A model generated the notes under the pieces. The model searched no databases. It was not told where the DNA came from and saw nothing but the letters and a program-made list of their open reading frames with translations. From Asterochloris sp. CNOR1 (Eukaryota > Chlorophyta > Trebouxiophyceae > Trebouxiales > Trebouxiaceae), in the NCBI GenBank assembly GCA_963969365.1, contig OZ017758.1, positions 868,001 to 932,000 of the forward strand: a stretch of 64,000 nucleotides of DNA. The letters are read 5' to 3'. Below are positions 1 through 64,000 of the stretch, piece by piece (the first letter of the stretch is position 1; the number at the start of each line of letters is the position of its first letter). The position numbers and the translations under genes were made by a program.

Positions 1-685
1 GGGCGATGAGAAACATGATCGCTCCCAGGCCTCAACAAGGAGACCCCTTTGCCACACCGGCCAGCTTCAGGCACGGCCCAATGTCTGTAGGTATGGCATG
101 TGCTGGCAGGTACTCCAACCTGCAAGCTGATGCTCTGCAGTGTCAAGGATGCTGGGGGGCTTTGCATCCCTCTCCTCCTGGGTGGACTGCAGCCGTTTCG
201 TGACGCGATACTGTGGTGCAGCAGAGTCCTCAGGGGTCTGCTCCTTGGTCTGTGGGGGTGCCTGTGAGCCTGCCTGTAAGGCAGAGTTGCCTCCATGTCA
301 GCATGCCACATCAGCTCACACTGAAGGCAGGCTGTTGCGGACTGCAGACGCACCTTGGTGGGGCACAAACCTCTGACCCTCCGCGCCAAGGGTGAGGAGG
401 AAGTTGGACAGGCAATGCCAGGTTTTTGCACAATCATGCCTGTGATCACCAGCCCAAGGGTTACTGCACTTAGAGGCAGAGCTGACAGCGTTTGAGTGGT
501 CTCGGGACGTTATCAGCAGCTCAAAGCTTATGAGTAGCTTAGGTCAATGTCAGCTCAGCACAGCAGATGTCTTCGTTGTGTCCTAGATCGCAGCAATCCT
601 CCACCCGAGCCTTGATCGGTCTTTACAGGGCGCCTGCTTTCCCACGACAGGCAGGTCTTCTCAGCCCTGAACGGCCGCGGCTGAC
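1..685. other. 5' flank of MRE11, no gene recognised
   Basis: No reading frame here resembles a known protein, and the short open frames on both strands overlap one another without conserved motifs. The segment lies directly upstream of the MRE11 start codon and so probably holds its promoter and 5' UTR. It could also hold the end of a gene beginning outside the window. I see no TATA box, tRNA or repeat that I can support. Confidence 0.4.
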
Positions 686-3600
686 ATGGACCAAGAGGCG
701 TAAGTTATGGTGGCCAAGCAAGATCAGGCTGAGCGTGCAGGCTGCTTATCCATTCCTGTGCTACAGGCTGAACATCCTCAAGGTCCTGGTAGCCACTGAC
801 AACCACCTGGTGAGGCTTCTCTCAACAGCCGTATCAAGATACAACATGGTGCAAGGCAGGAGCTCAGGGCCACATGATGTCCAAAAGCCCAGATCTTGGC
901 TGGGCTCTGCAGGGCGTGTGGGAGAAGGATGAGATCAGGAAGGATGATGCCATGACCACCTTTGAGGAAATTCTGGGCATTGCCACCGACCGGGAGGTCG
1001 ACTTTGTGCTGCTGGGAGGTGGGCAGGTGCTTCGATACATCTGAGTAGATGAGGCCCCTTGTCAGCGGTTTGTTGGGTTGAGCAGGTCACAGCACTGTCT
1101 ATGCTGGGCAGTGCTGGATGACCTCCATCACGACATGATGAGGGGCTCACCTCATTGGGCCCACACCTGACAGCATTTGCATACAGCCTGTCTTGTCTGA
1201 CAGTGCCTCGATGCATTTTTCAGCTGCAGGCTGGCTGTCCATGGTCGGGGAGACGCACCACACATTGAAGCTGCCTGCATCCTTTGGATGTCAAAGCACC
1301 TCCTGCACCTAGAGTTCCTTGCAGGCTAGGGCCCTACTTTGAGCTGCATTTAGCTGATTTGGAGCTGCTTGCTGCCTCTCCTGTCTGTGCTGATAGAGGC
1401 CCACCCTCTTTGCAGCTGTGAGATACCTGCCAGTGCCCCCTGCTGCATGCTCCTGGTGCCAGCAGGAGAGAAAGTCAACACAGCAGAGCTGCCTGCAGCT
1501 GCGGCACTCATGGGGTGGTTCACTGCTGCACACCCCAGCACCTTGTTCCAGATTGCCAGCGCTCATCTGCAGCAGGTCTTCCTCCAGTTGGTGACAGCTG
1601 CCTACAGTCAACAAGCTCGGCAAGGCTTGACTGCAAAGCTCACTGCACAGCTTCGCTTTGTTGGCAGGAGACCTGTTTCATGACAACAACCCTTCCCGCA
1701 CAACTCTGGTCAAGGCCATGGACATCATCAAGCAGCACTCCCTCAGCGACAAGCCCATCACCTTCCAGATCCTCAGCAAACAGGACGACAACTTTGAGAA
1801 GAGGCAAGCAGGCAGGAGTCGGACAACCCTTTGAGGTGTTGTGCTGGCATTGGTTTGTGGGCAGCCGCTGGTCTTGGATGGCAAAGCAGCACAGCCAGAT
1901 GTGGGCCTGAGGCCAGCAGAGCCTGGCACATCCCCCAGGCTTACTTCTCCTGCCTCAAGCACTGCAGCAGCTGCCTTGCGTACAGACATGGTGCTGATTT
2001 CAGCCATTGTGCCCTGAGGTGTGGCATGCCCATCGCTGTCAGAGGCAGCGGCTCTCCCAGTGCAGCCTGCACTTGTCTCAAAGAACAAGCAGCAGACCAG
2101 CATGTGGCTGCCTTGCCTGTGACCTTGCATCTGCATGCAGATAAATGCTGCCGCATTCATTGCTGCCGACATGGCTGCCCCTGCCTGTGCGTCCTGCGGC
2201 TGTGCACCTACGAATGCAATATACCCATCGAGGCTGCACCTGCCGGTGCAGGCAGGCCAATTTCGAGGACAGCAACATGAATGTGGGCATGCCTGTGTTC
2301 ACGATTCATGGCAACCATGATGACCCGGCCGGAGCCGAGAATTTGTCAGCTGTCAGCATCCTCTCCTCTGCAGGGCTGGTGAACTATTTTGGCAAGCAGG
2401 TCAGCCCGCACTGAGCAACCAGCAGGCTGGCCACGCCACGCCAGTGCGTGCCAGATGCGGCAGTTCCTGTTGCTGCACTGCTGCGCCTTAGCGGCCCTCG
2501 CAATGTGGCAACGCTTGCCAACCTTGAGCAGCCTGATTGCAATCCCAATGGTAGGTCAACACTGCACCACCTGCAGCTGACACCCAGCTTGGGTTGCCTG
2601 CAGGAATTCGCAAGTTCCACAGTGGGCAAGATGAAGATTACCCCCGTGCTGATTGAAAAGGTGACTCATGTACTGCTTCTGGTACAGCACTCAGCAAACT
2701 TTGGCATGCTTGAGCGTGGTTCGGTGCCCTGGCTCAGTTGCAAATGGCTGAGCTGTTGCTCCTGCTGCTGGGCACAGTTGAGCCAGGGTGGGCACTTTAC
2801 TTTACGCGCTGTACCTGCATGTGCTTGAGCTGTTGCTGCTAACGTGATACAACTCCCAGAACAAGGCGCCACTGCCTGCCTGCCCAGGAGAGGATAGGGT
2901 TGCTGCTACACATGCCTGGGCTGCTGCTGCCTGTCTGAGTTCAGGCACTGTGCCAAGCTTTATGCTGCTTGACAGCTAAAGGGGACATATGGTTGCTGCC
3001 ACTGAGGCTGGTCCCTTGCCTGGCCCTCCGCTCCCGCACTGCAGAGGCTGGCAGCCGCTGGCCTGTGACAAGCTGATCCACCAAGATGCCTTGGGCTGTG
3101 CGCTGAGCACTCTGATGCTTGCTGCCAGGGGGAGACACGCGTAGCCCTGTATGGCATTGGCAACCTGCGGGATGAGCGACTGGGGCGCATGTTCCAGACC
3201 CCTGGCTGTGTGGAGTGGTGAGTGCAATCGATTGTGCTGTGGCTGCTGTGCTTCACCACACGCTTGGCGCCCCTTCTGGATCCAAGGCACTTTGCGCTTT
3301 TTGTGGGCCTGCAGCTGTGTGCTTCACCACGGGCTTGGGGCGGCTTGCGGGCCTGGGCAGCCTGCCTGTGCCTCCAGCATCATACAGCACTTGAAGTAGG
3401 CTACAGGAGGCCATCAGCTTGATGCAATAGCCTGACTTTGGCCCCTATGCCATGGCAAAATTGCAGAAGCTGTCCTGCCTGAAATGCAGCCTGCATAGCA
3501 ATGATGCTGCACAGCGCCTGCAACCGCAGTCCCCAACCTGCCTCCAGAACTAGACCTCCACAGGTGTCTGAAGGCAGCGTTCCGCAGACACAGCGGCCAG

Positions 3601-6600
3601 GACCTTACTCACATTGCCCCCTGACGCTCCAGAGGACCCTCAGCAGCACTCCACAGCAGTCTCCACCATGATCGAGCCAGTGCTCTGCACTGCAGGCTGC
3701 GCCCTGCAGAGTCTGAGACACACTCCCAGGACAGCATCTCACCCGCCAGTGCATGTCACTGCAGCAGCCAACTCCCTGGTTGCTGTCACTGCAGGCGGCG
3801 TCCCTGCACAGACCAGGCCCAGCCTTAGAACAGCATCCCATTCAACCAATGCTGGTTACTGCAGCACTCACTCCCTGGTCGTCAATGCTGCAGGCGGCAC
3901 CCTGCAGAGACTGCAGGACAGCACCTCGCTTACGCAGCTACTGGTCACTACGGGCGCTCACTGCCTGGTCAGTGGTGCTGCAGGCGGCGCCCTGTGGACA
4001 CGCAGGAGTTTCCCCAGGAGAGCTGGTTTAACATCTGCATCCTGCACCAGAACCGCCTGGCCCACCAGCAGAACGCCAAGAACTGCATTCGAGAGGACTA
4101 CCTGGCGCGCTTCCTGGACCTGGTGCTGTGGGGCCACGAGCATGAGTGCGTCAAGGACTCCTGGGTGAGGTGCTGCTGGTGTCTCTAGTGTCTTCTGGCA
4201 ACTTGAGCTTACCCTCCACTTTGAAGGCCAAGGTCCTACAGGGCAAAGCACTACCCCTGGTGCTAGGGTAGTGCTTTGCCCTGTAGGACCTTGGCCTTCA
4301 AAGTGGAGGGTCTTCGAACGGGTGTCTTCAAACTGGTGGCCAGCCACAGAAACATGGTGCTGTGGGCCCATCAAGCGCCATTTCCTGCCCTGCCTGGCAG
4401 CAGCTGCCATCGATTTTTGTGTCCTGCAGCCTGGCTCACGCCTACTTGAAACTGACAGCCCCGTTGGGCCGCCGCCAGCTTACGTGCCTCCAGCAACAGC
4501 CTCCCTCTGGCCTGCAGACGTCTACCAACAACTTCACCGTCCTGCAGCCAGGCTCCTCGGTGGCCACTGCCCTATCAGAGGGGGAGGCCAAGCGGAAGCA
4601 CTGCTTTCTCCTTGAGGTCAACCGCGATGAGTGGCGCCTGGAGAGCGTCCCCCTGCGCACCGTCCGCCCCTTCCAGTTTGATTCAGTGAGAGGTGCCATG
4701 TGCCCTCTGTGCGGGTGCTGCAGGTGGCTCTGTCCCTCCTGGACTGGCTGCAGTTGCTGCTCTGTACATTTAGTGTTGTACCTGCACACGACTAAGCGCC
4801 TGCAAGGCCACAAGTGGCCATGAGGCAGGAGCCGATGCTTCCAGATGCTCGACACAGAGTAGCCTTGCTGCTGCTGTTGCCGTTCATCACAGAGCAGCTC
4901 ATGCAATGGCGCCCTGCAACTGGTCTTGCAGGAGCAAACGGACCGCAGCAAGTGGGCAATCGTGTGCACAGAAGCTGTTGCCCTGCTCTGCGGCTGAGCA
5001 ATAGGTGTTCCTGCCCTTATGTAGGTGGTCCTCAAGGAGCAGCTGGGTCTGGAGGAGGATGACCAGGCGGGGCTGGCCACCTTCCTGGAGCGGCGTGTGG
5101 AGGAGATGGTGCGCACAGCCAATGCGCGTGCAGAGACGCCAGAGGGGCGGGACCGCATGCTGCCCCTGATTCGCCTCCGGGTAGGCAAGGCATCCGACAG
5201 TATGTCTGCATGGCCTCATGTCGGCTGCTGGCGGGGGGTGTGCAGGGCGTCCTGCCGGGACAACCATGGTTGAGGACCTCTAAGAGCAGGGCCTGCATGC
5301 TGCGCCCTGTGGAGCAACAGCTGGCGCTGGCTCCAGGAGCCTACAGCGGCCGCGGGACCACACGGATATGTGGCCCCTTTCCTGGCTGAAGTAGAGACAT
5401 CTATGATAAACATTTATGAGAGCCCTTTGAAACCTGCAGCAAAAGCAGCACTGCTCTCACACAGTCTCCTGCCCTGACACCAAGAGCTCGGCTCCCTGCC
5501 CAGCTGTTGTAGTCTCAGCCCTGGCCCACAACCCTGGCCCACAATCCTGGCCCACCAGTGCCCCACCCACTGCAGGTAGACTACACTGGGTTCTCAACCA
5601 TCAACCCCCAGCGTTTGGGGCAGAAATTTGTCGGCAAGGTGGCCAACCCCCACGACATGCTGCTGTGGCAGAAGGCTGCTGTGAAGAAGGCCAAGGTGAG
5701 CTCTGCAGGCTGAATGTGCCGCGTTTTTGTGGAGGATTTGGTATGGAGCATGCACCAAATGTGACGCCAGGCAAGGGTGCTGCCAGCACCGTCCTAATCT
5801 CCACATCTCAAGAGCCACACAGGCAGCCCCCGGCTCTTGCAGCAAGGTGCTGGCCCCAAAGGAGGTGTCCCGGGGGACGTGAAGCTGGCTTGGGTGCAGC
5901 GCGGCACAACTGCGCACAGTCACACAATCGCCCCACCACACGGCAACAGGGAGCTGGCTGCAAGCATGCGCCCTGAGGTCTGTGGAGGCCTCTTGTGTCC
6001 TGCATGCCAGAGGGCACAGCCTGCCAGGGTGTGTCTGGTGCAGCCAGCCGCATCCCTGGGCAGTCACCAGCCTCCTGCAGGCTCCGCTGCCAGGGCGTGT
6101 CTGCTGCAACCACGTTCCTGGACGCTCACCTCTCTGTCTGCTGGAGTATGCCATGTGGCAGCGGGAGGGCTTGCAGAGCTGGCAGCGCCCCTGCCACCCT
6201 GTAGCGTCAGTGCAACACTCGTGTAAACTTCCCTTGGACTTCCCCCGCAGCACCCACTGACCTGCTGTGCCCTGCCTGCAGGAGGGTGCTATGCGCCAGG
6301 GGGCGCATGCAGAGCTGGCGGCAGGGGTGCGCCCAGAGGCCCTGGATGAGCGCCAGATCGAGGACCTGATTGGCGACCACCTGCCCCACCTGGAGGTGCT
6401 GCAGGAGGACGACTTGGCGGATGCACTGCACGAGTTTGTTGACAAGGTTGGCCCTCCCTGCAGTTGCTGATCGTCTGCAGAGGATGTGCAGGTGAAGCAT
6501 TGTGACTGCCACAGAACAACAGCCCTTCTCTCTATAACTGTCTGACAGCAAGCCAGCGATTGCCGCATTTGGACTTCAGCCTTGCTCTTGCAGTTTTGGA

Positions 6601-9600
6601 TGGATCAATCAGCTGCCATGGCCAGTTGCCTCGGGCCAGACTCTCACCAGGGTGCCCCACAGCCTATTGATTGCAACAGCGGGGCGGCTCATGTGAGATT
6701 TGCCACCCACCTGGCTGCATCCGCAGCGACCCAGTCTGCATCTCACACGGTCCGGTAGCTGCTCTGCTTTAAGGTGTCCCCATTCGCCTTACAGATAGAG
6801 ATGGCACCCCCTCCCTGCCTCCAACGCATGGCAGAGACCAGGAAGAGCCTGCCTGGGCCTACTTTCTGCCTGGCCCTGCAGGACTGGAGAGGGCCACCCT
6901 GTCCAGCTGCTGTGCTGCACGGCGGCTTGCAGGGATGCACCTGCACACCCATGTACTCAGACCAAATTGTTTTCCCTGGCCTTGCAGGACGAAAAGGCGG
7001 CGCTGTCCACCTGCCTCAATGCGCGGCTGCAGGAGTCCCAGAATGTGGCCAACCGCTCTGCAGATGAGCTGGCCGTGGGGGACAAGGGCTTTGCTGCCGC
7101 TCTGAAAGCCCGCCTGGAGAAGGAGTCCAAGCAACGGCCCAAAGTGGGCTGCTGTGGACATTTCTGTACATTGTGGGATTGGGTGTGGATATCTCCCAGC
7201 AGAGGCCTCGCGTGGGCGCCTGCACTGGGATGGGAGGCACAAGGCCAGCTGCTCGCCACACCTGCACTCTTTAGCCTCAAGCCACAATTGTTGCTGCAAA
7301 GGCATTCCAAGCAGATGCTCATGGGAGATGACTTTGACTGTCTGGATGGTAGCCTTCCGGGAACTGACATCGGAGCGCAGCGGCAGATGGCAGAGGCCCC
7401 TCTCACCAAAAGTCTATAGAAGAGGTTCGAGATGCATTCTCCTGTCTGGTGACTATGGATGCGAGGGTCGGCAGGCACCTGAAGCAGGACGGGCTGCATC
7501 AGAAAGGGCTCAAGCAGAGGGGAGAGCAGGTTGACTGACTGTGTTCAAGCCCTGCGATGCCAGACTTTTGCAATGGCCACTGCCTCACGTGGAGGCCTTC
7601 AGAGCTGCTTTGCAGTCGTCCAGGATGCCGCACCTTCTGCACATCACCCCCTGTGGCCTGCAGCGCGCCTGGCAGTAGCAGACAGGGGGCTCAGGCCACT
7701 TGAGTCCAGTGGCGCAACAGCTGCCTCTGCAACGAGCGGGAGGCTGGGGTTGCTGCCTCTGCAGGCATCGCCTTGCAGGGCGCCTGAGCTCTGCATGTGC
7801 GAATCAAGCAGCCCTGCGGACCGCCCCTGTTGCAGCTCGCGGCCTCCGCAGCCAGCGGCAGACAGAGCACTGGTGCCACAAGGGCCCCCTGGGGCTGTCC
7901 CACTCCCAAGGGACACTCTGACAGGGCTTCCTCCCTGCCCTGCAGCGCCCTCGCCAGCCGCAGACAGAGGACCTTGTAGAGCGCAGCGGGGCGGGTGCTG
8001 CGTCTGGGATGGATGTCGATGAGCTGGAGGACGACGATGAGGACGCTGCAGCACAGAGGATGCCCCCGCCTGGCAGGCGCGGACGCAAGTCCCAGGCCGC
8101 CCGCGGCTCCCAGGGCGCCCCGGCAAGCCGAGGTGCTTTGCCTCTTTGTGGGCCCGGGGTTGTCCCTGTGGCCAATACTTCACTAGCAAAGGGACTTTTC
8201 CTGTGGTTGACCCTCCATTAGCAAACCGGCAGGCAGGCAGGTAGGCAGCTGTGGCTGGCAGCAGGACGCTGCCTACATGGGTGCATCAGCCAGGCATCAG
8301 GGTGGCGGGTCTCAGGCTGCGCTGGCAGGCAGTGTTGGGCCTTTCAGGGGCTTGTTCAGTGTCCATACAGCTGGCCTCAGTCTCCTGCTGAAGCCCTCTG
8401 CCGGTCTTGCACACTGGCAATCATGCGGCAGAGCCCCTACCTTGTCACAGCAGACTGCCGCTGCATGAGCACCCTGTCAGCTGAGGTGCCTTGCACTGTT
8501 CACGCCACATTCAGGGGCCTGGTGCCTGCTGGCCTGCCTGCACAGCTGCCACGAATGGCGCTGCCAGATGCAGCACCCTCACACTGCTCCCCTTTCTATG
8601 CAGCAAGGTCCTGAGGAAAGGGGTAAGGAGGTGGTCAAGGCGTCCTGCATGTTTGCATTTCATGTCTTGGTCTACAGCAGTCTGCCTGGTTGCCTGCCTG
8701 CCTGCGCCAATGGTGCAGGAGCGCTGGGGTGTCTCTGCTGCTGGGCCACACGTATGCAGCGTCCCGCAGCAAACCGACTCTTGCCCATGTGCTGCAGCAG
8801 GACTTGACAAACTGTCATCAAGGTCGCCCATGGGAAGAGCATCCTGTGTGCAGGTGGTGGCCGGGGCGGGGCCCATGGGCGGCAGCGCACACTGGACGCC
8901 TTCCGCAGCCAAGGGGCCAGCGCAGCCGTCTCCAGCGCTGGAGATGACGATGACATCGACAGTGTCCCCCCTTCGCAGGTGCAGTAGCAAGCACTGATGG
9001 CTTGCCCACTGTGTCATGGCAGCAGTCCCTGCTGAGGTGGGAGCTGGGATGCCAATGTGCAGCCTGCAGATTGGCAGCAGGCAGTCAGGCTGGTGAGTGT
9101 GCTGGTGTGCACAAAACGCAGACTGAATGATGTCTTTAGTGGAACCATCTGTATCCCATGCACATCACAATATGGCTCACGTGATGACTGACATCTTGGC
9201 AGGCAGTGACACTCTCCCCACAAACAGTATGGCATCCTGAACAGGGGAGCAGGCAGAGGCTTGACTCTCATGCCCAGCTGCACAGCCTAAACGGCTCCTG
9301 CCGCCCGTGCAGAATGCGTCTTCATTGACCCCAGGCGGCAGCAGGGGGCGTGGCCGGGCCAGGGGAGCGGCAGCCGCAGGCAGCGCACGCAAGCCCCCCA
9401 GCCGCAGGGCAGGGCAGGCTGCTCAGCAGCGCCTGCGTGAGCAGGCCACCAGGCAAGTCTGCCTGCCATGCTGTTGATTGATCTTTGCTTTGGGGCCTTG
9501 CCTGGTGCTGTGTGCTGCCTGCATGGTCATGGTGTGCCAGTTTGTCAGTGCGGGAGGCTGGTCTGCGGGCAAGGTTGCCTGTGTTGTCTCACTGGCAGGC

Positions 9601-11182
9601 CTGAAAGCAGGAGCTGTCATCTGCGTTGGGGCTCGTGTGCTGCTTCTAATCTCTGGCGCTGCAGTCAGCCGTGCTGCCTGCCCCCTGGCGGCCTGCTGCA
9701 GCGCTCACGGAAGGCAACATACAGCACAGCGCTAAGACTGGAGGCCTGAGCCTCTTTGCAAGGCCATTGTGTTGCAATGCTGGAAGCTGCACTTTCAGGT
9801 GCTCTCACTGAGAAGAAGGTCTCGCCATGGCACAACACTGGCAGCGGCCCTGACAGTTCCTGATCGCCTGCTGAGGTCAGTGCAGGTCCAGATGCCCAAG
9901 AGACCTGCCAGAAGCCGGCACAAGGGTGGCTGCACCCTGCACGTCCTCAGCTGCCTGCTGCAGTGACTATGGTGCACAGCCTGGGGAGTTGGCATCTTAA
10001 AATGCCAAGCATGACTGCAGTGGTCATGGACCGCAGCCTGAGGAGTATGAAGCATGTCCCTGTGCTGACCAGCTATCTTTGATTGCTGCAGTATTGAGGA
10101 GGCTGAGGACAATGCAGACTCAGATGCCCAACCTGAGGACTGCGACATGGTCGACCTCATTGAGTCAGATGATGCAGTGGAGGCCACCACGGCTCCAGGT
10201 GAGATTCCCAAATTGAAGCACCCCCCCATCCCCATTGGAGCATGCCCTGAGCCATGGCAAGCCTGACCTGTGGCTTGTTTGACAGTACTCTGGGAACACA
10301 TGTGGCCTGGCAGCTGATGGGCTGGAGACTGTGGAGGAGCTGCTGGTGCCAGGAGGTGGTCCTCAAAGATGTTACGATTCTCCATACAGTTAGGGGCTGG
10401 CAGGCCTTGGGACCTCAGGCATCAGCCGACTGGCAGGAAACTCGCTGTGGGTTGCCAGCACCAGCTCCGACCCATCACCCAAGCTTAGGCTTCATGCACA
10501 AGGACAGGCGATACTTTTCGATGGTGTCCAGGCTTGTGCGTAGGCATGCACGCACCAAGGGCTTTGAACGGCAGCACGCTGCAAGAAAGTAGTGTGCTGA
10601 TGGTGTTCAAAGCGTTGATGCTTTGTGCTGCATTCCAGGAAGAATCCATGATGTGAACCTGTGCCCATCTGCCAGTACAAGGTTACAATTCTTGAGCATG
10701 CCCGTTCTGCCTGCAGCTAGCAAGACCCAACCGCCTGGACGTATGACAGCCGCCAGGACCAGCAACTCTGGGCGCAAGAAGGCCAGGACAGGCAAGGTGT
10801 TGCCTGAGGTGTCTAGACGGGCCCATTGACAGGCTGTGCACCAAAGTCGGCATTGCTCGCAAAAGACATGAGCATCGGCATGGCCTGTTGGCAGTTGTGC
10901 AGCAATGTCAACCTGCAGGTTGCTGTGCCAGGCCCAATTCTGATATTGTGCCTGTCCACGTCTGCAAGGGTGCCTTTGTTGTACCTGCTTATATGCATTC
11001 ACCTGCAGCTGGTCATGACGGCTGTGCTCAGAAAGCACTTCACCTCACTGCGCGCAGGTGGCCACAGTGCTTTTATCATAGACAGCGATGATGATGAAGT
11101 TCCTGCAGCCAGGGCTCCCCGAGGACGGGCAAGCCGTGCTCCATCCCAGCACACAGGAGGCCGCTTTGGCAGTGGGAACTGA
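686..11182 (+). CDS. MRE11: MRE11 double-strand break repair nuclease
   Basis: This is the nuclease subunit of the MRE11-RAD50-NBS1 complex, which works in the nucleus on DNA breaks and hairpin ends. I can build 19 exons: 686-699, 767-809, 913-1018, 1668-1803, 2252-2399, 2604-2660, 3129-3217, 3984-4164, 4518-4685, 5025-5180, 5576-5695, 6282-6446, 6988-7143, 7946-8132, 8854-8978, 9313-9452, 10092-10198, 10717-10791 and 11058-11182. They add up to 2298 nt, exactly 766 codons including the stop, and every junction keeps phase. Phosphoesterase motifs appear in order: ATDNHLG, GGDLFHDN, GNHDDPAG, ILHQNR and WGHEHEC. The capping domain (NNFTVLQPGSSVATALS) follows. The tail has an acidic stretch, a GAR-like RGRGRARG stretch (exon 9313-9452) and a final IIDSDDDEVP segment. 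Three introns (starting at 1804, 9453 and 10792) have GC donors. The catalytic core is certain; the C-terminal exon choices are likely. Confidence 0.95.
3693..4000 (+). repeat. Intronic tandem array of an MRE11 exon edge
   Basis: Four degenerate copies of a unit whose core is CTGCAGGCGGCGCCCTG occur at about 3693, 3792, 3889 and 3979, with periods of about 99, 97 and 90 bp. The last copy is the real acceptor and the start of the exon at 3984. The earlier three are therefore decoy acceptors with a stretch of exon-like sequence. Flanking words such as ACAGCATC and CACTCCCTGGT are shared between units. Confidence 0.75.
4211..4311. repeat. Perfect 46-bp inverted repeat (hairpin) in MRE11 intron
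   Basis: The left arm 4211-4256 is the exact reverse complement of the right arm 4266-4311, 46 of 46 bases, around a 9-base loop at 4257-4265. It lies in the intron between the exons ending at 4164 and starting at 4518. Pairing stops abruptly at both ends, and no direct repeat or transposon terminus is visible. It could be a recent fold-back duplication, a small-RNA hairpin or an assembly fold-back. Confidence 0.97.
5519..5559 (+). repeat. Short tandem repeat before an MRE11 acceptor
   Basis: Three near-identical units of about 13 bp, core CCTGGCCCACA, sit just upstream of the acceptor of the exon starting at 5576. This is a simple intronic repeat. Confidence 0.7.
6020..6330 (+). repeat. Intronic copies of the MRE11 exon at 6282
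   Basis: The exon beginning at 6282 (GAGGGTGCTATGCGCCAG, then GCAGAGCTGGC) has a degenerate relative inside the preceding intron at about 6144-6188 (GAGTATGCCATGTGGCAG, then GCAGAGCTGGC), 138 bp upstream. Just before that, two intronic units of about 68 bp sharing GCCAGGG(T/C)GTGTCTG start near 6020 and 6089. Confidence 0.65.
7655..7985 (+). repeat. Intronic copies of the MRE11 exon at 7946
   Basis: The exon starting at 7946 reads GCAGCGCCCTCGCCAGCCGC across its acceptor, then AGACAGAGGACC. Related blocks occur upstream at about 7660 (GCAGCGCGCCTGGCAGTAGC, then AGACAGGGGGCTC), 7771 (partial) and 7842 (CCGCAGCCAGCGGCAGACAG). Spacing is roughly 70-110 bp. Confidence 0.65.
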
Positions 11183-11650
11183 TTATATCCCTGATATTGA
11201 GTGTCCCCCTGCAAAACGAATGTACTTCCAGTGAAAGTGTGAAGCCGTGTGCATGTGCTTGACTGCACATATCATCCTCAGTGAACAACTTGTGCATATT
11301 TTGCGCATTGCACACAGGCAAAGGCTTTCATGTGTGACACTAGCAGTGTCCCTCTACATCGTCTCACTGATTGTGGTGCAGTGCTGGGCAACAAAGCCAC
11401 TGCACTCGCCATTGACTGGCCTCTCATGTTTCTCTCAGCTGCGCACACATCCCACAGGAAAGAGTCAGCTGTGCCACTACATATGACAGGACAGCAGCCA
11501 GCAGATGACGTCCTCAGCGGTCAAAGACTGCAGATGAGCAAGTCTGCCGCAAGCTGCATGCTCACCTGACAAGCAGTGCCTTGCCTCAGGAAGGGACCAG
11601 CTGTCGTGACAGTGCTCAAAGGCAGCCTGCAGATGGTGCATGGCCGCAGG
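11183..11650. other. Gap after MRE11, no gene recognised
   Basis: This is probably the MRE11 3' UTR and downstream region. No conserved reading frame is visible, and no TGTAA polyadenylation signal was found close to the stop codon. The right end meets the decayed zinc-ribbon copy. Confidence 0.4.
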
Positions 11651-12420
11651 TGGTCAGATCCTCAAGACCACTGGCCTGAAAAATTGCCAGACCTGGTCTT
11701 CCAAGCTCGAAGAAGCCACTGCCGGAAACTGTCAGGCTGGCGCTGGTGCAGGTGAGACCGTCTCATCATGCCTGGCTTGCACAGGGCTGCTTGTGCAACC
11801 CTGGGTGATTGTGAGCCACTTCGTTGCAGGGGCATTTTGTTCTGCCAGCAACATAGGGGCAGCTGCTGCCTTTGGAGCAGTTGCAGACTGTTGCCTGCCA
11901 CCTGTGCGGCTGCCCAGTCCTGCACATGCTGCATGTGCAGCGGCCTGGCAGTGCCGCTGCCCCACATGGGGTGTGCACAAGACCTTCCTCAGTCCTAAGG
12001 TGTGATGTGATGCTGCCTAGGGTGGCGTTACCCTATATATATAGTCCCACTCTGCAGGTGCTGAGCCAATCAGCTGATGTCAGGGCCAAGCTGCTCATCA
12101 GATACGCCTGCAACAGAGCAGGTGTTGTGCTGCAGTGATCACGAAATTGCAGGACAAAAAGCTGCACCTCTTGAGTTTACTACTGATGCGTCTCTGCATG
12201 GCCTTGCCTAAAGTGGCTGTTTGGTGCTCTCCTGTGCAGCTTGGGCAGCCTTTGTGGCAGGTACCTCATGCAGGACTCTGTCTGCATTGGGATCTGGAGG
12301 CACCAGTTTGGCCATGTGGTTACCAGCTGGACTTGCCACCAGCCAAAAGCATAGATGGCTCTTTATTTGCCTGTACAGGCTTCAGCTGGGCTTGTGGAAG
12401 AGCTGCAGTGAACGTGTGGT
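11650..12420 (-). pseudogene. Decayed zinc-ribbon repeat gene, copy 1
   Basis: Read on the minus strand, this is a diverged duplicate of the gene at 12659-13830. The order is the same: an N-terminal VPPDPNADRVLHEVPATKAA segment (about 12240-12330), then SDEQLGPDIS, then a zinc-ribbon-like stretch GQPHRWQATV with CPYVAGRTKCPCN and AHNHPG. The reading frame is broken. A TGA (complement of 12070-12072) stands where copy 2 has a Gln codon, a second stop follows in the TATATA tract near 12030, and the WW-cysteine part of the ribbon is out of register. I infer a pseudogene. The alternative is that the stops lie in a retained intron. Confidence 0.6.
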
Positions 12421-12658
12421 TTGTGGCTCAGGCCATCAAAGGCAGACTCCTGTCATATTGTCAATACTGATAGTCCACAGCCTTCTCAAGGACCACTCTT
12501 ATAATGCAAGCAGAGTCACAGGCTACTGTGATTGCATGCTGCGCTCATACACTGGCAGTTTGAAAGGCAGACGCGCTGCGCACGCCAGATGGAGCGCACA
12601 GACAACGGCATGTTTGACTTTGCTTGGAGCATCCAAGCTGGGAATTGCACTGATGAAG

Positions 12659-13830
12659 CTAATTCTTCGTTTTTGCTTCATGCCTTCTGACATTTGAGAC
12701 AACTTCTTTAACACTCTGCTGCCATGGCCTGCCATATGGACCCCTCCAGGCCACGACTTTGCTTGACTGTACTGCCACATGACTGGGAGTCAGGCTTTCA
12801 TTGGGTGGAAAGTCCCATAATTTTGATGCCTCCGGGCACTGCACTGCCAGGGAGTTGCAAGCACACACAGCCCGGCCTGTGGGGAAAGGAGATCCAAGAT
12901 CATAGGCAACACGTGCTTTTGGCGTTGCTGGCCATCTGTGCACCAGGCCCAGCTTGCACTCGTTCTGCTGCACCCAAATGCACCTTCCTGTTGGATACCA
13001 GAGTGATAAGGTCAGGGTGCCAGCCAAGCCTCCAATTGACTTCCCAGTCCCACTCAGCCAGCAGATGCAGGGCTCCAACACTGATGCTGGGCTGCTTGGC
13101 ATGGACGCGGCTAGCCTCACGCCAACACTGGGGGCATCCAAACCCGTATGTTCTGCTTCTGTTAGACACAGTAGCGCTCCATCTGTGCCCACAGAGGCCA
13201 CACCTCCAGGCTACTTTGATATGGCTGGTTGCTGCCACACTCTCTGGTGTCCTTTCCGCGTTGGCCCCCCAGTCCCACTCCGCTGCCACCTCTGGGTGGT
13301 TGTGAGCCAGATTGTTGCAGGGGCAGGCTGCTTTGCCAGTATTGTAGGGGCAGTTCCTGCCGTTTGAGCGATTGCTGACTGTTGCCTGCCACCTATATGG
13401 CTGGCCAGGTTTGCACATGCCATTGCTCCACCAGACCTTCCTCCCATTTTGGGGGCTGATGGTGATGCTGCCCAGCTTGGCATTAGCCTCATGGTCCCAC
13501 TCCTGCTGCAGGTGTGGGGCCAGCTGGCTGATGTCAGGGCCAGCCTGCTTGTCAGATTTGCCTGCAGACAGAGCAGGTGGTGAGCTGCTGTCCTCTGGCA
13601 AGCCAAGGTCCTGAACAACCAGTACCGCTGCACCAGGCAGGTGTGCTTGCCTTGACTGCCACTAGTCTGACTGTGAAAGGCCCTGCCTAGTGTGGCGGCA
13701 TGGTGGAGCCTCCTGCGCAGCTTTGGCAGCTGTTGTGCCAGGGGCATCATGCATGACTTTGGCAGCACCACTAGAATCTGGCACCTCCAATGTGAGACTT
13801 GGCCTCAAGCATGCTTCATTTGCTTCAATC
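12659..13830 (-). CDS. Zinc-ribbon (DUF4379-like) repeat protein, copy 2
   Basis: The open frame on the minus strand from 13601 carries repeated modules of the probable zinc-ribbon family (DUF4379): a Trp-Asp (EWDW) start, a KVWW or KVAWRC turn, GHRWSATVSNRS and a CPxC knuckle. Module 1 has lost some cysteines (CPYNTGK). Module 2 is the best preserved (AWRCGLCGHRW, GCPQC). Module 3 continues only after a shift to another frame near 12970-12990 (to NECKLGLVHRWPATP), and module 4 ends at the stop near 12659. An upstream exon at about 13690-13830 encodes a VPDSSGAAKVMHDAPG segment shared with copy 1. Function is unknown; the family is found in algae and large viruses. The frameshift may be real decay, a tiny intron or a base error, so the gene could be dying. 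Confidence 0.6.
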
Positions 13831-14264
13831 TGACGATGGCTATTCTCATAAGGAGGGCAGCTTGGAATCATAGCTGTGGGCAGTTTGACCCCAACTCCAT
13901 GCACGGCTGTGTTGAGCCTCTGGCTCAAGTTGGTGCTATGGGACTTTGCTGATCAGGCTGCACCTGAAGGTGTACCACATGGCTTGGTCACTACACCATG
14001 CACCACTCCATGTGTAAGACTAACACTTTGCCTTTGCAGGAGGCTGGGCAACTTCGATAAAGCCTGACATTAAACTGAACAGTACAGAAGTCCTTCTGTT
14101 CAGCCCGTACTGCAGGGGCCTGCCGACTCCTGCTTCTGTTCCTCTGATTACTTGCAGGCAGGCACTTGCAGCGGCCTCAGCTTGACTATCCCCAGCACGC
14201 GCAGCACAGGAGAGCCCAGTAGGGGCCTCACCGACATTGCTATGACCTTTCCTCAGATGCCTGG

Positions 14265-15110
14265 CAGTGCGCAGGAGCCAAAAGACAGCCAAGAATCAAG
14301 AGGCGCTGGCGGCCCTCACATTGCCAAAGGAGCCACAGAGCTGGGCTCAGGGTGACAGCTGGGCGCACCACCTGCGGGCAGGCTGCCCACGCAGGCAGGC
14401 TCACGCCGCGAACAGCGCTGCAGGCTGTGGCCATGTGGGGGGCCCAAGCAACCCACAGGCTCAGGCAGGGGTCAAGCAGCACACAACGCCGCAAGCTGCT
14501 CTATGCCTGACAGGGCCTTGGGGGCAAGCAGCAGCCTGCCCACCAAACAGCGCAGTCTGCAAGGTTCCCCGAGTGCATCCCACCCCACAGCAGCCGTGAC
14601 ATGGCCGCGCTGCCCAGGAGGGCTGGTTGCCTGCTGAGGGGCCGACCCATGTGAATGCTGCTCAGGTCCAGCACTTTCAGGGGTCCAGCTGATGCCAGCC
14701 CAGCGGCCAACCCAAGGTGTGGCACCCCTCAGGGCCCTCTGGCGGCAGTCCACTAACCAGCCCCCCGCAGGGCCTGGATGATGCTGCCATTGCCCGCTCC
14801 ATGGCCTTTGGCGTCAGGGGCAACAAGCACGCCCCAGTGGCTGGTGACATGAAACTTGCAGCAGCCCAGATGTGGAAACTCAGGGGAGCACAGGGACCAT
14901 GGGCTGCCGCCGTACCTTCCCCGCCTCCAAAACCGTCAAGCAATCACATCTACTTCAAGGCAGAGGAGCCACCCTTTGAAGGTGAGCCATGCCCAACTCT
15001 TGATAGCCCCTTCGCCATGTTTGTAGCTGATCAAGCTTTGCTAAGAGTGCAAAGCACTACAAGCAGAAGAATTCTGCTAACAAATTGAGTACTGCAGGTC
15101 CAACAATCTG
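14265..15110 (+). CDS. Hypothetical protein, family not recognised
   Basis: The best-supported exon is 14771-14981. It sits between a CCCCGCAG acceptor and a GTGAGC donor and encodes a Lys/Ala-rich segment including LDDAAIARSMAFGVRG, KLAAAQMWKLRG and IYFKAEEPPFEG. Its donor phase joins a final exon after the acceptor before 15100, giving ...PPFEGPTI and a stop at 15110. Upstream frames around 14265-14600 (KTAKNQEALAALTLPKEPQS) may be an earlier exon. I do not recognise the family and the start codon is not located. The gene converges on the oligopeptidase, with 206 bp between the stops. Confidence 0.4.
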
Positions 15111-15316
15111 AGATATGTCATACCTGCAGCAAAGGAGGAGACGCAAGATGCAGAAGCTTCACGTCCAGTCTCCCTTGGGGACACACTTGGGGAGGCTCCC
15201 TGGGTCAGCCGCATTGTTCAGGGCTCCTGTCATCAATTGGAATGTCAAGCATTGATCTGCTTGACCATGAATGCACGCTCTCCGTGATCAGGAGCTGACA
15301 GACTCAGGAAGAGATC

Positions 15317-18300
15317 TCAAGCGGCTGCTGGAAGCAGCCCAGAATGCCGCAGCAGGGGCTCTGTGGATGGGTCCCTGCCTCTGAAGTCCTGCAGAACAGC
15401 AAAAGGAAGGCTGCGTCAGGCCATGTGTCAAGTTCAGCCAAACACAACACAGCTCCATGAAGGAGGCACTTGAGGTGGCAGACTGCTCACTTTGAGTAGC
15501 ACACCTTGGCACATGCATGCTCCCAACATGAGGCACCCCTCACATTGATAAAGCACTCCTGCACACCTTGAAAAGGCCTCAGCTCAGGCAGCGCCAACAC
15601 ATTCACAGAATCATGCTTACAGGGCCCTGCCATCATCAGGCACCACGCCCGTCCACCCACAAAGCAGGCCTTCCCAGCTGCCCACCTTGAAGACATCTGC
15701 TGGAGCCCTGCCACCGCCCAGGGCCAGTACTGTGTCCCTGAAGCGGGCTCCGGTCTGCTTGACCTGCTGCTCATCCTCCAGCCCAGCCTCCTCAAATGCG
15801 CTGAACGCGTCTGCTGACAGCACCTCAGCCCATTTGTAGCTGTAGTAGCCAGCGGAGTAACCCCCAGCAAAGATGTGGCTGAAGCCACAAAGGAACCTGC
15901 ACGGCAGAACCCACCTCAGCTGCTGCCCTCAGCAAACCCTCCTGCCCAACGAGAGCAGCAGGCTGCAATCTGAGTGTTGCTCAGGAACAGTTGATGGGCT
16001 ACAACTGCCTCTCAACTGCGTTGGAGATGTTTTCCATTGCCTGATGTGCATTGCAGACTCACTGTACAAGCAGCTGCACAGTGTGCGCCTTTGTGGTGCT
16101 GCTCACGCAAACTTTTTTTTGGGAGATTGTGGCATGCCACTGTTGGCCACAGTCCAGCAGAGCAAGCTGGGCATTCAACAGGAATACGAGTGTCGGACAC
16201 GCGCCATGCCTGCTGGCCAGCTGTGCAGGTTTCAATGGTGTGAACCAGCTGATCGCGCGTCCTCAGCAAGGCAAGGCGTCACCCTGGGGTGGGAGGCAGT
16301 CAGCAAGAGTCACAAGGAGCGTCTGGCGGCCAATAGGCTGCATGACAGCTTACAACCAGCTGACAGACACCTATGATGCAGCTGCAGATGCCATAACAGC
16401 CAGCAGCCAGGCCAACACCGCAGGTGCTGTACTGATACAAGTCCCAAATTGTGCATGATCAACTCTGTGGACACCCAGCCGCTCACCTGTCCTCAGGCAG
16501 GGGCGGCATGACTGACGTCCGCTCAGCGATGCGCCGATCCACATCAAATATGGTCAGCTCCCCCCCTGGCTGGTACCTTGCATGAAGCTCCAGGTCAACA
16601 GTGGCAAAATGAATCTGCCGCATCATCTGGTTGGCAGCCCTGCACAACAACAGAGAAGGGCTGTCACAGCACAGCAACAAAAGCAGGTGTGAGTGGCAGT
16701 GGGTCGGCCGCTGCAAGCATGGAGCGTCCCCTGCCTATGCAAAACAGTGCCAAGCCTCGCGCCTCACTGCATGACACCACAGCATGCCACACAGACAGCT
16801 GACCCTCACAACACGTGCGGGGGCAATGACCTCCAGCCTCAAACTCAGCAGCAGGATCGCTGAACGTCTGGGAGACGGTCCGCTTGCCTGTATGTCCTGG
16901 CAGCCCTGAGCTTCTGGAAGATCTCCTCTGGCAGCAGCTCCCCTGTCTCATAGTGCCTGGCAAAGCTGTTGAGCGTCTTCCTGTCATAGCAGCTGCACAC
17001 ATGCGACGTGTGAGAGTGACGAGGAGTGTTGACTGCTGAGGGACAAGCCCAGGTGACACTAGCTACATCAAGCACGCAACCAGCGCAGCACATGAGCTCA
17101 GGCACAGTGCTGCAGGTGCAGAAGGCAGTACGCAGCAACATGGAGCAGTAAAAAGCAGCATGTCCCAGCCAAAGAGCAGGTCGTTCAGGGCACAGGTCGT
17201 GTCCTGCCGCGTGCAGAGGCCAGATCTTCATATGCTCAGCGCTGCCAGAGTGTGTTGCGCTCATGGGCTGTCCTGCGGGAGTGCACCTTGCTACATGTGT
17301 CACAGCCAGGCTGCAGACAAACTGCTGCAGGGGCTCACAAGTTCTCCATGAACTGGCTTGGGAGCTCCACTGCATCCCACTCCACTCCGCGGATGCCAGC
17401 CACAAGGCCCTCGCTCTGCTCTGTCAGCATGTGCTGCAGGGCATGCCCACTCTCATGAAACAGCGTCTCCACTTCCCTGCGGCAGGCATCGTGAGGTGAG
17501 ACATGTGTCAAAGCGGCTGGGGCTGCCTAAGAGGATGCAGCGCATTGTACTGGTGACTCCTTCAGCATGCTACTGCTGCCGGCTCTCATGAACCCAAAAG
17601 GCGTCATCCTTCCAGCCTATGACACAGGAAAGTATATGACATATCACAGGGCCTCATGTTTCTGCATCACACCATGCAGCTGTTGTACACACAGTCAAGA
17701 ACACAAATGTAGTGGAGCACTGCCCTCAGGCAGACCAGGCAGTCCCAGAAGCTGTTTACCGAAAGGTCATCAATGATGGCTTGCCGTTGACTGGGGGGCT
17801 CTGGTTGAGCACCATGTGGGCCACAGGGTGAGCTCGTGCCATGACCCGGCTCTTGGCCACCACCTCATCCATCCAGGCCCCTCCCCGCTTCTCCTCAGGC
17901 CGGCTGTAGGGGTCCTGCAGGCAGCAGTGTTTCTGGAGGGCAACAACGTGCTGTGCTGCCAGCAGCACCTCGGCAAGTGTCAGGGATCCTGCGGGACAGT
18001 ATAGGCCGCCAAATGGTAACTTTACAAGAACCTGGCTTGAAGCTGGCCCCAGTCATCTCGCTGGGCTCCAGCAGCCCCAGGCACAAGCTGCAGATCCGGA
18101 TAAAAAGGATTCTGAGCCAGGCGGCCATGGCTGCTGAAGCACATGCATTGCGCAGCGTTCTGGTGGTACTCACAGCTGTCGGGACGTGCACACAAGAGCC
18201 AGAGGCCCACCTTGGTATAGCTGCAGCACACTAGTCAGCAGTGCAGAGCAACAGAACCCTTCAAGCGCACGTATAGATACAGGTGAGGGCTGCACAGCAA

Positions 18301-21300
18301 GTGCACGCACCAGGTAGCAGTAGGCTTTTGGCTTGCCATCCTTCTTGAGCAGGAAGAAGCGCACATCAGGGTTCCAGACCTCAGCCTGGCCATCGACAGC
18401 CTCCACAGTGATGCCAAAGAGGCGCTCAATGACCTGCAGCTATGTGTCCGCCATTAGCTGACTGATCATGATGTGGCGGCGTGATCACACAGATCAAAGT
18501 GCAGCTCGCAAGCTGTGTCAGTAAGGGCTGCAGCAAAATGCTCCCCTTTGCAGCACACCCCCGTCAAGCCGGCGGCGGCAGCACCTGTTGCTGCTGCTGG
18601 AGAACACTGCTGCCTGCCCTGCAACTTTGCCTGCTGTCAGGAGATCTACAACTTACAAAGTTGCCCTGAATGGGGCATGCCCTGCTTGCATGGCTGCCTA
18701 CACAAGGCTGGTACCAAAGTACGTAGCACGTGCAGCCAGCCCTGCCCATCGAGGAAGATCAGTGGGCACCACGAAGATCTGCAGCGCATCCAATTGCCTG
18801 TACCCGCCTGAGGCAGCCTCGAGCAGTTTTGCAGCTTCCACAGCTATGGCAGGGCCCAGCCCACCTGGAACAGGCCCTCCAGCACATTGGGCAGGCTGAA
18901 GTATGGGCGCAGCTGCTCATCGCTGATCTCATACTTGGCCTCCCGCAGCCGCTCTGCCCAGAAGGTCACGTCCCAGTGACGCACCTCCTCATTGAAGCCC
19001 TGCAGTATGAGGCTCATCATGCTTGCAGTCCATTGCCAGAAGATGACACATTGCAACTGCTGCAGCCCTGAAAGTCATGTCCCACTGGCACATGTCATCA
19101 CTTGAGGCCTGCAGCATGAGGTTTCATGGTTCCAGTCAAGCATTTCAAGTGCTGCAGCCTTTGCTTGTGTGGTCTCAGCAAGTGCAGCAAGGTGCCTGTT
19201 GGTTGGGCGCTGGTCTGACGCCAGCCCCAGCATTGTCGGCGTCAGCAGTGATGCAGCAAGGTGCTGACTGTGACGTCATCGGCAGCAGGAACAGCTGCAC
19301 ACGGCTACAGCAGCACATGTCTGTGAGGCCCACTACCGGCGACTGGAGGCAGCTCAGCCCACCTGCTGCCTGGCAAAGTCCTTGATGTCCTCCAGTTCCT
19401 GCTTAGCAGTGTCGAAGGATGCCTTGCGCAGGTCCTCCAGCAGGTGTTCAGCCTTGTCCAGGGTCGCCATCTGCAGTTATGCAACTGAGAGTTTCAGCAC
19501 TGAAGGTCCAGGACCCGCCACAGTGCGGCAGATGGCATGACGATGAAATTTACTGCTCCCAGGGGGGTGTCTATGTGAGAGAGGAAGACATGCAGAGGAA
19601 CCTGTCAGAAATTACATATGTAAAGAAGGACATGGCTCCGGAGGCACCGCATAGACATCTGACGTGTTACTCTCAGGTGAGCTCACCAGGCATGGACAAT
19701 GTGCTGAAGGCAGCTTGCAGGCCTGCTGTAGAGCACATGCCCACAGGAGGTGCCCAGCTCGACCAGAGGGAAGCAGGTGGGTAGTCTGATTGAAGTAAGG
19801 TGTGCTGCCCAGGTTTGCATAGGCAGCCCCAGCATGCTCTGCTGATGAAGTTGCCACATGCTGACAGGTGCGGACCAACAGGTATTGGCACAGCCGGCTG
19901 CACTGCGTGCTGCAAGCTGCCACACCATGCTGCCACAGGCGCCACGCAGCCCCTCACCTTCTTGGCCATGGAAACTTCTGCAAAATTGTTGTATCCCAGG
20001 AGCTTGGCTTTCTCCTGGCGAAGCGCCAGCGTCTTCTCGATGATGGGTGTGTTGTCAGTGGCACCAGAGGATGCCCTTGTCAGGTAGGCTCTGTAGAAGT
20101 CTTCTCTGAGCTGCCTGCAAGCACCCCACAGCGCAGTGTGAGCATCCTACAGCCCTGGCTCCTCCAGGCTCCTCGGGGTTAGGGGAAGAGGTGGGATGAG
20201 CTGGCAGCCTTCAGCAGCACAGGGGCAGAGCGGTGCAGCAGGTACGATGTGGGAAGGCCATGACAGCTGCCCAGAGTGCCCCCCTAAGGGAAGAGCTCGG
20301 GACAGACGCCTGCAGGCAGAGCCCACCTGTTCTTCCCGTGGGTCAGGATGGGGGAATAGGAGGGGAAGTCCAGGGTGAACTGCCACGGCCCCGCCTCAGC
20401 TGTGGCATCTGGGTGCCCCGCAGCCCTTGCCTGCTGTGCCCCCAGCTCCAGGGCACTAGGCGGGATCCCGTCCACCTCTGCTTTCTCTGCAGGTCAAAAG
20501 GGCAGGCAGCCTAACGTCGGAGTTCGCCAAGTGGACGTTGAGCTGCAGGAAGGGGTTCAGCGGCCGGCTGCACCAACACACAGCTTATGGCACACAGCTG
20601 CAGCTCCACTAGGTCAGGTGCTCACAAGAAGGAGCTGCAGGTCTAGACATGAGCTGCTACAGTGACAGCTGCGTTGTGTCAGGGCCAGCATGAGGAGAGG
20701 TGCAGCTCCTCACCTGTGATGAGGCGTTTGTAGGCCTTGGTGGCATCCAGCACGTTGTTGCCAAAAGTGGTGCTCAGCTTGGACAGCTCCTGCTGGATCT
20801 CATTGAAGCGCTCCTTGGCAGTGCCCTGCAGGCATAGTGGCACTGGACAGACGGAGCATGCAGCATGCTGCTCTACAGACTCATGGCCATGCAAGCCAAC
20901 AGCGGGAAGATCCATGACCAAAGGTCAATGCTGCTCAAGGTCCGTGACATGCCAGCAGCATACACGCTAAACCACAGTTACTGGGGCAAATTTAGCCCAG
21001 GCAGCCATGTGAGCACTTGCAGCAGCTTCTCCAGACAGCAGCCTGCCCAGGCAGCAAGGCTAAGTCATCTGGCTGCCCAAGACAAGCACTTGCAGCTATG
21101 CCCTTACAGCAGTTGAAGCTGCTCTTTGACACCTCCAGAGCCACCCCTGCCAGCATGAAATCCTCGGGCATTGACTCGAGCAGGCGCGTCGGGCAGGGCA
21201 CTGCGCCTCTGGAACGGCAGCAACGCTGGCAGTGTCAGCCAGCACATACCGCAGCCCCTATCCTGGCAGCTGAGTACCTCAAACTATATACCCTCCAGCG

Positions 21301-22919
21301 CTACCCTGCCAGCTCAAAGTTGACGAGCTCCCCTAACCACAACGCGCCTCTGGGCAGAGCTCTGGACTCGTCTCGCCATGGCCAATGCCATCCCTCCCAG
21401 CACAAAGCCCTTGGCCCACCTGGCACAGCAGACAGCAGCTCCACCAGCGCCTGGCATGGCAGCAATAGCAGAATGCAATATTTCCCACCTCTAGCGCCAC
21501 CCCTCCCAGCACAAAGTCCCTGAGCTCCCCCTCGACCACACGCTTCTGGGCCTCGCTGAGCGTGCCCCACAGGTCCCCCTCCCGGATGGCCCTGAAGGCC
21601 TCGTACAGGGGGCGGCTCTGCGACATGCGTAGGCCCAGCTTGACCTGCTCGGGCTGCACCTCCTCGTAGGCCTTGCGCAGGGGCTCGCTGTCCTTCACAG
21701 CCTGCAGCATAGGGTTGGCAGCGCTCCTGATGGGGAGGCAGTCTACTGCAGCCTCGCTGCACTGCAACAGTCGCATGCCTGCAGCAGCCTGAGCATTTCG
21801 GCGCAGGGAATTGCTGTGATTCATTGCCTGCAAGACATCATCCGCAAAAAGCTAGAGAGGAAGGCGGTGGACCACTGCTGACGTGCAGTGCAGCGCTGGC
21901 CATTGCATGGCATTATGCAGGACCTTTACAGCCTGCGGTCAGCACAGGCAGCAGCATGAGGGCTTCAGGCAGAGGCTGGGTGCAGGGTGTAGCTGCCAAT
22001 CCCTGCTCCCAGCCAGTTTCATCAGCAGCAAGTGGGATAGCAGGCTCTGTGCTGCAGGTCCTCATAAACCATCAGGCGCAAACTGGAGGTCTTGTAAGCA
22101 GCGCTCACCGTCTTTGACTGCCTACATACAAATTTAGGGGCAGCATGGCACTTTATCCAGGGAAGGAGAACATGCGTCCATCGAATCACAATGCCCTCAT
22201 GAATGGTATCATAAGCAGACCTTGAGGTGGGACACAGTGCCCCAGGTCTTGCTCAGCCTGTCCTGGATTCGTTCATAGGGGTCCAGCAGACCCTCCCATG
22301 TGGGCTGCACATTCTGCTCGAGCTCGTCCAGCTCAGAATTGAGCTCTGCAGGCCCAACCAGAGACACAATCTGGCAGGTGTGTATGGCTGCAATGTTGTT
22401 GTGCTAGCCAGCTCTGCAAGCTCAGGCAAGGCAGGGATGGCTGCGGCAGTCCAGACCAGTCCATAGCCTGAGGTGCAGGCAGCTGAGATGCAGGCATGAG
22501 CAGGATCCTTGCTAGGCTTCAGATTGGTTAGACTCACCGCTGAGCAGCTGCTGAATGCCGGGCACAACGTGCTCGGCCTTCACCTGATCATACAAGGGGA
22601 AGGACCCACTCTGCAGACCAGATACGCACATGTCACCATCAACACATATGATGGCACCCAGACAGCTATTAGGCAAACTCACATCCAAGAGTGGGTTTTC
22701 TGATGGGACAGCACTGGGATCTGCTGCCTGCTGCTTTGCCACCACTGCAGCGCTCATGGTCACTGCTGCTCTGCAGAACGTCCTCCTGGTGACGTGTGTG
22801 CTGGGGACAGAGGTCCAGGTCCGCAGAGGTGCCCTCCTAACTTGATGGCTCTGCTGTGAATATAGCACTGCCGGAGCCAAGCAGGGTGCTCTAAGTGACC
22901 TCTGGAGAAAGGCTGCCAT
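15317..22919 (-). CDS. M3-family oligopeptidase, organellar type
   Basis: This is a zinc metallopeptidase of family M3 (oligopeptidase A / plant organellar oligopeptidase), which degrades short peptides such as cleaved presequences. The first exon (22683-22919) encodes an Arg/Ser/Thr-rich leader ([13 protein letters not shown]...) followed by ENPLLD, which suggests import into plastid or mitochondrion. Next exons are 22538-22610, 22221-22345 and 21489-21701 ([29 protein letters not shown]), then [14 protein letters not shown] near 20800. The zinc site [11 protein letters not shown] lies near 17440-17470, with the third-ligand region [17 protein letters not shown] next to it. The C-terminal motif [18 protein letters not shown] (about 15800-15850) is followed by a last exon ending in [16 protein letters not shown] and a TGA at 15317. 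The catalytic residues seen are intact. An inner Met further along the leader could give a non-imported form. Confidence 0.93.
18970..19125 (-). repeat. Intronic copy of an oligopeptidase exon edge
   Basis: The exon edge encoding [12 protein letters not shown] (CTGCAG acceptor plus exon start, about 18975-19014) is repeated about 100 bp further into the intron at roughly 19076-19123. Both contain CCCTGCAGTATGAGG or CCTGCAGCATGAGG and a GTCA(C/T)GTCCCA block. Confidence 0.65.
21135..21535 (-). repeat. Exon-end fossils of the oligopeptidase
   Basis: The end of the exon at 21489-21701 encodes [12 protein letters not shown] before a GTGGG donor. Two related blocks lie downstream inside the intron: about 21388-21420 (CATCCCTCCCAGCACAAAG on the plus strand, against CACCCCTCCCAGCACAAAG in the exon) and about 21130-21175, where the minus strand still reads [14 protein letters not shown]. 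Real coding resumes at [14 protein letters not shown] near 20830. Confidence 0.65.
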
Positions 22920-22999
22920 GCGATGCATCCAATGTGTTTGACCTGCCTGGCCAGTCAACTCAAAATATAGTTGCAGATTGTGCACTTTTGTACAGCAGA

Positions 23000-23624
23000 T
23001 CAGCTCTGGACCCCGCAGCCCATTCGTGCAGGCAGATCAGGCTGCAGCTGGCCCCTGAGGACCGCGGCCATGGGGGAGTTGATCTGGATCAAGCAAGCGC
23101 AGATGGGTTTGTAGTGGTGCATCAGGGCTCTATCAGCACCTATGCGCATCCATCAAGTTCTCTATGCAAGGCGGGGCAGCTCTGCCCGCTGCACTGCTTG
23201 CTGATGGTGCTCATGCTATGCCAAATGCCTGCTTGACGTCGCCCACACGAGTGGGTCAGTGTGCAGTGCATGCTCCCTCCATGCCTGTGCTGTCAAGCAT
23301 AGAAAGGGATGGCCCCTGGCAGTGTGACCTGCGCATCCATTGAGGAGGTGGGAATAACCAGGCCTGAAGCTATGGTGTCTTGAAGCTTGATGAAACGAAT
23401 GCCTTCTGCTTGTACAGATGTGAGAAACTGCGGATGAAGTTCCTCTAGAGCTGCTGGCAGATGAACTCAAGGAGCTCAGGTCCAAGAACCTGACCGCGAT
23501 AGAGGGTTATGACAGGCGGCGAACAGTCTTGAAGCGCCAACAGCACTTACACACATTGATTGCTCCCACTTGTCAGACATCAAGGGCATTGAAAGTACAG
23601 CACTGCACAGCAGCACCTCTATAA
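23000..23624 (+). CDS. Possible small gene, not recognised
   Basis: A stretch at about 23425-23624 reads DEVPLELLADELKELRSKN and GYDRRRTVLKRQQHLHT before a TAA at 23622-23624. It has the charged, helical look of coding sequence and follows a possible TGTACAG acceptor. An upstream frame near 23070-23110 could supply an earlier exon. Joining them in phase needs a weak acceptor, and another frame ends within a few codons. It may be a real short gene divergent from the oligopeptidase or chance. No family recognised. Confidence 0.25.
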
Positions 23625-24034
23625 CAACAGCAACCTGGCGCAGGGCCACATCAGCACGAGGCCCATCCTGTTGCCAATCTCGTCCCACAGTTGGTGATCA
23701 AGCTCGCTAATCTGGCAGCTGTGCCTCTTGACTTTCACATTCAATGAAGCCGCTACATAGACAGCGAGCAGCTATGCTGCAATCAATAGAAGTCATGGGT
23801 TCAGTCTAAGTCACTGATTCATTGATGCAATGTTGGTCAGAGCAATCACTGGGCGGAACACAGTCACTCAGGCTTGGCCTGGTTGTCAGCACCATGAGAA
23901 AGGCTGAAGTATCAGCTTGCACTGCAAGCCAGAGAGGAGCCCTGCTCTCATGTACAAGCCTGCCAACCAGAGCAGCAATGATGACAGCCCAGGCGCAGGT
24001 GCATGCAGATGCGGCAGCTTGGGGCACAAAGACG

Positions 24035-27000
24035 TCAGACAATGCCAGCCTCCTTTCTGATGTCACTAGGAATTTCAGTGCCAAGCTGGCGATGGAAGTA
24101 ATGCTTCATTCTGCTCTTGATGCCGCCAGCCTTGTCTGCATCGGTCAGGGGCTCTCCTGCAGGGCGCAGCACATCAGCCTGTCAGGGACTGCCGCCACAT
24201 TGCTGTATTTCTCTGTATGACCGCAGCACATAGCGGGTGCAGCTGCCCTCGTGGTGCAGCAGAGATGCGAGGGCGAGAGCGCCGCAGGGCTGGCATTGAG
24301 ACCATTGGGAGACGCAAAGCGTCGCGCTGAGGGCCACAGAGAGACCAGGCTCACCAGCATCGCCTGGGCCGCCCGGCCGGTTTCTGGCGCTCTGCAGCAG
24401 CGCTGTGAAGGACCCGCCCGAGCTGTCGATTGTGTGGGCCTCCGGCACGCTGTGCTTCAGGTGGGCGGCCGCGGCAGCCCTCTGCTGCTGCTGCTGCTGG
24501 CGGGCCGCCTGCTCCGCTGCAGCCGGCGCCGCAGCCTTCTCAGCTTGCTGCTGCTGCAGGCGCTGCAGACCGGGGTGGTGCAGAGCGCTCCCCATGCTGG
24601 CGCTCTTCTGGAAAGCGGCTGCTCGCGCGGCTGCCACCTCCACAGCTGGGGGCATGGCTGCAACTGCTGCCGCCACAACAGCTGGCGTCACTGGCGGCAG
24701 CTGGGAGGGCTCTGGCAGGGCTGCCACGGTGTTCACCACGACTGAGGGCAGGGGGGCCACCCCCTGCTCTGCAGCTGCTGCCTGTGGGGCTGCAGCCACA
24801 GCAGCCCGCCTCTCGTGCAGCTTCACCCTGCAGGCGACACACAACACTGCCTGAGCACGAGTTGAAACATGGCAATGACAGAGGCTGCTGGTCACTCTTA
24901 GGGGCTATTCCTCCTGCAATCACCGCCTCAACTTGGCTGCTAGAGCATCCATGTTGTTGTGTAGCTCCACGCTGTAGCAGCCAGCAGTCAAGAGACCAGT
25001 TTTGCACCAATCGTGGCATCACCACCCAGATGCCGCACAGGGCCTGTCAAGCATCTGGAGATGCCGTTCAAGACCCGTCACCCATGCCTCATGCAGGATT
25101 CCTGAAAGCCCTGCCGCAGAGGCTCAGCTGTGGTCCCTGCACGTGGTTGCCGGGCCACTGCGCATGGCGACCTGCTAGACCCACTGTACACAGCAGAGCC
25201 AGCCTTCTGGCTGCGATGCAAGTAAGACCCCAAGCACTGCCCAGGGGTGGTCCGGCAGCTACATGCCCTGTGCAAGCTTGCCCTCCACCTCTGACATGCA
25301 GGAGGCACAGCCACAGCTGGGACTGACCAGGGATGGTCCAGCAGCTGCACTGCGCTTGGCCTGAGGTGGGGCTTCTTCTCGAGGGCGGCGCGCACGAAAT
25401 CCACCCACAATGTGGAGTACTTGGTGGGGAAGTTGATGTTGTTGGAAAACATGATCATGGTGGCCGTCTGTACCTCGTCGTTCACCTCAAACGGAGGTCG
25501 CCCCACCACCAGCTCATAGGCCAGGATACCTGTGGCCCACACATCCACCTGCACAGGGGAGGGCGATTCAGCCAGGTGTCAGTGCAGACGCCCACACGCA
25601 GGTTGGGCACCATTCCTAGCACCAGCGCTTATGTTGGCCTGCCTATGGCCCACATGCCTACTTGTGCAGGAGAAGAGGGTGAGGGAGCCAAGTCTCTGCA
25701 GGGACCACACATAAAGTTGCACAGCGGCCCGACACCAAGTGGTAGGCCAGGATGCCAGTGGCCCACATGACTCTCTGCACTGAGGCAGCAAATACTGCTG
25801 GACTGTGTGGTGCTCATCTGGAGGGAATCCCATCATGTACCTGCTCACATGTCCACTTACACCCGGCCAGCAGCGCGGCCTGCTTGACGCAAGGACAGGC
25901 AGACCTGCACTCTCCTCTCCTCACAGGCAGACAGTGACGAGCCCAAACGCTGCGCAGGCTTTGCATGCCGCAATCGCTCTGGCCTGTGGTTCCCCTAATG
26001 GCCTGCTGCCTGTGCATGGTTGCAGCATGCCACAGGTGGCCTGCTGCATGGGTGCCAGGCGTAGGTGCACACCTTCTCGTCGTATGGCCGCACGCCCCGC
26101 GCCTTGAGGTCTGCCTTGGTCACAGTGGGCCCTTCCTGGATGTCTGCTGTGGGGTTGGCCAGCACCTGCGCAGGCAGGGCAGTGGAATGAGGCAAGACTG
26201 CCCTGGCTGCAGCAGTACAGAGTCTGTGGAGGTCAGTCAGGCCCCAGCAGTAGCTTAGCAGGATGCCTGGCTGGTGACCTCGACCTCAAGCCCAGGAAGC
26301 AGCCTTGTGCAGCCTGCTGCTTGGCCTGTCAGGGCACTGCAGCCAGGGATGTCAAAAGTCATCCCCAGACTTTGACAGCTGCCCTCAATTGCCATGAGGT
26401 CAAGCTCGGCTGGCACATGGGCTGAGTGGCTGGGGCGCAGCTCACCCAACCACAGCATTCAGGGCAGCACCACAGTCCCAGCTTGGGCGCCATGAGCACA
26501 AAAGGCATGGCCCTGCTCGTGCAAGATGCCCTGTGATGCTCCTGCTGAACAGCGACAGCGGTGACGTCATGGGCAGCCACCTCGGGCGCCGTCAAGCTAG
26601 TCAGCCGGCACTCCACCTTTGCTAGATGCCCCATGCTGCTCATGACGATGGCTGGCAGCACCAGCAGCCCACCTCGGGCGCCATGTAGTCTAGAGTGCCG
26701 CTGCGCGTGAAGGGCAGCTCCTCCGTGGCCCGGATGGCCAGCCCCAGGTCACCCATCTTAAATTTGGTGCGGCTCGTCAAGAAAATATTCTCCGGCTTGA
26801 TGTCCCTGCAGCACAGGGGGGTGCGCACTGCTGCTGCCTGCTGCCACCTTTCTGAGCATGCTGCCATTGCTGTAGCTGGATTGCAGCCTAGTCCTGCTGG
26901 GGGCGACTTCCAAGCTCCTTGTCTGTGCAGCCACCGCAGCGCTGCACTGTGGGGAAGGCTGCAGGGGGTTCAGCAGTATGCTGTGTTGGACACAGAGGAC

Positions 27001-28987
27001 AACATGGCTTGCCTGTGGATGATGTGGTCAGAGTGCATCTGCACCAGCACCCTGAGCATTGGGACGATGATCTGCACGGCAGCGGTTGCATTCTCAGGTA
27101 CTGACAGGCGGTCACTAGGCATGTTACTGCAGCCTCAGCAGCTTGTGAAGACGCCCAGTGAGATCCCCAAGAAGAATACAGATGCTGCAACCTGGTGACT
27201 GCTTTCTGTTGTCTGTCCAGGCAGTGCAGAAGCAACCCTGCGCAGGCGCCTGAGCTGTGGTCGTACGAAATGCAGCGCTCCATGCAGAGCCCAGAGTTGT
27301 GTGCTGAGCAGCAGTTGTGGGGCCTCGTAGCGCACGGGACGCTGCGTGGCTGGGACCTCCCACCTCCATGCAGACCCAGTGCTCCTCCAGGGTACCTCCC
27401 CGCAGCAGCAGCAGCTTGAAGAGGTCGCCCCCCTTGCAAAACTCCATGATCAGGTGCTTGTGGGTGTCCTCCTCAAACACGCTGTACAGCTGCACCAGGC
27501 CATCACCACCTGCAGGCAACACGGGCTGAACAAGCTTGGTTCTTGTGCAGGCTGATGTGGCTTTGATCTGCAGCCAGCATGAAACTCCCGCAGAAGCGCG
27601 CTGCAGCCTTCGCGAATTTGGTTGCCCCCAGGAGATGCTTTGCTCTATAGCCGCCGCTGAGGGCGGCAGGCAGCAGCAGGAGCAAACTGAGGCACAATCG
27701 CACCACAGAGAGGCTCAAGATGGTATCAGGTGCAGTAGCTAAATGGCCTGAGGCTGCTGCATCCAACATCAGACGGCTGTGCCTGCACACCTGCTGCCTG
27801 CAGGGCGGCGCTGCCCAGCAGCCCTGGTCTGCGCATCTTGGCTGCCATCAGCTGCTGCCAGGCAGCCAGGGCCTCACCCAGCATGTTCATCAGCTTGATT
27901 TCCCGCTCCATGCGCAGAAAGTTTTTCTGCTTCATCTTGGCCTTCTCATAGGACTTGATGATCACAGCCTGCCGCGTGGCTATGCACAGGGCCTTATACA
28001 CTGTGGAGATGCTGCAGGGGCAGGGCAGCAGCGAGTTGTCAGTGTGCGCGGCAGTTAACCGCTGCAAGTCGGAGTCAAGGGCTGGGGGGAGCTGCTTCAG
28101 CTGATGGGTGAAGAACATCCAGGCAGACCCCACAGCTGGGCGCAGGCCAGGCCAGAGGTGCAAGCCACTATGGCCCCAGCTTCCAGTTTGCCCAGATTCC
28201 CATCGCGTCTCAAGGTCACTGATCAAGCGAGAGGGCCAGATGCTTACAAACTCCACCTGACACCTCTTGGAGCAAGTGCAGGGTGCATTGCGTTAACCCA
28301 AGGAGGCAGGACAGGGGCCCAGCACTGGGGTCTGTCGTCAGTGACAGCACACCATCCCCTGGCACCTGTTACCTGCTGATCTTACCTGCCCGCAGACAAG
28401 CAACAAGTTGCAAGCTGACCTGCCGCGATAGAGCTCAACCTTGTTCTGGAACTGGTTGAGGCTGGTGTAGTGCACGCTGGCAGGGGAGGGCCCTGCGGCC
28501 TCTGTGTGCCTGTCAGCTGCTGCTGCCGCGGCTGACAGCTGGGCCATGTGGGCGGCAGGGCTTGAGGCCGTGAAACTCTTGGACGCCCCTGAACTGTACA
28601 TTGCTGCAATCTTGGGCGACTCCGGGGCCCTGCAGGCACGGCTGAGAAGGGATCCAGCTGCAAGCAGAACTTGTGCCTGCAGGGCCTGTGGGGGCGGCAC
28701 CTAGTGTTTGCAGCTGGGATGAGTGCACTGCAGCTGCACTGCACAGCATCTTTTTGCGAAAGATGGCTTCAGTGCAGGAGCTAATGACTGTCACCCCCAG
28801 ACCTATGTCTGCTGTGTCATGCTCACCCATCATGCGCTACAGTGAACTGTGCCTGTTTCTTCTGCGAGTGGTACTCGCTCTTGGCCCTGCCAGACACTTG
28901 CAGGAGGCCGTCTGCAGCTGGCACCTGGCCACTGCCTGGCCTATCCTTGCTGCTGGACTTGTCTTTGAGGATAGAGAACAAGCCCAT
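24035..28987 (-). CDS. Aurora-like (CALK-type) protein kinase
   Basis: This is a Ser/Thr kinase most like the aurora-like kinase CALK of Chlamydomonas, which acts in control of flagellar length and loss. The start MGLFSILKDKSS at 28987 is followed by a Ser/Ala-rich segment and the ATP site (YRGSISTVYKA, then AVIIKSYEKAKMKQKNF with the catalytic Lys). Then come EFCKGGDLFKLL, the split catalytic loop HIIHRDIKPENIFLT, GDLGLAI (DLG instead of DFG), SGTLDYMAPEV and GVRPYDEKVDVWATG, and the kinase domain ends at LLDHPW (exon 25328-25548). The C-terminal exon is rich in Ala and Gln. It joins in phase to a last exon ending in MKHYFHRQLGTEIPSDIRK and a TGA at 24035. The HR/D junction uses a GC donor. 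The kinase assignment is firm, the CALK subfamily likely. Confidence 0.9.
25130..25352 (-). repeat. Exon-end fossils of the kinase
   Basis: The 3' edge of the exon encoding LLDHPW (plus-strand block GGGATGGTCCAGCAGCTGCA at about 25330) has degenerate copies further into the intron at about 25242 (GGGTGGTCCGGCAGCTACAT) and 25137 (GCACGTGGTTGCCGGGCCAC). Spacing is roughly 90-105 bp. Confidence 0.6.
25505..25800 (-). repeat. Exon-start fossils of the kinase
   Basis: The 5' edge of the same kinase exon reads, on the plus strand, ATAGGCCAGGATACCTGTGG then CCCACACATCC (about 25516-25548). Copies follow at about 25632-25670 (CTATGGCCCACATGCCTACT) and 25740-25785 (GTAGGCCAGGATGCCAGTGG then CCCACATG). 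The period is close to 110 bp. The exon thus has fossils on both sides. Confidence 0.7.
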
Positions 28988-29433
28988 GGAGGGCTCCCCT
29001 ACGCCTACCAAGACCCCACCCTAGCTGCCAGGCCGAGAGCCCACCAGGCTGATACCACCTGTCGAGAGGTGCGGTCTTTTCGGGCTGGGTCTATGCTATT
29101 CGCCCATTCGGTATCTCAAGGACATTGCTGGCATGATCAGACGGCGCTTAGAGTAGCAAGGCCATCGCAACCTAATTCTGCTTGTGTCACATACCGTGCT
29201 GTGGCTTAAACACCAGCGAGGATAAGCGCAAGGACTGAAAGAAGCTGAGACTGTGGGACGCAGGGAGCATGTCAAGTCATTTCATCTGTCATGAATACAT
29301 GTTGAGTCGGGAAGGACCCACTGTTGGGTACTTGGGCCAGTAAGGCAGGCTCCTGATCACTGCTGGCCTCACAGCCACGGCGCCAGCCAGCAGTCTAATA
29401 TCAGGGACAACGGGCGATCATCTCATCTATGAC
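28988..29433. other. Intergenic region upstream of the kinase
   Basis: This separates the kinase start from the end of the Kelch/BTB gene, both on the minus strand. It should contain the kinase promoter and the Kelch/BTB 3' UTR. No further gene or clear motif is seen. Confidence 0.4.
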
Positions 29434-32400
29434 TTAGGAGTCATTCAGGAGGGCCTCTGGCACCAGCACTGCCTGCAGCTTGGCGCTGGCCGCAAGCCTA
29501 GTCATCCATATGCACTCTGCGTCCTGGCTTTCCTGATCCTGCTTCAGGAGCATGGACTGATACCGAGCCATCACATTCTGCTGGCAAGCACTGCTGGTGC
29601 CTTGCTGGTGGCCCAGGCTGCTGCTGGGGCCGCCTGCATGCTGTGCCAGAAAGGCAGCACAAGCCTGCACCAGGGAGCGGTTGTGAAGGTGTGATGGTGT
29701 CCAGCAAAGGCATAGCACACCAAGCAGCCAAGCTGCCTGACCGTCAAGGATCTGGCATGTTGTCAGCTAAGTTACGAAGCACATGTAGAGCTCTGCACAA
29801 TGTCTGCCTAAAAATGAAGACTTGCTGCGCGCAAACAGACGCACACAACTGCTGCTCCACCCACAAGCAGAGCGCCGCTGCCCTATGCAACACCCCAGCG
29901 GAGCCGCTGACCCGGGCACGCAGGGCTGCTGCGTCACACACAACAGCAGTCTCACACCTGTTCAAGCTCGCCGTCGGTGTGGGCATCCGCTAAGCGCGCC
30001 AGATCAAAGCAGTTCTCCAGGCTGACGGTCAGTGCCAGAGCCTCTCGGCACTGGAAGAGCAGACTGCCCAGCTGGTACTTATCAGCTGCCAGATACAGCA
30101 GCACAGTGCTCCACACAGACAGCTGGTGGGGCAGGGCGCCGTAGATATATTGCAGCCTGCAAGTGAGGGCGTGCAATATCAGTCAACAGATGGTGCGCTG
30201 CCTCAGGCCGCACTTGCTCAGCTTCCTGCATTGCTTTGCTGCCTGCTGGGCCTTCAGAGCTGCTCAGACTTGGCGCCCCTGACAAACTGGCTATGCTCCA
30301 CAGCTAGTGCAGCAGCAGACAGCGGGACAGGCAATGGGTGGAGTGAAGCAAAGCGGTCTGGCGGGAAGCAGGGCGGCGAGAAGTAAATGCTCACATCAGC
30401 TCCACAGTCTCGGCGTCAAGGTCATCGATATGGATGCAGCTCTCGCGGCCTGCAGCATGGCGGGAGAGCACCTTGTGGTCTCATTGATGTGAGGAAGATC
30501 AGACCAGAACAATGGGTGGCACCAGGCTCAGCATGGATGCTCATGCCCTACAAAACATGGCGGCACGGGAGAGATGATGCAGACATAGCTGTCATGCTTG
30601 ACCTGGCTTGCTGCAGCAGAACTGCCAGCAAACATCAAAAGCCATGGCGCCAAGCCTGAGCACATTGAAGCAGCTGGCACATCGTCATGCACTGCCTACC
30701 TTCCAGCATGCTGCTGCTCAGCATGCATGCAAACACGGGAGAGGCTGCTGTGAGCACAGCCCTGTGGGCCCCCAGCCGAGCCCCGCCTGGCACCACAATG
30801 TGCAGGTCGCAGAACAGCTGCTGGCGCAGCATCTGGGTCAGCACGCCTGGCTGCTGGACGCAGGCAATCCTGCAGGGCCGGGGCTCAGCGCATGGTGGGC
30901 TGGCAGAGTTGTGCTCCTGAAGCTGCGGCAGCTGGGCTGTCCTGCCGGGGCTGCACGGGTCGGTGGAGACTGCCATCCAGGGGTTGTCCTCAGCGCCACA
31001 GTCTGGAGTGGCTGCAGGCAGACGAGACCACTGTGAGACACACACAGCACATTGCTGGCCTCTTAGGGTTCTGCAGCCAGGCAGCACTGCTGCTTGCATT
31101 GCCAAGGTGCAGGACCATCAGGTGATGCCATGCGATGGCAGGCATGGCCTGCCACTGCTCAGGGAGCGTGCTGGCAATCAGGGCCTGTGCATGCTGGGCA
31201 GAATCACCTGCAGCTGCAGCCTGCAGGGGCGCGGGCACCCTGCGGGCCAAGGGGGCGGCAGGTAGGTCGTGCAGGCGCACGGCGGGGCGGCAGGTGATGA
31301 CCTGCGTCTGGTCGACGCGCCTGATCCTGTCGTCCGCGCTGGCAGGGTTCCAGTGCAGGCCTGCAGGCAGAGCACATCTTGTTGCCAGCAAGGCTGTGCA
31401 TCAAACCGATGCTTCGTGACGACAGCGCCAGGTGGGCTGCAGTCTCATAAGCAGGCAATTGCATATCGCCGGCAGGAAGCGCATGCTCTACGGCCAGGTA
31501 AGACCACAGTGGCGGCTGACAACATGCAGTGCACTCGAAGTGGAACCACCGCAGAGTGAGCTCACCTCCAGCCACCAGAAGGGATGCTGCCTCTGTAAAG
31601 CAAGCCATGTGGAAGTAGCGCGGCAGTGCATGGGCGCCTTGCAGAGTGACCTCACTCCACTGTTCTGTTCTGAAGTCAAAGATCCAGAGGTCATTCTGCG
31701 CCTTGGTGCGCGACACCCCTCCGAAGAGTGCCCATATCCCCTACAGAGCACAATCTGGTGCTCAGGAGAACGGCAGGCGTGTAGGACAAGAGCATACAAA
31801 CTCTGCCATGCAGAGGCATACCCTTGCTGCACCAGGCAGAGCACAGCAGTCAAGTGCATTGACGCAAGCCGCCAGCCACTGGAGTGTGGTGATGCACAGC
31901 ACCAGGGTGCTCCTTGAATCTTTGCTCGGTTCGAGGGCGCACTTAAGGGCTAGCCGTTGGGCAGTCCACTCAGGAATAAAGACAAACCTGAGGGCTGGCT
32001 GCTGCAACAGTGCTGCGCCTGGCTGAAGGGGACGGCCGCTGCTGCCTGAGCAGGGCCCACTCCCAGGTCTGCAGGTCGAGACGGAAAGTTGCCATTGCGC
32101 CGTCCTTGCTGTTGGCAATGACGTAGGCCTTGCTCTCCCAAACAGCCAGGCTGATGCAGCCCCGTGGGAAGGGCGCTGTGCCTGCACAGGGCAGCGTGGC
32201 AGCTTCAGGCCATCCCCGCGCTGTCATGCTCATGCATGTTGTGCTGTCTGCCATGCTGCTGGTAGGCAGGCACTCTCAGACATGCTTGCTGGTGCATGGA
32301 ATCTACCTGTTGTCTCGCAGCGCCGCCAGACTGAGTTGTGAGTTGTGAACATCCACAGGGCATCGCGCTCAGGCACATCCGTGTAATTGCTGGTGGTGCC

Positions 32401-33920
32401 TGCACGCCCGGAGGTGGACCCCTGACACACACAGCCTGTTGTCAATGCCTGCCTGCAAATGTATTGCAGGCAGGAACAAGCAGAACAGCTGAGCTAGCAG
32501 TAGAAGGAACGTGGCACAATGCCTGTGGCGCATCCTGCAAAGCCGAAGCCACAGAAGCTACAGCATTCTGCAGAGCCCCCTTGCCTGGACAGGGCTGCAG
32601 CTCACTGCTCAGCAGCCAAGTGTACATGCAGAGCCTGCCTTGCAACAGCAGCAGCTTGTCCGGCCATTGGCATCCAACCACAAGCCCAGCATGCCCCTCT
32701 CCAAGCAACAGCTGGTGGAGCTGCGCTTTAGGGTCAATTCAGAGAGGTGACACTTCTCTCCCCAGGAACCAGTAGGCAGCTGCGAGGAGGCCCACCTCCA
32801 AACAGCAGCAGATGCCCTTCCCCACCGGAGTCCACCCAAGGCGCCAGCATGGCCTGATTGCGCAGGGGAGGGGCACCCTGCTGAGGCACATGGGCCCAGA
32901 CTGCATCCTCAAAGTCAAACGTCCACATTGTGGCCACGCTGGAGGGAGAGCGTGCCGGCAGGTTGGCCGGAGGCTCTTCATTGGGGGCACGAAAGTTGCC
33001 CAGCAGCCACAACTGGTCTTGTAATACAGCAGCTGCAGGCAGCAGAGGCTGGGACTTTCAGCGCTGTGTGGCAGTGGTCCCCGCAGTTCCATATCCAGCT
33101 GGTCCTGACAGCAACAACAGCTCAGGGAGACAGGTGACATGCCCAGCAGCGACAGCTGCCTCTCTGCACAGCAGCTGCAGTCAGCAGCAGACTGGGAAGT
33201 GAGGCACATGGGAACATATGTGCCCTTGCTCTGCAGGCACACGCTGGGGCGCAGGTGACAACGCTGAACTGCTCAGGGGATGCACTTGATCCTGCCGAGC
33301 GGCAATGCCGGTGCCCATGTTGTCAGCGGCTCTCCCGACCCCACTGATGAGACACAACCTGGCTTAGTGAATCCCTAACAGCAAAGCATGCCCTGGGATC
33401 TGTACAGTGCCAAGCAGCAACCCACCTGCTGCCCCTGTCTGGAGTCGCATTCTGCCCTGTGGGATGGCTGCGTCTGGGCAAGCAGCCTCCCAGGTCTGGC
33501 TCTGCATTCTGAACCTCATGAACGCAGCCTCGCCGGTTGCATAAGTGAAGGCATCTGGATTCAGCGGCGAGCGGCCCTCGAAGGCAGTGTGTGCCAGTCC
33601 TCCAAAGAGGTAGGGTGTGCCCCTGTAGCTCACGAGCAGGGCCTTGCTTCTGCCAGGCGTGTGGCCCTGCAGGCAGCACTGTTTGCTCAGAAACCTCTGC
33701 CCCCACCCCAAACGGGCAGGCACTTGTGTCAGAGCAGATGGCGTGCCTGCAGGTTGCTGCAGTGCCACTCAGTAGGCTGTTCCTGAGAAAGGGCTGCCTC
33801 AAGCTGCTCCACCAGGTGTGCGCGAGGTTGGAGAACTGAAATTTCATGCTCGGCAGCTAACACCCTCAAATCTGCTGTGGAAAGCTGCTGTAGGACGACG
33901 TTGGGACTGAAGTGATCCAT
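29434..33920 (-). CDS. Kelch-repeat and BTB/BACK protein
   Basis: This is probably a substrate adaptor or scaffold. The ATG at 33920 opens MDHFSPNVVLQQLS, followed by a SAP-like helix pair (TADLRVLAAEHEI, HLVEQLEAAL). Kelch blades follow in separate exons: GTPYLFGGLAHTAFEG near 33600, GEGHLLLFGGGPP near 32800, AYVIANSKDGAMATFRLDLQ near 32100, and NDLWIFDFRTEQWSEV with LLVAGGE near 31570-31700. The BTB domain is FCDLHIVVPGGARLGAHRAV with FACMLSSSMLEG (about 30700-30810), then CIHIDDLDAETVELM (about 30400) and a BACK-like helix bundle YGALPHQLSVWSTVLLYLA to LENCFDLARLADAHTD (about 29970-30150). The last exon ends at a TAA at 29434. The order Kelch then BTB is the reverse of animal KLHL proteins. 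The target is unknown; partnership with a cullin-3 ligase is an inference from the family. Confidence 0.88.
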
Positions 33921-34336
33921 GCAACGCTGCAAGTGGTCCTCCTTTTCTCAAGCAACCGTCTAGCTTCTGCTAGGGAGAGAGGATCCTGGTCAACATTGTG
34001 GCTGCGAAGCACTGTATGCGCTGTCGTATCTCTGAAGGTCGACTCTGCTAGGGGCAGCGCATTGTAGCTGGCCCAACAGCTCGGAAGAAAGCAAGCGGAC
34101 TGGTCTCAGGAGCCGAGCTAACTGCGTCGCCTCATGCGGCCCGTGCACTGCTGCCACATTGCAACTTGACATTGAGTCGCCAAGTCTCACCCGAGCATGC
34201 AATTGACATCGCAGCAGCACCCTTTCTTCTGCGTGCTCCAGCAGGCCTTCCAAGCATACACAGGCCTGCACGGTGAGCTGCAGACGCTTCTGGTACCATA
34301 GCACAGCAATTCAAAGTCTTGTCATCATGCCTGACC
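33921..34336. promoter_or_regulatory. Shared upstream region of Kelch/BTB and DCN1-like genes
   Basis: Two genes diverge from this 416-bp interval: Kelch/BTB on the minus strand and the DCN1-like gene on the plus strand. No coding frame in it resembles a known protein. It is expected to hold both 5' UTRs and promoters, but I see no decisive promoter motif. Confidence 0.4.
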
Positions 34337-36538
34337 ATGGCTGATGCACCTGCAGAGACAGCTCAGAGTGCTGACAGGAGTGCAGCGCGCGCAGGGCTGG
34401 TCAAGCTGCTGGCTCACCTCAAGGCAGAGGGTCTTGTAGGGTGCGCCAACTGTGGTCGGTGCTGAGCCTTCTCTGCAGATCTGGTGTGCTAAGGCTCACT
34501 TGCAATGTGCCCTGACTGCAGGGAGGCAGCACTGAGAGCTCTTCAGCAGTATGCACCCACCTCCAGTGTGAGCGCATGTCTCTTGGGGCGGTCCTGACAG
34601 CATTGCTGTGCCTGGCGACATGCATGGCCCTGCCTGACACCGTCAATGCCTGCAGATGCTAGACCAGGCTGCATTCTCCATGTACTACCGTTTCGTCTTT
34701 TTGGTCTGCTGTGACGCTGGGCGGCGAAGTCTACCGGTAAGACGTCATACTTCAGTCTGTGCTGCCCTGTGACACCTTGTGCAGGCATCACCGGTGCCTG
34801 TGGCCCCTGATGATCAGCAGGCTGCCAACCTCTTTGCCTGTCATTCTCTTTGCAGACCATTGAGACTTAGCGCTGATGCCTGTGTTGTCTACAGTGCAGC
34901 TCATCTGGCAGCCAGCAATCTTGCCTGCGCAGCCCTGCAATGGCACATCAAGCCCAGCCCCGCTGCAGTCGCTGGCCTGTCATTCAATGGGAACTCAGCA
35001 AATTCACTTTGCCTCCAGGTACAGAGAGCTGTCACGCTGTGGCAGCAGCTGCTGGATGGGCGCTTTCGCCTGCTCCGCAGATGGTGCCGCTTTGTTGCAC
35101 AGAGTGGGCCGCACATGATATCGGAGGACACTTGGCGGCAGGTAAGTGCCAGGTCGCGCCTTGACATGCACGGCAGCCACGCCACAGTCAGGGATACCAG
35201 GCATTGCCGCAGCTCTCATGATCACTGTGCAGACAGCAGCCCCTGGCATGAATTTCAATTCGTGCTCTATGGTGCCACACATGCTGCCATTGCATGACAG
35301 CAGCTCATGGCATGCAATGCGTTTTACTTGAACTTCACGTGAGCCACAAAGAACCACCTCCCCAAGCGCTGCAGTGCTGCCTGCACATCATCTGTCTGTG
35401 CAGGACGTTTCTCTGACTGCGGTGCTGCAGGTATGGTGCTGGTCTATGGCAGATTTGCAAAGTGTGGGACTTGGCAGCGGTACTGCAGTTCATTGTGACT
35501 GAGCACTTGTCTGACTGCTGTGCTGCAGGTATTGATGCTGATCTGTGGCAGATTTGCAAAGCGTGCGATCTGATTGCAAGGCCTGGCTGCTGCAGGTGCT
35601 GGATTTCACTCGATGCATTCATGAGGATTTGAGCAACTACGATGCAGCAGGCGCCTGGCCTGTGCTCCTAGACGACTTTGTGGAGCACGTCCAGCGCAGC
35701 AGGGGAAAGTCGCCTGCAGGGTGAGCCTCGCTGCTGCGCCAGTTTTTGTGTGCACAGCCCCTGCCATGCATTATCGCAGCAATGTGACCCCTGCTTAGTC
35801 TGTGGGCAGGGCACCTGCAGGGGTGTCGACATGGCTGCTGCTTTCCACAGCAATAGCACAGGACCTTCAGATTGAACCTTGCTGCTGTTCAATGCTGTGT
35901 TTCTGTGCACAGGCTGGCAGCATGAGGCACAGCAGGCAATGCAAGTGCCGGTGCCGCCAATTTAGTATCTCATTGCTCTGGTGGGCTCAGCTGTGTGGAT
36001 GTTGCACTGGACAGAGCACAGGGGAAACAGGCCCTGATGCCCTGAGCAGCGCTTTGTTGAGGCACAAAGACTACGCCGAGACATATCCACACTGCATGTC
36101 GAACTTTCTGCAGGTGCTCAGGGGAGTCCTTGGCGACTCTGGCAAACCTCTATGCCAGCGGCTCTGAAAGGGCGCTGATGTTGCCATCTGCGGCGATCTC
36201 GCCTACATCTGGCAGGTCAGTTTGTTGCTGTCTGCTTGCCCTTGAGGTGACAAGCCTAGTGCGTTGGCAGCATGTCTGGCTGACTGACTAATTTGTACAT
36301 GGCGCTGGCCTCTGCATTGGCTTGATCTGATCGTCACCTTCCCTCAGTCCTCAAAAGCTGTTTGTGTGCGCCCTGCAGCAAGCGACGCTATGCCAACCTC
36401 GAGTCTGTGATGACGCAGCTAGACCAGCTGCAACCTACAGACGCAGAAGAGAGATGGCCAAGCCCAGCTGCGCCAGCCAAACGCCTGAAAGTCACCAGGA
36501 GACACATTGTCCCTGTCACAGAGGCATGCATGGCCTAG
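34337..36538 (+). CDS. DCN1-like (DUF298) neddylation-type protein
   Basis: Members of this family promote attachment of NEDD8 to cullins. The ATG at 34337 opens [10 protein letters not shown] and LVKLLAHLK. Later exons give [12 protein letters not shown], then [20 protein letters not shown] and EDTWRQ, then [15 protein letters not shown] and [17 protein letters not shown] (about 35595-35700), the cullin-binding half of the domain. I see no exon for the usual N-terminal half of the domain, so it may be a short plant AAR3-like form. The phase of the GG/GTGAGC donor at 35722 fits two further exons ([19 protein letters not shown]; then [17 protein letters not shown] and the basic KRLKVTRRH), ending with a stop at 36538. 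That C-terminal extension looks like a nuclear localisation tail. The junction after the first exon is uncertain and may use a GC donor. Confidence 0.82.
35410..35610 (+). repeat. Intronic array of a DCN1-like exon edge
   Basis: Two long units, each with TGACTGC(G/T)GTGCTGCAGGTA and then GGCAGATTTGCAAAG, start at about 35422 and 35515, a period near 95 bp. The real acceptor GCTGCTGCAG before the exon encoding VLDFTRC follows about 80 bp later and resembles the TGCTGCAGGT part of the units. Confidence 0.75.
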
Positions 36539-36674
36539 CTACTACATCGTGTACCAGGACATCTATGAACACCTCCCTTTTTGCATTTCATCCCTGCTGC
36601 ATTTGATTTCAGTGGCCCACTGCAAAGCAGTATAGTGTGCATCTTGTCACGGGTGTTGCAAGTGGCAGGCTGAC

Positions 36675-36679
36675 TGTAA
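36675..36679 (+). terminator. Candidate TGTAA polyadenylation signal
   Basis: TGTAA, the usual chlorophyte polyadenylation signal, occurs 137 bp after the DCN1-like stop codon, in the gap before the convergent pseudouridine synthase end. A five-base match can be chance. Confidence 0.3.
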
Positions 36680-36750
36680 GCCTGCTGACACTGCAAGGAG
36701 GGGTCAATTGAATGCATTAAGGAGGGTATGTTCAGGGCACTGTGTCAAGC

Positions 36751-39700
36751 TCAGTAGTGTGCAGACTGTCGTGGTGCCCTCCGTTTCAGAAGCTCCTGTG
36801 ATGTGACAATGAAGTCCTGCATAGCCTGTTCGTCAAAACTCATGCCTCTGAGCACGCCGTCCCAGTATTCCCACTGGCTGCCAGACAGGAGCCCATCCAC
36901 CTCTGGCAGCAGGACCTGTGAGCAGAAGTCCTGCTGCAGCTTCTGGCCCTGCTGTCGAAGGCTCAGACTGATGCCTGTGACGTCATGGACAGCACAGAGG
37001 CCAGACTTTCGGTCTACAGGGAATGGCAGAAACTTGCTGTCGGCCAGCACCAGCACCTGCATGAAGCAGGAAGACTGAGGTTGTGCTGCAGGCAGCTCGA
37101 CAGGCCTGCGCTCTTGCCAACCAGACACAACATGGCGGCCTGTTTGGCTCACCTGCCCTGGGGCCAGAGGCACAGCGCATCTGGCTGGGGTGAGAAGCGA
37201 GGCCTGCACAAACTCAAGCGGGATGTGGCCCCGCGCCACGGCAACAGCTGCTCCAATCATGTGCCGGATCTGGTGCAGCAGAAAGGAGTTGGCTGTCAAA
37301 GTGACCTGCAGCCAGGGGCAGGTACAATCAGCACAATGCTTTCCAGCTTGATACTTGACACCGAGACGAGCCTGTAGACAGGCACGACTTTCTGCCTTCA
37401 CAGCACCCACCCTGATGCAAGGAGCCCCTCCAGGAACAAGAACGGCCGGATCATCCGTGTCCATCTGGTGGACAGTCCTGCAGGAGAGTGGCAGGCAGGC
37501 TGGTGCATGACTCGGGGACCTGATGACGCATGGTGGAGGGCAGGTTGCACCCGCAAACACTGAGGTGTTTTGGAACCCTGGTGTGGCCCACCTGTAATGA
37601 GCTTGTGTCAGCCTGTCCTTAGGATCAATTGCATGCTGCCACCTGCACACAGCGCAGCCGTGGCTGACATGTGCAGGCAGATGTGCTGCCTCAGCATGCT
37701 CAAAGTGGAGCACTCACTGAAAGGGCACTCTGTACCGCCTCTCCCCCTCTGCACCGGTCTGTGGACTTGATGCCAACTGAGGGTACTCCTCTGGCTTAGC
37801 ACCACGTTGGGCTGCCTCACTGACTGCTGCCTGCTCAACAGTGGGGCTGGTGTTGGTAGCACTGTCAACCACGCTGTCTGTATCTGATGCACTGGCAGGA
37901 GTGGCACGCTGGGCGCCCCGGTACAGACGGCGCTTTGTGTAGTTGTGGAACGGTGATGTTCCAACAAAGAGCTGGCAGCACCGCCTCAGGAGATGGAGTC
38001 GGTCTGCGTCATCTGCGCTGCCTGCACTGCAGGGGAGAATGCTGTTTAAACGCGTTGTAGCCATGGATGATCTGCCAGCAGCGGCGCTGCAATTGATCAG
38101 CTTGTTTGCCGGGCTTGCACTGCTTGGGGGTGCTCAAAAGGCAAGTCAATGAGCAGCACTGCCTTAGGCGCTGCTGAAGGTTTGTATGCATCACCTGCGC
38201 TGCCTGCAATGCAGGGGCGAGAGTTGTCGAAAAGCAGCGTGCCGTGCATGCTGCCAGCAGCTTTATCAGGTGCTGACCTTGTCCAGCCGCCTCAGCACTG
38301 CATGCACTACTGAACAGGTGAAGAGACGGGAGGGAGCTGCACCAATGCCTCAGCCGTAGGAGTTGCAGTGCGTCCTTCTAAGACACGAAGCCAGAGTAGC
38401 TCCACACCAGACAATGTGCAGGGCCGCAGTGACGGCCTCACGTCACGTGATGAGCTCCCACCAGAGTGCCAGGCTTCGCAGCCGATGTGCAAGCCCTGCA
38501 CTGTGCGGACATGGTGCGGTTGGAGAGTGCCTGTCCAGCGCATCACAATATGCAAGACTGAGCCGACCATGCTTCTCTAACCAGCAAGCAGCACTAAACA
38601 GACAAGTCTGTACAGGAGACGTACTGTCAAGCTTGAGCTGCAGGATGCTGGCTGGCAAGAAGTAGTGGTAGGTGCGTGTCTTGGCAAAGCGGCGTGCTGA
38701 GAAGCTCCCTGTGGCACGCTGCACGCTGAACACCCTGATCTGCAGGTGAGCAGCCAGGCTTGGTTGAGAGGCTGGTCGACGTGCCCCAGCACAAGGGAGC
38801 CATGGTCTGCAGACAAACAGCTAAGCTGAGCCAAGAGGCTAAACAATATTTCCCAGCACCAACACATGAACAAAGAAGTATGCCTTGAGCATGGCGCTGA
38901 CTCGTAAGGGCCCTCTATCTGCAGTCAGGAAGGCTGTCCATAAAGGATGGTATGCCTGGCGGCTTGCAGCTTGGAGAGGGGCTTCATCTTGGCACAGCAG
39001 CAAGGACTCAAGCAGCAGAGGCCGTGGCGTGGCTGTGATCCACAATTGCAATACAACAGATTGTAGGCACTAGTACAGGCAGGCCGCCAATCCCAGATAA
39101 CTGAAGAGGCCACTGCAAAGCCTGGCCAGTCAAAGCCCTTCACAGCTTGAAGAGGCCCTCCTCACAGGGACACAGCACTGCAGAAGGAGCACTGTGCAGA
39201 GAGCGAGCAGCAGGCGCCTGCCTGGCTGGGCAGGTGCGCATTCAGTGCCGCTGCCAGCTTGATGCCTTCGCAGTCCTGCTCGAAGGAGACATCGCTGCTG
39301 AGCTCCATCTTGAAGGAGACGACCTAAAGGCAGCCAGTCTGACTTGAAGCAGTGAGCACGGCTCGACTGCATGTCCTTGACTGAATTTGTATTCTGCAGA
39401 CAACACCAGCCAGCAAACAGCCACTCTGCATGGCTGCACACGCTACCAGCTCAAGAGTGGCCTGTGTAAAATTAGCTGTGACAGTTGCTGAGGCATGTTC
39501 ACCTCAGCTCTGTGACCATGACAGCTGCATAGGCCGCCAGGCGAGCTGCTGTGCCCCTGCCCCAGCTGCAGCGGCTCTGAGCGATGTTGTTCACAAGGCC
39601 CAGCGCACCCGACGGGCAGGACCACACTACACAGGCCTGAGCAAGTGGTGCAGGCAAGGCTGCACCGCAGAGTCTCCAGCAGCACCGTCACAAGGTGACT

Positions 39701-40506
39701 GCATTCATCTGTTCCAGCTGGCACTCACGGTGGATAGGCTGTGTACGCCCTTGTCTGTCCTGCTGCTGCGCGCCCAACCTACTTTGGCCAAGTTGCCCCT
39801 GCACAGCAGCAGCAGTCAGGCATAATTGTCAAGGTGCATAACAGAGGCAGCAGCAGCCAGGAGTGCCCCGCCTCCCATCAACCAGCCACAGCCTCAGACG
39901 TGCCACCAGGGCTGCCACTTTTGCGGCACATGGACTCCCTGCTGCACATCGCTCATCATGCAGAGAAGCAGATGCAGCCCCCACCACAGCGACATGTGCC
40001 TGCCTGTTGCTCTCCAGGATGCCGCCCACTGCAAACAGTGCGTCCTCCAGAGCATGCTCAATGGTGTCGCGCTCTGCTGCGAGGTCTCTCTGCATCATCA
40101 GGCCACGGGAGCCAGTCCCGATGTAGCCTGCAGATGAAGCAAAGGCTAGTTGGGGGCAGGACAGATAGCATGGCAGTCCACACCCTGCCCACACTTGAAG
40201 TGGCAGCTGGGGAAGTGGCAGTCACCAGCTGAAGCTGCAGGCGTTTGATGCTGCAGCACTTTGAGTTTTACCCAGGTGCAGAGCCACCTTCTTCTTCGCC
40301 TTGATGCCGTGCTGAGCCGGTGACAGGGGGACCTCGGGACCAGCAAGCATACTGCAGCATGTGCGCTGCATGGCCTGCTTTGCCCTCACAGTGCGACCAA
40401 AGGGGTGAGCCAGCAGCTTCCTGGAGCCACATAAGAGCTGCTGCACCATAGGACAGTCGCTGTGCACTGGGCTGGGGTGAGTGGATTTTGCCAGGTCAAA
40501 GCCCAT
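36751..40506 (-). CDS. tRNA pseudouridine synthase, TruA/PUS1 family
   Basis: This enzyme isomerises uridines in tRNA. The ATG at 40506 is followed by an N-terminal extension of about 70 residues with several Arg and Ser, then KAKKKVALHLG joined to YIGTGSRGLMMQ (about 40100-40130), the family's opening strand. The catalytic Asp is in SSRTDKGVHS (about 39750-39775). Later exons give MELSSDVSFEQDCEGIKLA (about 39250-39310), FSARRFAKTRTYHYFLP (about 38660), LFVGTSPFHNYTKR (about 37940) and the conserved FLLHQIRHMIGA (about 37255-37290). The C-terminal part reads SGSQWEYWDGVLRGMSFDEQ and ends at TGA 36751. All core motifs are present. The extension may be a targeting signal, so organellar and nuclear locations are both possible. 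Confidence 0.92.
37995..38265 (-). repeat. Duplicated exon edge in the pseudouridine synthase
   Basis: The plus-strand block GCGTCATCTGCGCTGCCTGC with its CTGCAGGGG (about 38006-38035) is the acceptor edge of the exon encoding GSADDADRLHLLRR. A copy, GCATCACCTGCGCTGCCTGC with ATGCAGGGG, lies in the intron at about 38190-38220. Both units end in CTGCCAGCAGC (near 38070 and 38255). The period is about 184 bp. Confidence 0.75.
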
Positions 40507-40755
40507 GGTCCACGCCAGGACAAGTTACGGCACCACTCACACCGCTCCCCTGTCGTGCTGACTCACTGGTTCAAATTGCAGCGTCACCTTGTCGTTGACT
40601 CGCTATGGAGGGGTCATGTGTACGGCGGCTGGCAATGATTCAGCTAACTTAACAGAGCTGCAAAGCAAGCATGCATCAACATCGTCCAGCAGGGCATGTA
40701 TTGGATGAAATGCATGCAATCCAAGCGCATTTTATTTTGGAGCCTGTTGTTGTGG
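40507..40755. other. Intergenic, pseudouridine synthase upstream region
   Basis: About 250 bp lie between the synthase start and the UROD stop, both on the minus strand. No gene is seen; it probably carries the synthase promoter and the UROD 3' UTR. Confidence 0.4.
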
Positions 40756-43366
40756 TCACGTATGGCTCAATGCTGGCTCCCGAGATGTGCTGTACCTGAC
40801 AGATTTGGCAGTCCTGATGAAGTGTCCCACATTCTCCTCTGGCACTGATGGGAAGACACCGTCTCCAACATTGAGAATATGCCTGCCGTTCCCAGCCTCT
40901 GCTATGCAGGCATGCACGTGCTGCTCAATGGCATCCGGAGTGGACACCAGGACGCTGGGGTCAACATTGCCCTGCAGTATCCTGTTGGGCATGCGTTCCC
41001 TCATCAGGGCCATGTCTGCCCAGGTGTCCAGGCCGAGCACGTCTGCACTACTGTTGTTCATGATGTGGTCCTTTCCGGTGCCTGCAGCGCAGGCAGCTCA
41101 GATCATGTCTGCGAGGTGGGGTGCACTGTGGCAAGGAACAGGTCTGCAGGCTGGAGGCACTGCCTGCTTGTGGGCACAGCGCAGCCAACAACAGGTCTGC
41201 AGGTGGAGTGCAGATCAGGTGTGCATGATTTAGTATCTGGTCTGAGGTTGGAACGGCAGTCAGCCTGCCCGCAGTGCAAGCCCAGATCAAGACAGTGCAA
41301 GGCCTAGCTTCCAGCAGTGCCACATTAGGGGATAGAGAGGTGGCAGAGCAAGGACTTCAGATCTGAGGCCCAGGCTATGTTGGCAGCAGCTCTGGCGACC
41401 CATGTGGGTGCATACCCTTGCTGCCTGAAAGAGGCTTGTGAGGCAGGCCACTGACAACACCTGCTGGCTGCAGCGCTGCCTCACAAACAGGAGGCAGGCT
41501 CATGGGCTGCAGCAGCAAGCAAATAGCAGGGTCCCCACTGGAGAACAGCAAGCATACCGGGGTGCTGGGACAACAGGCAGCCTGCGGAGTGCAGTGCCCA
41601 CCTCCGTTGGCATGGAAGATCAGCGGCACATCAGGGTGCTGCTCCTTGACCCGGCAAATCACCTCCTCCGCATAGGGCATGCTGAATTTCCTGAATTGCC
41701 CAGGGGTCAGATGTCGCGCCCAGGAGTCAAATAACTGCACCACCTGGGCCCCGCTCTGAATCTGGTAACACACGTAGGTCACCAGGGAGTCTGTCAGGCG
41801 GGCCAGCAGGGTGTGCAGCATGGCTGGGTTGCGGTACATCATGCCTTTCACCTTCTGCAGGTGGCTGCAGGCAGGGGGTCAACAGAGACATCAGCTCATG
41901 CATTCAGGTGCTGTACCCCACCATGCAAACATTCAACAGCGATAGGCGCTTCACAGGCGGGGTTGTCCTGTGCTACAGAAGGCACTTGATGGACGAACTG
42001 GTAGCCCAGGATGGCGCTGAGGTGGTGTTTTGCTAGCATAGTAAGGTACTAAAAATAGGCTAAGCTTGTTAATGGAAAGCTGGTGCAAGCTAGGGAGATG
42101 ATGAAAGCTGCAGCGTGATCTGGGAGACGATGTGGTGGGATGGCAAGTAGGGGCAAGGCTATTACATCCTGATGTGCAGGCACAGGCCACAGCAGTGCAA
42201 AGCTCACGGACTGGGGGAGCCTCCCTCCACGCAGTAGGCTGCCAGCGTCCAGGGGGTGCCGATGAACCCCAGCACTGTGGCCTGACTGCCAACCTCCTCC
42301 CGCAGGGTGCCCAGGATGGTGGCAATGAAGGGCAGGGAGCTGGCAGGGTCCTCCAGGGGGGACACCTCGCGGAGGCGGTCCTCACTGCACACAGTGGGCC
42401 AGATCATCTTGCAGCCCGAACATCATTCGTCTGTGGCATCCTGCAGCTGTCCAGGTGGATGGGTGATGGCAGAGCATGACGGCTGCATTGGCAGGTGCCA
42501 CCTTGACAATGGTCGTGCACACGCAGCTGTGGCATCTTGCAGGCCTGCAGATGGCTGCTGCTCCGACCTGGGGGTACGATCAAGCTGTGCCTATGTGCGA
42601 CTGTTTGATGAGGCTGAGAAGAGCACTCATGTGCAGCTTTGCCCTGCATGCAAAGCAAGCTGCACGCCTTCCACTGGGCACAAGCTTGCCCCAAGCAGGG
42701 ACCTGATGGGCTCACCTCTGCACTGGGTCTGGGATGACGGGGCCCCTGCCCTTCACCATCGTAAAGTCAACGCCCATGGCTGGCAGGATAGTGAGGATGT
42801 CGCTGAACATGATGACACCATCTGGACCAAAGGCTCTGAATGGCTGCAGGGACAGCTCAATGGCAATCTCTGCTGTCTCAGATCGTTCGCGGAATGGCTT
42901 GGCATCTGAGATCCTGCAGGTGGGAGGCCCCAGACTCAAGGCGATGCATGGCAGCTCTGCAGTGGTTTCACATCCAACACATCGCAGGCTGCACGTCATA
43001 GGCTTAACGCTTCAGCAGAGCGAGAGAACAAGACATCGCGCTCACGCCTTGAAGGCCTTCATGTAGCGACCAGCCTGGCGCATCAACCACACAGGGGACC
43101 TCTCCACCTCTGCATGAGCAGGCATGTTTGGACACACAGCTGCAAAAGCTGCAGTATTGCTGCAACATCATGAGTTGAGTACCTTGACCCCGGGCAGCTC
43201 GGAGAAGCAGAGGCTCCCCAGCTCCATTTGTGGAGCCTTGAGCATGGCACAACAAACGTCCCTGCCGCCTACATGGATGTGTTGGGACAACATGCTGACA
43301 TGCTGGGGACGTTGTGGACGACAAGCTGCTTGCAGACGACTCCCGGATGCTCCAACCTGTTGGCAT
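40756..43366 (-). CDS. UROD: Uroporphyrinogen decarboxylase
   Basis: This enzyme decarboxylates uroporphyrinogen III to coproporphyrinogen III on the way to haem and chlorophyll, in the plastid of algae. The ATG at 43366 opens a Ser/Arg-rich leader of about 45 residues followed by PLLLRAARG. The next exon gives [16 protein letters not shown], the substrate-binding signature. Then come [20 protein letters not shown] with the catalytic Asp (about 42770-42860), [20 protein letters not shown] (about 42220-42290), [15 protein letters not shown] and LIFHANGG (about 41600-41740), [24 protein letters not shown] and [13 protein letters not shown] (about 40840-41040). It ends SREPALSHT with a TGA at 40756. 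All landmark motifs are in order and the length is normal for the family. Confidence 0.96.
41130..41215 (-). repeat. Short intronic duplication in UROD
   Basis: AACAGGTCTGCAGG occurs twice about 57 bp apart (near 41138 and 41191), each followed by a related TGGAG tract, inside a UROD intron. This could be another small intronic tandem duplication. Confidence 0.5.
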
Positions 43367-43453
43367 GATAAACAGATCAGATTTGGACCTAAGGTGAATG
43401 AGTCAGCTTATCTGACATGGTAGAAAGACAGAACATGTTCAAGCTGCATCCAC
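43367..43453. promoter_or_regulatory. Very short bidirectional promoter, UROD / GTPase
   Basis: Only 87 bp separate the divergent start codons of UROD (minus, 43366) and the YqeH-type GTPase (plus, 43454). Both 5' UTRs and the promoters must fit here or extend into the opposite gene, unless a start codon lies in an unseen upstream exon. A TGAGTCA word occurs at about 43398-43404. No TATA box is seen. Confidence 0.5.
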
Positions 43454-46400
43454 ATGCGCAGACTCATGCTCAGCAGGGTGAGCAGAGGCTACTTGTGTGA
43501 GTGCTGTAGATCACCTTGGCGATGCAATCCAGCGTTGCCAGCCCTGATCACTCAGCAGCGTTGTCCAGAACAGCAGTTCAGGCACCTGTCCACCCTCAAA
43601 AGGCGCCTGGATCTGGGTCCTGTCTTTGCAGCTGCACAGAAAGCTGAGCCGGCGCCGCATCCCCAGTCAGCAGATGTGCTCAGGGACCTCCTGCCACAGC
43701 AGTGCTCTGGTTGTGGCATCCCGATGCAGACTGAACAGCCAGATGCGCCAGGGTGAGTAGCAGGTGCTGCCTGCCCGGCAAACAATATGCTAATCGAGCT
43801 GCGTCTCAGACCCATGTGGGACTGCCTGCAGGTACTTTCAAGTGTCCCAAAGGCTGAAAGATTGGGTTGCAGGGCAGAAGAATACAGATGAAGATCAGCA
43901 GGATGTAGCTGAAGCAGCAGAGACTGATTCCAGCCTGGAAACGCTTGATCCCGATGCAGTTGGGGAGGGCTTGTTGGTGAGCATGCCTATGATCAGTCCC
44001 TCCAGGGCACAGCAGTCCAAAATGCATGCAGCAGCAGCAGCCTTCATGCTGGAGTCACTGCCTGGGCTGCATTGTTTTGCTGCGAAATCCAGAGCTGGCC
44101 TGGCTGAGCTGGTGCTGTTGCATGACTGCAGGAAGGTCAGCCAGCAGCTGACGACTGTCCTCCTGCCGTCCTCTGCGCACGCTGTTACTCCCTGCGGCAC
44201 TATGGGTGCGCCTAGCTCACTACATGTCTGACAGGCAGCGTATGTATGGCTGCCTGTGCGTGGTAGACCTGTTGTTGAGCCTGCTCGCTGTCCCTTTGCC
44301 AGCTGGCTAGGCGATGCCGCATGGGTGTGACATTGCCATGTCATCTCTGAAAGACTCTGTATGTTGCTGCAGGCAGGTGAAGAGCCAGGATGCTGAGCAG
44401 GCGCTGCCAGAATTCAATCTAGCTAAGGTTGTGGGCAGCAGGATCCAGAAGCAGGGCTTTCGGCAAGCGGTGCTTCTGTGTGTGGTGAGGCAGTCCACAT
44501 GTCAGTCCAGAGGCTGTGCGCTTGCCCCCACAGCTATGCGTTAGGATCTGGCACCAGCGCTGTAAGCTCAGAGGAGGACCATGCTGCTTTGTGCAGTGGG
44601 GGGCCAGCAGCAGCCTCTGCTTGGCTTGGTGTCCATGGACTGCGCTGTCAAGGGCACTTTGCTGCCGGAGGCAGCTGTGCCTGCTGCCTTGGCCCCAATG
44701 CCAGTCATGCCGATGCTCCCCGCGCAGGTTGACCTCGCCGACTTTGATGGCTCGCTGCCCCGCCTGGCTCTGCAAGCTCTGCTGCAGGCAAGCGGCACCA
44801 AGGGCACAGACTTGAGGCTGGTCATTGCTGCCAACAAGGTGGACCTGCTCCCCAAGCAGGCTGTGCGGGATCGCCTGGAGGTGAGGCAGGCCTCTTGGCA
44901 ACGCTGCCTTTACACACATAAATATCTCTGGGCTGAGGTTTGTGGGTCCTTCCTGCGACCCGCACCTCCTGCTGGTCTTTACTGGACACCAGCCTTGCCC
45001 AGGGCAGCCTGTGCTGGCATTGCCAGAGCGCAGGCCATGTGGCAGGGGGGCACAGCCTGCAGCCTGCTTGCGAAAACCTGGTGCACAGAGTCGCTCTGCT
45101 GCTGCGCTGCAAGTCACCTGCAGCAGACCTAAAGCGCTAAGCACCCCTGCTGGCTCTAGCTCTTCTAAGTTAAATTGTGGCACAACAGCATTTTCAATGT
45201 ATGCCGGGGTGCCCCTGCAGTGGGTGCAGCCAAGCAGCGCTGCTGCTGTGCGGCAAGTAACTTTCAGCCATCCTGCACAACAGTAGCAGACATCAAGCCA
45301 AGTGCACCGCTGCTTCTGCAGCGCTGCATGCAGCAGCATTGCACTGTTGCTGCCCTGCAAACACACTTGCAGCAATCCATTGACAACAGTGCCACAAAGC
45401 GAGCAGAGTTTGCTGGTGCCCCTGCAGCGGTGGGTACGGCAGCGGTGTCGTCAGGGTGGCATCCCGCCTCCAACCTCTGTGCATCTGGTCAGCAGCTTGA
45501 GAAGGCACGGCGTGAGGGAGCTGCTGCAGGATCTGCAGGCGCTGGCTGGCCCCAGGCAAGGGCTGGCTGCACATGTGTTGGGCAGGCCGCTTTGACCCAG
45601 CCTCAGGGGAAAGGGGGACCCCAATGGGAGACCAGGCGGGAAGCCTTCCTGCAGCAGCCACCTGCTCCTGCTAGAGCTGTTGCCTGCTGCTCAGCGCTCC
45701 CGACAGCTGGGTTTGGCAGTCTGACACATGCACATTCAGCAGCCTGGTGGGCCTGAGAAGGTACTCCCTGCCATGAAGAGGCTCCCTGACTGTTGTGCAG
45801 GCAGTCCTAGGGGCAATGTGCAACATGCTGTGGCCTTCAGCCCCACCCTGCTGCACACTGCAGGAGCGATGTGTATGTGATCGGCGCACAGAACGCTGGC
45901 AAGAGCTCTCTGCTGAATGCAATGAGACGCACCACCGGGCAGCGCAGCCAGCAGACAATGGATGAGATCACAGCAGCACCGCTACCGGGCACCACGCTGG
46001 GTGAGGCTTGTGGCAACCTTTAACTGCTCATGATCTCTGTGCTTCCAGTGTCACCATATTGGGCATGTGTTTGCCGCCGGGCATCAATGCCTTTCATCCG
46101 CCTCACAGCTCTGCTGTGCCTCATGATCCGCCTGCCCTCCAGTACCTGCCTTGGGGGCTATGCATGATGGGCTGATCTTTCTGAGCCAGGCAGCAAATGC
46201 TTGATGTTGATCTGTGTCTGTGTGGTGCACTGTAGACATGCTCGAGGTCAGGGGGCTGTTGTCCAATGGTAGCAAGGTCTGGGACACTCCTGGAGTCCCA
46301 CACAAGTATCAGCTGCCCAGCAACCTTTCTCCAGACGAGGTGCGTCTAGGTCTGGGGCAATACTGCACCAAAGCGCGGCTCGTGGTTCATGCTGGGAGTC

Positions 46401-47397
46401 AGTCCGTTAGCTAATGACAGTGCCTGAAGTCGTGAATCACTGACATGCTGTGACCTGCCTTTGCGCTGCCCTGCCCGCTCTCACCTGCCTGTGTGCTGAT
46501 CCCAAGCACGGTCGCCTGCCCTGATGGTCGTCTGCTGCATGCGAGGTGTCTATCCTCTGCAGCACTTCTGAGGTGGTAGCTGCTACGGGCATGCTTCCAC
46601 CCTGTACCTGTTTGCAGGTGCGCATGCTCCTCCCCCGCCGCCAGATCAAACCGCGCACCTTTAGGACCGCCCCAGGACAAACCGTGTTCATTGGCGGCCT
46701 GGCCCGTATCGACGTTCTGACAGCCCCTGGCCCCACCCTGTACTTGACCGTCTGGGCCTCTGACGAAGTCGTCTGCCACTTTGCGAAGACAGAGGGGGCA
46801 GAGCAGCGGTGAGGTGTCTGCACTGTCAATGAAAGGGTGGCAGAGGCTCTGATTGCCCTTTGCACATGTATAGACAATGAGACCTGTCTTTGCGTGAGGA
46901 CAGAGGGGCCTCAACTTATGTGGGACATCATCCACCTTCCATGCTTCAGCTGCCGCAAGCCCTCGACAAACATGTGGCCCTCTGCCATCAGGTATGAGGA
47001 CCATGTGGGCTCCAAGCTTGCACCTCCGCTAGGGGACAAGCTCAGGGTAGATGAACTCGGCCCCCTTGCACCCAAGCACATGACTGTTGAGGGACGAAGC
47101 TGGAGAGAGAGTGCACAGGACGCTGTCATTGCCGGTAAGATGCTTGCCGCCACCAAGCTTCTCTCCTTCATTGCACCCAGCAGTCACACTGTGACAGCAA
47201 ATCTTGAGTATACAGGTCTTGGCTGGGTTGGAGTGGGACTCAAGGGCATTGCAGACCTTCGGGTGTGGGCCCATGAAGGAGTGGCAATCAGTCAGCGCTT
47301 TGCCCTGCTCCCTGACATGGCTCAAAACCTAGAGAAGCCAGGCTTTGGCAACAGGGACATGAAGCCAAAGCTTAGCAAAGGATCAAAGAAGAACTGA
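43454..47397 (+). CDS. Circularly permuted GTPase, YqeH/NOA1/BPG2 family
   Basis: Members help assemble organellar ribosomes. The start at 43454 opens an Arg/Cys-rich leader (MRRLMLSRVSRGYLCE) typical of organelle import. A half zinc finger follows, CSGCGIPMQTEQPDAPG (about 43700-43750), joined to RLKDWVAGQKN. The GTPase motifs are in permuted order: VVDLADFDGSLPR, then G4 NKVDLLPK (about 44830-44855), then G1 GAQNAGKSSLLNAM (about 45890-45925), a PGTTL region near 45990 and G3 DTPGVPHKYQLP (about 46280-46310). The C-terminal domain contains GQTVFIGGLARIDVL and ends in KLSKGSKKN, TGA at 47397. The intron 45556-45863, between G4 and G1, has a GC donor. I could not find the exon for the second cysteine pair. 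The family is clear, the choice between NOA1 and BPG2 is not. Confidence 0.92.
45205..45465 (+). repeat. Intronic array of a GTPase exon edge
   Basis: The real edge GGTGCCCCTGCAGCGGTGGG (about 45416-45435) has a copy at about 45208-45227 (GGGTGCCCCTGCAGTGGGTG). A weaker one lies between them at about 45309 (GCTGCTTCTGCAGCGCTGC). Spacing is about 100 bp each. Confidence 0.6.
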
Positions 47398-47588
47398 TGA
47401 ACACATCTAGAGGTCAGGAGCAGGATGGGATGGAGTGTTTGAAGGTCTCTCTCATCCTGCTCCTGCCCAACTTTAAATTAACAAACGCTTGTACAGTCAT
47501 CAGTGCTGTTGCAGCTCCCCCAGTTGAATGCCAAGGATGGCAACTATTGTACGACAGCGCTGACAAGCGGGGCTGGTCATGGCTGCAA

Positions 47589-50500
47589 TTATGCATATCG
47601 TACGGCGCCCGGTCTTTCTGCTTCCTTTTGAAGCTCCTGCTGCACGCTGGCCTCAACCTGCTGGGGGTTGACATTGCGGTCTGCTGCCAGCTGCAGGAAC
47701 TGGTTGTCTGTCTCTGGCTGCTGTATGCTAGCCAGGAACTGCTGCCTGCGTAGAAGGACTGTTTCCTGGTGCACCTTGTGCTGTGTGGCCAGCTGCAAGG
47801 CGTGCTTCCACTGGTGCAGCCTCATGTTCATGTCAATGGCCCGGTACACCAGCCCTGCCTGCACAGCAGACAGCTCAGCTCTCAGCAAGCTGCAACATGC
47901 TCTTGGTAGACTCTTCTACACGAGAGAGCCATCAGAGTCTGCAGCTGGCAGGATGTAGGGCAGCACTATGACGGAGGACGCCTGCTGCAACAGAGCTACT
48001 GATCATGAGATGGGCTGCCTCTGCTGCTGTCTCCACAAAGGCTCTTTGTGCCCCTGCACATTGTTTAGGCTGCTGTCCAGGCCCGCACCGTGTCGCATCT
48101 GCTGCAGCCTGCGCAACACCTCCACATCTTACTCACGCCACTTCAGGCTGCTGCTGCTGCCTTTCAGAAAATATTAGCCAAACACTCTCTGCGTGATGCA
48201 GCAGCATGCAAGAAGGCATCCATTCCAGGGGTTGCCTCTAGGTGCCTTCTGTTGTCAAAGGGGGACCTTCGCCGGAAGCAAGGCAGTCTCATCCTGCTGC
48301 CCACAAGCTTTGTGTCTCGCCTGCAGGTTGCTGCTGTTCGAGCCCCACCTGTGTGGCTTGAATGCGTCTTTCACCCCCACAGAGCATGTCACCTGGAGCA
48401 GGATGCTCTCTGCCTGCTGCGGCTGCTTCTTGTACAGCAGCAGCTCTGCACTGCGCCCCTCCCGCGTGGGGATGCCCTTGATGTGCATCATGTACTGCAG
48501 CTTGTCCACCTCCTCACAGGCTGCCAGCGCAACCTCAGCGGTGTTGAGCTCCCCCGCATCAATGGCCATAGCAGCCAGGCAGGCCCACAGGGTGGTGTCC
48601 TACAGTGCATGACAATGTTGCAAGTCGCATCTGGACTCAGAATATGCAGGGAAGCCAGCCAGAGCTGGTCTTGGCCGTCAGGACCATGCATCGCTGCTCG
48701 TGTGTGTACATGAGACAATGTAGCTCCAGCTCGGTGATGCATGCCTACACCAAGGCAGGCAGCAGATGCCGCTGCGGCCGGGGGTTGCTGAAGCGCTCAG
48801 TGAAAGGCAGCAAAGTCACCAACGGGCACCACAACAACGGGGCAGACCTTGACAAAGCGGCACAGCCTAGTGGCCTGGCTCCATTTAGATGCCGCCACCA
48901 GCTGGTGCAGCATCAGGGGGTGCGGGGACACGTTGGCTGCCACCTCTGCCCCATCGCTGCGTTGGAGGGCACACCTGGCACCTGAAAAGGCCTCAATGCG
49001 GGCAGCCTTGCCAAAGTCACTGCACACACAGAGGGACAGCGGGCTGGACACACTTCTGCACAGCCGGCAGCATGGCAATGCGCTGCACAAAGGGGCCGCT
49101 TACAGAGCACATGGTTGCCAGCACACAGGTGGCAACGCTGCAGGCGGATTGCTCACCCATCGCCTCGACTAAAGATTGTGCTGCTGGCCAGCTCGTGGTC
49201 CACATACATTGCATTGGGGTAGTACCAGACACACTGCAGCGCAGTAAAAGCATTACGATTGGGGACAGGATGCGGAGATACTTTCTGGGCAAGGTCTGAG
49301 GACGAAACCTGCAGCTTGCTGCCTCTTGCTTCCAGACATGATCACATGTTCTGGCAGCAGCAAAGGCAATTTCTTTTCATACCAGCAGCTGATGGCAGTC
49401 GAGTTGCAGTGCAAACAAGGTCCCTCCCTAACCTATCAGCCTGCAGTGTTCAGGCCCATGCTGCTCCTCTGTGGCGAGGGGCTGCTCATGCCCCCCTGCA
49501 GCCCGTTGGTCTTGCAGGTAAGTGAGCGCTGCTGCGGGCACACACTCACCAGCCTGTGGTCTGTGAGGGTTGCCAGCATATCGACGCTGGCATGCCACAC
49601 TGCGCAGTCGACCATGGCCGCCAGCTTGAGGGGCCGGCCCCCCTGCAAGGCCCGTCGCATCCACATGTCTTTGTTGCGGTCGATAAAGACCACCTGCATG
49701 CCACAGGGAGCGTGGTTGTGTGCCTGCTGGCAGCTGCCTTCCCGTGCTCCCTTGGCGGCTGCAAGAGCCATGGACTCCATCATAATGCCGCTGCATACTG
49801 AGATGCTGCCTTTGCCTGGAGCACCCTAGCAAGGTGGGTTTGGCATCCGTGGGTGCCAGCAGATTTCTGCAGCATCACCTTGCGCTCTGGGGCAATGCCC
49901 TGCTGACTCAGGGCCACAGCGATGATCTCCACCTTGTGGGTGATAGGGTCAGCCAGGGGCCGGCCCTGAGCCGTGTCAAACAGGCGGACCACTGCAGGCA
50001 CACAGGCTCAATGTCTCCCACACAATGGCTGCAAGGCACCAAGTAGGAGGGCATGCAGCAATATGCGGGCGGCCCCACTCTGGGCAGGAGCAGGTGGGGT
50101 CACAAGAGATTCAAGGGAGAATCCATCACACCGGTCCTTCATTGTGCACGCACATCCTGCAGTATGAAGCACAGCCCACACAGCCACTGGAATCTGAGAT
50201 GCTTGAGGACTGCCGCTCTGTGCACCCCTTTGCGCTCAGCTGGCTCACCTTTGCCCTTCTCTCCCCTGTCTACAATGGCAATAGTGTCATTGGACAAGCT
50301 GATCATGTACTGGTTCAGGAAATCTGTCCGAAGACCTGCACACATGCAGCAGCAATATCTGCACAAGGTGGCATGTGCAGAGGGTGGCTGCAAGGAGCCC
50401 TGCTGCCATACAAATCATCGGCATGAACACAGACTCTACTGAGACTTGCACTCAAGTAGTAGGGCAGACCTGGAAACTTGGGGGAGCAGATTGGCCTCCC

Positions 50501-53500
50501 GCTGTATGTTAATATCTGGATGCCGCTGGTGGGGTCCATCAGAAGGAAGCCTCTGCAGCAGAGTGTTGCTGCATGAAATGGTTCTGCTGCGCACCAAGCC
50601 GCTGCCGACTTAAAGGCCACCCAGCACTCTGAGGGGACTGCCCGCTTGCGTGTTGTTGAGCAGCAGCACAGTCACAGTGCAGTGCTCTGGCTTGCCTTTC
50701 AGAGAGCAGCACCAGGGTGACAGTGTCCTTGATGTCAACTATCGTGGGCGTATTGAGGCTGCTCAGGCTGTAGATGCAGCATTGGGTGGACGTGGCCACC
50801 ACCAGGTGGCCGTACCCTGCAGGCAGAGGCTGCCGCATCAGAGTGATGGGCACCAGGACAATCCCAACGGCCCGCAGCGCACCCCGGAGCATAGCTGTCC
50901 AATGCTGTTGCAGGTGCTGGAAGGGACAGGACGGCACATTTTGCCGAGCCACACTGGGGAAACAGAGCACCCCAGAAAGCTCATGTTACTGGAACCATCC
51001 AAGATGCCAATTCAGACAGACAATGAGTCATGGCCACCCTGCATGCACAGAGGGCAGTAGTGCGTCCCTTGATGTCCCACCAACGGCCATCTTATGAATG
51101 CAAGTAGCTCGCCAGCACATCCTGCACCAGTGCTGCTTCCTGTGGCATCAGTGGGAGGGCGCTTGTTCAAGGCAGCTGGGACACGGCAGCCCATCGTGCA
51201 CTGTGCATCTGCACAGAAGTGCCTGCTAATTCTCAGAGTGGCTGGACAAAGCGACTCACCAATGGCCATCTTGATGACTCTATCCCTGAAATCGAGGTCA
51301 TCCAGAGTGCCGTCCACCATGTTGCGCACCTGAACCTGTGTGCCAGCCGTCTGGACCGCCCGCATCGCATTCCATTCTGCACAGGCGCACCACCCTCAGG
51401 CGCAGAACCATCTGCATGGCGTGCCCTGGTATCCTGTGCAGCACTCACTGCGCACTGTGTTGAGGGAAAGTTTTCCCGATCTGGTGGCACAGCAGGAGCA
51501 GGAGCTATGGCCTCAGCCCCACTATGCTCACCACCTGTGCAACCCCAAAACATGTTCAGCATCTGTGCAGCCACTTGTGCTCACGGGACTAGTCTTCTCA
51601 AGGCCAGCTGGCGGCAGCAAGATTTGCTGGGGGTCTGGCTTACTCGCTGAAGGCTTGCTGGTGCTGCTTCAGAGAGCAGCTTGCAGCAGTGGTGCCCCAC
51701 CAGGACCTGCCTCACCTGCTGCTGCGCCCACCACCTGGGCAAAGCAGAGCTGCCCGTTGCCGCCGCAGGCCGCCAGCTGCGTCCCATCTAGCGTCCACGC
51801 AATGCTCAGCAGGGAGCCAGTCTGCGTCGTCTCCTGCAGGGGGCAGCAGCTGCCTCAGAGTAAAGCTGTCTTGCCTACTGTGGGTCCATGATTCATGTGC
51901 TTTTTCTTGCCACAAGACATAGACAAGCTAGCCTGGCAACCTCTGGTCTGACCAACCATGCACGTCACAGAGAGGTCAATGAACCCCCAGCCAGCCTTGT
52001 CTCTCTTGCTTCCTCATTCATGCCTCCTCATGTATGGAGATGTGCAGCAGGGCTGCCGCTGCTGGCCAGCTAGGACGCTGAGCCTCCCTGAATGCTGATG
52101 CTGGGATCTCTGCAGTAAGGATAACTTGGCAGCTGGTGCAGCTTATTGCACACCTTCAAGACGCAATATGAAGCCTCACCCAGGTCTCAATACAGCAGCA
52201 CCTCACATTCAGCCTGCTTGCTGAGCCCCAGCCGCTGCAACTGCATCCAGTCTGAAGAAGAAGGCATAGAGTGGCCAGCAATGCACCAATATGTAGCTTG
52301 ACCGCTGTCGCGTCCATCTCAGCCGTGCAGCTTGCTGCTTACCCTGGAGCTGCAAAGTCCAGGCACCCTCACAGTGTCACCAGATCAGTGCTGAGCTGAA
52401 GCGCTGGCCCAGCGGCCTGTGCAGCGTGCCGCGCACCTTGCAGAAGGCTGAGCCTGAGCGCCCGCACAGCGCCACCGTGTTGAAGCTGCCCACAGCAAAT
52501 AGGTCTGAGCTGGGGCTCCAAGCCACAGCAGTCACCACATGGTCCTGAGGGGCGCTCTGGTACAGCAGGCGCCCCAGGCTGTCCCACACCTGCATAGGCA
52601 CTGAAAGTGGCTGTAGCGGCTGGACCCCGCGGCACGCTGTACAGCAGGCGAATCTGGCTGCATCACATCTGCAGCTCAACAGGCACCAATGCTGGCCGCA
52701 GCCCCCTGACTGCACACTCCAACGACAGCCACACCAGGTGCTGGACTGCGGGGCGTGGCGTCTGCTGCCCAAGCAGCAGACAGAAGGCTCAGCCAGCCTG
52801 CGCAACCATGCATTCATAGATTTTGCAGCTGGCTCGCAGGGCGCAACTGCCACACAAGCAGGCTTGCACCCCCTGGACAGCTATTGGGCCTGTCAGAGAG
52901 TGCCCATCGCTGTCAGCAGCATGACTTCATCCAGCCAGCGGTCTGGGATTGCATCTGTGTGCTCGCAGTGCAAGTCGCAACAAATCTTGCTTCAGTCCTT
53001 CCGGCAATCACATCAACAGCAGCAAGCATTGCATCATGCCTGTCCCACCTTGTACTTGCAGTCCTCTCCGCCTGAGACGATGAGGTCGGTCACGGGGCTC
53101 CAGTCAGCCTTTAGCACGGTGCTGCTGTGCGCCTTCCAGGTGACTGTGCTGCTGCTGGGGCCGGCCTGCAGCGCCTTGATGGTGATGTCTGTGCCGCTGC
53201 AGTAGAGGACCTGCAGGCAGACAGCAGGCAGCAGGTCGAGGAGGTGGCAGTTGGCCGAGTGCCCATGACAGCAGTGCGAGATCCGAGCTGCGACCTGCAG
53301 TACAGCACATGAAGGCAGGCAGCAGCTTGATTTCAAGGGAGTGGCAGTCTGCTCAACACTATCACCTGAGCTGTGTGCAGACAGCTGTCAGCAGCCTGCA
53401 GAGTGCAGGCAGCGTGGCGGCCCTTCACATTAGCAGGCTTCACTCCCGGCCTTAGCGCCTCATGCCGCGACCTGTGCGCCTGTGCAGAAATGTGCAGGTG

Positions 53501-54388
53501 CCACACTTGGCGGGTAGGCTGCTGACGGGGCGCATGACAACCTGCTGCCATGTCCAGGGGAAGCGCACCTGGTCAGAGTCTGGGCTCCACACTGCGGTAT
53601 AGATCGGGGTGGTCTGAGTGGCGAGTGTAGAGCGTAGCATGCCTGATCGAGACCACACCTTGACCAGCCCGTCCTCCCCAGCAGTGACCAATGCTGTGCC
53701 TGCAGCCGCCACACGTGTCAGGCCAGCTGCCGGGTTACAGCCATTGCAGTGCTGCTGTGCATCTGGTGCTGTGCACACCAGCAAAGCCCTGTGACTGCAG
53801 GGGGCTGTCCCTGCTGTCGTGGCGTGGTGCAGCCTGCAGCACCTTCGAAGTTCCAGCGCAGAGAGATGACAGCTCCTGTGTGGGCCTCCACAGATTTTTC
53901 GACGCGCCCTGCCCTGCTGATGATCTTGAAGGAGCCTGCAGCGAGAGGTGGCTGTCACGGCTGTGCTGCACGTTGCCCAGCTGCTGCACCTGTGACAGGC
54001 TGGTGCTAAATGGACTGTCAGCTAAGGCAGGGAGTGCAGAGGGCTCACCATCGGTGCAGGAAACCGCAAACATGTCAGCGCCAGACCCTGGCTGGCTGCG
54101 AGAGGTCGCTGGCAGCCAGTGCAGGTCTGTGCAGAAGGTCGGAAGGGTGCACACCTGCAGAAGCAGGGCTCACAGGGATGTGAGACCTGCACAGAAGCAG
54201 AATTGCATCATACCAAGAACATGTATAAGCCTGGGGCTGCATACCTGTCCCATGTGCTCCCCCATGGTGTTCCACTTTTGCATGGTCTGATCATCGCTGC
54301 AGCTGAGGAGGCCATCACTGCTCCACCCCACAGCTGTTGCCAGATCCCTGTGCACCTTGAGTTTTGGGTGGGAGACCAGCATCCTCAT
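47589..54388 (-). CDS. IFT80: Intraflagellar transport protein IFT80
   Basis: This is a component of IFT complex B, needed to build cilia. The ATG at 54388 opens [33 protein letters not shown], a WD40 blade matching the IFT80 N-terminus. Further blades follow in order: [13 protein letters not shown] (about 54120), [16 protein letters not shown] (about 53650), [12 protein letters not shown] joined to [11 protein letters not shown] (about 53050 and 52570), [20 protein letters not shown] (about 51750), [14 protein letters not shown] (about 51270), [17 protein letters not shown] (about 50790), [20 protein letters not shown] (about 50510) and [15 protein letters not shown] (about 49650). The C-terminal TPR-like part includes [20 protein letters not shown] (about 47800-47860) and ends at a TAA at 47589. 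Nearly every diagnostic segment of the family is present, so it looks functional. Confidence 0.95.
52555..52690 (-). repeat. Duplicated IFT80 exon edge
   Basis: The plus-strand block TACAGCAGGCGCCCCAGGCT then GTCCCACACCTGCA (52561-52594) is the acceptor edge of the exon encoding [12 protein letters not shown] copy at about 52640-52672 reads TACAGCAGGCGAATCTGGCT then GCATCACATCTGCA. The period is about 79 bp. Confidence 0.7.
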
Positions 54389-54631
54389 GGCAGCCAAGTC
54401 AACGCTCAAGCAATCGGCTGTCCAAGGGCGTCCTGCAGGCTTTAGGATAGAGATGGAGCCTGGAGCGAGTCTTTCTGGACAATCAAAGCAGATCTTGAAC
54501 TCGCTCGTTCAAGTGCGGGTTACTCACTTACCGCCCAGCGCGCGCCTGTACCTCATTTGCACTTTGCTGCGAGTCCAGGTAGCACCTGCTGGCCCGGCAG
54601 GCCCCTCTTGATTGCACACTGCTGCCACCAA
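54389..54631. promoter_or_regulatory. Shared upstream region, IFT80 / PPI-like gene
   Basis: This 243-bp interval lies between the divergent start codons. It should contain both promoters and 5' UTRs. A GGTAAGTGAGT sequence on the minus strand near 54530 resembles a splice donor and could mark a 5' UTR intron of IFT80. Confidence 0.45.
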
Positions 54632-57600
54632 AATGGCAAGTGCCTCTGTCCAGCATGGCCAGGCGGATCTGCTGCAGCATGGGGATGGGGAAGGCATTAA
54701 TGAGCCGGCCGTTGCATCAGACGGTGCCCCCAACCCTGTGCTAGAGCAGAGACAGCCCAAGAAGGCATCAAGGGCCACAGAGCCTGTGTCCGACCCCGCT
54801 CAAAACGGAGATACACATGCCAGCGAGGATGGGTTGAGCTCAGACAGGGGTGAGCAGGGACCAGCATCACCATGGCACAGGCAGCAGATCGGCATTCACT
54901 ACGCATGTGGCACAGCAGTGGTGTTGAGAGTTGCCGCTCCAATGTGTGTGAGGAGAGGCGCCAGCTGGGTCGGGTACTTCACGTGCCTGCAGGATGCCCA
55001 AATCAGGTGCTTTCAGGCTGCTGTCTGATTATGAAGCTGCTGACAGCCAATCTGCCGCAATTCATCGCTTCACATCAGAGGGATCTTGTTCCTCCACACT
55101 TTGATTTTGAGGTGTGCCTGGGGCATGCCCACGCCATGTTGATTTCTGGCTTGCCATTCAGTCGCTCTACCCCTGATGGACGCAGCTCAGCATATGAGCC
55201 TAGAGTACATTCCGTGTCGTTATGCTTGACTCATCTCCAGGAAACCTCCCCTGCGGAGGAATCTGCGTTGCAGGGGCCGCCACTGAAAGCTGCTCCTCCG
55301 CCCTTGCTGAACACTGTGCACAGCCTTCTGCTGACTGCACGTCATCTGCATGCTGGGCGTCTCCAGTTGCATTCGCCTGCAGAACCCTGGACCCAGTGGT
55401 GTCGCTGCAGGCTGGATGCTGACCCCTGGCACCCATGTGCATGCCCTGACTCCTGCCCTTCCGTGTCCCTGCTCCTCGCAGGCAGGAGTGAGCATCTGCA
55501 GGGAATGGTATGAAGCAATGTCAGTCCTGTACTACAAGCCCGTCAATGCCACACCTAATCTGCAGCAGCACGCTTGCTACCCGCTGTGCAGCAGGCGTTG
55601 CCACCGAAAAGCTCAATCTCAATATCTCTCTGCACCTGCTCAGCTGCTGCTTCGCTGAGTAGGATGAATACAGTCACGAGTCAACCCATGTCGCACAGCT
55701 CTGGCAGCACGCACTGCTGAAGAAAGCGGAAGGCATACTAGCGTCTGCATGCTCCTGCTTGTGTCTGCAGCTGCAGGCGCCGCTGACGACGCACCCTCAA
55801 CTGACAGCAGGAATGTTGCAGCAGCGACCCTGCAGCCATGCCCATCCTCTCTGCTGCAGCCGCTGCTCAGGAGAAGCCTCAGCCAGACAAGCCATCAAGC
55901 GTCTGCCACCACCCAGGAGCAGCCATGCCAACCCTCTGCTGCAGGCGCTGCTGAGGATGAGCCTGAGGCTAAGGCCGTGGAGCCCTGGCAGCGGCGGCTG
56001 TACTTTGTGCGCCTGCCCAAGCCCCAGCAGGACGACCACAGCACCGAGCTGCGCCAGCTAGAGCAGGAGCTGGAGGCCTTCAAGACGCAGACGCAGCTGC
56101 TCAATGAAAGCATCAACATCCGCAAGGTGCGCTGTGTTCACTCTACTGAGATGGCATGGGCTGAGCCTTCTTGAATGCCAGCTCAGATGCTACACTATCT
56201 GTTGGCTCTAAAGGCACCAAGTGCTACGTAGAAAGCAGGTGGCCAACAGTGTGTCCAGTGGTCGTGATGACCCCTGTGCTGAGGGATTCAACTATGGAGA
56301 GAGTGCATCACTGCTTCGCGCCACTCACTTAGCAAGATCTGCGCCTGCTGTACCAGCTGCACAGAGCCTCTGCTTGGCCAGGATGTGTCCCAATTGCTTC
56401 TCAAATGTTGCACTAGCTGCTGCCAATTGATTTTGCATTCAAGCTGGTGCTGGCGGGACAGTAGGCAGACAGTTGTGTGCATCTATAGTGGACACCCTTT
56501 GTGCTGCATGGGGCGCCATGCACCAGGCCCTTGCAATGCAGACTTCACGAGGGACACCTGGCATGACATGCTGCAGATGGCGCGCGAAAACGCGCGCGCC
56601 AATGTGGCGGAGGCTCGCCGCAACTTCCATGAGGCGCGTGATGGGGAGCAGGCCAAGCTGGCAGAGATGGAGCCTCTGCGCAAGGCCAAGGCTGGGGACC
56701 CCTCACGTGTGCCGCTGACCCAGCTGGCAGAGTTCAAGGACCTGATGGTCAAGACTGAGGCTGAGCTGGACCAGCTGGTGGGCTGCTGGTTGAGTTGCAC
56801 CTTACTTTGTGAGGTCTTGTCGGCAGTCAGTTGGGAGAGATACGCCTGGCAGGTCCTGCGAAGCGGCAGCCCCTGCTGGTAGAATTCAGGGACCTGATGA
56901 GGCTGGACTGGACCAGTGGATCGGGAGCTGGGCTAAATGCCAGAATACATGAGGCACTGCTCACCCCTGCCTTTGCACCACCACAGCTTTTCAGTCCTGC
57001 AGCTGGGTTGCTTCGGCCATTCGTGTAGTGGACGGCACCCCTTGGGATAGTTTGTCTTGCTGCAGCACATCTCCTGCGCAGGGGTGCAGGCATCTGCACT
57101 TAGGGCAGGCTACCCACGACAAAGCGCGGCTGCCAGCAACCTCTTCACTGTCTACGCTGCAGGTGGAGCAGCGCCCAGGTAGTCTTCTTTGGAGAAGGTC
57201 ATCCTCAGCTAGCAATCCCCTTGTTCACCCTGCAAGGGGCCATGATGAAGCAGGGCCAAAGGACTCTCTAAGTACCCATCAAACCCTCAGGCTTGCATGC
57301 TAATTTGCCGGCACCTGCAGGTGGTCGACATGGAGTATCGCCTGAACCATGAGAGCATACCCCTGAACGAGGAGAAGCAGATGGTGCGCGACATCAAGCG
57401 CCTGCACTCCCAGCGCCCACGGGTGCGCCAGTTTGAGGCGATGGCAGCGGAACAGGAGCAGACGCGGGCAGCCGCCAGGGCCGCCCCCCAGGCGGGGCCC
57501 ACCCTGGGGGAGATGGAGCAAGAGCGCAAGGTGCGCCGTTGTGCAGGCCTGAGGCGGCCGTTCGCAGAGATGCTCTTTGAAGTCAGGGGGGGCCTCTTCA

Positions 57601-60600
57601 AAGTCATGAGGGACATGGGGAGGGATGGGGGCCCCATGCACCTGGTGTAAGGAGTAAGTGGGAGCTATGGGATACTGCAGACATGTGTGGTGCAAGGCAC
57701 CTCTCGGAAGTCCTGCTGGGGGATGGAGGAGCAGTCCTGTCACTGAAGTTGCAGCATCCTTTTGTTTTTTGGTGTCAGGAGCCTCTTGTAAGTGCTGGGG
57801 ACGATGGAGCAGGTGCACGATGTCACACAAAGTCTTAGGTTTCAACATGGGCAGGGTAGCGCAAGAGGCCAAGCCAGTGGGTGTCAAGAGCTTGCTTGCA
57901 GTGCATCTCTAGGAACGAGGGCGACATGTGGGCTTCATTCCTTACTTCTGTCCATGAGAGGGCTTCTGTCCAGAACTGCTGTGCTTGCGTGGCATAATTT
58001 CTCCCTCTGGAGGGCTCAGTTGTTGCAAAGGACGTCAAAGCATTTGCGATATGGGCCTGCCCCTTTGTTGTGGGGCTTTGCGCCTGGCTGCTCGCTGCTT
58101 GCTTGCAGCTGCTGACGTAACGCCCCTTGCACCTACATCTCTGCCCGCAGATGTTGAAGGAAGCAGAGCAGATATAAAAGTCTGCCTGCTGCCAGGCAGG
58201 TGGGCCTCACGTCTCTCCTTCTTGCCTGCAGTTGCTGAAGGAAGAGAAGGAATTGAAGCGCCAGATCCTGGGCAAGTATGAGGCAGAGGCCGATGACCTG
58301 GATGCCAAAGTTTCCAAGGCCATTGTGAGTGGGTTGCTGCCGGCTGCTTCGTTCCATTTGTCTGTGCCAACAGCCTTGCCAGATCCATCAGAACACTGCA
58401 TGCCACAATTTGACAACACCAAGGCAAGTCTGCTGTGTCTGGCGTGCAGGCCACTGCCTGCAGGGCGGTGGTGACTGGGGCTGCCTGTTAGTCAGGCCTG
58501 CAGTGAGTCGGGCGTGGCCTGCTGCTGGGTGGTCTGCATGCTGGGGCTGGGTCCAGCCAGGCATGATCTGGGGGCCCAGTCCCTTCAGCTGGTGGGAACG
58601 AGGCTGCATGTATATTCAGCCTGCCTTCTGTTGGGTCCCCACATGTCTGTTGGCCAGCCATGTGAGCTGCAGAGGGGCTTCCCACACGCCTACTTGGCTC
58701 CTGCCAGGGTGCCAGGGGTCCTGTAGGTCCCAGACCTGCTGCCAGGCATGCTTGGCGCTCATCGGAAGTCACTGGCCCACTGGGACAGCATGAGGGGCCC
58801 GCCCTGACCTGCTGCCAAGCGTGGGCGGCGATCATCTCATGTCAATGGGACCCACTGGGACACCATGAAGGGCCTGCCCTGCACCCCTGCAGGAGGAGCG
58901 CCGCCGCGTGAAGGAGCTGCAGGACGAGTGCTACCAGCGCCTGCGAGAGACGCAGAAGCTGTCGCGCTCCAAGGCCAATGACTACTATGACAACAGGCGC
59001 TTCTCCCAGAAGGTATTCCCCAGTCCAGGCACCCCATTCATCTCTCGCTTGCAGCTGCCTGACCCGGGCAAGGAGGCCAGTGGAATGCCTGCTCGGTGCG
59101 GTGCTGATGTCTGCCACTCCCCTCTTGTGTCGGCTGCATCAGGTAGAAGCCGTCCTGCATTGTATGCAGTGGGTAGAAGCGGGTTTCGGCGAGCAGGCCA
59201 GAGGTCAAGGCCTTGCTGTGCGCGGGGCAAGCACTGGCAGCCTGACTTCCTGCAGACTCCCCCCACATTTGCTGTCTGCATCTTGCCCTGTCCGTGACAC
59301 TTCGTCATGGCCTGCAAATCGGCCCACCCCCAATCTCACAGTTTGCAGGAATGGGGCAGTGAGGAGCCCACAAGCTTACCCCTTGCTGACTGTGGACTGA
59401 CAGCCGCCTGAGTTGGCTGCACTCTGAAAAGTGAAATGCATGCCTCTGGCACCTTTGTGATTGACAGCCCTCTGGTTGGCAGCCATGCTTCTGAAGACAG
59501 ACAGACCCCTGCAGGTGCGCGCTGCTGTTCGCGCCGGGGACCTGGAGGGCGCCCGTGACATGTGCAGCGAGCAGGTTGGAGATGCAATCGGCGAGCTGGC
59601 TCGCAGTCCGGCCTTGTGTGCGTCCTATTTTGAGCAGTGGGAGCAGCAGCGGGCGCGCCCCTTCAGCGTGGGCCTGGACGATGGCTTTGATGGTGAGCTG
59701 ACTTTGAACAGGACAGCACTGCCATATGATATGTGGGCATGGCCCTTGGTGCCAGCTCACTCAGTGAACAGGGGGTGTGGCCAGCATGTGGCAGGCTGAC
59801 ACCTTTTCAACACACATATGTCTGGAGTTTGTATGGGATTAGGCTCCCAAATAGTGCTAAGCAGCTCAGACCAGCTGCCAGGCACCAGCACCTGTGCTGG
59901 TCTTCAGCTCTGCTGCAGTGTGTCAGCTGGCCTCACCATCTCACATGCCCCTATCTTGTTGCGTGTAGACATGGCAGCCCCTGATAGCAGCAGCAAGGGC
60001 GCGCGAGCAGGCAAGGGCGCCAAGCGCTCTGGGCAGCCCCCTGTGGAGCCAGGGAAGTCGCGAGCTCAGATGATCATTGCGGCTGCACTGAACGAGGCAA
60101 AGGAGGAGCTCTCGCGCTCCAAGAGCAATGCCCTTCCAAGTGAGCACCTGCTGGAGGCTGGCACTGGCAGGACATATCCATGCATCTACATGGAGGTACA
60201 AAAGGGCCTAACATGGCTGCGTGGCCCAGCATAGCATGCTTTGATCAAGCAAAGGAGGACCTCCTGTGCTCTGATGCATGTGCATGAGCCAGGCAGCTCT
60301 GGATGGGAGACACGTCAAATTTTGCATTGTCATGCAATCTGCTCAGCCTAGACCCAGGGGAGTGCAAATTTGAGCCTTAGGGGAGGCACCAGATGGGTGG
60401 CACTTTGGGGAACTGGCTGAAGCACACACATCCTCCTGTGCGGCACCTCACACTGACTGAACCTGCCTGTTCTGTGCACTGCAGGCGCACCATCTGGCAG
60501 TGCAGGGCAGGATGAGGGTGGCGGCGCCAGCGCCAGTGGCTTGGCCAGCCGGGCCTCCAGCAACGGGGAGGAGCCCAGTGCTGGCGCAACAGGTGGGCAC

Positions 60601-62596
60601 AGGCAGACAATTGTGAGGTGCAGAGTGAGCCACTGGCGCCAGACATCAGCCAGGCTGCCTGCACGCATCCCTTTGTGTGCAACAGGCTCGCTTGCACCCC
60701 CGGTCAGCACAGCCCCAGCGACAGCGAGAAGTCCTGTTCTGGTGTTGCAGGAACCACTGCTGCCTGCAGTGTGTTTGTGTGCCTATGGCCAGCGCGATCT
60801 GCTAGGTTGCTTGGTTACAAGCACATGTGTCCTGACGGCTGTTTGCTGCTTGCAGCAGTGTGCATCAAGCTGTGAGCGTGAGACATCCCATGTACATGCG
60901 GAGGAGCTAGCATTTCGCTGGTTTGCTCAACCTGCACGCAAGTTCTGGCTGGTCTTCCATAGCAGCCACAGCATGGTCCAGTATCTATCTATGTTTTGTG
61001 CTGTTGTGCGACAACACACACTCCTGCCCTGCAGGTTCTGCAGGTTCTGCAGCCACAGGGACCTATGTGCCCCAGCAGAAGGCCGCTGCCAATGTGGTGC
61101 CTGGGGCTGACCCTGCAGCACCGCCAGCGGCCAAGCCGCCCCGCCAGGCCAAGCGCCAGGCTCCTGTGGTGGTGCCGGAGGTGGACAAGGCGGAGCCATT
61201 TGTGCCCCCGCCGCGCCCGAAGCCCAGGGTGCGCAGCAATGCCCGGCAGCCATGACTTCTGTTCCTTCTGCTGCCCCTCCCTTGCCAGTTCTGCCCTCTG
61301 CAAGGCCATCTGATCGAGTATATTGTTGTTGGGGACCAAGTGGCTAGCCTCTGGTGCAGCTGGCTGCCTCGAACACTCTGTATCAGCAAGCACTCCTGTG
61401 ACCTGGCCCTGTGGCCATCTTGTCCATTCGCTCAGCCCACTGCCCAATCTTTGCTGCAGGCCGAGGAGGCAGCTGACCCCCGGCAGCAGCAGCAAGAGGC
61501 CCAGGACGAGGCGGCCCGGCGCAAGCAGCGTGCGACCGAGCGGCGCGAAAAGGACCGCCTCAAGCGTCAGGCCAAGGCGGCCACGTTCAAGGCAAAGCAG
61601 GCGGCAGAGCTGGTGGCCCAGGTAGGTGCAGAGGAGGCCACCTGGTCCCTGTTGGTGTGTGGCTTAGGTTCAGAGCTGTGTTGCCGGGATGTCAGTTGTC
61701 AGCCAAGACGGCCTGGTCCAAGGCCTGGCATGCAGTAGAGCTGGTGCCCCAGCAAAGTTCACCTGTCCCCAGGTCTGGGCTCAGAGCTGCCTTCCCGGCA
61801 TTTCAGTGGTAGGCAACAGCAGCGGTCGGCAAGGTGCGGCAGGTAGAGCTGGTGGCTCAGGCGTGCCTGTGTCATGCAGGCTGCTACTTGCGGCTGCCCT
61901 GTGATTTGTCTGCCATTCTAGAAGTCCCACCAATCTGCCTGCAGCCAGGAGCTGATGTGCTGGTGGAGAATGCCAGCAAGACAGGGAGCAGCTCCTACAG
62001 CCCCGTTCACATGCTGAGGATGTCTGCTGATGCGCAGACTGCTCTGCTAACTGCTATAAACTGTCAATCCAACCACATATGGCCCTCAAGCCTGGTTGCT
62101 GATGCTGGGGCGCCCAGTGCCGTGCATTGGGGCCCCCTTATTCATGAACATTCTCACAATGCTTTGTCCTGCCCTGCAGGCTGCTAAGGAGGCTGTGAGC
62201 ACAGGCCCTGGAGGCCTGGCAGAAGCCGAGTCCACCCTGAGCTTTGCAGCCGAGCCCGCAGCAGCAGCCATCTCCTCAGCCTCAGGCGTGGTAGCTGGAG
62301 CTGTCGGGCCAGTGCTGGAGAAGGGGGCGGAGTCAGTCAAGCAGGCTGCCTCGGACGCAGTGGCCAGCGTGTCACGGGCAACAAACAATGCTGGCGTGGG
62401 CGCCAAGCAGCAGCGTGCCAGCAAGCCTCGGAAGGAGCAGTTCCCTGTTCAGAAGCCGAAGGCGCGCAAGCCTGTCCCCAAAAAGGATCTGCAGCAGCAG
62501 GGGCTAGCACTTGTCAAGCAGTACCAAGTGCCCCTGGTGGTAGCAGCAACCATCCTGCTTCTCGCTGTCTTTTGCAGCATCGTCTTCAAAGTTTGA
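54632..62596 (+). CDS. Proton pump interactor (PPI1)-like coiled-coil protein
   Basis: Plant PPI proteins bind the regulatory tail of the plasma-membrane proton ATPase and sit on the ER or plasma membrane through a C-terminal anchor. The ATG at 54632 opens an acidic, disordered region. Conserved blocks follow in separate exons: RRLYFVRLPKPQQDD and a coiled coil (about 55990-56130), REN-type helix ARANVAEARRNFHEA (about 56590-56640), the family signature MEYRLNHESIPLNEEKQMVR (about 57330-57390), LLKEEKELKRQILGKYEAEA (about 58231-58290), RRRVKELQDECYQRLRETQK (about 58900-58960) and FEQWEQQRARPFSVGLDDGF. An Ala/Pro/Lys-rich linker and a Lys/Arg/Glu coiled coil (about 61460-61621) come next, and the end is a single membrane helix, VVAATILLLAVFCSIVF, with the stop at 62596. 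The family and topology are clear; binding a proton pump here is inferred. Confidence 0.85.
56725..56930 (+). repeat. Copy of a PPI-like exon end in the next intron
   Basis: The exon end ending at 56777 contains AGAGTTCAAGGACCTGATGG with GGCTGAGCTGGACCAG. A copy in the following intron at about 56881-56920 reads AGAATTCAGGGACCTGATGA with GGCTGGACTGGACCAG. The offset is about 152 bp. Confidence 0.75.
58734..58891 (+). repeat. Two-unit intronic tandem repeat reaching an acceptor
   Basis: Units at about 58734-58805 and 58806-58881 share GACCTGCTGCCA(G/A)GC, CCCACTGGGACA and a following CATGA(G/A)GGGCC. The second runs directly into the CCCCTGCAG acceptor of the exon starting at 58892. Confidence 0.75.
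61570..61862 (+). repeat. Exon-end array after the PPI-like coiled-coil exon
   Basis: The last 52 bases of the exon ending at 61621 (with GCGGCAGAGCTGGTGGCCCA) recur in the following intron at 61701-61752 (GCAGTAGAGCTGGTGCCCCA, about 40 of 52 positions identical by eye) and, more diverged, at 61811-61860 (GGTAGAGCTGGTGGCTCA). The period is about 109 bp. The intronic sequence between copies is also related (CAGAGCTG(T/C)(G/C)TT, then CCGG(G/C)AT(G/T)TCAG). Confidence 0.85.
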
Positions 62597-62779
62597 AGCC
62601 ATACCTCACAATCAGCCCAGGACCCATCCTGATCTGAGAATGCTGCGCGCCTACCAGAGTCAGCTATGTGCATGAGCCTCATTTGGCATGCTTGCAGTTC
62701 ACATACGAGTACAGTAGCACATGAATGACAGAGGACCAGCACCAGCCTCGATGTGAAAGTTTTGAGCGTTTGTGCAACA

Positions 62780-64000
62780 TCAGGCAGCCTTGATGCGCTC
62801 GTCTCTGGACACAAAGTGGCCGTATTTCTTGATGGTGTGCCGAAAGGATCTGTTGCGACTGAAGGCCCCTTCCACTGGCTGGTCAGTCTCTATGGCCTGC
62901 TGGATGGCGCCAACCAGGTGCCTGCTCTCAGCTGTGTACAGTGAAGTCACATGCCCATCAGCTCCTGCCCTAGCTGTCCTGCCAATCTGAGAGTTATGAT
63001 GAAGGGGTGTCAATCACACAGCATACAGCTGTTGGTGAGACAAAAGGGCGTTAAGGCATCGCACAGACGCCGTAACCTGATGTCATATCATAGGAAGGTC
63101 TGCAGGACTGCTGACTCACTCTGTGCAGGTAGACGACTGCATCTGCGGCAAAATCGGCCTGCACAACATGTGTGACGAAGGGGATGTCGATCCCACGGGC
63201 TGCAGCGTCTGTGCAGACCATGACCCCTCCCTCACTCCTGCAGAGGGCCGGGGTGGGTCAGGCTGAGGCTGGCGGCACAGTTGCTGACGCTGGCAGGGCA
63301 CCGGCACAGGCACAGGGAGGGGTGCGGGGTGCCATCGCAGCCCTGCACACTGCTGCGCAGACTCCAGGAGACCCCTGAACCCAAGCTGTCATGCAGCTAA
63401 GACGGGGCCCCTTCTGCGCAAGCACCTCTCACCTGCACAGACATCCAGCACTCACACTGCGACGCATCAGGTGCGACTGGAGGCCCCCACCTGCGCATGC
63501 TGTCCAGCGCTGCCGCCCTCTCCGCTGCGGGCACCTGTTTGTGGTACTGCAGGCAGGCAATGCCTGCCGCGCTGAGGAGGGCGGCTGCCCGCTTGGCTGC
63601 CTTCACATCTGCCGCAAAGACCAGGGTGCGCCCCCTGCCGGCTGCCAGGTCAGGGTCTCCCTTCAAGCAGTCCTGCAGGGAGTGAGGCAGGGCTCACTGG
63701 GGGCGAACTGGGCCGCCTCAGCGCCAGCAGAGTTCTGATGACTCAATCCATAACACCAGCAGGCCTGCTGCTGCTGTGTAACACACCCATCAGCAAGAGG
63801 GTTGACGCCGCATGCGAGGCCAGATGCAGAAAGGCTGTACAGAAGGAGTCTTGCCCTGATGGCAGCCAAGGTCAGTCCTGTCAAGGCACGGTGCCGCATG
63901 AGGTCGTGCCTGAAGAGCTGAATGCCAGCCCTGCTCGTCCACCTCAAGCCAGGTGTGGCGCAGCGAACGCTGCCCCTGGTGCAGGCGCTCCGAGTTGAGC
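62780..64000 (-). CDS. DEAD-box RNA helicase, RH22-like, C-terminal part
   Basis: The gene runs off the right edge, so only its C-terminal helicase half is present. Segments in order are RSLRHTWLEVDEQGWHSAL (about 63910-63985), RGRTLVFAADVKAAKRAAA with the motif IV region (about 63560-63640), VMVCTDAAARGIDIP (motif V, about 63190-63230) with FVTHVVQADFAADAVVYLHR, and IGRTARAGADGHVTSLYT (motif VI, about 62930-62985). It ends VEGAFSRNRSFRHTIKKYG and a TGA at 62780. The QADFA and AFSRNRSFR stretches resemble plant plastid helicase RH22, which acts in plastid ribosome assembly. DEAD-box helicase is certain, RH22 likely; motifs Q to III lie outside the window. Confidence 0.9.

Follow-up and report, generated by a model that had tools for sequence, protein, structure and literature searches.

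Intron formation from a tandem duplication is described in PMC3443670, where an exon segment containing AGGT turns into a new intron whose donor and acceptor lie at the same position of the two copies. For the potato RdRp gene, PMC4974935 describes a tandem duplication over one intron-exon boundary, with splicing signals inherited from the parental junction. The same text cites a fission yeast case in which a 24-base exonic segment is tandemly duplicated and introns run across the copies. Introners (PMC9860276) are dispersed elements that are similar to each other.

The DNA studied here is from the green alga Asterochloris sp. CNOR1. The window is a stretch of 64,000 nucleotides of contig OZ017758.1; 264 kb around it constitute the main data set and 40 kb of contig C2 a second sample. 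The gene models are those of a self-trained gene finder, with 587 predicted introns and the splice consensus CTGCAG/G at acceptors and AG/GTGAGC at donors. The identities of MRE11, the oligopeptidase, the kinase, the DCN1-like gene (cullin-binding domain by Pfam), the pseudouridine synthase, the GTPase and IFT80 are backed by searches. In the model at 36.8-43.1 kb the pseudouridine synthase is the low-coordinate half (Pfam), fused to a uroporphyrinogen decarboxylase part (about 38.4-43.1 kb) in which no pair was found at a score of at least 100 and offsets 30-400. Rfam at gathering thresholds gave no match within the window, and Tandem Repeats Finder reported 8 arrays there.

Pairs of similar segments were detected by local alignment at offsets of 30-400 and a score of at least 100, with six other offset bands as controls. 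In the 264 kb there were 172 pairs, where the control bands averaged 22.7, and at a score of at least 120 there were 98 pairs against 2.7; the 40 kb of C2 yielded 18 pairs, compared with 1-3 at four control offsets. In an edge test limited to confident exons, 50 exon-edge bases were compared with the adjoining intron at p<=0.025, with unrelated introns as the control. On the donor side 17.2% of 209 exon ends (last 50 bases) resemble the following intron and on the acceptor side 15.9% of 208 exon starts (first 50 bases) resemble the preceding one, where 2.5% is expected. In this test neither far exon edges nor exon bases 51-100 nor reverse complements rise above background. The first-pass annotation had stated that an equal similarity to unrelated introns would reduce its observation to shared composition; the observation survived that control, and far edges, interiors and reverse complements are without excess. 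Mere CTGCAG composition was rejected on the flat control offsets, the unrelated introns and the far edges, and the exon-edge copies in the adjoining introns are confirmed as real.

Eight genes had been named as carrying degenerate copies of exon edges in their introns, and every one of them (the seven identified above and the gene at 54.6-62.6 kb) has at least one pair at a score of at least 100. The arrays located in the window are:

3681..4007, + strand: MRE11 acceptor-edge array (score 362, offset 100)
4384..4555, + strand: MRE11 acceptor-edge copy, 38 exon bases (score 101, offset 116)
6134..6322, + strand: MRE11 acceptor-edge copy, 41 exon bases, 77% identity (score 133, offset 138)
6864..7030, + strand: MRE11 acceptor-edge copy with decoy CTGCAG, 43 exon bases (score 123, offset 106)
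18945..19137, - strand: oligopeptidase A acceptor-edge copy, 55 exon bases (score 190, offset 108)
21039..21551, - strand: oligopeptidase A, donor edge (63 exon bases) copied twice in the intron (scores 159 and 197, offsets 350 and 194)
25502..25779, - strand: kinase (Pfam kinase domain), array across donor and acceptor edges (score 178, offset 113)
26463..26747, - strand: kinase donor-edge copy, 75 exon bases (score 120, offset 191)
32997..33331, - strand: acceptor-edge copies within a model that is probably several genes fused, among its first exons (30.7-33.8 kb) (score 157, offset 143)
35371..35568, + strand: DCN1-like gene, a predicted exon of 27 bases, whose flanks on both sides have a copy in the intron (score 244, offset 103)
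37975..38304, - strand: pseudouridine synthase part (Pfam domain), acceptor edge of exon 37718-38026 and an intronic copy, 52 exon bases (score 238, offset 178)
44159..44425, + strand: YqeH-like GTPase, donor-edge arm (47 exon bases) and acceptor-edge arm (53) (score 103, offset 121)
45058..45443, + strand: GTPase array, intronic save for a doubtful 2-base exon (scores 126, 114 and 188, offsets 101-245)
52322..52476, - strand: IFT80 donor-edge copy, 40 exon bases (score 101, offset 93)
53189..53348, - strand: IFT80 acceptor-edge copy, 22 exon bases (score 133, offset 99)
53799..54023, - strand: IFT80 donor-edge copy, 32 exon bases (score 104, offset 147)
55745..55990, + strand: acceptor-edge array, 46 exon bases (score 213, offset 85)
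56711..56934, + strand: donor-edge copy, 67 exon bases (score 141, offset 152)
58729..58903, + strand: acceptor-edge array, 11 exon bases (offset 73), a single genomic locus and the top scorer of the Tandem Repeats Finder arrays
61566..61860, + strand: donor-edge array, predicted exon end doubtful (score 170, offset 132)

The MRE11 array at 3681..4007 has four units about 90-99 bases apart, the last of which runs through the real CTGCAG acceptor into exon 3984-4164 for 24 bases. The detailed list has 37 pairs, 36 of them inside the window. Read by eye, 28 of these match an exon edge or piece with intron, 3 are intron-only, 3 match exon with mainly exon, and in 2 the only exons touched are predictions of 2 bases, probably false. 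In the 264 kb there are 92 single-boundary pairs, that is, duplication units containing an exon-intron junction, at a score of at least 100 and with flat controls; 50 are at donors and 42 at acceptors, in agreement with the claim that both 5' and 3' exon edges are copied, and in 8 of the 92 the other arm holds exon. The period of 90-110 bases, which had been thought to be shared, did not hold as a fixed value (28 of the 172 pairs); the offsets form a broad hump with most pairs at 40-200.

The reading which we favour, with a probability of roughly 0.6, is that old tandem duplications taking in the exon edge lengthened introns that already existed and were then short. Duplications of roughly 50-200 bases within genes would have included one exon edge and adjoining intron. 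Splicing would retain the outermost junction, the first donor or the last acceptor, and the duplicated exon edge with its splice site would turn into intron and decay about neutrally, each event adding one unit to the intron length. Units would often include an exon edge because introns were then short (about 100-160 bases) relative to the unit, and the conserved exon arm would later keep the edge pairs detectable.

Growth by tandem duplication over exon-intron boundaries, as the first-pass annotation proposed, fits well with the excess of pairs, with their centring on the junction and with the dependence on unit size. The ratio of boundary to intron-only pairs in the 264 kb is 22:12 at offsets 40-80 and 108:8 at 80-400, with a chance expectation of about 16 boundary and 4-5 intron-only pairs over all offsets. 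With high-scoring exons only, offsets 80-400 give 67 boundary, 41 uncertain, 8 intron-only and 10 exon-only pairs; C2 at offsets of at least 80 gives 12 boundary, 1 intron-only and 1 exon-only. A circular-shift null shows a modest excess for boundary-straddling pairs (118 vs 88 +/- 6) and for exon-with-intron pairs (106 vs 77 +/- 6), modest because this null moves whole arrays against the annotation. Unlike it, the generative simulations and the length fit model the duplication event itself. Ancestral lengths of 100-160 bases, fixed or spread, fit with logL -51.6 to -55.6, all present introns worse (-65.5 to -73.9), and present introns under 400 bases (-56.6 to -61.4) come close to the shorter ancestral ones; short ancestral introns are favoured by this modelling, not forced. 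At present, few introns flanked on both sides by confident exons are shorter than 200 bases (n=87). The median length is 393 for introns with one edge array (n=77) and 219 for those with none (n=501), a comparison to be read with the caveat that longer introns also offer more room for matches. Arrays at both ends co-occur above expectation (9 vs 3.8), and these introns are not longer (median 239, n=9). The acceptor exon pieces, with a median of 32 bases (IQR 24-41, n=21), are shorter than the 62-69 predicted by random placement, so something else filters them. A selective filter would favour short exon pieces, a long one giving a decoy as strong as the real site.

The narrowness of these pieces would also suit a junction-directed process, in which splice junctions (through chromatin at exon edges, R-loops or copying of junction fragments) are a hotspot of local duplication. 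Such a process, which we consider possible but rather unlikely, would place copies of about 30-60 exon bases, together with intron sequence of similar length, in the intron, on the donor as well as the acceptor side, and it would then be, again with a good deal of doubt, a main source of intron sequence in this lineage. Similarity is maximal within about 20 bases of the junction and declines on either side: at donors it is 20.3% at -20, 17.6% at 0 and 3.7% at +20 (n=187), at acceptors 18.1% at 0, 16.5% at +20 and 1.6% at +60 (n=182). Local similarity is found in 15.6% of junction windows vs 3.5% of intergenic ones, which also speaks for a hotspot. However, the edge bias is greater for larger units, as geometry alone predicts; local copies are found also deep inside introns, 200 bases or more away from every edge (7.9%); and the sequence shows no molecular trace of such a process. 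Intron middles show local similarity, in either direction, in 6.6% of 121.

The copies are much decayed, most being 65-80% identical. Over all boundary pairs the exon-intron identity (0.743) is not above the intron-intron identity (0.754), and neutral simulations differ in this; in single-boundary pairs the exon-intron identity is slightly higher beyond 20 bases. The transition/transversion ratio of the pairs is low, 0.66-0.67 vs 0.88 for the introns of MRE11 and its C3 copy with the same scoring. Decayed copies of MRE11 on C3 and C14 hold matching arrays, collinear with MRE11; units 1 and 4 group by position across the copies (support 0.83-0.995), and units 2 and 3 give no clean grouping. In a three-way comparison the introns of functional MRE11 evolve equally fast (0.20 vs 0.15-0.17 in the decayed copies) and its exons are slower (0.085 vs 0.20-0.25). 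Since the array is present in the decayed copies and the introns are equally fast, the MRE11 array is old and not conserved by selection. The pairwise alignment of MRE11 with C3 shows equal identity in exon (0.759) and intron (0.753).

The scarcity of young copies and the nearly flat codon positions had suggested that copies are born with about 22-25% errors or undergo repeat-induced hypermutation. This was dropped, for MRE11 as the one gene considered, on the clock-like intron branches, the slower functional exons and the mixed changes: on the C3 branch C>T leads the intron changes (33 of 127) without dominance, the other branches are mixed, and an overwhelming C>T or G>A signature was not found in this gene.

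The neutral evolution of the functional MRE11 introns would be expected under plain decay as well, in which duplications arose everywhere in genes at present intron lengths, the intron-only pairs faded and the exon-anchored ones remained. Simulated old bursts lift the boundary ratio to as much as 8.7, and the size dependence is matched fairly well by present introns of less than 400 bases. The 8.7 simulation, however, leaves a median of 13 intron columns and an identity of 0.685 in the detected pairs, whereas single-boundary pairs in the real data retain 41-53 intron bases (medians) with an identity of 0.72-0.76 up to 100 bases from the junction; simulations of milder age reach ratios of 1.2-3.4 against the observed 108:8. 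Plain decay is disfavoured, and we hold it to be improbable.

It is very unlikely that the intronic copies are retained as functional decoys for the regulation of splicing. Acceptor copies have AG intact in 30 of 41 and TGCAG in 22, with identity raised at positions -5 to -1, but CTGCAG-like strings may lift acceptor identity through alignment alone. Of 46 decoy donors only 22 retain GT, close to what neutral decay predicts, and the introns of MRE11 change as fast as its decayed copies do. No frame preference shows in the distance from decoy to real site, which is divisible by three in 27 of 75 cases. Alternative-splicing decoys were rejected on the neutral donor decay and the frameless distances; of the earlier suggestion that decoy sites feed alternative splicing, the sites themselves do exist, and these counts give no sign of their use.

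Intron birth, in which the donor of one copy of a duplicated exon segment is joined to the acceptor in the next, is hardly credible, and the earlier proposal of it found no support: the CTGCAG/G and AG/GTGAGC consensus could share one site, and in a looser, weak test on introns of at least 300 bases the similarity of the first 50 exon bases to the first 150 intron bases is somewhat raised (9.6% of 104; exon end against intron end 4.6%, n=109; 2.5% expected), but donor and acceptor surroundings compared at an offset equal to the intron length, in introns of at least 60 bases, are not mutual copies, identity being flat over shifts -25 to +25, and birth is largely refuted for detectable ages, very old births leaving no trace.

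Transposons, or indels that can no longer be traced, are the usual explanation of intron lengthening. Here the source of the added sequence can be read directly, and about one in seven tested exon edges has, beyond chance, a recognisable copy next door. If growth by tandem duplication is true across the genome and in relatives, one could measure how fast introns grow, how large the units are and what becomes of duplicated splice sites, and the annotation of such genomes would have to handle many decoy junctions.

That genes undergo tandem duplication is known; its scale here and the edge bias appear to be new, and among the open-access papers that searches brought up, no title or abstract opening described recurrent exon-edge arrays. 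With introners (PMC9860276) the algal arrays share a large-scale change of intron content. Introner-like dispersal, with similar introns in many unrelated genes, was rejected for the 264 kb, where a search for a cross-gene intron family gave only 5 hits of 19-26 bases at E<=1e-3. Four arrays were queried genome-wide in a search which skips very common words: three match only themselves (the DCN1-like array gave no other copy, the pseudouridine synthase array is a single locus), and the matches of the MRE11 array lie in copies of MRE11 which have this intron too. For these four this indicates duplication of DNA at one locus rather than dispersed insertion. As in the fission yeast case, from what PMC4974935 cites of it, the intron interior consists of tandem copies; the unit there is exonic and short, whereas the algal unit is part exon edge and part intron. 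The system of PMC3443670 and the algal arrays are alike in a head-to-tail duplication within a gene that is resolved by splicing and duplicates splice sites, but the algal arrays are without the donor-to-acceptor register of that system, and existing introns would lengthen. The potato RdRp gene (PMC4974935) is like the algal arrays in that the duplication crosses one intron-exon boundary and the splicing signals come from the parental junction; it is one recent case which made a new intron, whereas the alga has dozens of old cases, at donors and acceptors, none of them with a new intron demonstrated.

The local self-similarity in this region concerns exon edges. The sequence analyzed is 264 kb of continuous DNA, the window (G000:C13:868001-932000) with 100 kb flanks on each side, from an assembly of 56.4 Mb in 21 contigs; the G+C content of the window is 55-62% (per 2 kb). 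In size, G+C and intron richness the assembly resembles the Asterochloris glomerata genome, for which parts of the published account give 56 Mb, a G+C of 56-62% in 98% of the sequence and 9 introns per gene (PMC6652019).

A gene finder self-trained on the 264 kb gave 39 genes with 587 introns, with the acceptor consensus CTGCAG|G and the donor consensus AG|GTGAGC. The acceptor is very strict across the region (T 0.88, G 0.95, C 0.96), and exact (CTGCAG)3 occurs at 24 places genome-wide. Solved structures are matched by the IFT80 model over almost its full length (E 3e-229), by residues 1-529 of the MRE11 model (residues 1-379 of the structure, E 5e-65) and by a stretch of 691 residues within a fused model, which matches oligopeptidase A (E 1e-243). 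Pfam supports the identities of the YqeH-like GTPase and the kinase, the fusion of uroporphyrinogen decarboxylase to pseudouridine synthase, and a cullin binding domain in the DCN1-like gene. Some exons are absent from the models or falsely predicted, several of 1-9 bases are doubtful and some genes are fused, and therefore a confident set of 222 of the 626 exons (high coding score, at least 60 bases) was used as well. An MRE11 exon near 3129-3218 was probably overlooked by the gene finder; its protein resembles the part of known MRE11 that follows the nuclease motifs.

Banded local alignment of the 264 kb at offsets 30-400, with six offset bands as controls, gave 172 pairs at a score of at least 100 against a control mean of 22.7, and therefore about 13% of the pairs are expected by chance. 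At scores of at least 120 and 150 the numbers were 98 against 2.7 and 49 against 0. The excess is greatest at offsets 60-120 and small above 400.

The first-pass annotation stated that introns carry copies of the adjoining exon edges, and this is borne out. The last 50 exon bases resemble the following intron at p<=0.025 in 17.2% of cases (n=209; z>4 in 27), and the first 50 resemble the preceding intron in 15.9% (n=208; z>4 in 24). The controls gave, for donor and acceptor side, 2.4% and 2.9% with the far exon edge, 3.0% and 2.5% with exon bases 51-100, and 1.9% and 2.9% with the reverse complement, each with 1-3 cases of z>4. Intron middles resemble the remainder of their own intron in 6.6% in either direction (n=121). 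Sliding profiles peak at the junction, with 20.3% at -20, 17.6% at 0 and 3.7% at +20 for donors (n=187), and 18.1% at 0, 16.5% at +20 and 1.6% at +60 for acceptors (n=182). Windows at confident junctions reach 15.6% against 7.9-11.5% in intron interiors, 6.1% in exon centres and 3.5% in intergenic DNA. In 40 kb of another contig, C2, 18 pairs were found where control offsets gave 1-3; at offsets of at least 80 there were 12 boundary, 1 intron-only and 1 exon-only pairs.

The bias depends on unit size: at a score of at least 100 the ratio of boundary to intron-only pairs is 22:12 at offsets 40-80 and 108:8 at 80-400 (82:7 for two-copy pairs at offsets of at least 80). With confident exons only, there are 67 boundary, 41 uncertain and 8 intron-only pairs. 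Our preferred reading is that introns were about 100-160 bases long when the duplications happened; the geometry of such short introns would make units take in an exon edge and would reproduce the observed ratio as well as its change with unit size. At offsets up to 300, introns of this length fit with logL -51.6 to -55.6, present introns below 400 bases with -56.6 to -61.4, and all present lengths with -65.5 to -73.9. A bolder alternative is a duplication process directed to the junctions themselves. Random duplications simulated at present intron lengths gave ratios of 0.9-1.9, rising to 3.4 with an older wave. A still older wave raised this to 8.7, yet the median pair then kept 13 intron columns, with an identity of 0.685, whereas the actual pairs have medians of 41-53 intron bases, with identities of 0.72-0.76, at distances of up to 100 bases from the junction.

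The pattern was also claimed for 5' and 3' exon edges alike, in agreement with the 50 donors and 42 acceptors among 92 single-boundary pairs (exon also in the other arm in 8). At acceptors the median arm is 77 bases long, and its exon and intron parts have medians of 32 and 41 bases; the corresponding values at donors are 87, 42 and 44. With confident exons, acceptor exon pieces have a median of 32 (IQR 24-41, n=21), narrower than the 62-69 of simulated random placement; donor pieces, with 52 (n=29) against 64-67, are less narrowed. Decoy splice sites are present within the copies as proposed: AG is intact in 30/41 and TGCAG in 22/41 acceptor copies, GT in 22/46 donor copies, and the distance from decoy to real site is a multiple of three in 27/75.

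Birth of an intron by tandem duplication, which had been suggested as a possibility, predicts that donor and acceptor surroundings align at an offset equal to the intron length. No such alignment is seen at shifts from -25 to +25, which speaks against birth. Looser comparisons gave 4.6% for exon end with intron end and 9.6% for exon start with intron start, the latter raised without explanation. Intron growth fits the data better than birth: the median length is 393 for introns with one edge array (n=77) and 219 for those lacking any (n=501), a comparison in which long introns offer more room for matches, but those with arrays at both ends (n=9) break the trend with 239. Of the 587 introns, 9 carry both donor-edge and acceptor-edge arrays where 3.8 are expected, though such introns are not long.

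Most pairs are 65-80% identical. Only 17/172 exceed 0.85, some of them exonic, against 28-30% in simulations of steady formation, so the process slowed or came as a wave. Decayed, intron-bearing copies of the MRE11 locus (window 846-9000), 67-83% identical to it, lie on four other contigs and serve as an internal neutral clock:

G000:C3:9770-18490, near contig end, decayed MRE11 copy (9.8-13.1 kb plus pieces to 18.5 kb)
C14:112472-114161, decayed MRE11 copy (112.5-114.2 kb)
C18:445-1162, near contig end, decayed MRE11 copy
C9:67631-67806, decayed MRE11 copy

The C3 and C14 copies contain the MRE11 array (3645-4032) in collinear order, and in a tree units 1 and 4 cluster by position (support 0.83-0.995), units 2 and 3 being without clean resolution; so the array predates these copies. 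With poorly aligned windows excluded, 1,390 columns of a three-way alignment give intron branches of 0.20 for the functional gene and 0.17 and 0.15 for the copies, and exon branches of 0.085, 0.20 and 0.25. Thus in this one gene the functional introns evolve neutrally and the exons under constraint, which disfavours conserved functional decoys; the same branches disfavour hypermutation of the copies.

An inverted repeat at 4211-4311, in the MRE11 intron after exon 3984-4164 (minus-strand self-match 93%), looks younger than the tandem copies. IFT80 has no decayed genomic copy of the MRE11 kind, and the oligopeptidase stretch has only one match of 135 bases, in which 18488-18622 is 84% identical to C4:2327639-2327773. 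Gene g1 (G000:C13:778124-782275) is partly built of tandem units of exon plus intron; five intron pairs compared are 83-87% identical, a multiplication of whole introns.

In the literature, mainly open-access and judged by titles and abstract openings, no genome with recurrent exon-edge copies was found described. Tandem genomic duplication is an established source of new introns (PMC3443670, PMC4974935). The potato case resembles the present arrays in that the duplication crosses an intron-exon boundary, and differs in that it created a new intron (PMC4974935).
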